DNA from: Gari tellinella
Lineage: Eukaryota > Mollusca > Bivalvia > Cardiida > Psammobiidae
Reading direction: 5' to 3'
Assembly (NCBI GenBank): GCA_922989275.2
Contig: OV277861.1
Location: forward strand, 22,784,479-22,848,478
DNA length: 64,000 nucleotides
Position numbers and translations under genes: made by a program. This document shows positions 1-64,000 of the stretch, one piece after another; the stretch's first letter is position 1, and each line of letters opens with the position of its first letter. The notes beneath the pieces are model-generated. The model had not been told where the DNA came from. It did no database searches and worked only from the letters and a program-made list of their open reading frames with translations.

Positions 1-36
1 CTTTTAGACGATTCAATTCAGGAATTATGTGGAAAT

Positions 37-1107
37 ATGGCAACTATTGTGAACAACAACCCTGAGAATATCAAGGTAAATAAAAACACAAGCACAAACA
101 ATGAGTTTAGTACACAAGCACCCACAAGGGGCGCCGCTGATTTATCTACGTCGACAGAAATTTCACAGATACTACAGTTTGTTAAAAGCATTGACACAAG
201 ACTTCAAAATGTAGAAAAGAAATTGACAAAGCTTGATTCCCTAGAAGAAAAAGTTTCAAATATTGATTGCGAAGTTAATAAGTTGTGGGTTTATGTGCAG
301 GATAATATACAGTCCAGTGCGGAAAATGTCAATAAGTGTACAGACACAGTAGACGAGTTACAGTTTGCTCTTGGACAGGCTAATGATTGTATCACCAGGC
401 TGACTGATCAGCAGTCAAAATATGAGGGAGAAATGGAGTATATGCGTTCGCAGTCTATGCGCAACAATTTAATATTTTGCAACATTCCAGAGGATCGGAA
501 CGAAAAGTACGCCGACACAGAATCAAAGGTGCGTGAGTTCATGGTACACGAAATGAAGATCGATCAATACACGGTTGACCACTTCAGTATAGAGCGTGCA
601 CACAGGGCTACACATCAGCCTGCAAGTACAATGAATGCAGACTACACTCATGACAATTCACATGATAACTCCCGTGCTTATGGCCCGCCACGTAAACCTA
701 GGAATGTCATAGTCAAATTTTCCTCATTCAAAGATCGTGAATTAGTACGCACATCAAGTAGGAATTTGAAAGGCACCAGCTACTATGTACACGAACAATT
801 CCCGAAGTCTGTGAGTGATCGTAGGAGGGCATTAGTCCCAAGGCTCAAAGAGGCAGTTAACAATGGACACAAGGCATGGATCAGTTACGACAAACTTTAC
901 ATTGATGGGCGTCCACAATCTCCAAACGCCCCACAGAATCCAACCAACGAATATGGTGGTCCGGCTGCTGGCGACTCATCTGCTGCTGATGAGAGTACAT
1001 CAGGTGATAGGAGTTACAGAGGCCGTAGTAATGGCAGTAGACGTGGTCGGGGTGGTCGTGGGTACGGACGTAGGGGTCGTGGAGGCAGGCGAGGCATTGC
1101 CCAATAG
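37..1107 (+). CDS. LINE ORF1 protein (coiled coil, RRM/CTD-like core, RG-rich tail)
   Basis: Putative RNA-binding chaperone of the retrotransposon RNP. Residues about 45-135 are heptad-rich and likely form a coiled coil. Next comes an RRM-like core beginning at MRNNLIFCNIPED (about 141-153) and running through RNVIVKFSSFKDRELV. A C-terminal domain follows with YYVHEQFPKSVSDRRRAL, typical of L1-type ORF1p. The last 30 residues are RGR/GGR repeats, another RNA-binding signal. Length (356 aa) is normal for the class. ATG 37 is the first Met, but the frame is open upstream to base 1 with no stop, so the true start may lie outside. It ends at TAG 1105-1107, in the same frame as ORF2. Confidence 0.82.
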   Translation: MATIVNNNPENIKVNKNTSTNNEFSTQAPTRGAADLSTSTEISQILQFVKSIDTRLQNVEKKLTKLDSLEEKVSNIDCEVNKLWVYVQDNIQSSAENVNKCTDTVDELQFALGQANDCITRLTDQQSKYEGEMEYMRSQSMRNNLIFCNIPEDRNEKYADTESKVREFMVHEMKIDQYTVDHFSIERAHRATHQPASTMNADYTHDNSHDNSRAYGPPRKPRNVIVKFSSFKDRELVRTSSRNLKGTSYYVHEQFPKSVSDRRRALVPRLKEAVNNGHKAWISYDKLYIDGRPQSPNAPQNPTNEYGGPAAGDSSAADESTSGDRSYRGRSNGSRRGRGGRGYGRRGRGGRRGIAQ

Positions 1108-1119
1108 GGGTCCCCGAGG

Positions 1120-4100
1120 GTGGATCTTCGCATTCTTTCGTGGAACATCCATGGATTAAGCAGGAACAAACTGGAAGACAGTGAATTTATACAACAATTA
1201 GGTAAAAGTGATATAATTTTTCTCTACGAAACATGGGCTGATAAAGATAGTGCTTTTGACATATCGGGTTTTAAATGCATTAACTACTACAGAAAATTTC
1301 AAAATAGGCGAGCAAAGAGATGTAGTGGAGGGGTAGCTGTATACACTAGGAATGATCTCGAAATGGGTATAAAGGTAATAAAATCAGTCCACGACTCAAT
1401 CATCTGGTTGAAACTTGACCGAGTGTTCTTTGGAAACGATGAGGATATTTATATAGCAGGAGCTTATTTATGGGTCGAAAACTCTCCAGCATATAATGTG
1501 ATCGACTGTGATTTCTTTCAATTATTACAAGCAGACATAACACGATACCAAGAATCGGGTAAAGTAATACTTTGTGGTGATCTTAATGCAAGAGTGGGAA
1601 ACAACAGGCATGATTATATTGTTCTAGATAGACCTGTAAGTTATTTAGACAATGAGGAGTATATACCTGATAATCCATTACCACGGTCATCAATGGACAA
1701 TGGCACCAATGCACATGGACTAAGGCTTTTGGATCTCTGTAAAGCTACATCAATGAGAATCGCCAATGGTCGTCTACATAGTGATCAGTCTGGCTCCTTT
1801 ACCTATGTTAACACAACAGGTTCAAGTGTAATAGATTATCTTCTAATACAAGAAAAAGATTTTAATGTGATTAATAGATTCGTTGTTAATGATTTTAATG
1901 AATGGTCAGACCATGCACCCTTGTCCTTTGATATACATTGCGGTATGTATGATACAGCAGAGTGTAGCAAAGAGCAAGGTGCAGGCCGGACCCACTTTAA
2001 CTGGAGAGACATGTATAAGGATACATTCAGAAGTAAACTCATTTCGAAGCTGCCTGAACTGAACTCTATAGTGGAAGATATTGATTCTACTAGTAAAGAC
2101 TCTGTCAATAACAGTATTAATATGTTTACCAATGTACTTAGAGATGTAACAGACCCCTTATTTTCAAAGGTACAGAAATCTGGAAGTGAACTGCCCAAAT
2201 ATGAGCATCACAATAGATTAGGTAATAAGGCAGACTGGTTTGATGACCAATGTATTACAGCTAAGACAATATACAAATCAAGTATTGTTCAATTTAACAA
2301 ATGTAAATCTAATCAAAACAGAACCATTATGTGTGAGGCAAAATCAACTTATAAAGCACTGGTAAGAAAAAAGAAAAGGAGTTTTGAGCATAGTAAATTA
2401 AAGCAAATAGAAAAACTTAGACATTCTAAACCCAGAGACTTTTGGAAACTGTTTACCAAAAAGAAATCTAAACAAGGTAATATAAATTTGGAAGACTTTT
2501 TTGAATATTTCTCTAAGCTTAATGATGATTTATCTGGTACAAATGTCCCTGAGGCTGAAGACTTTTGCAACTCAGATCCCAGTGATTTGGGTGACATATT
2601 ATTTGAAGAGCTTGATGCTCCCATTACTCTTGCAGAATTAACCTCTGCTATTCAATCCTTGAAAAAGAATAAATCAAGTGGCATTGACGGGTTATTAAAT
2701 GAATACTTTATTGAGTCATATGACATCATAAATGTACATTTGTTAGACTTGTTTAATGCTGTATTAAATTCGGGTCATTTCCCAGACAAGTGGTCAGAGG
2801 GCATTATAGTACCTTTGCATAAAAAGAACGATATAAACGATGTTAATAATTATAGGGGCATCACATTAGTCAGTTGTCTAGCAAAAATTTTCACTGGTAT
2901 TTTAAATGCTAGAATGAATCTTTGGGCTGAGTCTAATAATGTTCTTAGTGATAAGCAATTTGGTTTTAGATCTGGTAGATCCACTGTAGATGCAATTTTT
3001 GTTTTAAATGCCATTGTACAGAAAGTTCTGAATGAGAAAGGCCGCTTGTATTGTGCTTTCATAGATCTTAAAAAAGCCTTTGATAGTATATATTTAAATG
3101 GACTCTGGTTTAAACTATTCAATTTAGGTATCAATGGTAAAATGCTTAATATTGTCCGAAGCATGTATAACAAAGTAAAATCCTGTATACAGGGGTGCAA
3201 TTCTTATTCGGAATTTTTCGAATGTGCAGTAGGACTTAAGCAGGGGGAAGTTATGTCCCCTCTGCTTTTTTCCCTATTTATAAATGACTTAGAGACATTT
3301 CTACGGAATGACGAATCAAGTGGTCTTTCTTTTGATGATATTACCTTTATATTGATGTTGTTTGCCGATGACATGGTCGTCTTTGGTAAGTCACCACAGG
3401 ACTTGCAGAATAGCTTAGACATGCTGAAAGTGTATTGTGATAAATGGGGATTAGCTGTTAATATAAACAAAACAAAGGTCATGGTTTTTAGAAAACGTGG
3501 TAGTACAAGGGAAAATGAAAGATGGAGTTATGGAGGATGTATTTTAGAAAATGTAAATGATTTTAATTATTTAGGAACCATTTTTAACTATACAGGAAAT
3601 TATTCCTTGAATCAAGAGTACCTGGCTGGCAAAGGCCTGAAAGCACTTAATATTTTGATGTCTAAACTTAAACAGTACCAGCTGAGCCCTAAGACTAAGT
3701 GTCAATTATTTGATGCATTTGTTGGAGCAACTCTAAGTTATGCATGCGAAATATGGGGTTACTCCAAGTCAAAAGAGATTGAAAGAATCCATTTAAAGTT
3801 TTGTAAACAACTCTTACAGGTTAAAAGCTCAACAAGTAACATGGCTGTATATGGAGAATTAGGGAGATACCCACTGTACATAAATAGATATACAAGAATG
3901 ATAAAGTTTTGGACCAAGGTAATTCAATCTGAAAATGTAGTTGTTAGCACACTGTATAATGAGTTGTGTAATATGATTGGAGGTGTGAACAATAGAAACT
4001 GGGCATCAAATATTAAGACATTACTAAATGATTATGGTTTTTCATATGTATGGAATAATCCGCAGTCTGTAAATTTGAACACATTTCATTTGTTGTTCAA

Positions 4101-4551
4101 ACAGAGAGTTTATGATGTATTTGTACAGACATGGGTCAATGGTGTAAACAATTCTAGTTCTCTATCTCTGTACAGAAATTTTAAGAACACATTTGCATAT
4201 GAACCATACCTGAGTGTATTAACCAGCAAGTTTCGCATCCCATTGACAAGATTAAGATTAGCATCTCACAAACTTCATATTGAAACTGGTCGATATGCTC
4301 GAAACAGAACAGAGCGTCACCAGCGGTACTGCACAATCTGTAACAAAAGAGATATAGAAGATGAATATCATTTCACTTTAATCTGTGAGGCATATCAACC
4401 TCTCAGAAATTTATATATCAAACCTTATTACTACAGAAATCCAAGTGTACATAAGTTTATTGAGTTAATGAAATCTGATGGTAATGCCACAGTAAGGAAT
4501 TTAAGTAAATTCATATTTGAAGCATTTGCATTAAGGGGAGAGTTAATGTGA
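1120..4551 (+). CDS. LINE ORF2: APE endonuclease, reverse transcriptase, CCHC tail
   Basis: Multifunctional retrotransposition enzyme of about 1143 aa. Endonuclease motifs, counted from codon GTG 1120: SWNIHG (N9), YETW (E37), CGDLNAR (about 152-158), SVIDY (about 236-240) and WSDHAP (about 262-267). All catalytic-type residues are present. Reverse transcriptase motifs: LKKNKSSGIDG, NYRGITLVSC, QFGFRSGRSTVDA, FIDLKKAFD (D649), GLKQGEVMSPLLF, and the catalytic FADD at 748-751. A C-terminal zinc-knuckle-like CX2CX9HX4C lies at 1071-1089. There is no ATG at the start: the first in-frame Met is about residue 82, after N9 and E37. The frame is continuous with ORF1 through its TAG and four codons (GGG TCC CCG AGG). 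Readthrough, reinitiation or a non-AUG start is therefore implied. Confidence 0.9.
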   Translation: MDLRILSWNIHGLSRNKLEDSEFIQQLGKSDIIFLYETWADKDSAFDISGFKCINYYRKFQNRRAKRCSGGVAVYTRNDLEMGIKVIKSVHDSIIWLKLDRVFFGNDEDIYIAGAYLWVENSPAYNVIDCDFFQLLQADITRYQESGKVILCGDLNARVGNNRHDYIVLDRPVSYLDNEEYIPDNPLPRSSMDNGTNAHGLRLLDLCKATSMRIANGRLHSDQSGSFTYVNTTGSSVIDYLLIQEKDFNVINRFVVNDFNEWSDHAPLSFDIHCGMYDTAECSKEQGAGRTHFNWRDMYKDTFRSKLISKLPELNSIVEDIDSTSKDSVNNSINMFTNVLRDVTDPLFSKVQKSGSELPKYEHHNRLGNKADWFDDQCITAKTIYKSSIVQFNKCKSNQNRTIMCEAKSTYKALVRKKKRSFEHSKLKQIEKLRHSKPRDFWKLFTKKKSKQGNINLEDFFEYFSKLNDDLSGTNVPEAEDFCNSDPSDLGDILFEELDAPITLAELTSAIQSLKKNKSSGIDGLLNEYFIESYDIINVHLLDLFNAVLNSGHFPDKWSEGIIVPLHKKNDINDVNNYRGITLVSCLAKIFTGILNARMNLWAESNNVLSDKQFGFRSGRSTVDAIFVLNAIVQKVLNEKGRLYCAFIDLKKAFDSIYLNGLWFKLFNLGINGKMLNIVRSMYNKVKSCIQGCNSYSEFFECAVGLKQGEVMSPLLFSLFINDLETFLRNDESSGLSFDDITFILMLFADDMVVFGKSPQDLQNSLDMLKVYCDKWGLAVNINKTKVMVFRKRGSTRENERWSYGGCILENVNDFNYLGTIFNYTGNYSLNQEYLAGKGLKALNILMSKLKQYQLSPKTKCQLFDAFVGATLSYACEIWGYSKSKEIERIHLKFCKQLLQVKSSTSNMAVYGELGRYPLYINRYTRMIKFWTKVIQSENVVVSTLYNELCNMIGGVNNRNWASNIKTLLNDYGFSYVWNNPQSVNLNTFHLLFKQRVYDVFVQTWVNGVNNSSSLSLYRNFKNTFAYEPYLSVLTSKFRIPLTRLRLASHKLHIETGRYARNRTERHQRYCTICNKRDIEDEYHFTLICEAYQPLRNLYIKPYYYRNPSVHKFIELMKSDGNATVRNLSKFIFEAFALRGELM

Positions 4552-4604
4552 GGTGCTAGGAAACTAGTATTGAATGTACACTTCCAGTTAAATGGAAGAC
4601 AGAT

Positions 4605-4800
4605 AATCACTTAAGGTTGATTGAAAGTAAAGTGGAATGCACATCAATGTGTGTTCTGCTTTACTTTGGATCTACTTCAAGGTACCTACCATGGTTTGCT
4701 TCTAGTTATGAAGATATGTGACCACTTATGACAGGTTAAAAGTAATCCAGAATGTACACATGGTGTGTCTTGCTTTACTTATAGCCTGCCTTAAGCTACC
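4605..4800 (+). repeat. Two tandem G-like hairpins just after ORF2
   Basis: After the ORF2 stop, about 4608-4682 and 4725-4797 each hold an imperfect stem resembling the G-family MITE hairpin: a GAAAGTAAAG / TGCTTTACTTT type pairing with AATGCACAT-like tips. They are either part of the LINE 3' UTR or the remains of an old insertion. The similarity is by eye. Confidence 0.45.
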
Positions 4801-5770
4801 TCTGCTATGATTGTAGAGCACATAATAATACGATGTGTCTGCTCATAATATGTCTGTGAGCAGTATTTGAACCAAAACAGAAGCCATTACATGGGGACTG
4901 ATCAGGTCCTCAACTGTTGTGTCTATGGCGTTAATTATGTTTTGATTCGTACTGTATCCATATTTGTATATAATGTTTATAGTATGTAAAATGTACAAAT
5001 AGTATTCAAGAATAGTATTCAAACAGTCCATTGTATCAAATGACCTATATTTACACGGCTGTGATTTTGTAACCGAGTCTGAATGCTTGAAGCTAAGTGA
5101 AAGTGAAGTAGAAAGTTTCCTTAGAAGCTTTCAGCTCGTCTTTCAATTTGCTTTTAAGCTGGCGCATGTATTTACTATAGTTGGACAAGAGCGTGTTTGT
5201 TTTTGTTATGGTAAAAAATGTGTTGACCTACTGTGTAACCTGATATTGTCACATGTGTGACACAAAACAGCACGTGGTCTCGTGACTATATCTCGATATT
5301 CTGCCAATTGAGGTTTGTGACATCAAAATTGTTAGTAACATATATGTCCTTTATATATTGGTACACTTAATTGCACTTACTTGTCATGTGGATTTCTGTC
5401 CTAAATCACTTTATTCCAAACTGATAGCGCCAGACATAATTGTTGTATTCGGCTCCCAGTCAAAACAGAAGGAAAGACTAATACTTGATGCCGAGCTGCG
5501 CAAAAGGTTGCGCAGGACTTGCATTTAGAGTCGCACTATATAATCCATATTTGGCATCTATACTATTACTATCGGTGTCTCAAGCGTTGATTGGTTGTTA
5601 AATTCAAGCGCGAAAATAGCACCAATCAATGAGTTTGGGACAGGACAGGAATGTGATGACGCCACACGGTCATTGACTGGGCGTTTGGACTTATTGATTT
5701 TTATGAGTGAAACGGGCAGTATGCTCGATTCGCATGTGTTCATGGGGACGATTGTCATTCTATGCAAGAC

Positions 5771-5974
5771 TTAACCCTTACTATGCCGATTATGTAAACT
5801 GACTATTCCAGATTCTGGAATGATGTCCAGTTACCTAATCGACTATTTATTGTTCTGAACCCCTACTGCAAGTATTGAAGACCTAAATAAGTGGGATCCA
5901 TCATGATCCCTCTGATCTGGGTCTATACTATTTGCGCAGATAGAATATACTTGTTCACGCACAGTAAGGGTTAA
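5771..5974. mobile_element. TTAA-flanked MITE in the LINE 3' region
   Basis: It starts TTAACCCTTACT and ends AGTAAGGGTTAA, an inverted repeat beginning at a TTAA on both sides. About 204 bp. The interior holds a degenerate F-type hairpin (GATCCATCATGATCCCTCTGATC). TTAA duplication is typical of piggyBac-type MITEs; no transposase is encoded. Confidence 0.75.
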
Positions 5975-6360
5975 ATCGTGTTTGTTTTTGTATCATTCGT
6001 AAATAACTTATGCAGATCTAGGCCTGGGTCAAATATTCTGCACGCGGTGAACAATTGTTATGACTGATTCAAGCGATTCGGGTCCATTAATGACGCCAAG
6101 TAACTCGGCGTTTCACTTGGGCCTTAATTGTGTGAAAGACTGCCTCCTTCTCTCCCTCTATACGTTAGTATTCTAAAACAAATAAAAAATGAATCGATGT
6201 TTTTGATACCACCCTCGAGATATTTTCGAAATTACTTCATGTAAAATAATTCTGGCTAAAAGTTCGTAGATCTAGATCTACATATCAAATTTGACCTTGT
6301 ATTATATGTTATATTGTAAATATTTATGTATTATGACGAGAAACTGTATAGTTTAAGTCA

Positions 6361-6386
6361 AATAAACGTTCTTCTTCTTCTTCTTC
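6361..6386 (+). terminator. Probable LINE 3' end: AATAAA plus (CTT)n
   Basis: AATAAA at 6361-6366 is followed four bases later by about five CTT units. A polyadenylation-like hexamer plus a short tandem tail is how many LINEs end. No target duplication can be checked because the 5' end is outside. Confidence 0.5.
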
Positions 6387-6388
6387 TA

Positions 6389-9099
6389 TATTATCGCCCG
6401 CATTTTTGATTCATGCGTCAGCGTTTACTTTATTTTTTTGGGAATTGTATGCAGTTTTAACTTAAGATCAATTAATGTGAGTGTCAAACAGATCGAAAAT
6501 TGATCAGACACCGCATGCGTAATTAGGATCCAAACTGTTTGCAAAAGTCAGTGTCGTCGGCTTAGGCAGTTAAAAGGTTAATGACAGTAAGCAATCGTAT
6601 GCCCCTTGTATTTCCGGCTCATTTCACACAACCCTTCATATGCAAACAAAGTATGTTTGAAAATCACAACTTCTTATCAAACAGCGTAGACTCAGATCAC
6701 TCAAAGAAACCATCTGATCAGGGTTTGCATAGTCTTCCATTCAGCAATGCAGTTTAAGAATGACAGCCCGAAGCAGTTAAATATTGACTAGATTTAACTG
6801 GACTGGACTGAAATTTGCCATTTGCATTTTCACGAGTGATTGAATTATCATAAGTATTTTAAAATATATTTATGTACAGTAAATGACCCGTAAAACGACC
6901 GTCCGGTCAAAAAGACTTGAGATATGTAACTAAGGGTGGCTGCTTAATGCAGGACAAAAGTGGTCCATAAACCTCTTACAGGAGCTTTCTCCATTACTTC
7001 TGACGGTATAAAATTAAATTGAACAGAACATATAAGAATAGATCTAATAAAAGATAGATTTTCTTAATATATTACCTTTTAACAATATAAGCGTCAGTAT
7101 AATAAATAAAACTATCATCATTTCTTTCTCTCATTTCGGAACTGTATCAGTTAAATGATAATGTAATCTTTAAACAGCTATAAGCAACTATAGTGGAACC
7201 CCTCCAAACCGGAAACTCTAAATACCGGAATTCTCTCTAAACCGGACAAAAGCTTTGGTCCCGTTTCCAAATCTTCTTTATTTAATACACATTAAACCAT
7301 AAATACGCCTTTTTACCTCTTTGATTTATTCCTTTACTGAAGAATTTTTTTATATATTCTAGCAGATCATAGCTTAAAGCAGGCTGAAAGTAAAGCAGAA
7401 TGCACCTTAAGGCTCATTCTGCTTTACCTATTGTCCCTGAATATTAGGGGAACAATAGCAAGTTAGTTACCTCGACCAAAGTGTCAACATTCTACCAACC
7501 AACTAACAAGTCAGAGGGTTATTGTGTATGTGATGAAAAATTATCCGAATCAATTTGCTAAAAACAAACAATTACTCAACTTTATTATCTCCATCATCAA
7601 AGAAACATCTTGCATAACGTCTCAGTTAAAGATAATGAGACCAAATTATTAAAACTTTATTACATCATATCATGATATTACGTCAACTTTACCTAAGTGT
7701 TTTTCCCGATCTTATGATGTATTGTTCTCAGTTTACCTTGTAAAAGGTTATTACACGGTTTATAACTAATTGCATACATTTTAGATCTATATAGCACTAG
7801 AATTTATTTCAAAGTTACAAATACTCCGTTAATTCTTTTGCGTAAAACTTCCATTTCAGACTGTCCAAAATAAAGCTTATTTAAATTGTCATTTCTTTCG
7901 TGAAAGTACTGGACCCTTCTCTATATTCCTCTTATCTGTTTCTATACTGTCTTCACATACTTACAATGGATTCAAGACCTATCATGTAGGATCATATAGG
8001 ATGATCTCTGATCTGGGACTATACTGTTTGCATTTCGAAGTATTTAAAGGTTATTCAAAGCAATTCAAAGCAAAATATTATTCAACATTCGATCTTTAAG
8101 ATAACGCAGCATATTGGATAATATTTCATTACAAGAAAATTTGACAACATTTCTAAAAATTTCAAATCCAATTAAATTAGGTAATTTACCTGATCGTTTA
8201 TTTTATTCAATTTTTCATGACACTTTGGTAAAATAAGTTATTACACATTATAACCAATCACATGTTTAAAACAATTATATATAGATTCATTCAACATAAA
8301 ACTTTATAAATTCTGCTGCTACAAACGTTTCGTAGAGAATGTCTCAAATTTACGCTTTGCTGCATTTGTCTTTTCTTAATCTGTTAATGCAACAGATTAT
8401 TGCTAATAGGGTTGAAATATGTCCTTTCCCTTGGCAGATTTATGATACCAGCAATAAACGCCCCGGGGGGTTGCCCGCTGATATTGCTACGGTCGTTAAT
8501 TTCCGTCGGAAATTTACGAACCTTAACGAGTGGTTCTAATATATCGATATCATGAAATATAGTGTAATTCAACCTAAAAAATACTGTACAAGACACTAAG
8601 TTATTTTTCTGAAAATTATATCATTAAAAAGAACAATGTTTTCTTAATTTACTCATAACGGGGCGGATATTTAATTTTGATAAATAAATTGCTTTTAAGA
8701 GCCAAGCATGGTACAACCCTCCCCCTTTTTTGCATAATCGTATAAGAATATATAAGCAGCACTTTACTGTTTAAATAATCAAAAAAATACTGTTGAAGAT
8801 AATATATCATTTTAAAACACAATATACCATAATAAAGTTTAGATGTAGACCTTTCAACTCATAACGGGGCGAATATTGTGATTGGAATAATAATGGTTTT
8901 ATTGCAGTTACAAAAATTGTCCCCTATCAATTCTTTGTAATCTAAATCGATGGCTTCTTGCTGGACAGTCACGTATCGGCTTATTTTCAAGGGGAGTAAC
9001 TCCCTCGATTAAGCCAGGCATCGATTACATTTGAGAAATAAAAGCAGACGACAACTGTTTAAAGCAGATGATGGCATGGCAATGAAGGGGTTTAGTATA
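6389..9099. other. Gene-free stretch with degenerate MITE fragments
   Basis: No convincing ORF. Visible pieces: an F-like core near 6680-6740, a G-like hairpin about 7375-7440 (GAAAGTAAAGCAGAATGC), one pogo-like end at about 7191 (CAGTGGAACCCCTCCAAACC, no partner seen) and an F-like core about 7965-8035. The 15-mer ACTCATAACGGGGCG occurs twice, about 8650 and 8857. Otherwise AT-rich and featureless. Confidence 0.5.
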
Positions 9100-9431
9100 G
9101 GTTAGACCATGGTTGAGCGCGACTAAACGATATACAGTGGAGAATCTGTTATTCTTTCCCGTTTAAACGCAAACGTACGCAAACGCAAAACACTAAAACG
9201 TAGAAAAGAACAACTTATGGACACTTCTGATAATTCTTGTTTATCTTGGTGGCAAACAGTTTGGAGCCTGATCAGACGCCGGGTTACCCGGCGTCTGATC
9301 TGGCTCCAAACTGTTTGCACTGTAAATAATAGTTTTAGCGTAAACGCGTTTATTGGGAAAGAATAACACATTCTCCACTGTAGTAGCCCCGAGAACTCTG
9401 TCGTTTAGTCGCGATCAACCATGGTCTAACC
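9100..9431. repeat. Outer inverted repeat enclosing MITE A1
   Basis: Arms 9100-9130 and 9401-9431 (GGTTAGACCATGGTTGA...) pair over 31 bases with one mismatch. MITE A1 occupies nearly all the space between. Either A1 landed in the loop of an older foldback, or the flank was copied in inverted form. Confidence 0.7.
9135..9380. mobile_element. MITE family A, copy 1
   Basis: CAGTGGAGAATCTGTTATTC at one end and its complement at the other, flanked by TA on both sides. It carries the central hairpin with GCCGGGTTACCCGGC at its tip. The TA target and CAGT terminus fit Tc1/mariner-type non-autonomous elements. Confidence 0.88.
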
Positions 9432-9901
9432 TATTTAGCACTGGTTTGGGCTCGAGGAAAATAAGAAATGACAAGACCTTTCGTTTCTGCCTTTTTTTAA
9501 AACGAAAAGGTAATTTTATTTGTAATTTCAATGTGACATTTGAGCACATTTCATTAGCAATTGTCTTTAAATTCTACGTCTCACTGTACATCTAAAATTG
9601 AAATATCCATGGTTTTGTTCAACTAAACGATATAGTCACAGGTTTTTGAGGTATCTGATTGGCCTAGAGATCCAAGCCATGTCCGATATATTTGAAGCAG
9701 ACGATATTTCTGTAAAGTATCCACGTGCCCACGTACCCTCTGCTGTCATTATAACGTCGTTAAAGGATCTGTCATTTCTGTGTGTCTGTGCAGTTTTATC
9801 TGATGCACTCTATAATAAAACTAACGCTATTCGTCTAATCGACTGTTCGTGAACGTAAATTAACCTTCTGCATGGTATACGCGAATTTACAATAACTATT
9901 G

Positions 9902-9966
9902 CAAACAGCTTTGATCCAGATGAGACGCCGAGTTACTCGGCGTCTCATCTGGATCAAAACTGTTTG
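9902..9966. repeat. Perfect-core hairpin module in an E-like remnant
   Basis: Arms CAAACAGCTTTGATCCAGAT and the complementary ATCTGGATCAAAACTGTTTG surround GAGACGCCGAGTTACTCGGC. It uses GATGAG where most copies have GATCAG, with CTCATC changed to match. The rest of 9432-10200 holds no gene. Confidence 0.75.
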
Positions 9967-10319
9967 AATACCTGATAAATGTTTGAAACAAAAATGCAGA
10001 TACTTCAACTTTGGTGATATATCTAGTTGTATAAAACACTCTTTGTGATAGTAGCATAGCAGTGGTAAGGTTGGGTGCAATATGCAAATGATTATTGGCT
10101 CAGAACTAACGCCGAATTACAATGTAGATCTACAAGTCATTTTATACAGAAGCGGATCTAAATATGAGTGTTGGGAGGACAGTCGAATATAATGAAGTGT
10201 GAAAGACGCTACTCTTTCCCAAAAAATGTTTTTATGCTGCAACTACATGTATAAAAGTGTGCATTAACCTCTCTAAATGAAAACTAGAGACGTTGCAGAA
10301 TTGTTTCCGTCTCACTGGT

Positions 10320-10640
10320 ATACGTCATACAGTGAGAAAATTATTAGCGTTGAGGAAATATTATTATTTCCCGTTTAACCCTTTACCCAATAACTCGTTT
10401 ATGACATTTAATGCAGGTGCTCACTTAAAGCAGGTTGAAAGTAAAGCAGAATGTGCCTTAAGGGTTAAACGCAAACAAAACGCACAGCAATACAATATGA
10501 CGATACCTGGCGTTCTTATAAAGAATCATATCCGCTCATACTCGGGATCGAAACCGGGTCGCAAGGTTTACAGTCATAGTCATACGCCCTACCGTATCAC
10601 CATAATAGCGCGCTGTACATAAACAACTCCAAATAATACA
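10320..10640. mobile_element. Degenerate A-like element interrupted by a TTAA insertion
   Basis: A-type sequence (TATTTCCCGTTTAA then ACGCAAACAAAACGC) is split exactly at its internal TTAA by the element at 10375-10468. The outer ends are degenerate, so the limits are approximate. Confidence 0.5.
10375..10468. mobile_element. 94-bp internally deleted G element inside A sequence
   Basis: It begins TTAACCCTTTACCC and ends AAGGGTTAA, with half a G hairpin (AGTAAAGCAGAATG) between. The host sequence on either side reads CCCGTTTAA / TTAAACGC, so TTAA was duplicated. This shows the target site directly. Confidence 0.75.
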
Positions 10641-11130
10641 ATTGTCTCGATTATTTATAGTGGAAACTGGCATTATCCGATTGATGTTTCGGGGAGAAAA
10701 GAATTTAATCATTAACTTAATAACCCCTGAAATTGTTAATGGATATTTCCTATTTCAAAATACGTCTAGTCATTTTTTTTTACTATTTAGGGGTGATTTT
10801 AACACTAGATATATTTTAAAATGGTAAACACTGTTTGCATAGTACACGTATTATCCTCACAGGTATACTGTTCGTAAATGACGAGTATAAGCAAAGTGAT
10901 TACTAAATGCAGGATAAAAAGGAGTTATGTATAACAGGTATATTATCCTGCATTAAGCAGTCACTGGTCTTCAGATATTTCCTCTATAACTGATCGTCTC
11001 GGATAAGGTACTTTAAAATGTTGACACTCACAGGAGAGCAAATATTTATGTAAAAGTATCTAACATTCGTATTTCTTGTATGATACTTCAATAGATTTAC
11101 ATATACAATGTACATGTACTGCAAACTCTA
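10640..11130. other. No gene seen
   Basis: AT-rich. It contains only an imperfect stem near 10903-10965 (ATGCAGGATAAAAAGGAG paired with the region before CTGCATTAAGCAG). No ORF with coding character. Confidence 0.4.
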
Positions 11131-11317
11131 CATAAACCTCTCTATTACGACCACTAAAATGAAGGCTTATCGATTGCATAAAAGACAGGTGACAGCTGAA
11201 AGCAAGGTTAAGGTAAAACGGAGCTTTCTGTTTTACTGTCAACTTGCTTTAACCAGTCACCTGTCGTAAACACACTATAACTAACACAATTTTGTGGTCG
11301 TAAAAAGTTGTTTACTG
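11131..11317. mobile_element. MITE family H (pogo/Tigger-like), copy 1
   Basis: Eroded ends resembling AAACCTCTCTATTACGACCA on the left and TGGTCGTAA...TTTACTG on the right, with flanking TA. The interior hairpin has a GAAAGC / GCTTTC stem (ACGGAGCTTTCTGTTTTAC). Confidence 0.6.
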
Positions 11318-11599
11318 TACATGCAGTCGATCTTGTATTAAGCGACCTCTCAGTGAAGTTGTATGAAGTTAACTGAAGACACATGGATGATAAATGCAAG
11401 GCTTGAGACAAATCATGCAGAACGCTTTTATGAGTTCTTTAATCATCAACGCCTTTGACTGCATCCCAACTATAACTGGTTGAATATTGCTGACTTTAGC
11501 CGCACAGAAGGGGATGCGATGATACATCATTAAAATGTGCATTAACTAGTAAAACAACAACAGCGTCATTAATTTTAGTTTAAGGTTGAGCACCCCGTA

Positions 11600-11770
11600 A
11601 AGGATCGGGCCTATGTCGGTCCAAATCGGAACTCTACAGGAAGAGATCGTCCATTCTCGTCAACTGCCGTTCTGTTCCGTACTAGAGCATTGTTCGGAAC
11701 AACCCGGCAGTTGACAATAATGGTCGAGCGCTGTACGTCGATTACCGATTTTGGTCCGATCAGGGTTTAT
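11600..11770. repeat. Foldback element
   Basis: GGTCCAAATCGG pairs with CCGATTTTGGTCC at the outside and GTCAACTGCCG pairs with CGGCAGTTGAC inside. The loop is about 34 bases. No coding content; family not recognised. The remaining 11318-11990 has nothing else notable. Confidence 0.55.
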
Positions 11771-12098
11771 TTACCTTTTAAAACCCTTATGTGTCAGAAT
11801 ATCGTATGCTTAAAATGACTTCTGATTTTTTACATTCTAGGGAAATTGATTGAAATAAAATCGACACGAGTGGCAAACTGTGTGATTGAGAGAAACTCAA
11901 TAAGAGTATTTCGTTTCAATCCTTTTGCTACGTATTGTTAGTTTACGTTAGCATGTATAATTGTAATCATATGTACTTCTGGAAATAAATATGAGCCATG
12001 CCATGACAGAACCTGCCTTATTGCATTACTACATTATACAGACCAAGCACCATTGTCATCCCAGACTCTGTATATGATTTTATTTACACTGCCAAATA

Positions 12099-12291
12099 CA
12101 GTCGAACTTCGATATCTCGAACTCGCTTAACTCGAATTATCCGATAGTTCGACACATGGACTGCATTATTCCATACTCGGTTAGGTCGAACATACCCATA
12201 TTTCAAAGTTAAAACGTGGCTAAGCCACGTTTTAACTTTGAAATACGGGTATGTGCGATTTAACCGAGTTCGAGATATCGAAGTTCGACTG
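12099..12291. mobile_element. MITE family I (pogo/Tigger-like), copy 1
   Basis: CAGTCGAACTTCGATATCTC and its complement at the ends, TA on both sides, and a central palindrome around AAAACGTGGCTAAGCCACG. Such TIRs are typical of pogo/Tigger non-autonomous elements. Nested in D copy 1. Confidence 0.85.
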
Positions 12292-12300
12292 TACCTATAT

Positions 12301-12486
12301 AATACAGCTACACACAATGCATCTTAGATTGTTTTACACTACAAAATACCGTATACATGTATAATACAGCTACACACAATGCATCTTAGATTGTTTTACA
12401 CTACAAAATACCGTATACATGTATAATACAGCTACACACAATGCATCTTAGATTGTTTTACACTACAAAATACCGTATACATGTAT
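12301..12486. repeat. Three tandem copies of a 62-bp unit
   Basis: The unit starts AATACAGCTACACACAATGC at 12301, 12363 and 12425. A diverged fourth start is at 12487. The copies look identical, so the expansion is recent. The sequence belongs to the body of family D. Confidence 0.9.
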
Positions 12487-12620
12487 AATAGAGCTACATA
12501 AAATGCTTTAGATGCTAGGTGGGTGTCAAACAGTGTAGACGATGTCAAAGACGCAGCGGCTGGCCTTGTTCTACACTGTTTAAAATGAAATAAGGCAGGT
12601 TTTCTCATGGAACGGCTCAT

Positions 12621-13332
12621 ATGTTTAAACTAAATTGTCTGATCTGAAGTAGAGTAAATCGGAATCGTAATAGGATCTAAAGTTTTTGTCAATACCTGTG
12701 CACCCGGGGTAGGACAGTTAATTGGTTAATCAAATACCCTTATACGTTACGCCTTTGATATATTCCTCCACAGAAGAAAAAAATCAACTTGACACATTCC
12801 TGAATATGTACCATAGGATATATTTTATATGGTAGCTAATTAAGTAGGCTACATCTTAATGTAAAGCAGAATCCTCATTAAGTAACATTCTGCTTTATGG
12901 TCTCTTATCTTAAGTACTAGAAACAGCTATGGAACAATGGGTTGAGGTGGAGAAAAATCAACCAGACGATATTCCTTACTTTTAAACTATCTTTAATTAC
13001 CTTTATTTCATGTTTGATGGATGGTAACATGAACCAATACAATTACCCACAATCGACTTTTTACACAAGTGACTTTATTTTTCAACACAAGTTCTCTCAT
13101 CCGATCAGGACAAAAATGGGCCAAGTCTGTCAATTGTTTTAAACAGGTTAGCTGGATTTCCCGATGGTCTGTGAAATACATATGTGCATGAAATGATCAT
13201 TGCTTAATATAAATATGGTTTTCAATATGTGTAACGATAGAAATTAGGTTATACATGCAGCTGAAAAAGTATGGTACGAAAACATGTATTATACAAAAAA
13301 ACACATGCGCTTTATCTGCCATGAGCATTAAC
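12621..13332. other. No gene; one G remnant
   Basis: A degenerate G element lies about 12720-12925 (TAATGTAAAGCAGAATCCTC / ACATTCTGCTTTA hairpin). The rest is AT-rich without recognisable features. Confidence 0.4.
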
Positions 13333-13580
13333 AGGAGAGAAAATAACATTCTTTCTTGTCTAAACGAAACTTTACGCAAATGCAAAGTAAGAAAATGTGA
13401 ACATCGAATGATTATTGAAAAATTGCTGACTTCTTTTTAATCTAATTGACAATCAATTTAAAGCCTGATCATACGCCGGGGTTTACAGCGTCTAACTTGG
13501 CTCCAAACTGTTTGCACTATGCATAATGCATGCGAATAAAGCATAAACGCTTTTAATGGAAACGAAAAGCGTCTTCTTCT
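13333..13580. mobile_element. Degenerate A element
   Basis: It carries AACATTCTTTCTTGTCTAAACG at one side, a broken hairpin (GATCATACGCCGGGG...AACTTGGCTCCAAACTG) and ATAAACGC near the other end. The limits are approximate. Confidence 0.5.
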
Positions 13581-13688
13581 CAGCAACTACTGCCGTCAAC
13601 GTGTTAATGCGAATGACGGAATTTGACAAAAGATGACAAGGACGACGTTTTGAATACAAGGGTCTAATGTTATAAACGTTTTGCGTGG

Positions 13689-13778
13689 AGTCTAAGGTCG
13701 TTCTCAAACATTTGATTGGTCAAATTTGAGCAAAGGCTCAAATCTGACCAATCAAATGCTTGAGAACGACCTTAGACT
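13689..13778. repeat. Family K foldback, copy 1
   Basis: Forty-three-base arms AGTCTAAGGTCGTTCTCAAA... and the complement, separated by four bases (AAAG), with few mismatches. A related half-preserved copy is at about 45779-45862. Confidence 0.8.
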
Positions 13779-13879
13779 CAATTCAAATGCTTTATTACCT
13801 TGGGGAGAGGGCTTAAACTGAGACATTTACGCGTTCTTACTTTACTTTCAAACGTGTGTTTAGCGGAAGTTATTGGCCA

Positions 13880-14098
13880 TTTACGTCATAGATACTCATT
13901 TTAACACATTTAATGTATTCCTCCTAACAAGAAACTAGTTCCAATTTAAACAGTAACGAATGTGAAACATAAAAATACTTTCTATATTTTAGCAAATGGT
14001 AGTTTAAAGCAGACTGAAATTATAGCAGAATGCGCCTTAAGGTCTGCTTTAAGTCATCACAAGTCTTCAAAACTAGAAACCGGCTACAAAGTAAACGG
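13880..14098. mobile_element. G element, degenerate
   Basis: It contains TTTAAAGCAGACTGAAATTA, AGCAGAATGCGCCTTAAGG and AACTAGAAACCGGCTAC, the order seen in the complete G copy at 49739. The ends are eroded. Confidence 0.55.
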
Positions 14099-14284
14099 TT
14101 AAAGAAATGAATATTCTGCATTTCTAAAGCCACGTGACTGTTGAAGTGTTAATTGCTTAACACACCATAATAAAAAGAAGTTTATTTGGATCTCCTTAAA
14201 TATAACACATGCAAATGTAATAAACCCTTATATTAATAAGACATTAATCTTGTCGTTTATATAACAATAAAGTGTCTAATTGAT

Positions 14285-15185
14285 TCAGAGAGGAACAACG
14301 TTATATTTATTATTTTCCAATGAACACGTTTATGCAAAAATATACATTTCCATTGCAAACTGTTCGGAGCCAGATCAGACGTCGGGTGACCGACCCGGCG
14401 TCTGATCAGGCTTCAAACTGTTTGCCACTCAGACAAGAAAGTTGTTGTAAATTTTGAGAGTTTTATACGTTTACGTTCTAGTGGATTGCGTTTGCGTTTC
14501 AGCGGAAAAGAAATAACGTCTTCTACATTGATCCCTTATCTTTACTTCTCTGTATTTCCTTCAATTCTGAAAAATGCATAGTTTGCAAATTTTACAGGGG
14601 TTCACCAAGGAGCACCCTGATCTCGGTGTGAATTGTTTATATTACTCTTTTTTCCGAAATAGTTTCTTAAAACAACCCTTACAATCAACATTAACCGAAG
14701 ATGATCCTCTCTACATAGTTTGCAATAAGAACAAACACGTGCATTTGGAAAGAGTGTCGTGTTTCTCAAAGTAGATCTAATGTACATGTTCATCTTAAAT
14801 ATCTTACATATAAGCAAGGTCTGCTTCCGATCCATTTCCAAAAATATTGCTTACTCGTTGTGTATTACATGTGTGTGTATACATGTATATATATTTGTAA
14901 AATACTCGTATCTGGAAATAAACATGTTTAAACTAAACATCTTGCAATGAAGAATATGATATTGTTTCCCGTTGAAAAGAAACGCAAATAAATGTAGAAA
15001 ATGGCAATGCCTTGAAAATGTTGCCGATTTATTTTAAAACTGAAGAACACACAGTTTAGAACCTGATCAGATGCCGGGTCACCTGACGTCTGATCAGGCT
15101 CCGAACTGTTTACAATGGACATACTGTTTTTGCATTAACGCGCTTATTGTGATAGAATCACGTTCTAAATGTATCCACTGTATAA
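14285..15185. other. Two degenerate A elements, no gene
   Basis: About 14290-14530 and 14950-15185 hold A-type hairpins (GATCAGACGTCGGG...CCCGGCGTCTGATC; GATCAGATGCCGGG...GACGTCTGATC) and worn TIRs. The ORFs here are repeat translations. The space between shows nothing recognisable. Confidence 0.5.
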
Positions 15186-15242
15186 GCAAAATATGCTATA
15201 GTGACAGACACTATAACGAGTTAACTCTTGCAACACTGAGTA

Positions 15243-15489
15243 CAGTGGAGAAACTGTTATTCTTTCCCGTTTAAACGCAAACGAAACGCAAACGCAAAGC
15301 ACTAAAACGCAGAAAAGTACAACTTTTGGACAATTCTAATAATTCATGTTTATCTTGGTGGCAAATAGTTTTGAGCCAGATCAGACGCCGGGTTACCCGG
15401 CGTCTGATCTGGCTCCAAACTGCTTGCATAGGAAATAATAGTTTTAGCGTAAACGCGTTTATTGGAAAAGAATAACGTTTTCTCCACTG
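15243..15489. mobile_element. MITE family A, copy 2
   Basis: TA-flanked CAGTGGAGAAACTGTTATTC with its complement at the right end. The central hairpin is intact. Confidence 0.88.
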
Positions 15490-15599
15490 TAACTCTTGCA
15501 ACACTAAGTAACTATTGTGGGTCATTAGGTTCCTTAGCGGTTCTTTTTAGTTACCAAAACACGAACCGATTTACTTTGAATTCCGGGTAGGTTACAAAA

Positions 15600-15720
15600 T
15601 ATTAGTCTTTATTTACAAACAGTGTAGACCCAGATCAGAGGGCTCATTTAGGAGCCTACTGGACTGGATCTAGACAGTGTGTAAATGTAATGAGTATATT
15701 CTAAACAGGTCCATGGTGTT
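15600..15720. repeat. F-type hairpin remnant
   Basis: ACAAACAGTGTAGACCCAGA, GATCAGAGGGCTC and a broken right arm, followed by GTAAATGTAATGAGTATATT. The same context recurs near 34510 and 35430. Confidence 0.45.
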
Positions 15721-15848
15721 AAAAAAGTTAAGCAATCTTTCTGTACAATTTTCTTATCATCATATTGTATTTACTCTGTGTGATTTGGCTACATGCAAAA
15801 ACCTAACTTAAAACAATAATTGTCATACATAAATGGATTTCATTATAC

Positions 15849-16061
15849 TTAACTCTTACCATGCTAGCGGTGAAATTATGATAACCTTCATAAACAGTTT
15901 GGATCCTGATGAGACGCCGCATTATGCGGCGTCTCATCAGGATCCAAACTGATTGACACTCTGAACCCGTATTGAAAAGAAATTTATAAAATTCATTTTT
16001 AGACTAGTGACAGACGACAATTATTGCGGATGAAAAAAAAGCCCAGCATGCAAAGAGTTAA
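15849..16061. mobile_element. TTAA MITE (E-like) with near-perfect hairpin
   Basis: TTAACTCTTACCATGCTAGC at the left; GCATGCAAAGAGTTAA at the right. The core is AACAGTTTGGATCCTGATGA ... TCATCAGGATCCAAACTG around ACGCCGCATTATGCGGCGT. TTAA on both sides. Confidence 0.8.
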
Positions 16062-16189
16062 TAACTCAAGCCCCTTGACACATTTATGATAAAACTTGTT
16101 TTTTTTTAACAACTGTCATTGTTTTCAGATGCTAGACGTGGTATATACACCTTCCTAGGTACATCGGGGATGACTTTATTCCTTTCCAA

Positions 16190-16715
16190 TAAACGCGTTT
16201 ATTCTAACTTTATATCGCGTTTATTCTAACATTATAATTTCCTTTGCAAAAAGTTTAGAGCCTGATCAGACGCCGGGTAACCCGGCGTCTGATCATGCTC
16301 CAAACTGTTTGCCACTCAGATGAGAATAAATAGTCAGAATTGTCCACAAATTGATATTTTCTCCAATTTCTTGCAATTCGTTTGCGTTTCGTTTGCGTTT
16401 AAGACGGGGAAAAACGTCTTCTCCACTGAACATACCTATGTACATGTGGGAAGAGTTATTCTTTCCCAATAAACGCGTTTACGCTAACGCTATTACATGT
16501 ATTACCGTTGCAAACAGTTTGGAGCCAGATCACACGCTAGGTAAGGTGTCAAATAATTTGCCATGATCACACGCCGGGTAAGGCCCCAAACTATTTACCC
16601 CTTAGATAAGAATGAATAAAAATTTCAAAAACAGTGTCACTTTCTACATTTAAGCGCATTGTGTTTGTGTTTAAGCGTGAAAGAATAACGTCTTCTCTTC
16701 TATACAGTGGTGAAG
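16190..16715. other. Two adjacent worn A elements
   Basis: About 16190-16430 has a good hairpin (GATCAGACGCCGGGTAACCC) but a lost left end. About 16445-16715 has a broken hairpin (GATCACACGCTAGG and GATCACACGCCGGG). The ends read CGTCTTCTCCACTG and CTTCTCTTCTATA. No gene. Confidence 0.5.
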
Positions 16716-16728
16716 ACGTTAGTTTTTT

Positions 16729-16985
16729 CCGGTTAAACTATTTATGATCAAATTTATCGCTGTATTGTCGTCTGCTTCAATATTGTTGTCTGCAAATATC
16801 GTTTCAAAGCTAGATTTAAGACAGTATAACTAACGTCATTTCAAATCAAATGACAAACAGTTTTGATCCTGATCAGACGACGCGTTACGCGGTGTCTGAT
16901 CAGGATCAAAACTGTTTGCAAATGCGCTTTATGACGTCATTGGCAGTGAAACGAAACTAAAGTACACAAGCGATGTAATAAAAGG
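16729..16985. mobile_element. E-like TTAA element, left part recognisable
   Basis: It contains TATTGTCGTCTGCTTCAATA, GTTGTCTGCAAATATCG, then GACAAACAGTTTTGATCCTG ... CAGGATCAAAACTGTTTG, and TGACGTCATTGGCAGTGAAA. It abuts A-type sequence at a TTAA (CCGGTTAAAC). Confidence 0.55.
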
Positions 16986-17187
16986 AGGAACATTACGATT
17001 TTCGAACATGTAAACAATTTACTAAAGTCAGAGCGGAAAATCAGTTAAGAACCTGATCAAATTTCGTGTTATGTAGCGTCTGATCCACCAAAAACTGTTT
17101 GCAATGGACAATTTATTTTGTTTTAGCCTAAACGTCTTTATTTGGAAAGAATAACGTTTTTTCCTCAGATATTTCGTCTTGCTGGTA

Positions 17188-17433
17188 CAGTGGAGAATCT
17201 GTTATTCTTTCCCGTTTAAACGCAAACGTACGCAAACGCAAAGCACTAAAACGTAGAAAAGAACAACTTTTGGACAATTCTGATAATTCTTGTTTATCAT
17301 GGAGGCAAACAGTTTGGAGCCTGATCAGACGCCGGGTTACCCGGCGTCTGATCTGGCTCCAAACTGTTTGCATTGCAACTAATAGTTTTAGCGTAAACGC
17401 GTTTATTGGGAAAGAATAACAGATTCTCCACTG
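17188..17433. mobile_element. MITE family A, copy 3
   Basis: TA-flanked TIRs and a complete hairpin. First of three direct-orientation copies that bound the 657-bp tandem duplication. Confidence 0.87.
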
Positions 17434-17832
17434 TACAAGTACAGTCTAAAACGTTTACCCTTTCGGCGCAAAATTAATCGTGAGGTTTTTACCCCTTTAC
17501 CGTGACTTTGATGTTTGTTTCGATATATTGTCTGCAAGATCGTATCAAAATTAGATTAAAATAGTTGTGCGTTACGATATATCGAAACGAGTGTCAAATA
17601 GTTTAGATCATGATCAGACCTGTTTGCAAATTCGACTTTATGCAATTTCGGTTCCGAAAAGGTAAAAGCTTTCATTGAAAAACAAAAGCTACATCAATTG
17701 GATATACAGCAAAGCAGAAAAATCCTATTGGAGCTTTCTGTGCTACTTTCACATTGATTCAAGCAGTCACCTGTCGTTCATGTAAATACTTTATAATCAA
17801 CACAATTTAGTGGTCGTAGTAGAGAGGTTATA

Positions 17833-18090
17833 TACAGTGGAGAATCTGTTATTCTTTCCCGTTTAAACGCAAACGTACGCAAACGTACGCAAACGCAAAG
17901 CACTAAAACGTAGAAAAGAACAACTTTTGGACAATTCTGATAATTCTTGTTTATCTTGGTGGCAAACAGTTTGGAGCCTGATCAGACGCCGGGTTACCCG
18001 GCGTCTGATCTGGCTCCAAACTGTTTGCACTGCAAATAATAGTTTTAGCGTAAACGCGTTTATTGGGAAAGAATAACAGATTCTCCACTT
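17833..18090. mobile_element. MITE family A, copy 4
   Basis: Same as copy 3, but with an extra GTACGCAAAC unit in the left arm and its last G changed to T (CCACTTTA). Confidence 0.86.
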
Positions 18091-18491
18091 TACATGTACA
18101 GTCTGGAACGTTTACCTTTTCGGCGCAAAATTAATCGTGAGGTTTTTACCCCTTTACCGTGACTTTGACGTTTGTTTCGATATATTGTCTGCAAGATCGT
18201 ATCAAAATTAGATTAAAATAGTTGTGCGTTACGATATATCGAAACGAGTGTCAAATAGTTTAGATCATGATCAGACCTGTTTTCAAATTCGACTTTATGC
18301 AATTTCGGTTCCGAAAAGGTAAAAGCTTTCATTGAAAATCAAAAGCTACATCATTAAGATATATAGCAAACCAGAAAGATCCTATGGGAATTTTCTGTTT
18401 TACTTTCACATTGCTTTAAGCAGTCACCTGTCGTACTTGTAAATACTTTATAATCAACACAATTTAGTGGTCGTAGTAGAGAGGTTATATA

Positions 18492-18737
18492 CAGTGGCGA
18501 ATCTGTTATTCTTTCCCGTTTAAACGCAAACGTACGCAAACGCAAAGCACTAAAACGTAGAAAAGAACAACATTTGGACAATTCTGATAATTCTTGTTTA
18601 TCTTGGTGGCAAACAGTTTGGAGCCTGATCAGACGCCGGGTTACCCGGCGTCTGATCTGGCTCCAAACTGTTTGCACTGCAACTAATAGTTTTAGCGTAA
18701 ACGCGTTTATTGGGAAAGAATAACAGATTCTCCACTG
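18492..18737. mobile_element. MITE family A, copy 5, at the 3' end of the Cys-rich gene
   Basis: TA-flanked. Its right end lies 28 bases past the minus-strand stop codon at 18766. On the minus strand its TTCCCAATAAACGCG supplies an AATAAA (18711-18706), about 55 bases after the stop. Confidence 0.87.
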
Positions 18738-18765
18738 TAGCAGCAGCAGGATTCGTTTTTGGTAA

Positions 18766-19196
18766 TTATGGCTTCTTGCCGAACAAGTGATGCAGTCTCA
18801 GAAACTTTAACAGACTCTTCCAGAGTGACAGGTTCACTGGTGGTGTAGACACCGGTGTGGTGGGGGATGCAGGTGTCGTAGTAGATGGTGTAGAGGACTT
18901 CTTGCAATTCCATCGGTCCCATTGGATGACTTGGCCTTCCTCGCTACAGTATGAGCCATAGCACCAATCGGAACCCTCGTCGTAACCACTGTCTATATCA
19001 GAGTTGATTGGGAACTCTTTGCCATTGACTGTGCAGGATGGGGGCGGGGTCGGTGTTGATGGAGGTGGGGTGGGTGGGGGTGGTGACGTGGTCGTCGGTT
19101 GTTTCCTACACTTGAAGTTATCCCAGGTAAGAACATTTCCTGACTTGTCACATAAGTAGCCATAACACCAATTCTCTTTGGCGTCATATCCTTCAC
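18766..19196 (-). CDS. Cys-rich protein exon 2 (rest of module 1, linker, module 2, tail)
   Basis: The acceptor AG lies at 19198-19197. The exon completes the split Gly codon, then reads EGYDAKENWCYGYLC onward to TAA at 18768-18766; 142 codons plus stop. Composition is coding-like: ordered CxxxC spacing, Pro/Thr linker and no stops in 429 bases. Confidence 0.82.
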
Positions 19197-20643
19197 CTAG
19201 GAAATAAACGGTGAAAGTGTTATGTTTGCGCTAGTGCTCACATAATACATATGAGCCGCTGCCGTGTCATAAGAAAACCTGACTTATTGCATTGCAAACA
19301 GTGTAGATCATTGCCAGCCGCCGCGTCTTTGACGCGGCGACTGGCATTAATATACTCTTTTTGACACCCACAATCATCTAACGCATTGTATCTAAGGTAA
19401 TTGGCAATGTAGACCAAACTCAGATACAGAGTCTGGAATGGAATTGAAACGGTGCTTGGTATGTACAATGTTACAATGCAATACGTCGGTTTGCTCATGA
19501 CACGGCTCATATTCTAGTTTCCAGCATTGGAAGTGTTTACCCATTAAGCATAGTGTCTACCTAAGTGGCATTATCAAACCAAACAGTCTATACCCTGATG
19601 AGGCACGCGTCGTCTCATCTGGGTCTTCACTGTTTGATATATCACATAAAATATTTTGCTGCATGGACAAACCTACATCTAGGCATATATCGTTCATTCC
19701 AGTGGATAAAACGGCATGCTTTCCCGTTTAAGTTAATACATGTATACAGTGGAGAATCTGTTATTCTTTCCCAATAAACGCGTTTACGCTAAAACTATTA
19801 GTTGCAGTGCAAACAGTTTGGAGCCAGATCAGACGCCGGGTAACCCGTCGTCTGATCAGGCTCCAAACTGTTTGCCACCAAGATAAACAATAATTATCAG
19901 AATTGTCCAAAAGTTGTTCTTTTCTACGTTTTAGTGCTTTGCGTTTGCGTACGTTTGCGTTTAAACGGGAAAGAATAACAGATTATCCACTGTAGTAACG
20001 CATAAGTGAATCTACGAAATGTTGAAGAGACCAGTTATGGAAAAAGTCAACCTTTATTTTGGTAAGGTTGGCAAATGTATTGACGCCAGATCAGACGTCG
20101 GACAACTTGGCGTCTGATCAAGTTTCAAACTATTTATGATATTCATTGAAGTATTATTGCGTTGATTGTGAATGGATAAAGATTAGAAAACTTTAATCAT
20201 TCGTGTTTATACACAGATTCATTGCAATGAAAGATGAAAATGACAATATTCTGACAATTATGACTAATCATTTTAATCTGAGGGTCAAACAGTTTGAGGC
20301 CTGATTACCTTGCGTCCGATCTGGTTCAAAGCTACTTACAATGCAAACCTTTGATTTAGCATCAATGTATATATTGGGAAAGAATGACTTCTTTTCCAGT
20401 GTAAACTTTTGCAAACCGAACTTGATATTAATTAAAGTTTAGTCTGTATTACAACTCACCGAATTTTGCGCCAAAGGGATAAAGCTTTCCTTTCCATTCA
20501 CAACCGTTAGCAGCGGTAGGCGGGGCAGGGTCGGGACTGCTCGTAGCGGATTTCATGCGTTTATAGCTAATGGGCAATCTTCCAGCCTCCGTCATCGAGA
20601 TACAGAAAAGCAGAACCATCAGGAATGCTAAAAAGTAAACCAT
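18766..20643 (-). CDS. Secreted two-module WCYG cysteine-rich protein (two exons)
   Basis: Joining exon 1 (20643-20460) and exon 2 (19196-18766) gives 204 aa. Residues 1-20 are a hydrophobic signal peptide (MVYFLAFLMVLLFCIS). Two copies of a module follow: C, x-x-x-G-K-x-[YF]-P, a G-Y-D-rich turn, W-C-Y-G-x2-C, x3-G-x-V-x2-W-D-x-[FW]-x-C. Each has four cysteines. Module 1 is about 48-91 and module 2 about 115-159. A Thr/Pro linker (TTTSPPPPTPPPSTPTPPP) separates them and a second Ser/Thr/Pro stretch precedes a basic tail ending GKKP. Role unknown; an extracellular matrix, defence or adhesion role is possible. I do not recognise a named domain. Splice sites are GTGAGT/AG with matching phase 1. 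Confidence 0.8.
19251..19510. mobile_element. MITE family D, copy 2 (in the Cys-rich gene intron)
   Basis: ATGAGCCGCTGCCGTGTCAT at the left, ATGACACGGCTCAT at the right. Asymmetric hairpin near the left: GCAAACAGTGTAGATCATTG with GCCGCCGCGTCTTTGACGCG. About 260 bp, the family's normal size. Confidence 0.83.
19747..19992. mobile_element. MITE family A, copy 6 (opposite orientation, same intron)
   Basis: TA-flanked. It reads TTCTTTCCCAATAAACGCG first, so it is inverted relative to copies 3-5. The hairpin has one extra mismatch (CCCGTCGTCTG). Confidence 0.87.
19993..20440. other. Intron remainder with worn hairpin cores
   Basis: Degenerate modules near 20080-20130 (GACGCCAGATCAGACGTCGG / GGCGTCTGATC) and 20288-20340 (CAAACAGTTTGAGGCCTG). 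Nothing else is seen before exon 1 of the Cys-rich gene. Confidence 0.45.
20460..20643 (-). CDS. Cys-rich protein exon 1 (signal peptide, start of module 1)
   Basis: From ATG 20643-20641 to the donor GTGAGT at 20459; 61 codons plus one base. It ends inside module 1 at KLYPFGAKF. The frame stays open upstream through the adjoining TTAA MITE, giving extra in-frame Mets (MKELNIFYM...; MFSTLAM...), so the true start could be up to about 40 codons earlier. ATG 20643 is preferred because it is the first outside the MITE and gives a normal signal peptide. Confidence 0.75.
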
Positions 20644-20654
20644 ATAAAATATAT

Positions 20655-20760
20655 TTAACTCTTTCATCGCCAATGTCGAAAACATTGACCTTTGCAAACA
20701 GTTTGGATCCTGATCAGACGCCGCGTCACGATGCGTCGGATCAGGATCCAAACTGTTTAA
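20655..20760. mobile_element. TTAA MITE abutting the Cys-rich gene start
   Basis: It begins TTAACTCTTTCATCGCCAAT, an E-type end, 12 bases upstream of the gene's preferred ATG. The hairpin GCAAACAGTTTGGATCCTGA ... TCAGGATCCAAACTGTTT is complete. The far end is not clear and may run to about 20850. Confidence 0.7.
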
Positions 20761-20910
20761 GACTCATATCAATGTTTCTGAGATGATACAGTCGGTAACA
20801 GAACCACACAGATTCGGAAAGCCACATTAGAAGAATGCTATGTACTAATAGTGTTGCTATGGTTCAGAAACGCTTGTGTAGATATTACCTCTCCTTTTGC
20901 AGCAAAATAA

Positions 20911-21171
20911 ATGAGCCTTGCCGTGACAAAACCTGCCTAATTGCATTGCAACATTACAGACCAAGCACCGTTGGCATCTCAGGCTCTTCATCTGAGTTTG
21001 GTCTTTACTACCAAATGTCGTTTATACTATAGCTACATAGAATGCTTTAGGTGCATGTGTGTGTCAAACAGTGTAGATCAAGACCAGCCGCCGCGTCTTT
21101 GACGCGTCGGCTGGCCTTGATATACACTTTTTGCAATGCAATAAGGCAGGTTTTGTCATGGCACGGCTCAA
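20911..21171. mobile_element. MITE family D, copy 3
   Basis: ATGAGCCTTGCCGTGACAAA and its complement TTTTGTCATGGCACGGCTCA. The hairpin lies towards the right end: CAAACAGTGTAGATCAAGAC with GCCGCCGCGTCTTTGACGCG. Confidence 0.85.
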
Positions 21172-21329
21172 ATGTTGATTTCCTTGCCAAAAACATAGTT
21201 ATACACAAGATGTTCAATTGTAAACCCGGTACTGCTAAGAGACGGGCATTATGGTCTCAGACTGCCAGAACTAGTCAAACTAGAACTGCGCTATCATGAT
21301 CGCTAAATGTGATTTATACACCCTACATG

Positions 21330-22400
21330 TACCAGCACATTGACAAATCAAAAACATAATCACAGGATTTAATTTCACGAAAAGGAAATAACTAAAAGGA
21401 AGTGACAAATAAAAACCAATATAAGCACAGGTGCACAAATACTTATGGTGATGTTAAAATACTGCAAAATTTCAAACTGTTCTTTTGAGGCATGACAGGG
21501 TAAAGCTCAGTATTTAATTTCATATATTAAAATTAAGAAAAGGATAATTCAAAAAGGAAACGACAAATCAAAAATGCAATCGCAGGTGCACAACAATAGA
21601 TGGCGATCAACAATACTGCATAATAAAACAAGAGCAAAACATCCGGGTACCAACGCTCGTGTTTTGTTATCCTAAAACATTAGAAGGAACAGTGAGATTT
21701 CTTATAGTTTTTTGTCTATATGTCTTTTGTTCGGCTCTAATTGACCTTGACCTTTGTCTTACATTACTCACTTGAACTAAGCTCAAGAGCATGTTGTTTA
21801 AGAGTTATGGCCAATATTGTCTTATACCTATTTGACCTCTAAATGACCTTGACAGCATTGACTTAACCAAAGTTAAACTGAGTGCAAGTCAAACACACAT
21901 GCCAAATATAAAGTTTCCATCGCATGCAGTCCTAAAGTTATGGCCTATGTTGAATTCACCCTATTTTTCCTCTAAATAACATTGACATTTTTCGAACATG
22001 ACCCAAATTATATTGAGCTCAAGAGTTTGTGAGGAAATTACACTTGTCAAATATGAAGTCTGTACCTCATGAAGTTCAAAAGTCATGGCCAACTTTGCAA
22101 ATTTTAGACGACGCCAACGACGCAGGCGCCAGCGTGATCAAAAATATTGCATATTAAAAATAGGTGCTGTCAAAGGATTGCAGAGTAAAGCTCCGGACAA
22201 AATGTATGTATTTAAATTACGAAAAGGGGAGATAATTCAAGAATGAAATGACAAATCAAAACCGTAACCGCAGGTGCACCGCTTCAAATGGTGATAAAAA
22301 GCTTCATACTTTAAAAAAAAAGTTTCGTTGAAGGATTGCCAAGTAAAGCTCCGGACAAATATCCGTCTACACTGACGGCCGGACGGACGGACGGAGTGTT
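21330..22400. repeat. Composite 1-kb repeat, ending GGACGGACGGACGG
   Basis: Three diverged copies of an AAAAGGAAATAACTAAAAGG / GACAAATCAAAAACAATCGCAGGTGCAC block (about 21375, 21540 and 22225) bracket a stretch of roughly 115-base direct repeats. Those read like TGACCTTGAC...CATGACCCAAA...GAGCTCAAGAG...AAAGTTATGGCC (21700-22110). No ORF. It ends in a GGAC tetranucleotide run. This looks like a dispersed genomic repeat; class unknown. Confidence 0.6.
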
Positions 22401-22629
22401 TCTAATATATGTAGCAGATTGATTAATCACAACGATAAAATTAAATAAATAAATAAAGGCACTATAGTCAGATTTTGACCCGTGAGCTGTGACCTTTAGG
22501 ACGAGTCCACCTGTAGAGGTAAAATACGTCACAAACCATGACTTTGTTCAGGAGTTACCTACCTTTCATGGTATACTAAGGATATAATGCATTTTGTATT
22601 GAAATTAAATCAATAACCGAGTTAGAGTA

Positions 22630-22698
22630 ATAGGTAGCGGGTTAGGGTACTTGCAATAGTGTAGAAGGCTATGGGTTCGATTCCCAGTAGGGTTTCTT
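22630..22698 (+). pseudogene. tRNA-like sequence (SINE head or tRNA pseudogene)
   Basis: A B-box-like GGGTTCGATTCCCAGTAGGG follows a degenerate A-box region (GTAGCGGGTTAGGG), then a run of nine Ts. The acceptor ends do not pair well, so it is not a functional tRNA. Confidence 0.45.
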
Positions 22699-23557
22699 TT
22701 TTTTTAATTATTATTATTATGTTTTATTGCATAAGTTTTCAAACAATTACTTGTTTGAATGTTCAACTTATTACATGTATGCAATATGTGTCATGGACAT
22801 CCTGAACGTTAAACTTTGTTAAGTTTTAAATGTATGCAAAATGTTATCCTATGTGGCCAGTCTCTCACTTCTAGAAAACAATTGCAGTAATCCATTTATC
22901 ACTGAAATGACAATGGGCAATTCCAGTTTCCAATTAGGTCTAAAGTATGACAATTGAAAAATGACAAACAGTGTTGCCCTGATCAGAGTGCTGCTTAAGG
23001 TGCCCTCTGATCTGTGTATTCACTGTTTTCAGGGGACAAGTGGAGTACACTCTTTCTAAATGACGAGTATACTTGTCGTTAGGGTTCAATGTTTTAGGTA
23101 CATGTACTTAGGAATACCTTTAAGGTTTACCCATAATATAAGTTATATGGGATTCGGATTAGATCCAATGGAATTTTTACCGCTTCTGCTTCTCCTTCTT
23201 ACAGGCTCGTAGACGGTTTCTACAAGCTTCCTTGCCATGGAATTTTAGACTTTTGACTGTCGTAGCATCTTTAGTTTGAATAATGTGGTTATACCAAAAT
23301 GTAATAAGAAATTGAAAACTATATATTATTTCACACCTACATCGATTAAACCAATCGACAACCCCTCTTTCTACCACGTGACGGTACAAGAGAACCCTAT
23401 ATTGTACCGGAATTTAAAAAAGCTATCCCAGAAGGCCATATTTTTCTCATATTGGACTCGGATCCAAAAAATCTATAGTTTTTTCATATTGGACTGGACA
23501 ACTCTTCCGACACTCTGTTAAGAGTAACTTCCCTTGGCATTTCACCTTTGTCTGCTA
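22699..23557. other. Gene-free stretch with an F remnant
   Basis: A worn F element lies about 22890-23095: GACAAACAGTGTTGCCCTGA, GATCAGAGTGCTGC, GTATTCACTGTTTTCAGGGG. The rest shows no coding or repeat structure I can name. Confidence 0.45.
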
Positions 23558-24542
23558 CAGTGTTCCATCTCTACAACGACACCCAATTGGAGACACACAT
23601 TGCGTGTGTTGCTCGGAGCGAGTATTTATAGGGAGGGAAAAATAAGACTTGGCTTACATTTGCAATATTTATTCAATTTAATGACGTAACGATAAACAAT
23701 ATGCTGTAGACATTTTGGCGCGTTAACGTTCAAACGTAAAATATGTAGTAAATAACGTGGTGACGTTGTAATAATTTTTTTTCTTCTATATTATGAATAT
23801 AATTTTTGTTTATCCGAATATACGTTTTAAAAATGCATAAGATAATTCATGCCTTATCGGACCGAAATTCTAAACATTAGTAAGTTTTATAATGACAACA
23901 AACAAAAGAAAAAATATGAAAATGCTTTTGAGGAATAAAATTACTGTAGGTGTTTCTTCACTTTTAAAGGGAGGTAATTCATAAAGTTCGTTATATCATA
24001 ATTTGAAAAAACGATCCTTTGTTAGATTTCTTACACCTTTAACATGTTTAAAAAGAGTATCTTGATGGGGTAAATGATTAAAAATTAGATCTAGAACAGA
24101 AAATTATGCAAAATGATACGTGTAGACGATTATAGATTTGAAATAGATCTACTGGTGTGAGTAATAGCATTTTGGAACTGTTTCTAAGAGAGTTACGTCC
24201 ACCCAGAGTCATGCGTGTAAATGTTTGAATTTAAAAGTTGTCGCCTCGGTAAGATTGTAGTTATAATGTACTGTTAAGTGATCTACACTTTTGTTTATTT
24301 TTCATTGCAAAATAGAAAAATGGCGAATGCCTTTGGAGCGGAAAGTGGGGGTAATTCATATAGGTTATATAAAGTAGGCCTAAGGATTAAACTTAAATGC
24401 TTCAAATCAAAGGTAACTTTCCGAATAACGGCAGTCGACAAATTTAAGCAGATGGTATTGCAGCCATGAAAAGAGTTAGACATAAAAAGTATTGTCCTGT
24501 TTAGGGAACTGCGACAAGAGCCGGTGTAGGGAGGGAACACTG
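23558..24542. mobile_element. MITE family J (pogo-like), enlarged copy
   Basis: CAGTGTTCCATCTCTACAAC at the left and TAGGGAGGGAACACTG at the right, with TA on both sides. The inner flanks match the J copy at 61862: TTGCTCGGAGCGAG and CCTGTTTAGGGAACTGCGAC. About 600 bp more than that 340-bp copy, so it probably contains an insertion of unknown type. Confidence 0.65.
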
Positions 24543-24645
24543 TATTTTGTTTTTGGAAATTGCGAAGTCAAAGGCTAGGCTAGAAGGAATAGGAAAAAAT
24601 GCATGTGGTTTCTTTTGTCATTTTATAATTTTATGGTGTGAAATA

Positions 24646-24816
24646 AAGAGGTAATTTAACAGTGTTGAGTACAATACTGAATTCTATTGGACTCGTACAC
24701 AGCAGTCATAATCCATATTGGACTCGGCTATCGCCTCGTCCAATGTGAATTATGGCTGCTGTGTACTCGTCCAATAGATTTCAGTATTGTACTCAACACT
24801 GTTAAATAACCTCTTA
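24646..24816. repeat. Family L foldback, copy 1
   Basis: Arms of about 80 bases (AAGAGGTAATTTAACAGTGT... and the complement) pair with scattered mismatches, with a very short loop. The ends match the element at 59107-59543. Confidence 0.8.
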
Positions 24817-24919
24817 TTATTTAAATACTGAACAATTACTAAAGGTTCCTTGTGGTTATCGTCAAGTGTAGAGTATAAAAATGCCTTTCCCAACCAAAAA
24901 AAATAAGGGAAAAAATTAC

Positions 24920-24995
24920 GGATTCACTGGGTTTCGAACTCATGACCTTACTCAGTAAAACACTACTCTATTACCTCGACCACGATGATATATAG
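24920..24995 (-). pseudogene. tRNA-like sequence, minus strand
   Basis: On the minus strand CATGAGTTCGAAACCCAGTG is a B box/T arm and GTGGTCGAGGTAATAGAGTA looks like a D arm. The acceptor stem does not close. SINE head or pseudogene. Confidence 0.4.
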
Positions 24996-25587
24996 GTCTC
25001 AAAATCTTATTCTAAATATCAAGTTACGGTTTGAACCCTAACCTACCCATAACATGGAATGGTTGCAACTTAAATAAATAGAAAAGCTCAGTCACGGTTC
25101 AGCGCACAAAATTTACCTATATTTATAGTTATAAAATATTAAGGCAATCAACTAAAAAATGAATGAATGAAATGAATCAGAGAGTGAATGAGGTCAATGA
25201 AAATATATCGAAATGAACAATGATGCTATGATTACAATTTTAAGTAGCTACATGATTTCGGGTAAATTTTCACCTACCTTTTCTTGCCATTTCATCTTTC
25301 TTCATGCTGACCATTGGTAGAAACAATGTTTACTACAGACACAAAACAACTGAACTTGTGTCCACGAAAACAACTTTATATATATTAATGTATAAACAAA
25401 AAGTGAACTATGTAAATAACGATTATCATTCAAACCCCCACATTGCTCAGTCATATGGATAATTTATATCCGCCTTGAGCGTCTAACAGTAGTGTAAACG
25501 GTTGTATACCACTTTCCCAACCTTTTTGTCGCATCTATAAACACAAATCTCGCCTACCACACTATTGCTACTAGACTTTATATTTAT
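24996..25587. other. No feature seen
   Basis: AT-rich, short GAATGAATGAAATGAAT slippage tract near 25158. No ORF and no recognised repeat. Confidence 0.4.
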
Positions 25588-25652
25588 GCAAACAGTTTGG
25601 ATACTGATCAGACGCCGAGTAACTCGGCGTCTGATCAGGATCCAGACTGTTT
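25588..25652. repeat. Hairpin module beside the inverted duplication
   Basis: GCAAACAGTTTGGATACTGA ... TCAGGATCCAGACTGTTTGA around GACGCCGAGTAACTCGGCGT. Its right arm is the end that was copied into the distal arm. Confidence 0.8.
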
Positions 25653-26010
25653 GAGCCCTGGATCGGTGTTTTTGTTATATATATTACATATACTTTGAAT
25701 TTAGTAATAAACATGTACGCGACAGTTTTTATAGAAAAACATTATAATAGGCTAAGTGTTAAATTGCAAAATAGCTTGTACAGTGGGGAAGTCGTAATTC
25801 CCTTCCCTAAAAACGCCTTTATGCTAAAACAATTATTTTAACTGCACACAGTTCCCCACTGTACAAGCTATTTTGCAATTTAACACTTAGCCTATTATAA
25901 TGTTTTTCTATAAAAACTGTCGCGTACATGTTTATTACTAAATTCAAAGTATATGTAATATATATAACAAAAACACCGATCCAGTGCTCAAACAGTCTGG
26001 ATCCTGATCA
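25632..26010. repeat. 159-bp inverted duplication, one mismatch
   Basis: Arms 25632-25790 and 25852-26010 are reverse complements with a single difference (GAGCCCTGG versus GAGCACTGG). The loop is 61 bases. The arms hold ordinary flanking DNA, not only transposon ends. The outer limit falls in the hairpin-module sequence TGATCAGGATCCAGACTGTT and the inner limit in an A-type TIR (CAGTGGGGAA). Confidence 0.95.
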
Positions 26011-26184
26011 TCCAAATTCAGATTTGACGTGAGCTTTCCCGGCGTCTGATCAGGGTCCAAAAGCGTTGCCACTCGGCTCAAAATAAAAAGTAATTATTAA
26101 CTGAAAGCTGTCATTTCTATATTTTTAGAGCAGCTCTTGCGTTTAGTTTCTTTTAAACGGGAAATAATAACATCTTCTCCACTG
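25781..26184. mobile_element. A element split by the inverted copy
   Basis: The left end CAGTGGGGAAGTCGTAATTC and TATGCTAAAACAATTATTTT lie at 25781-25850. The right half resumes after 26010 (GGCGTCTGATCAGGGTCC) and closes ATCTTCTCCACTG at 26184. The inverted copy sits where the left arm of its hairpin should be. Confidence 0.75.
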
Positions 26185-26428
26185 TATTGTGTACCTGCTT
26201 TGTGATTAACCTTTTGCCAGTCAACCGCGACCCAACTGGATTTCGCAAATATATCTAATTTGAATCTGGGTCAGACGCCGTGTAACGCGTCGTTTGGTGC
26301 ATGCAATCTATCCGAGCGTCGTCTTAAGGCGTCATATAAAAACGTTAAATTAAGAATTGACAACATTTTCAGAAAATTTCAAAGCAGTCGATATTGCCTA
26401 GGCGATGATAACCATAAAGAGACTACTA

Positions 26429-26674
26429 CAGTGTAGAAAACGTTATTGTTGCCCGTTTAAACGCAAACGAAACGCAATCGCATTGTAATAAAATGTAAAA
26501 AATAACAATATTTGGCAACTATGACTCTTCATTTCTATACGAGTGGCAAATAGTTTGGAGCCTGGTCAGACGCCGGGTTACCCGGCGTCTGATCTGGCTC
26601 CAAACTGCTTGCAATAAAAATAATAGTTTTAGCGTAAACGCGTTTATTGGGAAAGAATCACGTTTTCTCCATTG
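26429..26674. mobile_element. MITE family A, copy 7
   Basis: TA-flanked, with CAGTGTAGAAAACGTTATTG and TTTTCTCCATTG as slightly worn TIRs. Hairpin intact. A run of 14 G follows at about 26679. Confidence 0.83.
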
Positions 26675-26874
26675 TATTGGGGGGGGGGGGGGTGACGGTG
26701 AAATTAGTAAACACTGTAATGTCCCAGTTTTGCAAGACTCATCGATGATATGTTATATAAACTATAAAGACAATTGACGTCTTAAACCCGTTTGAACGTT
26801 AAACTACCGGAAGTCACCTTCCTTCATCCTTCTCTCTTAGTTTATCTGTGTTTAAAATAGTGATTTAAAATTGT

Positions 26875-27131
26875 GAACCCTTTCGCTGTCAATTCCGACA
26901 ACATGACATTTGCAAACAGTTTGGAACCTGTTCAGACGCCTCGTCACGCGGCGTCTGATCAGGTTCCAAACTTTTTGACGCTCATTGTAATGTTTTTAAC
27001 GTCAAAAATGTATATACTTACAAAGTTTATAAACTACATGTAGACGAAACATATAAGCAGACAGCCTATATTGTAACGTTTGTGTTCTACGGATTACATG
27101 TATTACGTTAGAATGGCACTGAAAGGGTTAA
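26875..27131. mobile_element. E element, TTAA lost on the left
   Basis: GTGAACCCTTTCGCTGTCAA at the left and GGCACTGAAAGGGTTAA at the right. Core: TTGCAAACAGTTTGGAACCT ... AGGTTCCAAAC; both arms changed from GGATCC to GGAACC. Confidence 0.7.
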
Positions 27132-28226
27132 AAGTAGGCGTTAAACCAGAAATTCTCCTTATTGAGATTAATGCTTTACGTTCAGTCTTTTCATGTAACA
27201 TTCTATTGGAAGGAAATAGAGCAGTTGTTTTTGGCTCATGTATTAGAACAAAGAACAGTTATAAAACACAGACAGTACGTTATCCAAGAGGGAAAGGGTA
27301 AAACACGGACAACTAGTTGTGCGTGTGTGACTTTACTTGTTTATTTCATGTTAGTTGTTTACGCATGACGTTATAACTGACTGTGAGGGCGAAGGGGTCG
27401 TCAAATAGCGTAAACACCGTTTCAGTTGTTAATTCGTGCACCTAAAGTTTTGTTTGGGTTTCTTTGTCTTACCTGAAATCGTTTCCGGACATCAGATTTC
27501 GGTCTCTGTAGGCACATACGTACCCACCGATGATTCACAACCAATCATTTTCCTCTCCCCGAGAGACAAGAACGTACTTTACATTGTATACGTCACCCTT
27601 TTCTGTATAAAGGTGTTAACATGTATTAGTTTTAATAACGGTGTCATTGATATAATTTGTGTGATATCATTGCTTTGTATTAGCAACTTCATAGCGTAAT
27701 AGAGTTATACTCCGAATCGATTCCAGATTCTATAGTGAAATGATTGTAATATTTTATCTCGTATTGTAATGGACGTGCAAACAAGTGCACAGGTGAAATG
27801 ATCTGCATACTTGGGTTTCAGAATTGAAACAAAGCGCAGTGCTAGTTTTGAGTATGGGTCAAATAAAGTTGCATTGTAACTATTTGAGTTACGGTTTTGA
27901 CACGGTAATAGTAGAATGAAATGAAACTCAAACGGAATGTTATATGACTACCATTTGAACAAAAACGTTTGCACTAAAGAAAATATTTAAATGAGTGTTA
28001 AACAATATAGACCATGATTAGACGCCGCGTTACGCAGTGTCTGATTTGGATCCAAATTGTTTGCAATTTCACTATTCGTACATGTACATATATGTGACGA
28101 TGAAAAACGCAATTGCAGGGACGACAGCTGACGTCACTCGCTGTCTCTGTTGGCGATCGGCTTCAAGGCGCAAACGGCGGTCATCCCCAGCGGCATCAGA
28201 TGGACGATGGGTCAAAGAACTTTATA
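27132..28226. other. Gene-free stretch with one E-like core
   Basis: The core at about 28003-28066 is AACAATATAGACCATGATTA ... GATCCAAATTGTTTGC around GACGCCGCGTTACGCAGTGT. Short ORFs here have no recognisable content. Confidence 0.45.
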
Positions 28227-28458
28227 CAGTGGAGAATGTGTTATTCTTTCCCAATAAACGCGTTTACGCTACAACGTTTATTTCCACTGCAAACAGTTTG
28301 AAGCCAGATCAGACGCCGGGTAACCCGGCGTCTGATCAGGCTCCTAACTGTTTGCAACCAAGATAAACATGAATTATCAGAATTGTCTAAAAGTTGCACT
28401 TGTTTTGCGTTTGCGTTTCGTTTCGTTTAAACGGGAAAAAATAACGTTTTCTCTACTG
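28227..28458. mobile_element. MITE family A, copy 8
   Basis: TA-flanked, CAGTGGAGAATGTGTTATTC and TTTTCTCTACTG. Orientation as copy 6. Hairpin intact. Confidence 0.85.
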
Positions 28459-29762
28459 TACCTGCCTATAATTAGTTTTTGCCTGAAGTTGTTGAGACTG
28501 GACCTTCTCTCACTTGAGGCTCGTCCTGAGGTTGTCTTTGTATTTTATTACTTCTCTTTGTGCCTTTGGCTAGATAAATTATATATACAGTAAACCATTG
28601 TCAGGGCCAGTCATAAAAAAATTTGGCTGTCGAAGTTCCTTTGGTACTTAATTAATCATATGCTGAAATGTGCAAGTGTACACTTTCCGTTTTTGAAGAA
28701 AGATAAATGCTTTGAAATTTGCCCAATATCAAATTTTCATAGATGACAGATAGGCATGAGGTTTAAGAAAAATAAACATGGCTTTCTCCATGTACACTTC
28801 CCTGTTGCCATAGCGACCCTATACTTATAATAAGACAAAGATCTTCTGTTCTCACAAAATTTGTCGATAAGAAAACATAGTATTTGAGCACAGTAGATAT
28901 ACTATGATAACCAAACACTTTTTATAAAATAGTAAAAATGATGGAAAAAACTGCATGTTATATAGCAACCAATTACCAAAGGCCTGAAAAAAGTGGGTTT
29001 CCCATATTTTGGAGCTTGTTTACTGTTTTTAGGCATGCATAGGCGCCGCTTCTCGTTCAAAATGAAAACTTTATATGACAATTTAATTATTTTACAATTA
29101 GAATAAAAGAAGAATTAAATATAAATTTGGTCGAACAGTGGCGCCATTGAAAATCGTCTTTGTAACAGTTAAACTATTTTATTTTACTTTTATTACATAA
29201 TAAATCAATACATTGTCAATATATATATGCTTTATTACTAAATAAACTCAGTCTTCTATTAACAAAAGGTAGTATGCATATGACAGGAAAAAGCAGAGTG
29301 TTTCAAATGTTCAAATTTTGATATTTAAAAATTAGATTCTTTTTATCACTGAAATGTATAGTTTCTGAATCTGTGTCTTTATGTTGTTTTCAGAGATGGT
29401 TTTAAAAAATTATTTTTGAAACGTAGAAGTAAAACAAACGGTGAACACCCTGAACAGAGTGTTCCTTTAGTTCTTTCGTCTATATCTTCTGTTTTCAAAA
29501 TATACATACTGGTACATTCATGTCCAGCCCAGAATTGGTTAAAGGAAAATGAATCAAAATAGGAGGCATTTGGATATTTTTTCAACTCATGTTTTAAGTA
29601 AATTTAGTGACTTTGCTTAAATATTCAAGGAGCTAAGAAAATGTGTGAAAAGGCAGACAGTGCATATCTAGATCGTAGGTTCTTATAAAGGCCCTGTCTG
29701 ATCTTGGTATGTTCTGTTAAGTTTAGCAAACGGTAGGCAGAAACGAGAATTACACGCTGTTA
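28459..29762. other. No feature seen
   Basis: About 1.3 kb without MITE hairpins or convincing ORFs. It is one of the few unbroken unique-looking stretches in the window. Confidence 0.4.
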
Positions 29763-30000
29763 AACCCTTTCACTATCAATGTCGCCATTAGGCGCGTTTG
29801 CAAACAGTTTTGATACTGATCAGACGCCGCGTCAATAAGGAGTTCACACTGTTTCACCCTTTCACTCTCATAAAGCGCATTGGCATACAGTTTTGATCGT
29901 CAGTTATACTGCCTTAAATCTAGCTTTGGAACGATATTACAGACAACAATATTGGAGCAGATAGTATGGCGATGAAGGGGTAAACACATTACGATACATT
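29763..30000. mobile_element. E element with disturbed hairpin
   Basis: AAACCCTTTCACTATCAATG, TTGCAAACAGTTTTGATACT and GACGCCGCGTC. Then a second E-like start (CACCCTTTCACTCTCATAAA) and the usual right side (GACAACAATATTGGAGCAGA, GGCGATGAAGGGG). It appears to be two E copies recombined. Confidence 0.5.
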
Positions 30001-30229
30001 TGTTCATGGAAGCTGTAAGGTCTAAAACACATTGCACGACCAATCGTTAATGTTGTTACAAGAGAGTACAGTGTTGAACAATGTTGGAGAACAAATCTGC
30101 TTAATTCCATTCTGTTTAATAAAATAGTTATCTGTTTTGTTAAAGATTCTTTAAAGTGACTGGTGATTTCGGAACATGTAATCGAAATGCGATCCAACGA
30201 TCAGGCTTTGTTACTCTGAAATACAATAT

Positions 30230-31492
30230 ATGAGCCGTGCCATGACAAAACGAGCCTTATTGCATTGCAACATTGTGCATACCATGCACCGTTGTCATCC
30301 CGGGCTATGCATATAAGTTTGGTCTTTACTATAGGAATAAACAACATATTTTTGACGTTCATGACGGTATGACTACATTAGCTTCGCAGGGGGTAAATTG
30401 CGTAAACGCCCGAAGGGCGTTTTCGTTAAATTTACTCCCCGAAGCTAATGTAGTCATACCGTCATGAGCGGCAAAGAGATGTTGTTTATTCCTTATATTT
30501 ATATTTATATTTTCTGTCTTGTCAATTTAATGTGTTTATTGGCCAGATTTGTTTTTCTGTATAAGAATTTATCATATACCGGTCAAAGAGGTTTGATAGA
30601 TGTAATGTCGATGTAATAGCCATTCCAGTTTCTAAATATGGTGAGAAAGTAGTCTCAACTACATGTACTGTAACTGTATTAAAAATTCAGGATTTTTTCC
30701 AGTAAACTTTCTCTCTGTGAATGGAAATGACTTACAAGGCAAACAAATAACAGTGCAACTTGAATATCTATTGCCAAAGCACATTCTAAAATTACAGGTC
30801 GCGGTTGTTTTCTTAACCCATTTACACACATAGCAACGCGATGGCAACGACCTATGGGTCTGTATCACTCCGCTAGTGTCATATTACCGTCGACCAATGG
30901 GAGCTTAGTGTTAAGTGCCCGATGTAGTCTATTTGAAGAAGTCCACGGATAGCACGGGGGAAATCCGAACTGGTTAAATCCAGATTCAAAATGTAGGTTC
31001 ATCGGCAGATGACTGCATATTTTTTAATAGGATTACATAAGGACTTTACAGGTTGAATGTAAATATTACAAAATAACGTATATACCAGGGCTGCCTTTCT
31101 CCGGAATTTTCCTAACTCTTCGGATTTTTATCTGGTACATGGTATCTTAAAGCAGGCTGAGAGTAAAGCAGAATGAGCCTTAAGGCGCATTCTTCCAGCC
31201 TGCTTTAAGTAGTCACAAGTCAACAAAACTAGAAACAGGCTACCTGGTAAAGGTACGATTCGTAAAATCGCACTTGAAAAATGCAAATTTGGAAATCTTA
31301 GGATTTTCATGCCAACTTATGGCAGCCCTGATATATATGTAATACAGCTACACGTTCATAACATGCTTTAGATGCATGTGGGTATCAGACAGTGAAGACC
31401 AAGATCAGTCACCGCATCTATTACTCTGCAACTGACCTTGATCTACACTGTTTGAAAAGCAATAAGTCAGGTTTTCTCATGGCACGGTTCAT
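30230..31492. mobile_element. MITE family D, copy 4, split by insertions
   Basis: The left part (ATGAGCCGTGCCATGACAAA, ACCATGCACCGTTGTCATCC) breaks at about 30335. The right part resumes at about 31340 (AATACAGCTACACG, GATGCATGTGGGTATCAG) and ends TTTTCTCATGGCACGG. Between them lie a foldback (30337-30497) and a G-like hairpin near 31145-31205. Confidence 0.7.
30337..30497. repeat. Foldback with near-perfect 70-80 base arms
   Basis: AGGAATAAACAACAT...CATGACGGTATGACTACATTAGCTTCG pairs with its complement on the right and turns at CGCCCGAAGGGCG. The outer ends TATAGGAATAA / TTATTCCTTATA are symmetric. Confidence 0.85.
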
Positions 31493-31530
31493 ATGTAAAT
31501 TGACTTTCGGTCAATACACAAAATGTTAAT

Positions 31531-32780
31531 ATAGGTCGTTTGCAGTTCAAAAAAACACGATAATTTTCAAATATCTCCATAACAAGAACACGGAGACAAA
31601 TGGAATTTTGCATAGATTTATGATATACCTATACCAACTCTGACAAATAAGAAATATTTTTTTCTCTTCGTAATAAAAAAGTTTTATTCATAACTTCTAT
31701 ATAAAGTTTACACTTCTAAGGGACAGTTTTCCGAAGGGTGATTTCAAGTTATTCAACAGCCTATCTTTCACGACCCGGCAACGCCTCACCGTTAAGCCAT
31801 TGCATAGCATAGCAGTTTACAACTAACCGAACGAGGCCCTGACTGGGGTACGTTAAACGTGTTAACCGACCATACTGTCATTTGCGCACATGTTAGATCC
31901 TAATCGGACACCGGGGCCATTTCGTATCTGAATAGGATCCGAACCATGTGCCACTCATACGAAAGTTTTATCAACAAAAAGTAAAATAACTAAATGCGAT
32001 AAATAGCAGAAGAGACATGTTCATATCAGACGATCTACACCAACTTACCATCCAGATCAGTTCGAAAACCTTTATTATTTTATCGTTGAAAGGAAACGTT
32101 ATGTAAACGTAAGTGCAATACAGCTCGAACATTGATACATATTAAGCTCCAGATAAGGGGAGTATTTCCAAAACTAAATCTTTATTTCTGAATTAAGCCC
32201 TATGGTGTGACTACTCATTAGAACCGTCTTTCTAATGAGTAGTCACACCATAGGATTTGGTGCTGAACTGGGTGAGAAAATGTTGGACTTGTTCAAGTTT
32301 CTCTCTCTTAACTGGAACTCTGTAATTATGTAGAAATGTTAGAGCTTCGGTTTGAAAAGTAATTGCAATTCTCTTTATTCCTGGTGAAGAGTTCGTGGAT
32401 TTAGGCATAGTAAAAATGTAATGGAGTATGGGGCCTCACAATTAATTTTGTACAACTAAACAACCAATATCAGCACGGGATTCACCTTTCAGACAGAAGC
32501 AACTTGCACGGGATTTTACCTGGGGATATTCTCCAATATAAACAAACGTGATCAAGGTAATAGCCAATAACACCCCACGTAATTGACCATTTTCAGCGAC
32601 ACAAAATTTGTATAAAACAAAGAAAAAAAGTTTTTAGTTAGACTTCCAAAAATTCTGAATTTCCTTGTCAGAGTTGGTATAGACACATCATAAGTGTATG
32701 CAAACTTCAATTTAAATACGTCCATTAGTTTTAAAATTATCTAAGATTTATCGTGTTTTTTTGAACTGCAAACGACCTAT
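31531..32780. mobile_element. 1.25-kb element with perfect 33-bp TIRs
   Basis: ATAGGTCGTTTGCAGTTCAA... at 31531-31563 is matched exactly by its complement at 32748-32780. The similarity extends inward (CTATACCAACTCTGACAA / TTGTCAGAGTTGGTATAG). No transposase ORF. A worn hairpin core (31890-31960) and a perfect small palindrome (32199-32254) lie inside. Class unknown. Confidence 0.82.
32199..32254. repeat. Short palindrome, 25-26 base arms
   Basis: CCTATGGTGTGACTACTCAT and its exact complement around a loop ending CCGTC. Inside the 1.25-kb TIR element. Confidence 0.85.
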
Positions 32781-32873
32781 ACGTCTTCTTAAGATAATAA
32801 AATTGTATTTTCTTTTTCAACAATATCGAATCTACCTGTATATTATATTTACATTATATTGGTTTTAAATATC

Positions 32874-32945
32874 GGCTCCATAGCTCAGTGGCTAGAGCGC
32901 CTGTCTAGTAAACAGGAGGTCGTGGGTTCGATCCCCACTGGAGCC
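32874..32945 (+). tRNA. trnT-AGU: tRNA-Thr (anticodon AGU)
   Basis: 72 nt. The acceptor GGCTCCA pairs with TGGAGCC, the anticodon stem CCTGT/ACAGG holds loop CTAGTAA (anticodon AGT), and the T arm is TGGGTTCGATCCCCA. A TTTT terminator follows directly. No intron. First of three near-identical copies. Confidence 0.95.
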
Positions 32946-33999
32946 TTTTATTCAAATGTCATATGTTTTATTATATATTCTGTATATATTCTGTCTTAAC
33001 CCTTTCGGTGCCAGTTTATCGAGATGTTTTTACCCCTTATTTTTTATTTTGTTGTCTGCTTTTATAATTGCTGTTTGCAAGATCGTTTCAAAGTTAGATT
33101 AAAGATAGTTTCACTTAAGAAATATCGATGTAAGTGTCCTGATCTGGACACTTACTATTTGTGAAGTCGACCACATGCGACTCCGGTGTAACGCAGTAGA
33201 ATCACAGGCGACGGTCACAATAGAAGTCTGAACCCCAAAAGAAAAAAATGTATAAACACTAGATATATAGACAAGGGGTCGAAATTCCAATTTCCGAATT
33301 GTACCCCTCTCCCAAGTTATGCCTCTATCGACATTCGATCAAACGGTATATCGGGTAAAGCTATTTGCCAATACGTAGTATAAAGTATAACCTTCGTAAT
33401 TGCAAAGCGAAAAACTCCTAGTTAAAACGGTTCTCAGATGCCACAAGGCAGAATCCCGAGAAACACCGCAATTTTGACAGTTAGGCAACAACCTCGTAAC
33501 CACCCTATTATGCTTGTCAGTCGGAATCAGGGTTTCATGCAATAGCAGGTAAGACAACCATGACACTTACACTGTACTGTCAAAACCGCGTTCGATTAAC
33601 TTTATGTACACTGCTGGACAAATGAAAGTATTGTCTCCAAACCATTTGTTCCGCTTTGAGCAGCCATTTTACGTGACGTAATTTGAACGCTTTCTCTTAT
33701 CTATTCGAACGCGAACAGCAGTGACATTTGCAAACGCGGCGTCTGATCAGGATCCAATCTGGTTGACACTCACATTAATGTTTCCTAAGTCAAAAAAGCA
33801 TACAATTCCAATTTTTAAAAGGTGAAAAAACGAAACCTATAAGTACATGTTGACGATAGTATGGCGGCGAATGGGGTTAGACGGGTATTTCCGCCATAAT
33901 GGCAGTGAAAGGGTTAATACTCTTACGATCAGTTTTCGTGTAAAGTCCTGTTTCTGGATTTAAGTTAAAATCGACAACGATAGGTCACGTGTGTATACC
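32946..33999. other. Spacer between tRNA genes: worn E elements
   Basis: TTAACCCTTTCGGTGCCAG at about 32997 opens an E-like remnant (GTTGTCTGC, GTTTGCAAGATCG). Another ends GGCAGTGAAAGGGTTAA at about 33917, with half a hairpin GCGGCGTCTGATCAGGATCC near 33735. No host gene. Confidence 0.5.
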
Positions 34000-34071
34000 G
34001 GCTCCATAGCTCAGTGGCTAGAGCGCCTGTCTAGTAAACAGGAGGTCGAGGGTTCGATCCCCTCTGGAGCC
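34000..34071 (+). tRNA. trnT-AGU: tRNA-Thr (anticodon AGU), second copy
   Basis: It differs from the first only in the outer T-stem pair (AGGGTTCGATCCCCT), a compensated change that keeps pairing. TTTT follows, then TTCAAATGATATT, similar to the first copy's downstream flank. Confidence 0.95.
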
Positions 34072-34718
34072 TTTTGTTCAAATGATATTTTTCTAAAAAA
34101 ATATATTGATAAAGTCACTCAGTTTGTTTTCCAAATAAGAGCGTTTATTTAATGTATGTTATAAACATGTTAAATGTTTGGGCTATATGGTACATGTACC
34201 TGATCTGATTCCAAACTAGGTGCAATTCAGATTAAAACAAATCATCTACATTTTAAGAAGACTGTCCTTTTTACATTTTATTGCATTTCGTTTCGTTATT
34301 TTCGGTTAAATGTTTATTTTCACTGTAACGAAATATTCTGATAGAAAATGGAGATTTTATTCTACTACACATGTATCATCATTAACTTTTTCAACACACA
34401 GTAAATTGTGTGGGCTATAAGGCTCTTTTGTGGATCTTTTAGTTACCAAAACATGAACCAGTCTACTTGAAATTCTTTGTAGTTTCATAAACACTGCTTT
34501 AAATGAGTAAACAGTGTAGACCCTTATCAGAGAGCCCTCTGATCTGGGTCTTCTCTTTTTGCAAATGTAATGAGTATATTTTATACATGGTGTTTGTACA
34601 TGACGTTTAAAGAGTTAATTAAGGCTGAGTATAATATTTTGCAGATAACACAATAATAAAGCATGTAAGTATTAATTTTTAATACTTTAATGTATTGCGT
34701 TTGCGTTTCGTTTGCGTA
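34072..34718. other. Spacer with A and F remnants
   Basis: Worn A piece about 34205-34330. F-like hairpin at 34515-34562 (AAACAGTGTAGACCC...GGGTCTTCTCTTTTTGC), closed by AAAGAGTTAA near 34617. The piece GCGTTTGCGTTTCGTTTGCG just before A9 is half of another A arm. Confidence 0.45.
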
Positions 34719-34964
34719 CAGTGGATAAAACGTTATTCTTTCCCAATAAACGCGTTTACGCTAAAACTATTATTTCTTTTGCAAACAGTTTGGAGCCAGA
34801 TCAGACGCCGGGTAACCCGGTGTCTGATCAGGCTCCAAACTGTTTGCCACTCAGATGAAAATAAATAGAGAAAATGTCAAAAAGTTGTTATTTTCTACAT
34901 TTTAGTGTTTTGCGTTTGCGTTTCGTTTGCGTTAAAACGGGAAAAAATAACGTTTTCTTCACTG
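34719..34964. mobile_element. MITE family A, copy 9
   Basis: TA-flanked CAGTGGATAAAACGTTATTC with TTTTCTTCACTG. The hairpin is intact with one G-T change (CCCGGTGTCTG). A second worn A end (CGTCTTCTCCACTG) follows at about 34988. Confidence 0.84.
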
Positions 34965-35057
34965 TATAAAGGGTAAATAATAATATCGTCTTCTCCACTG
35001 TATACGCGTACATTGTATCTGTGATATCTATAAACAATCCGTTGTCTATCTCATATC

Positions 35058-35129
35058 GGCTCCATAGCTCAGTGGCTAGAGCGCCTGTCTAGTAAACAGG
35101 AGGTCGAGGGTTCGATCCCCTCTGGAGCC
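35058..35129 (+). tRNA. trnT-AGU: tRNA-Thr (anticodon AGU), third copy
   Basis: Same sequence as the second copy, followed by TTTTAATTCAAAC. The three genes are 1.06-1.13 kb apart with MITEs between, consistent with local tandem duplication followed by insertions. Confidence 0.95.
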
Positions 35130-35485
35130 TTTTAATTCAAACTTATATTTTCTGTCTGAGTATTCACAAATAAATAGGTATTCAAATATTAGAATTTTGT
35201 TATATGCAAATTGATGTTTAACGATTTTTCTAAATTAGAATGACACAGGCTGGAGCTAACAGCAATGCAAATGTAAGACATAAAACTACTGTAGTACTTC
35301 AGGGATAGACTATATTAACTCTTTCAACACTTAAAAACTCTTATGGATAATTAAATTCCCTTGTGGATCGTTTTAGTAACCAAATCTTGAACCAGTCTAC
35401 TTGGAATTCTTGGAAATTCAATAAATATTAGCAAACATTGTATACCCTGATAAGAGGGTTCCACTGTTTGCAAATGTAATTAGTA

Positions 35486-35731
35486 CAGTGGAGAAAAGGT
35501 AATTCTTTCCCAATAAACGCGTTTACGCTAAAACTATTATTTGCAGTGCAAACAGTTTGATGCCCGATCAGACGCCGGGTAACCCGGCGTCTGATCAGGT
35601 TCCAAACTGTTTGCCACCAATATAAATATGAATTATCAGAATTGTCCAAAAGTTGTACTTTTCTACGTTTTAGTGCTTTGTGTTTGCGTACGTTTGCGTT
35701 TAAACGGGAAAGAATAACAGCTTCTCCACTG
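35486..35731. mobile_element. MITE family A, copy 10
   Basis: TA-flanked, CAGTGGAGAAAAGGTAATTC and GCTTCTCCACTG. Hairpin arm GATGCCCGATC is altered on one side only. The 35130-35485 spacer before it holds an F-like remnant. Confidence 0.85.
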
Positions 35732-36365
35732 TATATAGAACCGACTTAAATATAAAAATACATAACGTGGCATGATTTCATTTTGCACATTCCGTCCATC
35801 CCCCATCATGTTCTCTGTACTGTATCAATAATGTACATGTCACATGTTCAAACACACTGTAGAGTTGTAATCCGTAGTACAATATTTATCTTGTAACTAT
35901 CGCACTCTACCCGTCCTCTTATACGACATCGTCTGCTTAAACATTTTCGTCTGCTTTTATTTCTCAAATTTATAGTTAAGACAATTTGACATCGATATAA
36001 AGGTTAAACTGTTATGACCCTAATGCTAATCAGACGCCGAGCTACTCAGCGACTGATTAGGAAACAGGCTGTTTATAAATATGATTCTACCCGGGGTAGA
36101 CAATGAAATCAACCCTTATCCTGCCAAAGCATCGTCTGCTTTGAAATTATCGTCTGCAAATTTGATAACATTCAGATGTATACATTTTTAAATTGAAGAA
36201 ACCTAAATAATGAGTGTCAAACAGCTTTGATGCAGATCAGATGCCGCGTTACGCGACGTCTGATCTGCATCAACACTGTTTGCAAGTACAAATTTAAGTC
36301 GAGATCGGCATGATATGGGATAAGATAACGGTCCTCATCTCTGCATTTAGACTGAAGTACTTATA
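35732..36365. other. Two E-like elements, no gene
   Basis: About 35880-36100 holds a worn core (CTAATCAGACGCCGAGCTAC). About 36111-36330 is clearer: AACCCTTATCCTGCCAAAGC, CATCGTCTGCTTTG, ATCGTCTGCAAAT, then TCAAACAGCTTTGATGCAGA ... TCTGCATCAACACTGTTTGC, and GGCATGATATGGGATAAG. Confidence 0.55.
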
Positions 36366-36725
36366 CAGTGCCCCCTCCCTATAACGGCCCTCCCTATAAC
36401 GATTCCCTCCGTACAACAACGATTTCTGCTGTTCCCACAAACAAGACAAAATTTACGTATAATACTTTCACTGCTGCAATATCGTCTGCTTCAAATTGTC
36501 GTCTGCTATTTTTTTCTCAGTTACATATTGGTCCTTTGAAGAAATATAATAACGAGTGCAAAACATTTTGAATCCAGATCAGACGCCGCATTACGCGGCG
36601 TCTGACCTTGATTCAAACTGTTTGCACTCTGAGGGTATTAGTTTTCCCTCCCTACCATAACTCCCTCCGAACAACGTACATTATAAATGTATCCAATTTG
36701 GTGCTGTTGTAGAGAGGGTGCACGG
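36366..36725. mobile_element. MITE family J, copy 2
   Basis: CAGTGCCCCCTCCCTATAAC at the left; GTTGTAGAGAGGGTGCACGG at the right; TA on both sides. Body: ATCGTCTGCTTCAAATTGTC and a hairpin with GAATCC arms around GACGCCGCATTACGCGGCGT. Confidence 0.8.
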
Positions 36726-37097
36726 TACATGTACATCTTCATTAATCTAAGTCGTTATATCAATATTTACCTAGTGGTGATCATCTTACTCATATTGTGT
36801 GGAATTATCACTCATTATATATTTCATTCGGTTTTTGTAACTTTATATGGATCTATATATTTTCAAACGATACAGTATGAATATGTTGTTCTGCATTGGT
36901 AATTGGTGCTAATCTAGAGAATACCTTTTTCAATAAGACTGGATCCTGATGAGATGCCGAGCAACTTGGCGTGTCATCAAGAGTCATAGGATTTGAAACT
37001 ATTATAAAAATCGAAACCCAAATTACAGAAAGACCTATATCGTGATATTTTTGATTTGATATACTCTTGTGGTACTTTAGAATGTGAAGAAACGTGA

Positions 37098-37348
37098 TTA
37101 ACTCTTTCCTCCCTAAAACTTTTAATGAATAATTCCAGTTTCCATCTAAGTCTAGTCCATTTATGACTTTTAAGGGTTGTTTTTGTCAATGTTTGGCATT
37201 ATGACAAACAGTGAAGACCCTGATCAGAGGGCTCCTTTCGGAGCCCTCTGATCTGGGTCTTCACTGTTTGCATAGGTCAAGTGTACTATTCACATGTACA
37301 CTGTTTGAAAAGGACGCCTATATGCGGGATTAGGGTTCAAAGGGTTAA
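37098..37348. mobile_element. MITE family F, copy 1
   Basis: TTAACTCTTTCCTCCCTAAA to GGTTCAAAGGGTTAA. Perfect hairpin: GACAAACAGTGAAGACCCTG, GATCAGAGGGCTCCTTTCGG. The flank GACAAGTGTACTATTC-type sequence follows, as in the other F copies. Confidence 0.87.
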
Positions 37349-37728
37349 TGTGTGGTGTGTGTGATTCTAACGAGAGCAGTGTTTATTTGGAATTTGGATA
37401 CTTTTACCAGACTTAACATACGGTTTTGTAATTGTTTTAATACTATTAACGCTAACCCATGTGTCACATGGAGTAATTCGGCGTATCCTCAGGATCAACT
37501 CTGTTTGACATTTAGGTAATACTACGAATAAGAACTGCAATCAAAGGCAGCTGAATCAGATCTGAAAACTGTAAATTACGACAAATTTTGCCGACGACAA
37601 TTAAATTGCGGACTAGATGTAAAACGTATGGACAATATATGATTAAATGGAAATTCAGCATCACTAACATGTGCTAGATAAGTGGGTATATCAATAACTA
37701 TTGTGTGACTATCTATATTCCTGTGAAG
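37349..37728. other. Region upstream of the SLC5 start
   Basis: It would hold the promoter or 5' UTR if exon 1 here is the first, but I see no TATA box or other defined element. A worn TTAA piece (GCTAACCCATGTG...CAGGATCAACTCTGTTTGAC) lies near 37450-37510. Confidence 0.35.
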
Positions 37729-37809
37729 ATGGGTCAGGGACTAACCGACTGGCGGGATATTCTGATACTAGCATTATATTTTGCATTTGTGCTTGCTGTT
37801 GGTATATGG
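37729..37809 (+). CDS. SLC5A-like: SLC5 exon 1: N-terminus and first membrane helix
   Basis: Starts [18 protein letters not shown]. An in-frame TAG lies 18 codons upstream, so ATG 37729 is the first usable Met unless an upstream exon splices in. Donor GTAAGT at 37810, phase 0. Confidence 0.85.
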
Positions 37810-40800
37810 GTAAGTACTGTAGGCTCTTACTTTACCCATTTGCCCCAAAGGATTCTTCCATGCTTAAATATTGGATAAGTCTATGTTTTATCTAAGGAGT
37901 ACGCGTGATAAGTTTTCATTTTCGTTTTGTTTAATATTGAAAATCCTATCAGCAAACTGTGTAGGTTCTGATCAGACGCCGCATTATGAATCTACAATGT
38001 TTGCCTATGTTCCATATATGGTATCGTGGGCACAAGTGGGTTAAATCAAAACAAAACGCATACTTTCTTCTAACTCAGATACAGTGGAGAATATGTTATT
38101 CTTTCCCGTTTAAACGCAAACGTACGCAAACGCATAGCACTAAAACGTAGAAAATGTCAATTTTTAGATATTTCTCACAATTCATGTTGATCTTGGTGGC
38201 AAACAGTTTGAAGCCTGATCAGACGCCGGGTTACCCGGCGTCTGATCTGGCTCCAAACTGTTTGCAGTGGAAATAAACGTTTTAGCGTAAACGCGTTTAT
38301 TGGGAAAGAATAACAGATTCTCCACTGTAACTCGTGTAACCATTGCAAACCCCCATGTGTCAAACATATACACAATCCAAACTGGTACATACAGTTGAGA
38401 AAACGTTATTCTTTCCCAATAAACGCGTTTACGCTAAACCTTTTATTTGCAGTGCAAACAGTTTGGAGCCAGGTCAGACGCCGGGTAACCCGGCGTCTGA
38501 CCAGGCTCCAAACTGTTTGCCACCAAGATAAACATGAATTATCAGAATTGTCCAAAAGTTGTACTTTTCTACTTTTTAGTGTTTTGCGTTTGCGTACGTT
38601 TGCGTTTAAACGGGAAAGAATAACAGATTCTCCACTGTATACAGTTGAGAATACTGTATTCTTTTAGAGAGTTTTCACTATTTTTTTCTATCTGATTGGA
38701 AAACAGTTTGAGTCTGGTTCAAAACGGTTTGCAACGTATTTATTGGGAAAGAATAACTTTTTCTCCACTTAAAAACCCAAATGCAGTGCTAAGTAATATT
38801 ATTATCTGCAACACTCGTTTGCTACAGTTTGAAATAAGAAATTTCTAAATTGTACACTTTCAAAATAGGGCCAGGGTGCCAAACAGTTCCTGATGAGACG
38901 CCGGGTTACTATTTGCAAATGTTATCGAGTTTTTGTCCTTGTTTTGCAATGTATAAACACCAGGAACAAAACTACTACAACGAACAAACACGATTACAAA
39001 CGTAAATTTCATAGAAAATCTTCAAGATATCGTATCAAAACGATAAAAAGCAAACCTATACTATTTAGCCATGTTACACCTTTCAATGTCACAATTGGTG
39101 TGTACTAAAACTAATGTTTGCTGCATTATGACAGTTCGCAGTGTAACGCATCTAGATACAAGTGCCAAACAGTTTCGATCCTGACGGGAAAATAAGTAAC
39201 CCGGCGTTTGATCTGGATCCAAACTGTTTGTAAACGCTTGTGGTGTTAAAAGTTGGGGGAGTAATATAAAGAAACGCACATGTTTTCATTTCCCCATCAG
39301 ATTAAAGCAGTTTGTTCCCAGACAATATGACGGTTTCTAAAATGCTATACAGAATGTACCTATCCACTTAAACAATCTAAATGACATTTACAAAGGATTA
39401 TCATAACTCGCTATCATTCATTTATCTATGTTATCGACAGGACAATATCGAGTTACAGTAAAACTTAAGTGACTCTAGCTCGCTTAAATCAAACGTATCC
39501 GTATTTCTACAATTTAGTTGAAATATTTTAAACTCACTTCTGTCGAACATATCCGTATTTCAAAGTTAAAACGTGGCATAGCCACGTTTTAACTTTGAAG
39601 TACGAATATGTTGGACTTAGGTGAAATCTGAGATATCGAAGTGCAGGTTACGGCTTCTTTTACTTCTATTTGTTAAAAACTGACGACTGATTATATAAAT
39701 GTTAGTTTACTGCTCAAAGCAAATTTAAAATACAGAAACTTTCTGCTTTACGTTAATCTTGCGTTAAGCAGCTACATGTAAATACCTATCTGAAACAGCA
39801 AACGTACCTCATTTCGAAGTCGTATCAGAGAAGTGATACTGTATAGCGAAATATTTGAACAATTTTATCGTTACAGTTTGATAATAGTTTGACTCTATTC
39901 ACTGCATTGACCTGCACGTACAGTGGAGAACACTGTATATTATTCAATTTTGTTCTCTAAATTCTTGATAATTGAAATTATAATTTGCACCATTTAAATA
40001 GTCTTGTAAGCTGCTGGTTAGACTGAGGGAAATGGATATGTTAATTTAGCGTAGATTCGTGAATATTTGAAAGTACATATCAATGTTACTGGACCATATT
40101 ACACAGTTGTAGATTTACCTTTCGCCAAGTTTGAAACGCGTATGGGTAAATGTAACAGACCACCACTATTATGCCGACGTTAACGTCAAAACTACATACA
40201 TTCATTTGTATATTAGCATTAACCCTTAGCCCGCCAAATAAATTGTCGTTTGCTATATTTCTCGTCTGCTTCAAGTTTCAAAGTGCTTCAAAGTTGCTCA
40301 AAATTGCTGAAAATGTTGTCCGAGTGTCAAACAGCTTGGATCCGGATGAGACGCCGAGTTACTCGGCGTCTCATCCGGATCCAAGCTGTTTGCATATGGA
40401 GCTATAGTTGTGAGTGGCAGGCTAAGGGTTAATAGACCATGTAACACATTCATTTATTCAATAGTATGCAACTACAAAATGTTTTTATTATTACTACATG
40501 TATCAATAAATATCAAAATATACACCTATTCCATAACGGATATTACCATAGACATCCGCTTCATAACAGAAAACGACTCTAGATGACTCAGTTACTGTTT
40601 GATGGAAATTGATCTTAAGCCTTGTTGGATAATGAAACATTCGACGTGTGTATGATGTTGATCAATTGTCCGACGTGCATCGTTAAATAACACGACTTTT
40701 GTAAAAATAAGTATAAAAGAGCTTTTATTTAAATAAATACGAAAGACTCAAGCAGGAAACGCAACACAAACAATACACCCACCTTTCAAGCAGAACACAC

Positions 40801-43800
40801 ACACAGTCATACCATAACAAACACACACGCACAATCCCATTCCTTCATCTACACACTAAATAGAAAAAAAACACGCAAAACAAACATAAAGCAAAGTGAA
40901 TATAGGAGCCCGCCATGGTACGGTCAGCAGCAATCAATACATGTAATTAATTATAAATTAACCATTAACCACCACTGGGGGTTAAACCTGGGTTTAGGGG
41001 CACCCAGCCTCACTCTTATCTCCTATATTCACCTATAAAGACGAACAGTGTACATAAAATATAAACCCTGTTCCACAACCTCACAATAAAGAGAAGACCG
41101 CCAGCACAGTAAGTAAATACATGTAAAACATCTAACAAAAATTCTATGACAAGATCATTAGTAACACGGGAAAGAATTAAACATTCAAGCCCGTGTTAAA
41201 AATAACCCACTATGGCAACGGTCAAATTGTACTCAAGCGACTAGTCTGTAGTCACGAGTAACTGTAAGACATGGACGGGTTCAGGGTACGACAGAGAGGG
41301 AAAAAAGTCATTGATTTTAATTCTAGACATTCACAAATGAAGATTTCAAGAATAGCACAGTCTATAGGAAAAAAAATGTGTATCCTATTACATGTATTTG
41401 ACAATAGGGCTTGCTGTTCGCTACATTATATTTCATGACATAGAAACTTATAGTGGACACAATTAATATCATTCTTTCGCAATGAGTGCTAAAACAATTA
41501 TGTTTAATGCAAATAATTTGGAGCCAGATCACACTTCAAACTGTTTGCCACTCTGATAGAAAATCGGGTAAGAATAAAATACCTTCCACTGTATGCCATG
41601 ACAATCTCGACTGATTTTTTTTTACGAATTGTGCCTCAACAATATATTCTTATGTATTATTTTAAACCAATAGTCGACGCATATATATACAGACCCTTTA
41701 CAATCAGTGTACGTTTGACGAGTATAACAGTCCTATGCAAACAGTGTCGACCACGATTAGATAAATCCTATAGGGACCCGCGGAACAGAATCTCGACAGT
41801 CTGTCAAATTTCCGTACATTCTAAAAAAAAAAACCTAAATCTATATCGACAAACAGTCTATACTTTAATTGTAAACTGGAACTATAATAGTTTAACCCTT
41901 TCCTCCCTGAAACTTTAAATGGACAATTCCAGTTTCCATTTAAGTCAAGTCCATTTCTGACTTTTAAGGGTTGTTTTTATCAATATTTGGCATTATGACA
42001 AACAGTGAAGACCCTGATCAGAGGGCTCCTTTCGGAGCCCTCTGATCTGGGTCTTCACTGTTTGCACAGGACAAGTGTACTTTTCACATGTACATTGTTT
42101 GAAAAGAACGCCAATTTGCGGGACTAGGGTTCAAAGGGTTAAAGCCAAATTTCATGCTAATCGCGATAAAATGGGATAAATGGAAATAGTGTAATCTAGA
42201 AAAAGGGACATATCTAAATATCACGACACCTCATACAATTGTTAAAACTATAAAACATTGGCTAGTGTTTTATTTTTATTTCCAGTCATCATGCCGGAAG
42301 GGAAGAGAGACGGTGAAGGGATACTTTCTTGCTGGGAAGAATATGCACTGGATACCGGTATGTAATAACCCTGATGTAAATAATTTATAGTTTTCAGTAA
42401 TGCCCAGCTATTACAGAATCTCATAATATATTTGAGCCGTGCCATTTGACAATCTGCCTTATTGTATCGCAACATTGCACTGACCAAGCAGCTTTGGCAT
42501 TCCATGCTCTGTCAGTCCTACCCTTTACTGTATGTAAAAGCACGAGATTCATGCTCCGTTGTCAAGGCCCAACACTAGGGAAATATTGGCAAACTTACAG
42601 TAAAGTGTAGGACTGTATCTGAGTTTGGTCTACACTGCCAAATACAAAATATAATACAGCTACAGTGTTCCCTCTCTACAACGGCCCTCCCAACAACGAC
42701 TCACTCCTTACAACGACAATTGCCGCAGTTCCCTAAACAGGACAATTATATCTAACGATTTTACTTATGAAATATCGTCTGCTTCAAAATGTCGTATGCT
42801 GTTTTTCTAATATTTGACTATTTAAGAGTAAAACACTTAATTACGAGTGACAAACAGCTTGAATCCAGATCAGACGCCGCGTTACGCGGTGTCTGATCTG
42901 GATTCAAGCTGTTTGCAAACTTAAGCCAAATTCCCTCCCTGTAACGACTCCCTCCGAACAACGATCATAGTTTTGTCTCCCATTGGGTGTCGTTGTAGAG
43001 AGGGAGCACTGTACATAAAATGCTTTATATGCATCTAGGTATCAAACAGTGTAGATCAAGGCCAGTCGCCTCATCACTGACACTGTTGCAATGCAATAAG
43101 ACAAGTTTTGTCATGCCACGGCTCATTTATGAACAGTGGAGAAAACGTTATTCTTTCCAAATAAACGCGTTTATGCTAAAACTATTATTTGCAGTGCAAA
43201 CAGTTTGGAGCCAGATCAGACGCCGGGTCACCCGGCGTCTGATCAGGCTCCGAACTGTTTGCCACCAAGATAAACATGAATTATCAGAATTGTCCAAAAG
43301 TTGTACTTTCCTACGTTTTAGTACTTTGCGTTTGCGTTTGCGTACTTTTGCGTTTAAACGGGAAAGAATAACGTATTCTCCACTGTATCACAACAATACC
43401 ATTTAGCATGCAAAATGTTTACCACGCTAATGGTCAACATGTACGGATCGTTACAAATGGTTTTTGGAGCGAAATGAGACACACTTTTATTCGATGCTGG
43501 CTCCAAACTGTTGACACATACAATTAATTGTTAGAAAAATTAATGTTATCGTTCATCCCGTCACCTCTACAGTGGGGAAAACGTAATTCTTTACAAAAAA
43601 CACACAATAATTATGTGTTTTACCAAATATCTAGACCAAGCTCAGATACTGGGAAATTCGGAATCTGGTAAGGATTCAAAATGTGTGTACATGTAACCTA
43701 GATTTAACAAACTATCGTCATCATTTTTAAGAAATTAATATTTTTTGAAATTTACTGCATTGCGTTATAGTTTCATTATGTTTCGTTGAAATGACAACGA

Positions 43801-46800
43801 ATAAGGTCTTCAACACTTTACCGTCCTTGTTCTCGAGTTAGCAACTACATTTAAACCCTTTCACGCTCAATGACGTCATAAAGCGCATTTTCAAACAGTT
43901 TGATCCTAATCAGACGCCGCGTGACGCGGCGTCTGATCAGGATCAAAACTGTTTGTCACTTATATTGAAAATTACGTCAGTTTTACTGTCTTAAATCTAA
44001 TTTTGAAAATATATTGCAGACAACAATATTGAAGCAGACGACAATATTGCGGTGAAGGGGTAAAAACCTCACGAGAAAGTTGACCATGAAAGGGTTAAAG
44101 ACATCTGAGCATACGCCCCTGCACACGTACACGTATTTCACATATTTTTTATTATTGTAGATTGGGTTTTCACTGTTTGCTAGTAATATCGGAAGTGAGC
44201 ACTTTGTTGGACTTGCCGGAAGTGGGGCCAAGTCCGGGATTGCTGTTGTTGCTTTCGAGTGGGGAGTAAGTATAATATTGAATAAGAGCTAGGCTAAATA
44301 AGAATATAATCCCTATGAGAGATGACGTCATTAACCCTTCCTATGCTTATTAAATTGATTTTTGTAGAACTCTTATTCAATATATACAAGTTTTCGACTT
44401 TAAAATGAATTTTCCTATACAGTGTGCATGTAAATCTGAAATGGACGTTTCCCTATCGCTTCAGATAGGGAAACATATTTTAAAATATGACCATTGGTAT
44501 AAGCAAACAACTTTGATCCAGATCATACGCCTGGTGACTCGCCGTCTGGTCGGAGTCCAAGGATGTTAACACTCGTCTTTAGTTGTATTCAATTCAGAAC
44601 CTATAACATGTATCTGGACCCTTTCTCCCATAGCTTATTTCTAGTTTTGAGGAAAGGTGACCCTTTACCCCGCCATAATATCTTCTGCCTGAAAATGTCG
44701 TCTGCAAATATATTCAATAGGAATTTTTTTAAATTGAAGAAATGCAAAGACAATAGTCAAACAGGATTGATCCAGGTCAGACGCCTCGTGACGTTGCGTC
44801 TATCTGTATCCAAACTGTTTGCAAATATCCGCCACGTCGCGACACGCAGGATAAGGGTTAATAATGAAAACGGAGTTTTATACGCACACTTTAAATAATA
44901 TCTGTTATCTTTTCCAGGCTGTCTTGTTACTGCTTTTACTGGGATGGCTATTTTTGCCAGTTTACCTGGCATCTGGGGTAAGCTATATATCACTGTAAAT
45001 TCAAGTGTTAAAAACTAGAACACGTATTGAACGCAATAATGCAACAGCTATTGAACGCGTCCAAACGCGTCATTGTGTTCAATTGGTGTTCTGATATTCA
45101 ACGCTAGGTGTTCAACATAGTGTTCAAATATTAACGCATCCCGTTCAAAATTGTTCAAATTGAACACCATGTGTTCAAAATTGAACGCATTTTGGTGTTC
45201 TATTTATAAACGTGTGACGCGTTCAAAATCGATGCAACAGATATTGAACATGTAGAACGTGTTCAAAGAAATTGTGTTAAGTTTTAGAACATTGTTTGAA
45301 CACACATATGTTTAAATTTGAACACCCTGGCATTCTCGTTTGAACACATGCTACTTCAAGTTTGAACGATTAGTGTTCAATCATTTAGAACACTATTTGA
45401 ACAAACGTGTTTAAATTTGAACATCCTGACATTCGCATTTTGAACACATGTTTGCAAACGTTTGAACAGATATTGTTAAAGTATTGAATGTGCAATTTAA
45501 AGCAACGTTTAAGCTTGAAAGTGCCTGCCTTCTACTTCCGATGACGTTTCCTTAATGCAGATTAAATAGTTCCCTGCCTTTCAGCATACGGCCGTAAGAA
45601 ACTAATTTGGAAAAAGAGTAGTTGTTTTATTGACCTTTATTTAACATCTTTATTTTTCACAACTTAGAGTAGATCTCTTTACAAAGTTGATATTGTACAT
45701 TTTTATCATCAACACAATTTAATAATGACTTCCTTAAAGTTTGTGCACTGCAGATTTTATCAGCAGGCTGAGCGCTTCTATAGCGTTTGAGTTAAGTCTA
45801 GGTTTGCTCAAACCTGACCAATCAAAGGCTTGAGAACAATTTCAGACTCAACTCAAACGCTTTATAAGCAAGGACCCTGAAATTTTTCAATTTTCAGAAG
45901 ATTTCAACTTCAAGATATTGTACAATGTACACGCATAAGGGACTCATACGTTTTCACTGGGAATTGGTGTGATTCTAAAGTTAACACTGAAAATGCCTAT
46001 ACGTATTGCACATTTCAATTAAAATTCATGACACTTTTTCAGTCACTCTTGTAACATGTCAAAATATTGAATGCATCAGCACCACATGTATACGTGCATT
46101 GGCGACACCCAGTGACACACTGATTTAGAAATTCTCTTCAGTTTATATAGTTTTCAGCTTAATTAATTGTTGTGTTCCTTTGACAGTTTTTCGAATACAG
46201 GTCTGATAGTTTCCAGAAAGAATTTGAACTTTTTGGAGGACTCCTTGGCAAATATTTCCTCCATTACTAACTGTTGTAGTAGACCAAGTAACATGGTATA
46301 TGCCTTGAGGTAGTCTAGATCAAATATGTAGTACACAGCCACCAGCTGCAACATTTTCACCATTGATCATTTTCCGTAACACTTTATAGTCACCTCATCG
46401 CGCAGTAATGAAAGCTGCTGTTTGGCGTGCTTCGTCGTTGAATATCACCGAGGCTGGTGGCGATCCTTTCTAAGTCTTCAACATTTTGGAGATCTCGTCC
46501 ACAGGGATAGCCTACAGTAAAAAGGCTGGATCAGACCAAACATTTTATTCTCTGTTACTTGATTTTTGCTTTAACCGATTAGCTTTTACTGTATTATGTA
46601 GAAAATGTTCTCTTTTTTCAAAAAGAATTAAGACAAATTTGAACATGTAATTTTATGCTTCGTTCTTAAAAATAATTTGTTTCCTGTAACCTGACTGCCC
46701 TTGCGTTTCTACCACCTGGCCTGATTTTTTTGTGTGCTAAATTCATAAATGCACACCAAGCAAGATATGTGTGTGAAACACAATGCCTGCTGATGTGACC

Positions 46801-49800
46801 ACTTCAAAATGACATTGACCTTTGCCTGACAAGACTAAGGTTGTACCGAGCTCAAGAAGTTCTACAGGGGAGTACACATGTCAATCATGAAACCTCTATC
46901 ACATGTAGTTTTAAATACCTAAGGTTAAATTTAGCATATTTTGTAATTTATATGACCTCTAAATGGCCTAGACCTTTGTCTGACATGACCAAAGTTGATT
47001 TCAGTTCGAATGCCAAATATGGAGTATCTATCACATGTACATGTAGTTTCAAAGTTATGACGAAGCTTAAATTTGTCATATTTGATCTCTTAATGACATT
47101 GAAAGTTGTCACGGATATCCACTGACCCTATATATGTTGGCCATCTTGTAGGAGCCATTCTTAGACCTCATCTGTGAAACATTTGTGTTTAAATTAACAT
47201 GTTTGAGAATATAGTACTTACATTGTAAACCATAACAGCTTAGTTCCTCAGATGTGATGATGCTGCCCCTGCCAATACCTGTCATACTTTGTCTCACTTT
47301 CGATGTACCCATTTGCTTCCGTTGCTGTTGGATCAATAGTATGTGATTCCTGCACAAATGGATAATAATAATTATAATAAATTTAATAATAATAATATAG
47401 CTGATAAAGTCATTATTTAACGAGAGAGCTAATTTGATAAAGATAAATCTTCAATGAGGCCCTCAACACATATACAAGTACATTTCATGAAATTAACAAC
47501 AAAACAATACTGACTAGTTTGAGCAATTTTCAAGAAAAATAGTATATTAAATATTATTAACCATTTCAAATAGTAAACCTATTAATTGAATTTTTGTCCT
47601 ATGTAAACAGTGAAGACCAAGATCACAGGACAATTAATTCAGTCATCTGATCAGGGTCTGCATCGTCTGTCATTTTACAATATATTTACAAAAGATAGCC
47701 CCTTAATACATCTAGTAAAAGATGGCCTAGACTAAATTGGAAACTGTAATTGTCCATTTGAAGTTTCAAGGGGGACGTCACAGTATCATTCTTTGACGCC
47801 AATTTGAATGTAAATTTCTTATGGTCTTCTCTTAGGTAATATGTGGGTTATAAAGCTCATCTAGGTCTATGACAAAAGGGCATACATGTCATTGTGAATT
47901 TATGACATAATAATCTACCTTCAAGAGGCAAGGAGATAAACACATGAAAACATAACAAAAAAGGTATGACCTGATATATCATTTGAAAACAGTTTGAAGC
48001 CCATTTTGACGCTGCGTAACTCGGCGTCTGAATATGCTCCATACGGTGTAGCTGCCAAGCCACAACGCAAAGTTCTACCAGACAAAGCTGGGTCATGTGG
48101 GTGATTACAAAACTTTGATGGGTTTTCTTTAAAAAAGTCTGCTTATTATTTGTTGTTTTCAAGGCTTTATCTGCAACCATTGTAATGTATTACCTTGTGA
48201 TCAGCTGCTATAAACTAACTTATATAACCTAGTAAGAATATATACCTGTTCATCTTCTTCAAATGCGTCTGGTCCGAGTGGCTTCACTATAAGCAATGGC
48301 AAGCTTGTGCCAGATTCTCCAAATTTTCTGTCGCCCTATTAACACTTGTTTTGCCCAATGGTTATCTTGAATTCATAAGGTAACTGAAAAGATGATAATG
48401 AAAATGTATAAATAAGAGGTTGCATGTTAGGTACGTGGTAAACCTGATTGTTTGGATTTTTTAAAATGAATATTTCATTACTTAGATCTGGATCAGCCTT
48501 TAAAAATATTTTATTGATCAGACAGAGCAGCCTTTTTAAGTTCCTGTTTTATGTTTTGATCCTGGTTTTCAAGCAACGGACTGGTAGTGGTAGACGTTAC
48601 AATTGTGTTTATAGATGTTTCTGGAATATGATGTGCTTTGCTTGTAAATGCAGTATGTATAACGCGTTCTGGTGGTGAAGGGCTTGCTCGTCACTATTCA
48701 AGGGAATGGGCATTTCATCATGTTCAACAGTGCATTGGTTATTTCAGTGGGTGGGGTAACTGTCATGTTTACATTCATGTTCAGACTGATTAAAACAACT
48801 AACATGTATTTACATAGAATTATTATAATATATAGATATATGTACAAGCGACGAGTAGATCTATTTACAAAAGAAAAGATTGCATTTACCTCTAAATAGA
48901 CTCAAACAATGAATAAATCCAACAATGAAGCTAGGCGTCCAAGAATTAGACTTCAATGGCGGGCCCAATATTGAGAAATGACGTCACGTATAGCGTGGAA
49001 CTCTGGGATAATAAATATCTCAGTAGTTCTATTTTTAGCTCCACGCGCTCGCCGCGTAAGCACACACATGTGTTCAACGGGCGTGCTGATTTTGAACGTT
49101 TGCGTTCAACAGGAGTACCGATTTTAGATACACTCTTAATAAAAGCCATATCAGAATTTATTTTGCATTTCAAATATGCATTTTAAAATTCGAAACACAA
49201 CAGAGCAGCTAAAACACCCAAACCGAGCAAAATTTGTGCACGGACAAACTTCTTTTGAACGGATTATAATTTTTGAACGCCTATCGAACACCCAATCCTG
49301 ACCAATAGACAGTCGGGGATAACATTTTGAACGGACATGTGTTCATAATTAAACACATGTGCGTTCAAAAACAATAAAATTGAACGCGTTTTTACGCGTC
49401 GGCGTCCTTTTATTTTACAGTGATATAGATATATTATAAACAAATACAATAACACGCGTTTGACCATGCAATTCCGTTTAATAAATTTTAAAGGCTACAC
49501 AATAGTAATGAAGATGGCGTCAAATGTATATTTTGATTGCAAATGGCATGCATTGATCTGTTTTATGATTTCATATTCACAAGACTGACCGCTCGGCACA
49601 GCTTTTAGGATTTAGTGTAACATTTATAGGTAACTTACCATTTCATGATCAAATTATTCGGGAGATGTTTACCCCTTCACCGTTTTGTTGTCGTCAGCTT
49701 CAGTATTGGTGCCTGCAAGACGCATTTCAAAGTTAGATTTAACCCTTTCCCTTATAGAAGCGACTTTTAGCACTTGCATTTTATTCATCCGCTGAAGAAA

Positions 49801-52800
49801 ATAGTTCCAATATATACCGTAATGAATATGTGTCATATTTAATACTTTCCTTAGTCTAGCAGTTGATAGCTTAAAGCAGGCTAAAAGTAAAGCAGAATGC
49901 GCCATATGGCGCATTCTGCTTTACTTTCAACCTGCTTTACTTGGTCACCTTTCTTCAATACTAGAAATAGGCTATCAGGTAAAGGGTTAAGGTTGCATGA
50001 CTGAATAGATATCGATAACAGCGTCAAACAGTTTTGGTCCTGATCAGACGCTGCATTACGCGGCCTTTGATTAGGACCCAAATTGTTTCCAAACGCACTT
50101 TTAGGCGTCATTGAGAGTGAAATGGTAAATTTAATACCATAGGAAAGCCGGTGTTTCTCTCAATACACACATCAGTGCTAAATGAGTTGTAAACAGGTTG
50201 GAATCAGATTAGGTGCCGGCTAACCCGGCGTCTAATAAGGTCCCAAACTGTTTGCTTCTCAAAAAAGAATTCATTGTAGGATTCTTCAAAAACTGTTATT
50301 TTCTATAGCGTATTAGATTTATATTGGGATGACTTTTAATACCATTTAACCCATTACTCAAAATATTTTTTTACACCTTTTATTTTTTCTCCAATGAAGA
50401 AAATAGTTCCACATTATACGGCCATGACTATGTTTCATAAGAAATATTTTCTATAATCTAGAAGACTATAGCTTAAAGCAGACATAAAGAAAAGCAGAAT
50501 GCGCATTGTGATCTAATCATGGATTCCTTGTGGTCCGTTTCATAAGACTTCGTACGACAAAAACGGTCGTAAGTCAAAACTTTAAAGTACATTTAATTCC
50601 CGAATTCTCTATCTAATTCTGTCTTGACGATTTCAAAGAGTTGTCAAAAGACAGGATTATATGGAGAAATGAATAATAATTGATACTTTTTAAATATGAT
50701 TTACGACAGCATTTGTCGTACGAAGTTTTTCTACTGGCTGATTTTCTTTCTTCAGATTTACACCATGCCCGAGTATCTTGAGCGGAGATTTGGCGGTTCT
50801 AGGCTAAGACTGTACCTCAGCCTTGTATCTACTCTACTCTACATCGTCACTAAAATATCCGTAAGCTCATTCTCGTTTAACCATTCTATTGCCAAATGAA
50901 TTTAACCTTAGTGTTTACTTTGTAATATATAAGACACTGTTGACTTGTAGGCATGACAAGCAATATAGACCCTGATCAGAAACTGCGTTGATAATAGGAC
51001 GTCTGATACATGTAGGGGCCACAGTGTTTGTACATATTTTGGTGACAGAAGGGAAATTCTAAAAATTAGCATTTTCAGTTATTTTTTCAACCATTTTATA
51101 TATATATAAATAGTATCTTAAATTCACATCTCTTTTGATGTTGTTCATAATGTTATAAAGTAATATAGTAATATTTGGATTCCTCATCGCTTATATGGTG
51201 GATAATGTACGAAACTGAGTTGCCAAGTTGCACATCTATCTCAACTCGGCCTACAAGTTCATCATTACATTCAATCATAGGAGAGGTTACATCAATGTGT
51301 CAGTATATAGATAAACCTTTTCAGCAGCTAGTTGAATTAACATACAGTAAAACCTCTCTATTACGACCACTAAAAACGAAGGTTAATACATTGTATGAAG
51401 TACAGGTGACAGTTAAAGCAAGAAAACAGTAAAACAGAAAGCTCCTAATGGAGCTTTCTCTTTTACTGTCACCTTGCTTTAAGCAGTCACCTGTCGTTAA
51501 CACCTAATACTTTAACAAACATTAATGGGTGTAATAGAGTGGTTTTGGCCAATGTTTAACCATCTCACCGTTATAGGCGAAAACAGTCGCCGTAACTATT
51601 TCCTCCCTGAAACTTTATATGGACCATACCAGTCGGTTCCAATTAAATATATAGTTCATTTCTGATTATTAAGAATTGTTTTTGCCAATGTATTGCAATA
51701 TGAAAAACAGTGCAGATCTTATAAGAAGGCACCTTTATGAACCTTCGATATGAATATTAAAGTTTGCAAAGGACATATGTACTATTCACCGGTACATTGT
51801 TTGCAAAGGATGCATATATATATGCATATATGTATATAAATAAACATGCGTGTCAGGGGTTTAAATGATTAAACAAGGGCAAACAGTTTGGAGCCAGGTC
51901 AGTAACTCGGCGTCTGATCAGGACCCATATTATTAGACAGACGATTCGATATTTTTTATTCAAACTGTCTCAAGCCGAAATTTGATACAAATTAGGTTGC
52001 AACCTGTCATAAACTCTACATACACAGTAAATCCTCTCTATTACGACCAATAAAGCGAAAGCTAATTGATAATGTTAAAGACAGGTGACAGCTTAAAGGA
52101 AAGTGACAGTAAAACCGAAAGCTCCTTTAGGATCTTTCAGTTTTAATTCCACCTTGCTTTAAGCTATCACCTGTGCCAAATACATAATGATTACATAATT
52201 GAGTGGTCGGAAAAGTGAGGTTTTACTGTATATCGTCTTTTGAGCGGTCGCTGATTACAGTTTGACTGTACATAGAAAGGCAACAAAACTTGATAGATTG
52301 ATCATCTACGGTTTTTTTTTCTCAAGTGATTACACTTTTGTGACATTTGTGTCGTTGATTGCCTTTTCAAAATTAACTATGCCAGTCTCCATACTTTTTG
52401 TGGATACGCACTGGTTACATTTGAGAAATCTATATTCTTTCCCAATAAACGCGTTTGTGTTAAAGCAAGTACTTCCACTTCAAACAATTTTGAACCAGAT
52501 AAGACTTCCGGTAACCAAACCATAGGCTCCAAACTGTTTGCCACTTGTTTGAAATTGAATCGTCAAAAGTTTAAAAAAGTTGTAATTTTCTACATTGAAT
52601 TGCATTGCATTTGTGCAAAGTTCGTTTAACAATAACGTCTTCTCCATTGTAACGATGAACGAATAGTGTTATAACATATAAAAAAATAACAATACTTCTC
52701 CGTATTTTTATGAAAGAAATAGAGGATATTGTATGAGTGTTCATTATTTATCATTTTTAATAAACGAGTTGACTAAAATAATATGACGCGAGCCTTGGCG

Positions 52801-54997
52801 AGCGTCATATTCATTTTAGTCAACGAGTTTATTAAAAATGATAAATAATGAACACGAATGTGATATTCTATTTATCACATTACAAGTTCAAGCACCTATT
52901 AAATTGATTTGAAGCCGTAGTTTGTAGACCCTACGCTTTATAGATTTTCCGCCAAACGTTACGTTGTTTACGTTAACGTCATAGTAAATGACGTCATTTG
53001 GCAACCCGCTACATGTAGCGCTTATGGACGAACAAGTTAGGCCGGAGCCCAAAAAACGATATTCCACTAGTGGATTACGATATTTATACAATCGCTTTAT
53101 GCAACTCCCAGACCGCAAATTATGTGATAAATATTGTTAATAGTCCACGTTTATGGTAGATCCTGTCTTAACTTTTGTTTTATATACAACCAGATCTCTG
53201 TTAAACGAAAATTAAATCAAGAAACCTAGCATCTTATAAGATCTGTTCCATCTTAATGCTGGTTAAAGAAATGCAGAAAGCTCCTGTAGGAGCTTTCTGC
53301 ATTACTTTCAACCTGCATTAAGCTAGACGCCATCTATCACAAAAATAACAGTTATTATTATATTTTCATTATTCGTATAACACAAGTTTGTCTGTGCTGT
53401 CAAGTTGTCATGGTATACCTGTTTTTATCTGTCTGTTTTATTTATCAAGGTGGATATTTTTGCCGGCGCGGTGTTCATTCAGCAGGCCCTGGGGTGGAAT
53501 ACCTATATCGCTATATCAGCCTTATTGGTCGTCACGGCCATTTACACTATCATAGGTAAATATCTACCTCTATCAATCCAGATGACTTTCTGACCAAAGC
53601 TAAAATCAAAATACAAATCAGAATACAAAGACATTAAATGGTTACAGAGGCAGTACTAAGATAGTAGAAAATAAGGCAGTGTGACTGAAGAAATTTCAAA
53701 ACGAGTGTGAAACAGTGTGGGTCATGATCAGACGTCGCGTTACGTTAGGTCATATAATGCCTTTCATATCATCTCTTATATATTCCATTAAGGAATGGCG
53801 TTGCGCTATTTTAATGTTATTTTTGTATATGTATGTATGTATATTGGATGTGCAATGATTAGATGTAAATAAAGATTCTACCTATAGCACCGATGAATGA
53901 TAAGGTGATGATGAGGGGTTGTTTCAAGAAGACGTAATAAATGGCTTAAACATAATAGCTTAAAAATACAAGGTGTGTCACACTCTTGTGACAACTCTAA
54001 GTCGTAAATTTAACATAAAACTATAACAAGTTTATACACCCTACAGCACTTACTGTTTTACAATGGTCTGCTCTGGTTTCCATTGATATGGGTTAGATAT
54101 TGGATAATAAGCATTTTTTTCATCAAATGTGTTTGTGTTAATAAGTATTGCTTATTGCTACATTTCGAGATAGATCAGACGCCGAGTTACTAGGAGTCTG
54201 TCCATGCTCCACAATGTTTGACTCTCTGATATCTTCATCTTTTAGAAACAAGTTTTATTATATTCATTTAATGCATTACATTTTCTTTTAGTTTCGTTTT
54301 TAAAACAGACGTGCAAGCGTTTTTCTCTCTCAACATATACATGATATCATTAGCTGTTTAGATTCTTTATGCACGTTATAAATACAATTAAATTCCAATA
54401 TAATTATAATAAAATGTCTCGCTTTCGATTTTATGATTACGTACAGTAAAATCCCTCTATTACGACCACTTAATTGTGTTAATTAGTAGGAGTTAAGAAC
54501 AGGTGACTGCTTAAAGCAAGGTGACAGTAAAACAGAAAGCTCCTGTAGGAGCTTTCTTTTTTACTGTCACCTTGCTTTAAGCTGTCACCTGTCTTTTATA
54601 CAACCAATTAGCCTTATTTTAGTGGTCGTAATAGAGAGGTTATACTGTACTATATAATCAACATGACAGTCAGGTTTTCTTCATTATGCATTTGCATTTC
54701 AAGAGGCAGTTTGTGGCAACTGTTGAAACAGTTTAGTTTCAGATTCTGAACTGAATTCAGACCGTTTGACACTCTCATAGCATTTACGGCAAAATCTATC
54801 TAACCAATTTGTGCCTTGCATCCCAAACATGGGGCATAGGCAACACGTGCACTCATAGATCAGACGCCGCTTTAGTCGTAGAAGTAGTTATTTTCATGTA
54901 GTAAAAGCAGCAGTAGCAGTAATAGTTGTTGTAGTATTAATGGAAGCTGTAGTGGTATTAGTAGTAGTAGTAGTAGGAATAGTGATAGTAGTTGTTA

Positions 54998-55042
<45 letters not shown>

Positions 55043-55089
55043 GAGTAGTAATAGTAGTTGTAATAGAAGTAGTTGTAGTAGTAGTAGTA

Positions 55090-55120
<31 letters not shown>

Positions 55121-55210
55121 GAGTAGGAGTAGTAATAGTAGTTGTAATAGTAGTAGTAGTAATAGTAGTAGTAGTAGCAGTAGTAGTAGTAGTAGTAATA
55201 GTAGTTGTAA

Positions 55211-55244
<34 letters not shown>

Positions 55245-58200
55245 TGTAATAGTAGTTGTAGTAGTAGTAGAAGTAGTTGTAATAGTAGTTGTAGTAGTAG
55301 TAGCTATAGCAATAATAGAAGTAATAGTAGAAGAAACAGTAGTAGTAATAATACCAGTAGTAGTAGTAATAGTAGTACATGTAGTGGTAATAGAAGAAAT
55401 AGTACAAGTAGTAGTAGTAGCAGTATTTATAATTGTAGTATTTGTTGTAAAAGTATTGCTATTATACCAGATAGGTGCAATGGTAACGATGTGTGCTACT
55501 GTCGTTGCTATGTTTGTTTCTATTTTCAGGCGGTCTTTCAGCTGTTATTTTCACAGACACATTACAGACTGTTGTAATGCTGACAGGCTCCGTGATTCTC
55601 GCCGTGTTAGGTAATATTAATGAACACATCCTATTCTGAATATTCATATATAAAACCCCGCTTACTTTGAGCATCTGTTATCTTTAAATATTACAATGAC
55701 AGATAAAAATTCTCCCAAACAAATTGTAGACTCTTGTTAGACATATCTTATAAGAAAACATTGCAGATCCTGATAAGACAGCTCCTTCAATAATTTCTGA
55801 TCTTGGTCAACACTGTTTTCAAAGTACGTCAGTCAGTATACGTATTAAATTATAATTAGTCAACCCATTACCCCATTAAAAACCCTTTTTACGCCTCAAA
55901 TTTATTCCTTCTTATAAGAAAATAGTTCCACTTTACACAGTCATGAATATGCAAAATAAGAAATAGTTTCTATATCTTAGCAGATAGTAGTTTAAAACAG
56001 GCTGAAAGTAAAGGAGAATGCGATTTAAGGCGCATTCTGCTTTTCTTTCAACCTGTTTTAAATGGTCATGTGTCTTCAAAACTAGAAACAGGCTATCGGG
56101 TAATGGGTTAAGCTATTTTGGCTTTGTAAGTAAAATATGAGTATCAAACAGATCTGGATGGGATTCCAATTTATGAGTGATGAGTTGTTTGGTCTTTTGG
56201 AATTGTCTTGAAAAGACGTTTCCAAATGGATCTCGCAAGACTGGAAAAGATGGAGATATAAATAGTAATTGGGAATTTTATAATCAGACTTACGACCGTT
56301 TTTGTCGTATAACGTTTCGTAAGACGGTCCTGGCTTCAAACTGTTTGCAGTTTAAATCAAAACAACTGTTCACCATGTTCAAATGGTATTGGTATTTCAA
56401 TTTATTGCATTGTGTGTTGGTTTTTTGTTTGTTTTTTTGTTGGGGTCGTGTAAACGGGAAGGAAAATCAACAACTATGTGTACTTAAAATTACCAAGTTT
56501 TAAGCTTATTTGATATCATACAGTGGAGAAAACACTCAACTATAAAACGTTGTTCTTTCCTTACGCTAAATCTATTATTTCCAGTACAAACAGTTTGCAA
56601 CCCGGCGTCGGATCAGGCTCCAAACTGTTTGCCACTCAGCTTAATATTAAAAGTAATAATTGTCAAACAGATGTCCTTTTCGACATTTTATTGCATTCCG
56701 TTTGTGTTTCGTTTGCGTTTAAACGGGAAAGGATAACGCATTCTCTACTTAGTTACATCACAAACAAAACGGCTATAAATCTGCCTTGCTATGTGTAACA
56801 TAAGTGTTGTCTTCTCAACTACACTGTATGTTTGCACAGTGCTCCCTCTCTACAACGCCCCCCCCCCCCAACAGCACGACTCCCTCCTTACAACGACTCC
56901 CTCCTTCTCTGTAACGTCTCCCACTATACAACACAGACATTTTGTCTCCCATTGGATGTCGTTGTAGAGAGGGAGCGCTGTAATCCCTGTTTTTCCCGGA
57001 TAAGATTGCAGTAAAATGCAGAAAATGACAATTCCGTTTAAAGGTTAACAGTGTTTTAAAATCCGAGTATGAAACATATCATTAATGATATTACAAACTT
57101 TAACATTACTGTCCGCATTTCAGCTTACATTAAAGTCGGTGGCCTTATGGCCTTACAGGCTAAGTATATGGAGGCAATACCATCTACGTACGACCCGGAC
57201 TCGAACTCGACCTGTGGACTGCCGAGAGAGGACGCCTTCCACATATTCCGTGACCCAGTCAACAGTGACCTGCCATGGCCCGGGGTAGTCGTGCGCTCCA
57301 CTCTAGTATCACTGTGGTACTGGTGTTCTGACCAGGTTATGTATTGATATTGATTGTATATCGAACCTCGATTAATTGAAATCATCAATTTTATTTCTCC
57401 GCTGACTAAAATAAATTTATAAAGTCATGAAATTGTTCCATAATATAGTTTCCCAATCCTAGCCAATGCTAGCTTAAAACATGCTGAAAATAAAGCATAA
57501 TGTACCTTAAGGCATTTTCTGCTTTACTTTTAACCTGCCTTAAGTGATCACCTGTCTTCAAAACTAAAACCAGACTATGGGGTAACAGATTAACCTTCAA
57601 TTGTATTTGCCAATCTCAACTTTTCATTAACCCTTTGCAGGCTACAGTATCATCTGCTGCAGAGTTGTAATCTAAGAAAGTTTAAAGATCCAATAATGTC
57701 GTTTAGATTCAGTAACCTTAACAAACGGGTTAAATGGTTTTCATCCTGATGCCATGATACGCTTTGCAAACGTAAACAACATACAGTGGAGAATCTGTTA
57801 TTCTTTCCCAATAAACGCGTTTACGCTAAAACTATTATTTGCAGTGCAAACAGTTTGGAGCCAGATCAGACGTCGGGTTACCCGGCGTCTGATCAGGCTC
57901 CAAACTGTTTGCCACCAAGATAAACAAGAATTATCAGAATTGTCCAAAAGTTGTTCTTTTCTACGTTTTAGTGCTTTGCGTTTGCGTACGTTTGCGTTTA
58001 AACGGGAAAGAATAACAGATTATCCACTGTAAGCTACAAGAGCTTTTGAACCAACTATTAATTACATCTATAGCAACATGATAAAGCAAGAAAATATAAC
58101 CCATGATTGTTACAGATCTTTTTTAGAATATTTGTTTGCAACCAATGCAGACCTACACAGGAGGGTTCCAGTAGTAGCCCACCTCTCTGGTTCTATACTG

Positions 58201-61200
58201 CAAGCAAGTGATGTATCTACTTGGACCAATCACTTTAGTTTGATTCAATTCATAGCGTAAAACAACACCTAGTATGCAGATAAATAATATACACCATGCT
58301 ACATATACAATATGTTTCGTTTCTAAACATATTTAAAGGCTGTGTGAATGATGCTAAAAACTGAAATAAGAATATTTATATAAAAAAAACTGACAGGCAA
58401 ATGGAACAGAAATGCGTGACTAATAAGAATTGGTTTAAAACAGTAGATCACATCACATCAGATTGGGGGGGGGGGGGGGGGGGGGGGGGGCTGATCAGCA
58501 ACTTCCACACAATTAACTTCCACACACATGAAAACTTAACACTCTACTTTAAGAAACTTTATTCAGAAAATATGTAACTCGTCCAAGCAGTTTGGGCCCA
58601 AATTAAACACCGCTTAACGCGGCGATAGATCTGTGTCCAAACCACTGGATATTAGAAGATACCTTAGACTATTTAACTTAGACAATGTAAAAACTACAAT
58701 TAAAAATTTTAAGGCATAAAACTATAGTACAATAAGCTTTACTGTTTGCAAATCTGTTGAAGTCGCTACTAGCCGGCAAAGGGTTAAAGGAAATTGTACA
58801 CCAAATAAATTATGTTCTTCTTTGAATGTGCATCATATAAATGTCCTTACTGGGAACTAAAGCAAATTTATGATATAGTTTACTTCCGGTAATTCCAGGT
58901 GATAGTACAGCGCACCCTGGCGGCTAAAAACATCGCCCACGCTAGAGGCGCCGCCATCACTGCCGGATATTTGAAGATTCTCCCATTGTTCATCATTATC
59001 TTCCCTGGAATGATCAGCCGAGTTCTCTACACAGGTGAAGCTTATGATATAATGATTTGTTTTATTCAGCAAAGACATACATGTCTATCAGCATTATATA
59101 ATACAGATAAAGACGAGTAATGAGGTAATTTAACAGTACTGGGTACTTAACTGAATCCTATAAGACACATACAGTGGAGTAGGTATTATTCTTTCCCGTT
59201 TAAACGCAAACGAAACGCAAACGCATTGCATTAAAACCGACAAAAGGACAAATGATTGACAATCATGACTTTTTATTTTAATCAAAGTGTCAAACAGTTT
59301 GGAGCCTGATCAGACGCCGGGTTACCCGGCGTCTGATCTGGCTCCAAACTGTTTGCAAAATATGTAATAGATATAGGGTAAACGCGTTTATTTGGAAATA
59401 ATACTGTCTTCTCCACTGTACATGGCAGTTATAATCGATATTTGGATGAAGCGAAAACCATGTCCAAATGCAGATTGTTTCTTCTATACAAATCTAATTG
59501 GACTCAGTATTGGGCTAAATACTGTTAAATTACTCGTCTTTATTCAAATCAAGGCAAAATAACAACTCAGGTTAAGTCATTGAAAACTTTCAAAATATAG
59601 AAATAATTTAAAAACGAATGTTGAATCTCTTTGAGCGAAATTACGTCGAAATATAGTCCGGTCTATAGTCGTGTATACATAGTGACTTCAATTCCCACTG
59701 AACACCGATGGTTCGACTATATAGTGACGTCATTAGACCAGTGAACCTTAGTTTCCATTGGTTCGACAAACGGTGTTCGAACTTTAATTAAACAAACAGC
59801 CTGCTCAGCAATTTGCACTCTGGAAGATTCTTAGCACACAACTCTTACCAAAGTGTCGGGAGAGTTGTCATTTCTAATACAGTGGAGAAAACGCTGTTCT
59901 TTCCCAACAAACGCATTTACGATCAAACTATTATTTCCTTTGCAAACAGTTTAAAGCCTGATCAGACGCCGGGTAACCCGGCGTCTGAAAGGCTCCAAAC
60001 TGTTTGCCGCTCAGATTACAATGACTCGTCAGAATTGACAAAAAGTGGTAATTTTCTACATTTTAGTGTCCTGCGTTTGTGTTTCATTTGCGTTTAAATG
60101 CGCTTTTATGTATATATATATATAGTTTTAACCTTTTCTTTTCTACATTTCATTTCATTGATTTCTTTTTCGTCTCATTTATACGGGAAATGCTCACTGT
60201 ACATCACTGATCAATTCAACTTTTCTCGACAACAGGTACCTGTCAATTCATTAGGATTTCCAACATTATTCTTTTCGCACAGACAGTGATGACCTGTCAC
60301 CTTTAGGCGCAGGGTCATTAGTACATGTATATATTAGATCATGAATATGCCATTTTTCATGATAGGTTTACGTCATACAGACTAGTTGTACTCAGGCGGT
60401 AGCCTTTGCTCGGCAAATTAATGGCAAACGTCCCTAATTAGACATTTGTGATCAAAATAGCCTTCTTTTTATTTCAGTCTCATCATGGTTCATATATAAT
60501 ATATATATATATACATTTAAACATAAAACAACATCAACCAATCCGTTCAAATAAGAATGATAAGGGACTATGAAGTACATGTAATTATCTCAGCAAACTA
60601 TGACCTAAAAGGCATATTTCAAGTATCAGTAATTTAAAAAACAAAATATATAACCATGTAAATTATGCTGATCTAAAACATAAGATATGCCATACATTTT
60701 ATTATTGAAATCTGATAAAAGAAATGCATTTATATACCTTATTAAGTAATAGTTTTAATATATCAATTCTTACTATTGATCAAATCAACGATTTGATTAA
60801 CACATTTAAACGGACGAAATAATAATGTTAGAGATAGAAACAAAACAGTTGATATACACAAAACATGATTACATGAGCAGAACAGGACTACATGTATACA
60901 TGTATATATAACATATATTATGTATTTAATTACATAGTCTGAGATATTGGGCCACAGAAGAACTTCGCCAGATTACTCAAATTCTTTCATAAATCACTTT
61001 GTTTTCAGTAAGAATCGATAATTCGAGCTCTTTTCTGTCCAACGTACCCGAATTTGTCAGTTAAAACATGGATTATCTATGTTTTAACTTTGAAACACAC
61101 GTGCAGGTTCGATTTCAGCGTGTCCAAGCTTTTGGGGTCCAGTAAACATTAACGAACGTTTGACACTTAGTGCATAAAAATGTTTCAACATCATAATCAC

Positions 61201-61462
61201 CGCTTATATCAAACGGAAGTATTCTCGGCTATAAGTCAAAAGTATTACACTTCTTTGAAACCCTCAATATCATACATTTTTCACACCCATTTACAGCATT
61301 ACTTCCACCACCAATTCCGCTGAATATCTTTTTTAAAGATATTTCTTGTTTTAGATGAGATCGCCTGTATAGGAAAAGAGGCGTGTAAACTGGCATGTGA
61401 TAATGAAGCCGGCTGTTCCAACATCGCCTATCCTAAACTTGTCCTGGAGCTCGCCCCAGTGG
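37729..61462 (+). CDS. SLC5A-like: SGLT-type sodium/sugar cotransporter, 10 exons, 3' part outside
   Basis: Ten exons join in phase to 355 codons that align without gaps to the first half of SLC5 sugar transporters. These couple Na+ and sugar (or inositol) uptake at the plasma membrane. Visible: the first helix ([17 protein letters not shown]), the [12 protein letters not shown] loop, [65 protein letters not shown] and CSNIAYP. Residues equivalent to human SGLT1 N78, H83, E102, Y290 and K321, which line the sugar site, are all kept. An NST glycosylation site sits where SGLT1 has one. The Q457 region and last helices lie beyond 64 kb. Which SLC5A subtype it is cannot be decided here. Confidence 0.93.
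38082..38327. mobile_element. MITE family A, copy 11 (SLC5 intron 1)
   Basis: TA-flanked complete copy; hairpin arms GAAGCC/GGCTCC carry one mismatch more than usual. Confidence 0.87.
38392..38637. mobile_element. MITE family A, copy 12
   Basis: TA-flanked, opposite orientation to copy 11 and only 64 bases away. The hairpin reads GGTCAGACGCCGGG ... CCCGGCGTCTGACC: GATC has become GGTC with GACC in the other arm, a compensated change. Confidence 0.88.
38641..38769. mobile_element. Internally deleted A element, copy 13
   Basis: It starts AGTTGAGAATACTGTATTC directly after copy 12 and ends GAAAGAATAACTTTTTCTCC. Half-size; the hairpin is gone except GAAAACAGTTTGAGTCTGGT. Confidence 0.65.
38770..39455. 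other. Intron 1 stretch with worn cores
   Basis: Broken modules at about 38878-38925 (CCAAACAGTTCCTGATGAGA) and 39168-39235 (CCAAACAGTTTCGATCCTGA...GGATCCAAACTGTTTG). No coding content. Confidence 0.45.
39456..39646. mobile_element. MITE family I, copy 2
   Basis: TA then CAGTAAAACTTAAGTGACTC. The central palindrome TTTCAAAGTTAAAACGTGGC ... matches family I at 12099. The right end is eroded (GAAGTGCAGG). Confidence 0.65.
40219..40432. mobile_element. E-like TTAA MITE with perfect, divergent hairpin
   Basis: TTAACCCTTAGCCCGCC to GGCAGGCTAAGGGTTAA. The core CAAACAGCTTGGATCCGGAT ... ATCCGGATCCAAGCTGTTTG pairs without mismatch though it differs from the usual core at several places in both arms. 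Body motifs CGTTTGC and CTCGTCTGCTTCAAG. Confidence 0.88.
40433..41891. other. Intron 1 stretch: AC-rich segment and an inverted repeat
   Basis: About 40760-40860 is AC-rich. GTGAATATAGGAG at about 40898 is matched by CTCCTATATTCAC at about 41018 around GGGGTTAAACCTGGGTTTAG, a dispersed repeat of unknown type. A worn A element lies about 41450-41595. Confidence 0.45.
41892..42142. mobile_element. MITE family F, copy 2 (143 bases before SLC5 exon 2)
   Basis: TTAACCCTTTCCTCCCTGAA to GGTTCAAAGGGTTAA. The hairpin is identical to that of copy 1, including the CTCCTTTCGGAG tip. Confidence 0.9.
42286..42357 (+). CDS. SLC5A-like: SLC5 exon 2
   Basis: 24 codons, [20 protein letters not shown] to WIP, the conserved cytoplasmic loop. 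Acceptor TTTCCAG, donor GTATGT. Missed by ORF finding because it is short; identified by family similarity. Confidence 0.9.
42431..43127. mobile_element. MITE family D, copy 5, hosting a J element
   Basis: TTTGAGCCGTGCCATTTGAC at the left and TTTTGTCATGCCACGGCTCA at the right. J copy 1 sits at 42663-43011. A small inner duplication (CTGAGTTTGGTCTACACTGC) is visible before it. Confidence 0.75.
42663..43011. mobile_element. MITE family J, copy 1
   Basis: CAGTGTTCCCTCTCTACAAC and its complement, TA on both sides. Body: AAATATCGTCTGCTTC, AATGTCGTATGCTG, then GACAAACAGCTTGAATCCAG ... CTGGATTCAAGCTGTTTGC. Confidence 0.88.
43134..43385. mobile_element. MITE family A, copy 14
   Basis: CAGTGGAGAAAACGTTATTC and its complement; left flank AA, right flank TA. 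Hairpin GCCGGGTCACCCGGC. It abuts D copy 5. Confidence 0.84.
43386..43850. other. Intron 2 stretch with a worn A element
   Basis: ACAGTGGGGAAAACGTAATTC at about 43570 begins an A copy without a clean right end; the rest shows nothing. Confidence 0.4.
43851..44098. mobile_element. MITE family E, reference copy 1
   Basis: TTAAACCCTTTCACGCTCAA to GACCATGAAAGGGTTAA. Core: CAAACAGTTTGATCCTAATC, ACGCCGCGTGACGCGGCGT, GATCAGGATCAAAACTGTTT. Right side GCAGACAACAATATTGAAGC then AGACGACAATATTGCGGTGA. Confidence 0.87.
44161..44265 (+). CDS. SLC5A-like: SLC5 exon 3: substrate and Na+ site segment
   Basis: 35 codons with [16 protein letters not shown] and AFEWG. It holds the equivalents of SGLT1 A76, N78, I79, H83 and E102. 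Acceptor TTATTGTAG, donor GTAAGT, phase 0 on both sides. An E-family MITE ends 62 bases upstream. Confidence 0.92.
44645..44859. mobile_element. E-like element, 58 bases before SLC5 exon 4
   Basis: GTGACCCTTTACCCCGCCAT to CAGGATAAGGGTTAA. Hairpin worn (CAAACAGGATTGATCCAGGT ... GTATCCAAACTGTTTGC). Body has ATCTTCTGCCTG and GTCGTCTGCAAAT. Confidence 0.65.
44918..44977 (+). CDS. SLC5A-like: SLC5 exon 4: membrane helix
   Basis: 20 codons, [20 protein letters not shown]. Acceptor TTTTCCAG, donor GTAAGC. Confidence 0.88.
45779..45862. repeat. Family K foldback, copy 2
   Basis: CTCAAACCTGACCAATCAAAGGCTTGAGAA matches the right arm of the 13689 copy; the left arm (TTTGAGTTAAGTCTAGGTTTGC) is shortened. 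Confidence 0.6.
46163..46511 (-). pseudogene. Candidate minus-strand terminal exon(s), frame broken
   Basis: After a good acceptor (TTTTTACTGTAG, exon from 46511) one frame reads [20 protein letters not shown] and on to HYCAMR, then stops. A second frame (46363-46163) reads [20 protein letters not shown] to KLSKEHNN and a stop. Both look protein-like, but joining them needs a frameshift or an unseen intron. Unidentified. Confidence 0.3.
46800..47110. repeat. TGACCTTTGACC-type repeat
   Basis: TGACATTGACCTTTGCCTGA, GAGCTCAAGAAGTTCTAC, CACATGTAGTTTTAAAT, then a second diverged unit. The same family as the 21700-22110 repeats. Confidence 0.55.
47279..47349 (-). CDS. Candidate internal exon, unidentified
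   Basis: Bounded by AG (TTTGTGCAG) and GT (GACAGGTATTG). In the phase of the upstream candidate it reads [20 protein letters not shown], an acidic stretch. It ends in phase 2, which does not fit the next candidate's long frame. Confidence 0.3.
48246..48335 (-). CDS. Candidate internal exon, unidentified
   Basis: Exactly 30 codons between AG (TTAATAG) and GTATAT, phase 0 at both ends: [20 protein letters not shown], then [10 protein letters not shown]. Protein-like, no family recognised. Perhaps part of a gene carried by the GTTCAA-rich segment. Confidence 0.35.
49739..49990. mobile_element. MITE family G, reference copy
   Basis: TTAACCCTTTCCCTTATAGA to ATCAGGTAAAGGGTTAA. Hairpin GTAAAGCAGAATGCGCCATA ... 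TTCTGCTTTACTTTC. This family's centre is different from the CAAACAGT module. Confidence 0.87.
49991..50755. other. Intron 4 end: worn E, hairpin and G remnants
   Basis: E in reverse about 49995-50130 (AAACAGTTTTGGTCCTGATC). A core at 50188-50262 (AACAGGTTGGAATCAGATTA ... GGTCCCAAACTGTTTGC). G piece about 50350-50510. GTCTTGACGATTTCAAAGAG and its neighbours resemble a piece near 56200. Confidence 0.45.
50756..50860 (+). CDS. SLC5A-like: SLC5 exon 5
   Basis: 35 codons beginning [18 protein letters not shown], an SLC5 signature, then a helix ending YIVTKIS. Acceptor TTTCTTCAG, donor GTAAGC. The preceding intron is 5.8 kb and contains the GTTCAA-rich segment. Confidence 0.93.
50861..51344. other. 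Intron 5, first part
   Basis: A broken core near 50960-51030 (CAAGCAATATAGACCCTGAT). No other features. Confidence 0.4.
51345..51545. mobile_element. MITE family H, copy 2
   Basis: TA then CAGTAAAACCTCTCTATTAC; right end GGGTGTAATAGAGTGGTTTT (eroded). Hairpin GAAAGCTCCTAATGGAGCTTTC between GTGACAGTTAAAGCAAG arms. Confidence 0.78.
51546..52024. other. Worn F and A pieces in intron 5
   Basis: TTTCCTCCCTGAAACTTTAT at about 51600 and GTGCAGATCTTATAAGAAGG mark an old F copy. A half core (CAAACAGTTTGGAGCCAGGT...GGCGTCTGATCAGG) is at about 51885-51925. Confidence 0.45.
52025..52228. mobile_element. MITE family H, copy 3
   Basis: CAGTAAATCCTCTCTATTAC to GAGGTTTTACTG with flanking TA on the right. 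Hairpin GAAAGCTCCTTTAGGATCTTTC. Confidence 0.75.
52229..53449. other. Intron 5 remainder
   Basis: Worn A element about 52430-52652 (CTTTCCCAATAAACGCGTTT ... CGTCTTCTCCATTG), then the foldback at 52737-52855. A short hairpin at about 53267-53310 reads AATGCAGAAAGCTCCTGTAG GAGCTTTCTGCATT. No gene. Confidence 0.45.
52737..52855. repeat. Foldback with about 52-base arms
   Basis: GTGTTCATTATTTATCATTT...AGTTGACTAAAATAATATGACGC pairs with its complement; the loop is about 12 bases (GAGCCTTGGCGA). Very few mismatches. Confidence 0.87.
53450..53555 (+). CDS. SLC5A-like: SLC5 exon 6
   Basis: [16 protein letters not shown] then a helix to TAIYTII. Acceptor TTATCAAG, donor GTAAAT, ends in phase 1. The acceptor pyrimidine tract is acceptable but its last bases (CAAG) are weak. 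Confidence 0.9.
53556..54443. other. Intron 6, first part
   Basis: Worn cores near 53708 (GAAACAGTGTGGGTCATGAT) and 54175 (GATCAGACGCCGAGTTACTA). Nothing else. Confidence 0.4.
54444..54647. mobile_element. MITE family H, reference copy
   Basis: CAGTAAAATCCCTCTATTAC and GTAATAGAGAGGTTATACTG, TA on both sides. Hairpin: GCAAGGTGACAGTAAAACAG, AAGCTCCTGTAGGAGCTTTC, matching right arm. A clean pogo/Tigger-like non-autonomous element. Confidence 0.88.
54895..55470. repeat. (GTA)n microsatellite with GTT/ATA variants, SLC5 intron 6
   Basis: Almost 0.6 kb of GTA/TAG triplets with interspersed GTT, ATA and GAA. It ends about 60 bases before the exon 7 acceptor. The long poly-Val (plus) and poly-Tyr (minus) ORFs are translations of the repeat, not genes. 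Confidence 0.95.
55530..55610 (+). CDS. SLC5A-like: SLC5 exon 7
   Basis: [20 protein letters not shown] onward to AVL; TDTLQT is strongly conserved in the family. Acceptor TTTTCAG, donor GTAATA, phase 1 on both sides. The (GTA)n tract ends about 60 bases upstream. Confidence 0.92.
55611..56520. other. Intron 7, first part
   Basis: An F-like remnant near 55755-55825 (AACATTGCAGATCCTGATAA), the G copy at 55859-56111, and a piece (GACCGTTTTTGTCGTATAACG) resembling 50550. No gene. Confidence 0.4.
55859..56111. mobile_element. MITE family G, copy 2
   Basis: CAACCCATTACCCCATTAAA to CTATCGGGTAATGGGTTAA. Hairpin AGTAAAGGAGAATGCGATTT ... GCATTCTGCTTTTC. Both termini read CCCATTACC / GGTAATGGG, a change shared by both ends. 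Confidence 0.78.
56521..56750. mobile_element. MITE family A, copy 15, worn
   Basis: CAGTGGAGAAAACACTCAAC and GCATTCTCTACTTAG. The hairpin has lost its left half (CAAACAGTTTGCAACCCGGC). Confidence 0.7.
56837..56980. mobile_element. MITE family J, copy 3, internally deleted
   Basis: CAGTGCTCCCTCTCTACAAC and GTTGTAGAGAGGGAGCGCTG; only 144 bp, without hairpin, but with CGACTCCCTCCTTACAACG repeats. Confidence 0.8.
57124..57335 (+). CDS. SLC5A-like: SLC5 exon 8
   Basis: Longest exon: YMEAIPSTY, an NST sequon after [22 protein letters not shown], and LWYWCSDQ with the equivalents of SGLT1 Y290 and W291. Acceptor TTTCAG. The donor is GTTATG, a poor match but required by the family alignment. Confidence 0.93.
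57336..57783. other. Intron 8 start with a worn G element
   Basis: About 57400-57595: CTTAAAACATGCTGAAAATA, AAGCATAATGTACCTTAAGG and AAACTAAAACCAGACTATGG. Nothing else. Confidence 0.45.
57784..58029. mobile_element. MITE family A, copy 16
   Basis: TA-flanked CAGTGGAGAATCTGTTATTC with ATTATCCACTG. It shares the ATTATCCACTG variant with copy 6, so the two are close relatives. Confidence 0.87.
58030..58898. other. Intron 8 remainder
   Basis: A run of 26 G at 58465-58490. A worn core at about 58585-58650 (GGGCCCAAATTAAACACCGC). No gene. Confidence 0.5.
58899..59034 (+). CDS. SLC5A-like: SLC5 exon 9
   Basis: [40 protein letters not shown] of GYLK equals SGLT1 K321. Acceptor ATTCCAG, donor GTGAAG, ends in phase 1. 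Confidence 0.93.
59107..59543. mobile_element. Family L element hosting A copy 17
   Basis: ATAAAGACGAGTAATGAGGT ... TACTCGTCTTTAT ends, with TTTAACAGTACTGGGTAC / GGGCTAAATACTGTTAAA inside. The A copy fills the centre. The short form is at 24646. Confidence 0.72.
59172..59418. mobile_element. MITE family A, copy 17
   Basis: TA-flanked CAGTGGAGTAGGTATTATTC and GTCTTCTCCACTG. Hairpin intact. Confidence 0.86.
59880..60100. mobile_element. MITE family A, copy 18, right end lost
   Basis: CAGTGGAGAAAACGCTGTTC, hairpin GATCAGACGCCGGGTAACCC with four bases missing in the right arm; runs into ATATATATATA. Confidence 0.72.
60101..61354. other. Intron 9 stretch, mostly AT-rich
   Basis: No gene. A worn family I element lies about 61010-61150 (CGATAATTCGAGCTC ... 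AGTTAAAACATGGATTATC). Short (AT)n tracts near 60110 and 60505. Confidence 0.45.
61355..61462 (+). CDS. SLC5A-like: SLC5 exon 10: extracellular Cys-rich loop
   Basis: [37 protein letters not shown]. The cysteines match the disulphide loop of SGLTs. Donor GTAAGA in phase 1; the next exon is beyond the window. Confidence 0.93.
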
Positions 61463-61564
61463 GTAAGACAATCAATCATTGTCATAATTATCTCTATTTT
61501 ATCAACCTTCATCACGCACTTCACTACATAGCTGGAATGGTGTTATATACTTATTATGTCTAGC

Positions 61565-61630
61565 AAAAAGTTTGTATCCTGATCAGACGCCGAGTAACTC
61601 GGCGTCTGATCAGGAAACAAACTTTTTGAC
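61565..61630. repeat. Bare hairpin module in SLC5 intron 10
   Basis: CAAAAAGTTTGTATCCTGAT, CAGACGCCGAGTAACTCGGC, then GTCTGATCAGGAAACAAACTTTTTG. The outer arms changed together (AAAAAGTTTG / CAAACTTTTT). Confidence 0.82.
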
Positions 61631-61861
61631 ATCCGTCTTAAGGTTTCTTGAAATTTGAAATAATAAAATCTTAGATTTTTTGTAGACTATACGTTAAGCC
61701 TTTTAAAGCATATTTGTTGTGTCTGTCATATATACAGTTTTGGTCCAGATAAGATGCCAAGTGACTTGACATCTAATCTGAATCCACATTGCTTTGCGGT
61801 ATTCTATACTATACTATTATGGTATTGTCTAAGTATAGTCTGTACATAACAAATAATTGCA

Positions 61862-62198
61862 CAGTGCTCCCTCTCTACAACAATATCCATTGGGAGAGAA
61901 ACATAGTGTGTGCATTGTTCGGAGCGAGTCGTTATAGGTAGGGAAAATTAAGACTGGACTAACATTTGCAAACAGCTTGAATCCAGACCAGGCGCCGCGT
62001 GACGCGAATTTGATCTGGATTCAATCTGTTTGTCACTCTTCATTATATCTATTCTATCAAATGTCCACTAATATGTAACTTTAAGAAAATACAGCAGACG
62101 ATATTACAGCAGTAAAAGCATTAGACATAATTGTCCTGTTTAGGGCACTACGGCAAGGGTCGTTGTCAGGAGGGAGTCGTTGTTGGGAGGGAACACTA
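61862..62198. mobile_element. MITE family J, copy 4
   Basis: CAGTGCTCCCTCTCTACAAC at the left; GTTGGGAGGGAACACTA at the right. Hairpin GCAAACAGCTTGAATCCAGA ... ATCTGGATTCAATCTGTTTG. The body CAGCAGACGATATTACAGCA matches E-family motifs. Confidence 0.78.
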
Positions 62199-62655
62199 TT
62201 TCACTGGTTACAGTTTCTATGTGAGATTTATCTCGGTCATGATTGTGCAGCAGTCATACTAGAATTTCATTACAAAGTAGATGGTTGTTCTTTCCCAGTA
62301 CACGTGTGTGTGTTCCAAACACTAATCTCTCCCATGCAGTTCAGGGTAACTCGGCTTCGAACCAGGCTCATGGCAGTTTGGATTCGAAATAACAAAATCA
62401 GTTACATTTTCGATTGAATGATGGATAGAGTTGGGTTTCGCGGCACCCCGACACAAACATATATAATGGTCATAATTATAGAAAATAATGCTGTTTTAAA
62501 CGTTTGTGTTGTATTTTGCATTTTAATAGAAGTGCGTGGCTATAAAACATGTAATTTTTGCATAAATAGCAAGACTATGGTCTTTATAAATGGGTTACAT
62601 GTAAACTACAAGATAGTGAAGCAGAGTATTTCTGCATTTCTGTCATAATATTTTA

Positions 62656-63066
62656 ACGGAGAATACAATATAATATTCTTCCCCGTTTAAACCAAACTAA
62701 ACGCAAACAATAGTAAAATTATTGTATCCATTTCAAACAGTTTGGCGCCAGTTTTAACATTTTCAACAGTTTATTGAATTGTATTTGCGTTTAACCCTTT
62801 CACTCTCAATGACGCTTAAAAGCGCGTTTGCAAACAGTTTGGATCCTGATCAGACGCCGCGTAACGCGGCGTCTGATAAGGATTCAAATTGTTTGACACT
62901 AGTTTTGAAATTTCTTTAGTCATACTGCCTTATTTTTTAACTTTGAAACAACATTGCAGACAACAAAATTGAAGCAGACGACAATGAAACGGTGAAGAGG
63001 TAAAAACCTCACGAAAAAAATGATCATGAAAGGGTTAAACGGAAGACAGTAACGCCTTCTCCACTG
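62656..63066. mobile_element. A element carrying an E element in its TTAA
   Basis: CGGAGAATACAATATAATATTCTTCCCCGTTTAA starts the host and CGCCTTCTCCACTG ends it. E copy 2 (62791-63038) is inserted at GCGTTTAA / TTAAACGG, with TTAA on both sides. Confidence 0.7.
62791..63038. mobile_element. MITE family E, copy 2
   Basis: TTAACCCTTTCACTCTCAAT to GATCATGAAAGGGTTAA. Hairpin GCAAACAGTTTGGATCCTGA, ACGCCGCGTAACGCGGCGT, a slightly worn right arm. Right side GCAGACAACAAAATTGAAGC, AGACGACAATGAAACGGTG. Confidence 0.87.
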
Positions 63067-63142
63067 TACCTCCTAAATAACAGCATAGAACGTACAGAAT
63101 GGTCTGAAAGCGAACACACAAAAAATACTTAGCAGTCTTACA

Positions 63143-63391
63143 TTAACTCTTTCCTCCCTGAAACTTTAAATGGACAATTCCAGTTTCCATTTAAGTCTAG
63201 TCCATTTCTGACTTTTAATGGTTGTTTATGTCAATGTTTGGCATTATGACAAACAGTGAAGACCCTGATCAAAGGGCTCCTAGGAGCCCTCTGATCTGGG
63301 TCTTCACTGTTTGCACAGGACAAGTGTACTATTCACATGTACACTGTTTGAAAAGGACGCTTATAAGCGGGACTAGGGTTCAAAGGGTTAA
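63143..63391. mobile_element. MITE family F, copy 3
   Basis: TTAACTCTTTCCTCCCTGAA to GGTTCAAAGGGTTAA. Hairpin tip GGGCTCCTAGGAGCCC instead of the TTTCGG loop of the other copies. Confidence 0.88.
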
Positions 63392-64000
63392 GAAGATAGT
63401 TTAATGCAGGACAAAAACGAGTACAGAAAGCTGATTTTGGAGCTTTCAGCATTTATATTTTACCTGCATCATGCAGTAATATATCTTTAGAGATCAAAAT
63501 ATTTTCACATTGACATACCCGTTGTATACATAATTATAGTCTACTGTTTATCTGTATGTTTGTAGCACGAAAATATCGGGGAAAAAACTAAGCACAAATA
63601 TGTAAATATATGTATGCTGTCCATATGTATAGACAGGTAGATTTATTTCCCCTGTTATGTACATGACATGGCCGTAAGAAACATGACACAAATTGACAAT
63701 GACATATAAAACAAACATGAGTTATGGACTGTGTTAGTCACACCAATAACAAGTATGACACCGCTAGGTGTTACAGTGGGAAAGCACGATCTTCTTTCCA
63801 TTTCTTGTTTAACCCTTCACCACATAGCCTGTTTCTAATTTCGAATATAAGTGGCCACTAAAGCAGGTTGAAAAAAGCAGAATGCGCCTTAATGCGCATT
63901 TTTCTTTACGTTATGACTGCTTAAAGCTACCATTTGCTAGGATATAGATGCTATTTCTTACGGTACATATCCATGACTGTATAAATTGGGTCAATTTTCT
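63392..64000. other. Right end: small hairpin and a G element in A sequence
   Basis: A stem at about 63420-63455 (CAGAAAGCTGATTTTGGAGCTTTC). From 63809 a G element (TTAACCCTTCACCACATAGC, AAGCAGAATGCGCCTTAATG) follows A-like sequence ACAGTGGGAAAGC...TTCTTGTTTAA, again at the A family's TTAA. It runs towards the window edge. Confidence 0.5.

Follow-up and report, generated by a model that had tools for sequence, protein, structure and literature searches.

Within the 64-kb stretch of DNA that we analysed (the window), which is the scope of all our evidence on the elements, a 65-bp palindrome of the form CAAACAGT…GATCAGACGCCG…ACTGTTTG, here called hp1, lies inside MITEs with a TA target (families A and J), inside MITEs with a TTAA target (E and F) and between D-type ends. 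A search with an HMM made from 12 oriented copies yields 76 copies scoring at least 15 bits and 68 scoring at least 20 bits, against one match of at least 15 bits (15.1) and none of at least 20 in 20 dinucleotide shuffles. The exact outer arms CAAACAGT/ACTGTTTG frame 23 palindromes in the window and 0 in 50 shuffles. A preliminary description of this DNA had proposed that the hairpin is shared by the A, J, E, F and D families and had counted about forty GACGCCG-type copies by eye. The count agrees with the 34 occurrences of GACGCCG and 32 of CGGCGTC, the ends and targets are as it stated, and the sharing is confirmed and enlarged. The extent it gave, 9902-62890, is indeed occupied by hp1 but is too narrow, as copies of at least 15 bits reach from 6485 to 63313; weaker ones start at 4866.

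A second, different hairpin of about 72 bp, hp2, is present in 20 copies in the window and occurs both in family K, with a TTAA target, and in family L, with a TA target; the preliminary description had missed it. The window has 45 strong hairpins, of which 34 are hp1 and 6 are hp2 (40 together), and one mononucleotide shuffle of it contains none. The elements are as follows.

57784..58029, +, A element of 246 bp, oriented short arm, hairpin, long arm; hp1 57847-57911; TA on both sides, CAGT...ACTG
9135..9380, -, A element; hp1 9253-9317
15243..15489, -, A element; hp1 15362-15426
17188..17433, -, A element; hp1 17306-17370; belongs to a set of three spaced by about 650 bp
17835..18090, -, A element; hp1 17963-18027
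18492..18737, -, A element; hp1 18610-18674
19747..19992, +, A element; hp1 19810-19874
26429..26674, -, A element; hp1 26547-26611
28227..28458, +, A element; hp1 28290-28354
34719..34964, +, A element; hp1 34782-34846
35486..35731, +, A element; hp1 35549-35613
38082..38327, -, A element; hp1 38200-38264
38392..38637, +, A element; hp1 38455-38519
43134..43385, +, A element; hp1 43197-43261; left side AA, not TA
59172..59418, -, mosaic A element; hp1 59291-59355; flanks 23% off the A consensus
43856..44094, +, E1 element (TTAA); hp1 43892-43955; CCCTTTCAC...GAAAGGG-TTAA, left side TTTAAA
62795..63034, +, E1 element; hp1 62831-62895; TTAA on both sides
40223..40428, -, E2 element; hp1 40328-40392; TTAA-CCCTTAGCCCGC...GCAGGCTAAGGG-TTAA
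15853..16057, +, E3 element; hp1 15891-15955; TTAA-CTCTTACCATGC...GCATGCAAAGAG-TTAA
26878..27127, +, E4 element; hp1 26913-26977; left side GTGAA, right side TTAA
37102..37344, -, F element (TTAA); hp1 variant with another tip 37205-37270
41896..42138, -, F element; hairpin 41999-42064, same sequence as at 37205
63147..63387, -, F element; hairpin 63250-63313
42663..43011, -, J element (TA); hp1 42851-42915 and an E-type long arm within J ends
36366..36725, -, J element; hp1 36560-36624
61862..62190, +, J element; hp1 61969-62032; right end degenerate, the real end a few bases on
20911..21170, -, D element; hp1 variant 21065-21133; ends ATGAGCC...GGCTCA
54444..54647, +, L element (TA); hp2 54510-54581; TA-CAGTAAAATCCCTCTATTACGACC...ACTG-TA
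52025..52228, +, L element; hp2 52092-52163; TA abuts the right end alone
51345..51545, +, L element; hp2 51412-51483; left side TA, eroded at the right
55864..56107, +, K element; hp2 55991-56062; CCCATTACCC...GGGTAATGGG-TTAA, left side TCAA
49765..49986, +, K element; hp2 49870-49941; no left end found
57388..57595, +, K element; hp2 57473-57544; ends inexact

Neighbouring elements in the window overlap, which confounds the clustering of flanks by pairwise matches.

Ends and targets

The elements measure about 231-256 bp in A, 205-250 in E, 241-243 in F and 349-360 in J (two copies with both ends). Most are flanked on both sides by TA or TTAA, and they show the short length, inverted ends, target duplication and multiple copies of MITEs. 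The target type, TA or TTAA, is a property of the transposase; Kolobok elements likewise target TTAA. The ends read TA-CAGTGGAGAA in A, TA-CAGTGCTCCCTC in J, TTAA-CCCTTTCAC in E, TTAA-CTCTTTCCTCCC...CAAAGGG-TTAA in F and ATGAGCC...GGCTCA in D. Duplication of TTAA is found for E, F and K, with TTAA on both sides at 40223, 15853, 37102, 41896, 62795 and 63147, TCAA/TTAA at 55864 and an imperfect left side at 43856 and 26878. Duplication of TA together with CAGT ends is found for A, J and L. TA-CAGT stands at the left end of 14 of the 15 listed A elements (AA at 43134; at 26429 it is read one base ahead of the listed start), and TA lies on both sides of the J elements at 42663 and 36366 and of the L element at 54444, and on one side of those at 52025 and 51345. 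In so repeat-rich a window a generic scan for TSDs gives much background, and we relied on it solely where the ends match. The E termini are CCCTT (CTCTT in E3), F has CCCTTT at one end and CTCTTT or CCCTTT at the other, and K has CCCATT, CCCTTT or CCCTTC; the terminal motif of piggyBac-like TTAA MITEs is given as CC[C/T]T (PMC2872659).

By eye, no transposase was recognised among the 20 stop-to-stop frames of at least 110 aa, two of which alone were scanned against Pfam; a protein-level search with a frame of the A element returned one candidate and no match. A LINE in the window has a close relative in the clam Mercenaria.

When three to five hand-picked ends per family are compared, they fall into the classes {A,J,L} and {E,F,K}; in this set two of the five L ends, and one of the five from J, begin one base late. 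Within the TA class J-L reaches z 6.6, and the likeness is weak for A-J (z 2.5) and A-L (z 2.9); within the TTAA class it is z 4.8 for E-F, 3.7 for E-K and 3.4 for F-K, and all nine cross-class pairs stay at z 0.2 or below. An alternative placement, in which three of five K ends are off, gives J-L 5.6, A-J 2.2, L-A 3.0, E-F 4.7, E-K 2.9, K-F 2.0 and J-E 0.3, and yields the identical two classes. Each of the two hairpins is found with both end classes, so that all four combinations are present, although for K both ends were located in one element only. Thus, barring convergence, at least one exchange of cores or ends probably took place.

The hairpins and their arms

The hp1 stem is about 31 bp long with a tip of 3-4 nt. 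Its designation as a central palindrome was loose, since it lies off-centre (E1 is laid out as 36-64-139 and A as 63-65-118). Core identity among family representatives is 0.74-0.91 excluding F and D and 0.61-0.72 in comparisons that involve these two. Compared with the 32-nt consensus arm, the D hairpin arm is identical at 23 positions and the F arm at 24 (63250) or 23 (37205), identities that 0 of 20,000 shuffles reach. F departs from hp1 chiefly in the apical part, as had been claimed for both families; the tip of D, however, is not foreign. In the apical part, 9 of 11 bases of the F tip are like the L (hp2) tip, and a fraction of 0.00013 of random 11-mers matches so well. This is suggestive of a hybrid hairpin, a likeness which was picked post hoc and which we do not claim.

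The block common to the families extends a few bases beyond the palindrome. Among 11 hand-picked family representatives, TG stands immediately 5′ of hp1 in 10, NCAC follows 3′ in seven and the full NCACTC in four, and direct repeats adjoin hp1 in none. Wherever the ends of a family are known, NCAC lies on the side of the longer arm; F has TCAT there. For hp2, an HMM made from K only scores the L hairpins at 23.5-36.0 bits (maximum of 10 shuffles 12.5), and one made from L only scores the K hairpins at 23.1-38.1 bits (shuffle maximum 8.2). K and L also share GTCACCTGTC after hp2, with z 6.6 for the right flank and -0.1 for the left.

Farther from hp1, the long arm of J is related to the long arms of E1, E2 and E4 (z 5.4, 6.5 and 3.4) and unrelated to those of E3 and E5 (z 0.5 and 1.7); in the same comparison the J short arm is related to no E arm. 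Within the TTAA group, related short arms join E1-E2, E1-E4, E1-E5, E2-E3, E2-E4 and E4-E5. More than 8 nt from the hairpin, no arm of A, D or F is related to an E arm above z 3. An apparent colinearity of the A and E long arms seen by eye (GTCAG, ATTTT, TTGCA) did not hold up in this comparison (A-E1 long arms, z 0.9). The short arms of A against E1, E2 and E3 are borderline (z 2.4, 2.9 and 2.1), and given these values A may share a larger piece with them or descend from the same ancestor.

Divergence and descent of the cores

In 24 hand-picked A copies (274 of 276 pairs compared, two having too few columns) the core is 6.6% off the consensus and the flank 15.0%. The ratio of core to flank divergence is 0.44 (bootstrap 95% 0.30-0.57), and the core is also less diverged than the TIRs (ratio 0.48, 0.31-0.65). 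Outside A, the core is less diverged than the flank in 18 of 24 within-family pairs, that is, in 3/3 for each of E2, F, J, K and L, in 3/6 for E1 and in 0/3 for D. The three E1 exceptions involve the copy at 29765, whose core carries a deletion.

The two arms of the hairpins covary. Among 20 hand-picked hp1 rows, 92.8% of 637 cells are paired, against 28-41% in slid pairings, and 19 of 32 pairs have a double change; none of 500 shuffles attains any of five measures. For hp2 (nine rows) 15 of 34 pairs have a double change, and 0 of 500 shuffles attain four of the five measures. These shuffles ignore relatedness, and the hand-picked sets consist mostly of clean copies and largely omit degenerate ones, which biases them to clean hairpins. 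Among the A copies themselves compensated double changes are no more frequent than expected (six doubles, two of them paired, 3.8 expected, besides 78 single changes), so inserted copies do not appear to be maintained in place; in-place repair of the palindrome among A copies was considered and leaves no signal in this count.

When 39 hand-picked cores are placed on an unrooted tree, a single branch sets off each of A, F, J and D from all the rest (support 100/96, 100/99, 81/90 and 93/85). The core tree agrees with the families, which argues that transfers were few and old. Since the TTAA cores surround A and J on this tree, TTAA to TA is the likely direction for hp1. The preliminary description had held exchange unnecessary if core and terminus trees agreed and the shared core came down to 8-10 bases of chance similarity; the trees do agree, and the similarity across families is 61-91% over 65-69 bp. 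Its proposal that the hairpin moves between elements thus stands for old and rare exchange, to which the four combinations and the E-type arm of J point, and not for ongoing exchange, as core and ends travel together within the window.

Origin of the shared cores and known systems

We suggest, with a probability of about 0.6, that hp1 and hp2 are exchangeable MITE cores which were passed on in old transfers and whose hairpin is kept for a benefit in cis. This reading of the sequence would proceed in the following steps. A few old transfers moved cores between the end classes. In the simplest route a MITE would capture the inside of another one inserted into it, the inner ends being lost; the J arm related to TTAA elements could be the remnant of such a capture. 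Each new combination of core and ends would then have multiplied with its own transposase. The putative role of the hairpin is to help the element in cis, whatever the transposase, possibly by folding in single-stranded DNA at the replication fork and so joining or exposing the ends. The transposase-independent advantage proposed earlier is compatible with the arm covariation and the low core divergence in most families, but gene conversion or symmetrising copying errors could give the same pattern.

More tentatively, the hairpin cores may constitute a separate kind of selfish module, which raises MITE amplification whatever the transposase and passes between superfamilies; we regard this as possible rather than probable. 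If true, the success of MITEs in such genomes would hinge on the core and not on the ends. The crossing between TA and TTAA, the low core divergence in most families and the paired double changes argue that the inside of a MITE can be a selected, inherited unit. This offers a direct test for the old question why few short non-autonomous elements become hugely numerous.

The cores might also be exchanged and yet inert, each family deriving from a single master copy, or a few, which happened to hold a hairpin. Palindromes are known sites of recombination and template switching; template switching would then restore the symmetry and gene conversion between hairpins keep divergence low. The A element at 59172, with a core that agrees in all 65 positions with that of young A copies and flanks 23% off the A consensus, has the look of a conversion tract limited to the palindrome. 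Its TIR-versus-arm mismatch, taken as an age clock, may fit a replacement of the core, or the TIRs were perhaps already mismatched in the parent. Deletions in hp1 also tend to break near the middle of the palindrome (20 of 46 breakpoints within 8.5 nt of it, against 12.7 expected, p 0.016), a weak signal; the placement of gaps in palindromes is ambiguous. However, it is much to ask of chance founders that two unrelated hairpins should each be found with either class of ends and should make up 40 of the 45 strong hairpins; frequent in-place correction should leave the compensated doubles of which A has no excess; and with family-specific cores in A, F, J and D conversion would need to halt at the family borders. 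We give this explanation a substantial but clearly minor chance.

It is unlikely that the hairpin is transcribed as a microRNA-like or other hairpin precursor of small RNAs, with a product that helps the elements or does too little harm for the host to remove it. The lengths of stem (about 31 bp) and tip (3-4 nt) fall in the size range of pre-miRNAs and the covariation preserves the fold, but a near-perfect stem equally fits a DNA cruciform, self-targeting small RNAs would hurt the element, and the Rfam matches to one A element all lie far under the gathering scores. About equally unlikely is a single lineage without exchange, in which ends and target preference drifted and the core stayed recognisable. 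This probably holds within the TTAA group with its related E short arms, and both the borderline A short arms (z 2.1-2.9) and the constant facing of the NCAC side (TCAT in F) would suit it; across the classes the ends of A, J and L are unlike those of E, F and K, the hairpins cut across this split, and the four combinations observed contradict it. Quite improbable is a hairpin that inserts into MITEs as a mobile unit. Its strongly conserved outer arms CAAACAGT/ACTGTTTG could act as ends, but the 11 representatives have no direct repeats by the hairpin and similar short flanks across families, J carries more than the hairpin, and no hairpin-less join of the inner flanks was noticed among the A matches (without a dedicated search). 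Chance or convergence of short palindromic motifs, for which one could invoke that the outer arms by themselves are 8 bp, is refuted by the shuffles of copy numbers and arm identities and by the shared flanks outside the palindrome.

For the exchangeable cores that we favour, a literature search, with subscription papers outside its reach, found no description of hp1 or hp2. Pattern scans gave 0 matches in genome contigs and 0, 2, 0 and 0 in viral contigs; the two viral matches are attributed to chance, as one arm only fits the hp1 HMM and the GC content is about 0.5.

Unrelated heads and tails surround a common central block in those SINE families that have a central domain in common (CORE, V, Deu and others). 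These differ from the MITEs with hp1 or hp2 in being retroposons whose block is no hairpin. MER6/MER6A is a Tc1/mariner MITE with a V domain that comes from a fish SINE (Luchetti et al. 2019, PMC6887750); here too a MITE acquired the conserved central domain of another element class and then spread it, but the donor is a SINE, one composite element and a variant are concerned, and the available part of the description mentions no palindrome. The pearl-family elements of bivalves are modular non-autonomous elements of molluscs as well, and DTC84 has a conserved palindrome near the repeat junction; as described in the portion available, their module is a satellite-related tandem repeat and not a shared hairpin core (PMC5139131). 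The MITE-like repeat 1 of Lucina pectinata (210 bp, 30-bp imperfect terminal repeats) has a 77-bp central segment which is self-complementary (96%), similar sequences being reported from other molluscs, and a second repeat has its own self-complementary segment and a short piece in common with repeat 1 (PMC4732748). In layout repeat 1 resembles the elements with hp1 or hp2; the accessible text reports that no target duplication was found and claims no sharing across superfamilies.

The closest precedent for shared cores is the CMITE families of the coral Acropora, which have different TIRs and a common 75-bp internal region which varies less between families than the TIRs do and for which a role in transposition was proposed (Wang et al. 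2010, PMC2872659). The cores described here are likewise alike across families whose ends differ, and to speak of an undescribed system, as was done at first, is too strong, since coral families sharing a conserved internal region have been on record since 2010. Nothing in the window significantly matches the 60-nt CMITE consensus (best E 1.8), and this consensus folds into short stems only, with neither hp1, hp2 nor a long hairpin, and words beginning with palindrom- or hairpin are absent from the main text of that paper. CMITEs use TTAA targets with piggyBac-like ends, thus one superfamily as far as described, whereas A, J and L have TA, and the two hairpins here each cross between TA and TTAA ends.

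Hairpin cores and the families that carry them

The window is eukaryotic, judged by a LINE frame and three tRNA-Thr genes, and its host would be a mollusc and probably a bivalve. Self-comparison of the window yields about a hundred short repeat islands. A palindromic hairpin of about 65 bp, hp1, is found there 76 times at a score of at least 15 bits and 68 times at a score of at least 20 bits, with a single match of 15.1 bits in 20 dinucleotide shuffles. Six hp1 copies (from families A, E1, E2, J, F and D) were folded as single DNA strands and gave energies of -30 to -41 kcal/mol (z -12 to -18). There are 45 strong hairpins in the window, 34 of them hp1, six hp2 and five others, and none in one mononucleotide shuffle of it. 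The second and different hairpin, hp2, of about 72 bp (CTTAAAGCA...TGCTTTAAG), was found among the remaining repeats, with 20 copies of at least 15 bits, where 20 shuffles reach 9.3 at most. As the preliminary description had claimed, one hairpin is common to MITE families with different ends: hp1 lies in A and J (TA target), in E and F (TTAA target) and in D. In 12 seed elements its distance to the element ends is 35-109 bp on one side and 102-194 bp on the other.

MITE families with a hairpin core
Family A: TA target, CAGTGGAGAA ends, about 246 bp, hp1; 24 near-complete copies used
Family J: TA target, CAGTGCTCCCTC ends, about 350 bp, hp1; 3 copies
Families E1 to E4: TTAA target, ends mostly CCCTT, 205-250 bp, hp1
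Family F: TTAA target, 241-243 bp, hp1; 3 copies
Family D: ATGAGCC...GGCTCA ends, target duplication not settled, hp1
Family K: TTAA-type, CCCATTACCC/CCCTTTACCC ends, hp2
Family L: TA target, CAGTAAAACCTCTCTATTACGACC ends, hp2

A profile built from three K hairpins scores three L hairpins at 23.5-36.0 bits (maximum in 10 shuffles 12.5), and the reverse profile scores the K hairpins at 23.1-38.1 bits (8.2). We then compared the 27-nt ends, three to five per family. The TA-class ends are related to each other (J-L z 6.6; A-J and A-L weakly, z 2.5 and 2.9), and so are the TTAA-class ends (E-F z 4.8, E-K z 3.7, F-K z 3.4), while all nine cross-class pairs stay at z 0.2 or below. The hairpins cut across these classes, as hp1 is in A and J as well as in E and F, and hp2 in L as well as in K. 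Both classes of ends are thus found with both cores, in all four combinations, which calls for at least one exchange or else for convergence. This is the strongest single argument for exchange and it does not need a tree. Its weakest corner is K, for which both ends are found in one element (55864-56107) and one end in several.

Further features of the window
1108-4551: open LINE frame with RVT_1 and Exo_endo_phos domains (reverse transcriptase, endonuclease); a relative in the hard clam Mercenaria mercenaria has 68% identity over half the query, and other matches score better
4610-5154, 6943-6999, 53252-53322 and 63402-63477: additional hp2-like hairpins with flanks outside the K and L assignment; there may be more hp2 families
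9100-9431: family A element enclosed in another inverted repeat, which has TA-bounded GGTTAGACCATGGTTG ends and appears to be a different MITE
12175-12269 and 39542-39616: third hairpin (ACGTGGC..GCCACGT tip); the repeat around the latter copy begins TACAGTAAAACTT
12298-12513: array of 62 bp tandem units, next to the hp1 copy that lies in a family D element
17188-18737: three copies of family A at intervals of about 650 bp, whose surroundings are similar and include half-hairpins at 17595 and 18252; they probably arose by tandem duplication at this site
18766-19230 (-): open frame of two cysteine-containing repeats with Thr/Pro-rich linkers between them, without a Pfam match at 0.001
25654-25988: inverted duplication of sequence adjoining the hp1 copies 25589 and 25989; it surrounds a mini-element of some 85 bp with CAGTGGGGAA ends, in which an hp1-like arm is represented by its first bases only
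32874-35130: three genes for tRNA-Thr (AGT) at intervals of about 1.1 kb

Probable common origin and transfer of the cores

Read from the short side, the consensus of the shared hp1 block is (T)TG-hairpin-NCACTC. Of 11 family representatives, 10 have TG, seven have NCAC and four the full NCACTC; CCACTC also occurs in older A copies at the position of CCACCA in the A representative. The block is directional and slightly longer than the palindrome, and we therefore favour a common origin over a convergent palindromic site. Core identity over 65-69 bp is 0.74-0.91 among A, E1-E4, E2b, J and two unassigned copies and 0.61-0.72 in pairs with F or D. The F and D arms agree with the consensus arm at 23-24 of 32 positions, which none of 20,000 shuffles reached. 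For hp2, the sequence GTCACCTGTC directly to its right is common to K and L (z 6.6, down to 1.9 beyond 14 nt), and nothing is shared between them to its left.

The element arms beside the core were compared between families, leaving out the 8 nt closest to it. Among the long arms, E1-J (z 5.4), E2-J (z 6.5), E4-J (z 3.4) and E1-E2 (z 3.2) are related, and E3-J and E5-J are not (z 0.5 and 1.7). Related short arms are found for E1-E2, E1-E4, E1-E5, E2-E3, E2-E4 and E4-E5. Nothing above z 3 was obtained for A, D and F, the A short arms being borderline against E1-E3 (z 2.1-2.9), and the part clearly common in these three families is the hairpin block only. Between its ends J has the hairpin and a long arm resembling that of the TTAA elements, without their short arm. 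We therefore read J as a family which arose when a TA element captured a nested TTAA element whose inner ends were then lost.

The three F hairpins (37205-37270, 41999-42064 and 63250-63313) have hp1-like outer arms and an apex like the tip of hp2 in L (GCTCC); judged by sequence they could be hybrid hairpins.

A maximum-likelihood tree built from 39 hand-picked cores (65 columns, unrooted, 17 of 33 inner forks open) places A, F, J and D each on one side of a branch, with support of 100/96, 100/99, 81/90 and 93/85; the E1 and E2 cores do not lie on one side of a branch in this tree. The TA/TTAA label requires two changes, D and the unassigned copies being left out of the count. The A cores are placed among those of E1, E3, E4 and E5, and the J cores next to two of E2 type. 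On an unrooted tree with weak forks nearby, this suggests two separate transfers from TTAA to TA elements. Cores and ends agree at the family level, and thus the transfers appear to be few and not ongoing. Of the proposal that the hairpin moves between elements, exchange as such is supported by the four combinations and a continuing exchange is not.

Upkeep of the hairpin and its possible benefit

In 20 hand-picked hp1 copies, standard pairs fill 92.8% of the 637 pair cells, and both partners have changed in 19 of 32 pairs. None of the 500 shuffles attains any of the five measures, and pairing is 28-41% when the partners are slid. As relatedness is not preserved in these shuffles and a self-derived structure tends to beat its slid versions, we put the weight on double changes between families. 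In hp2 (nine rows, likewise hand-picked) 15 of 34 pairs show double changes; out of 500 shuffles none matches this on four of the measures, and 31 do so on the fifth, the number of pair types. Within A there are 78 single changes and six double changes against 3.8 by chance, two of the six paired. Double changes between families with no excess within A suggest that the symmetry is kept or restored in the multiplying lineages and not in inserted copies.

The A core diverges from the consensus by 6.6% and the flanks by 15.0% (ratio 0.44, 0.30-0.57); against the TIRs the ratio is 0.48 (0.31-0.65), and the core is the less diverged in 22 of 24 copies. In the other families, divergence of the core is below that of the flanks in 18 of 24 within-family pairs and thus in most families (E2, F, J, K and L 3/3 each, E1 3/6, D 0/3). 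The extreme case is the A element at 59172..59418 (-), whose flanks are 23% off the consensus and whose core is identical at 65/65 positions to at least three young copies.

Such a pattern is predicted both by selection in active lineages and by gene conversion. The likeliest benefit to the element appears to be structural and to act in cis, its main rival being a neutral cargo combined with conversion and template switching. An RNA product of the hairpin is a much less likely possibility; the matches of one A element in Rfam fall far below the threshold. The near-perfect stem with its tip of 3-4 nt would fold in single-stranded DNA, the folded hairpin could bring the element ends together or expose them, and a fold which exposes ends might aid any cut-and-paste transposase.

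Comparison with known systems

In the literature searched we found no description of hp1 or hp2. The closest precedent for swapped cores are the coral CMITEs, for which the excerpts of PMC2872659 describe TIRs that differ, an internal region better conserved than these TIRs and one CMITE with the internal region of another family. According to these excerpts the CMITEs are flanked by TTAA, whereas the families of the window have TA and TTAA targets, and the core printed there corresponds to neither hp1 nor hp2 and does not form a long hairpin. MER6 offers a further likeness, as a MITE took up the central domain of another element (PMC6887750, in excerpt). A repeat of Lucina pectinata with a 77-bp palindrome (PMC4732748) may be a relative. 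What the window adds to CMITEs, MER6 and the Lucina repeat are hairpin cores that appear to have crossed between TA and TTAA ends, and this twice.
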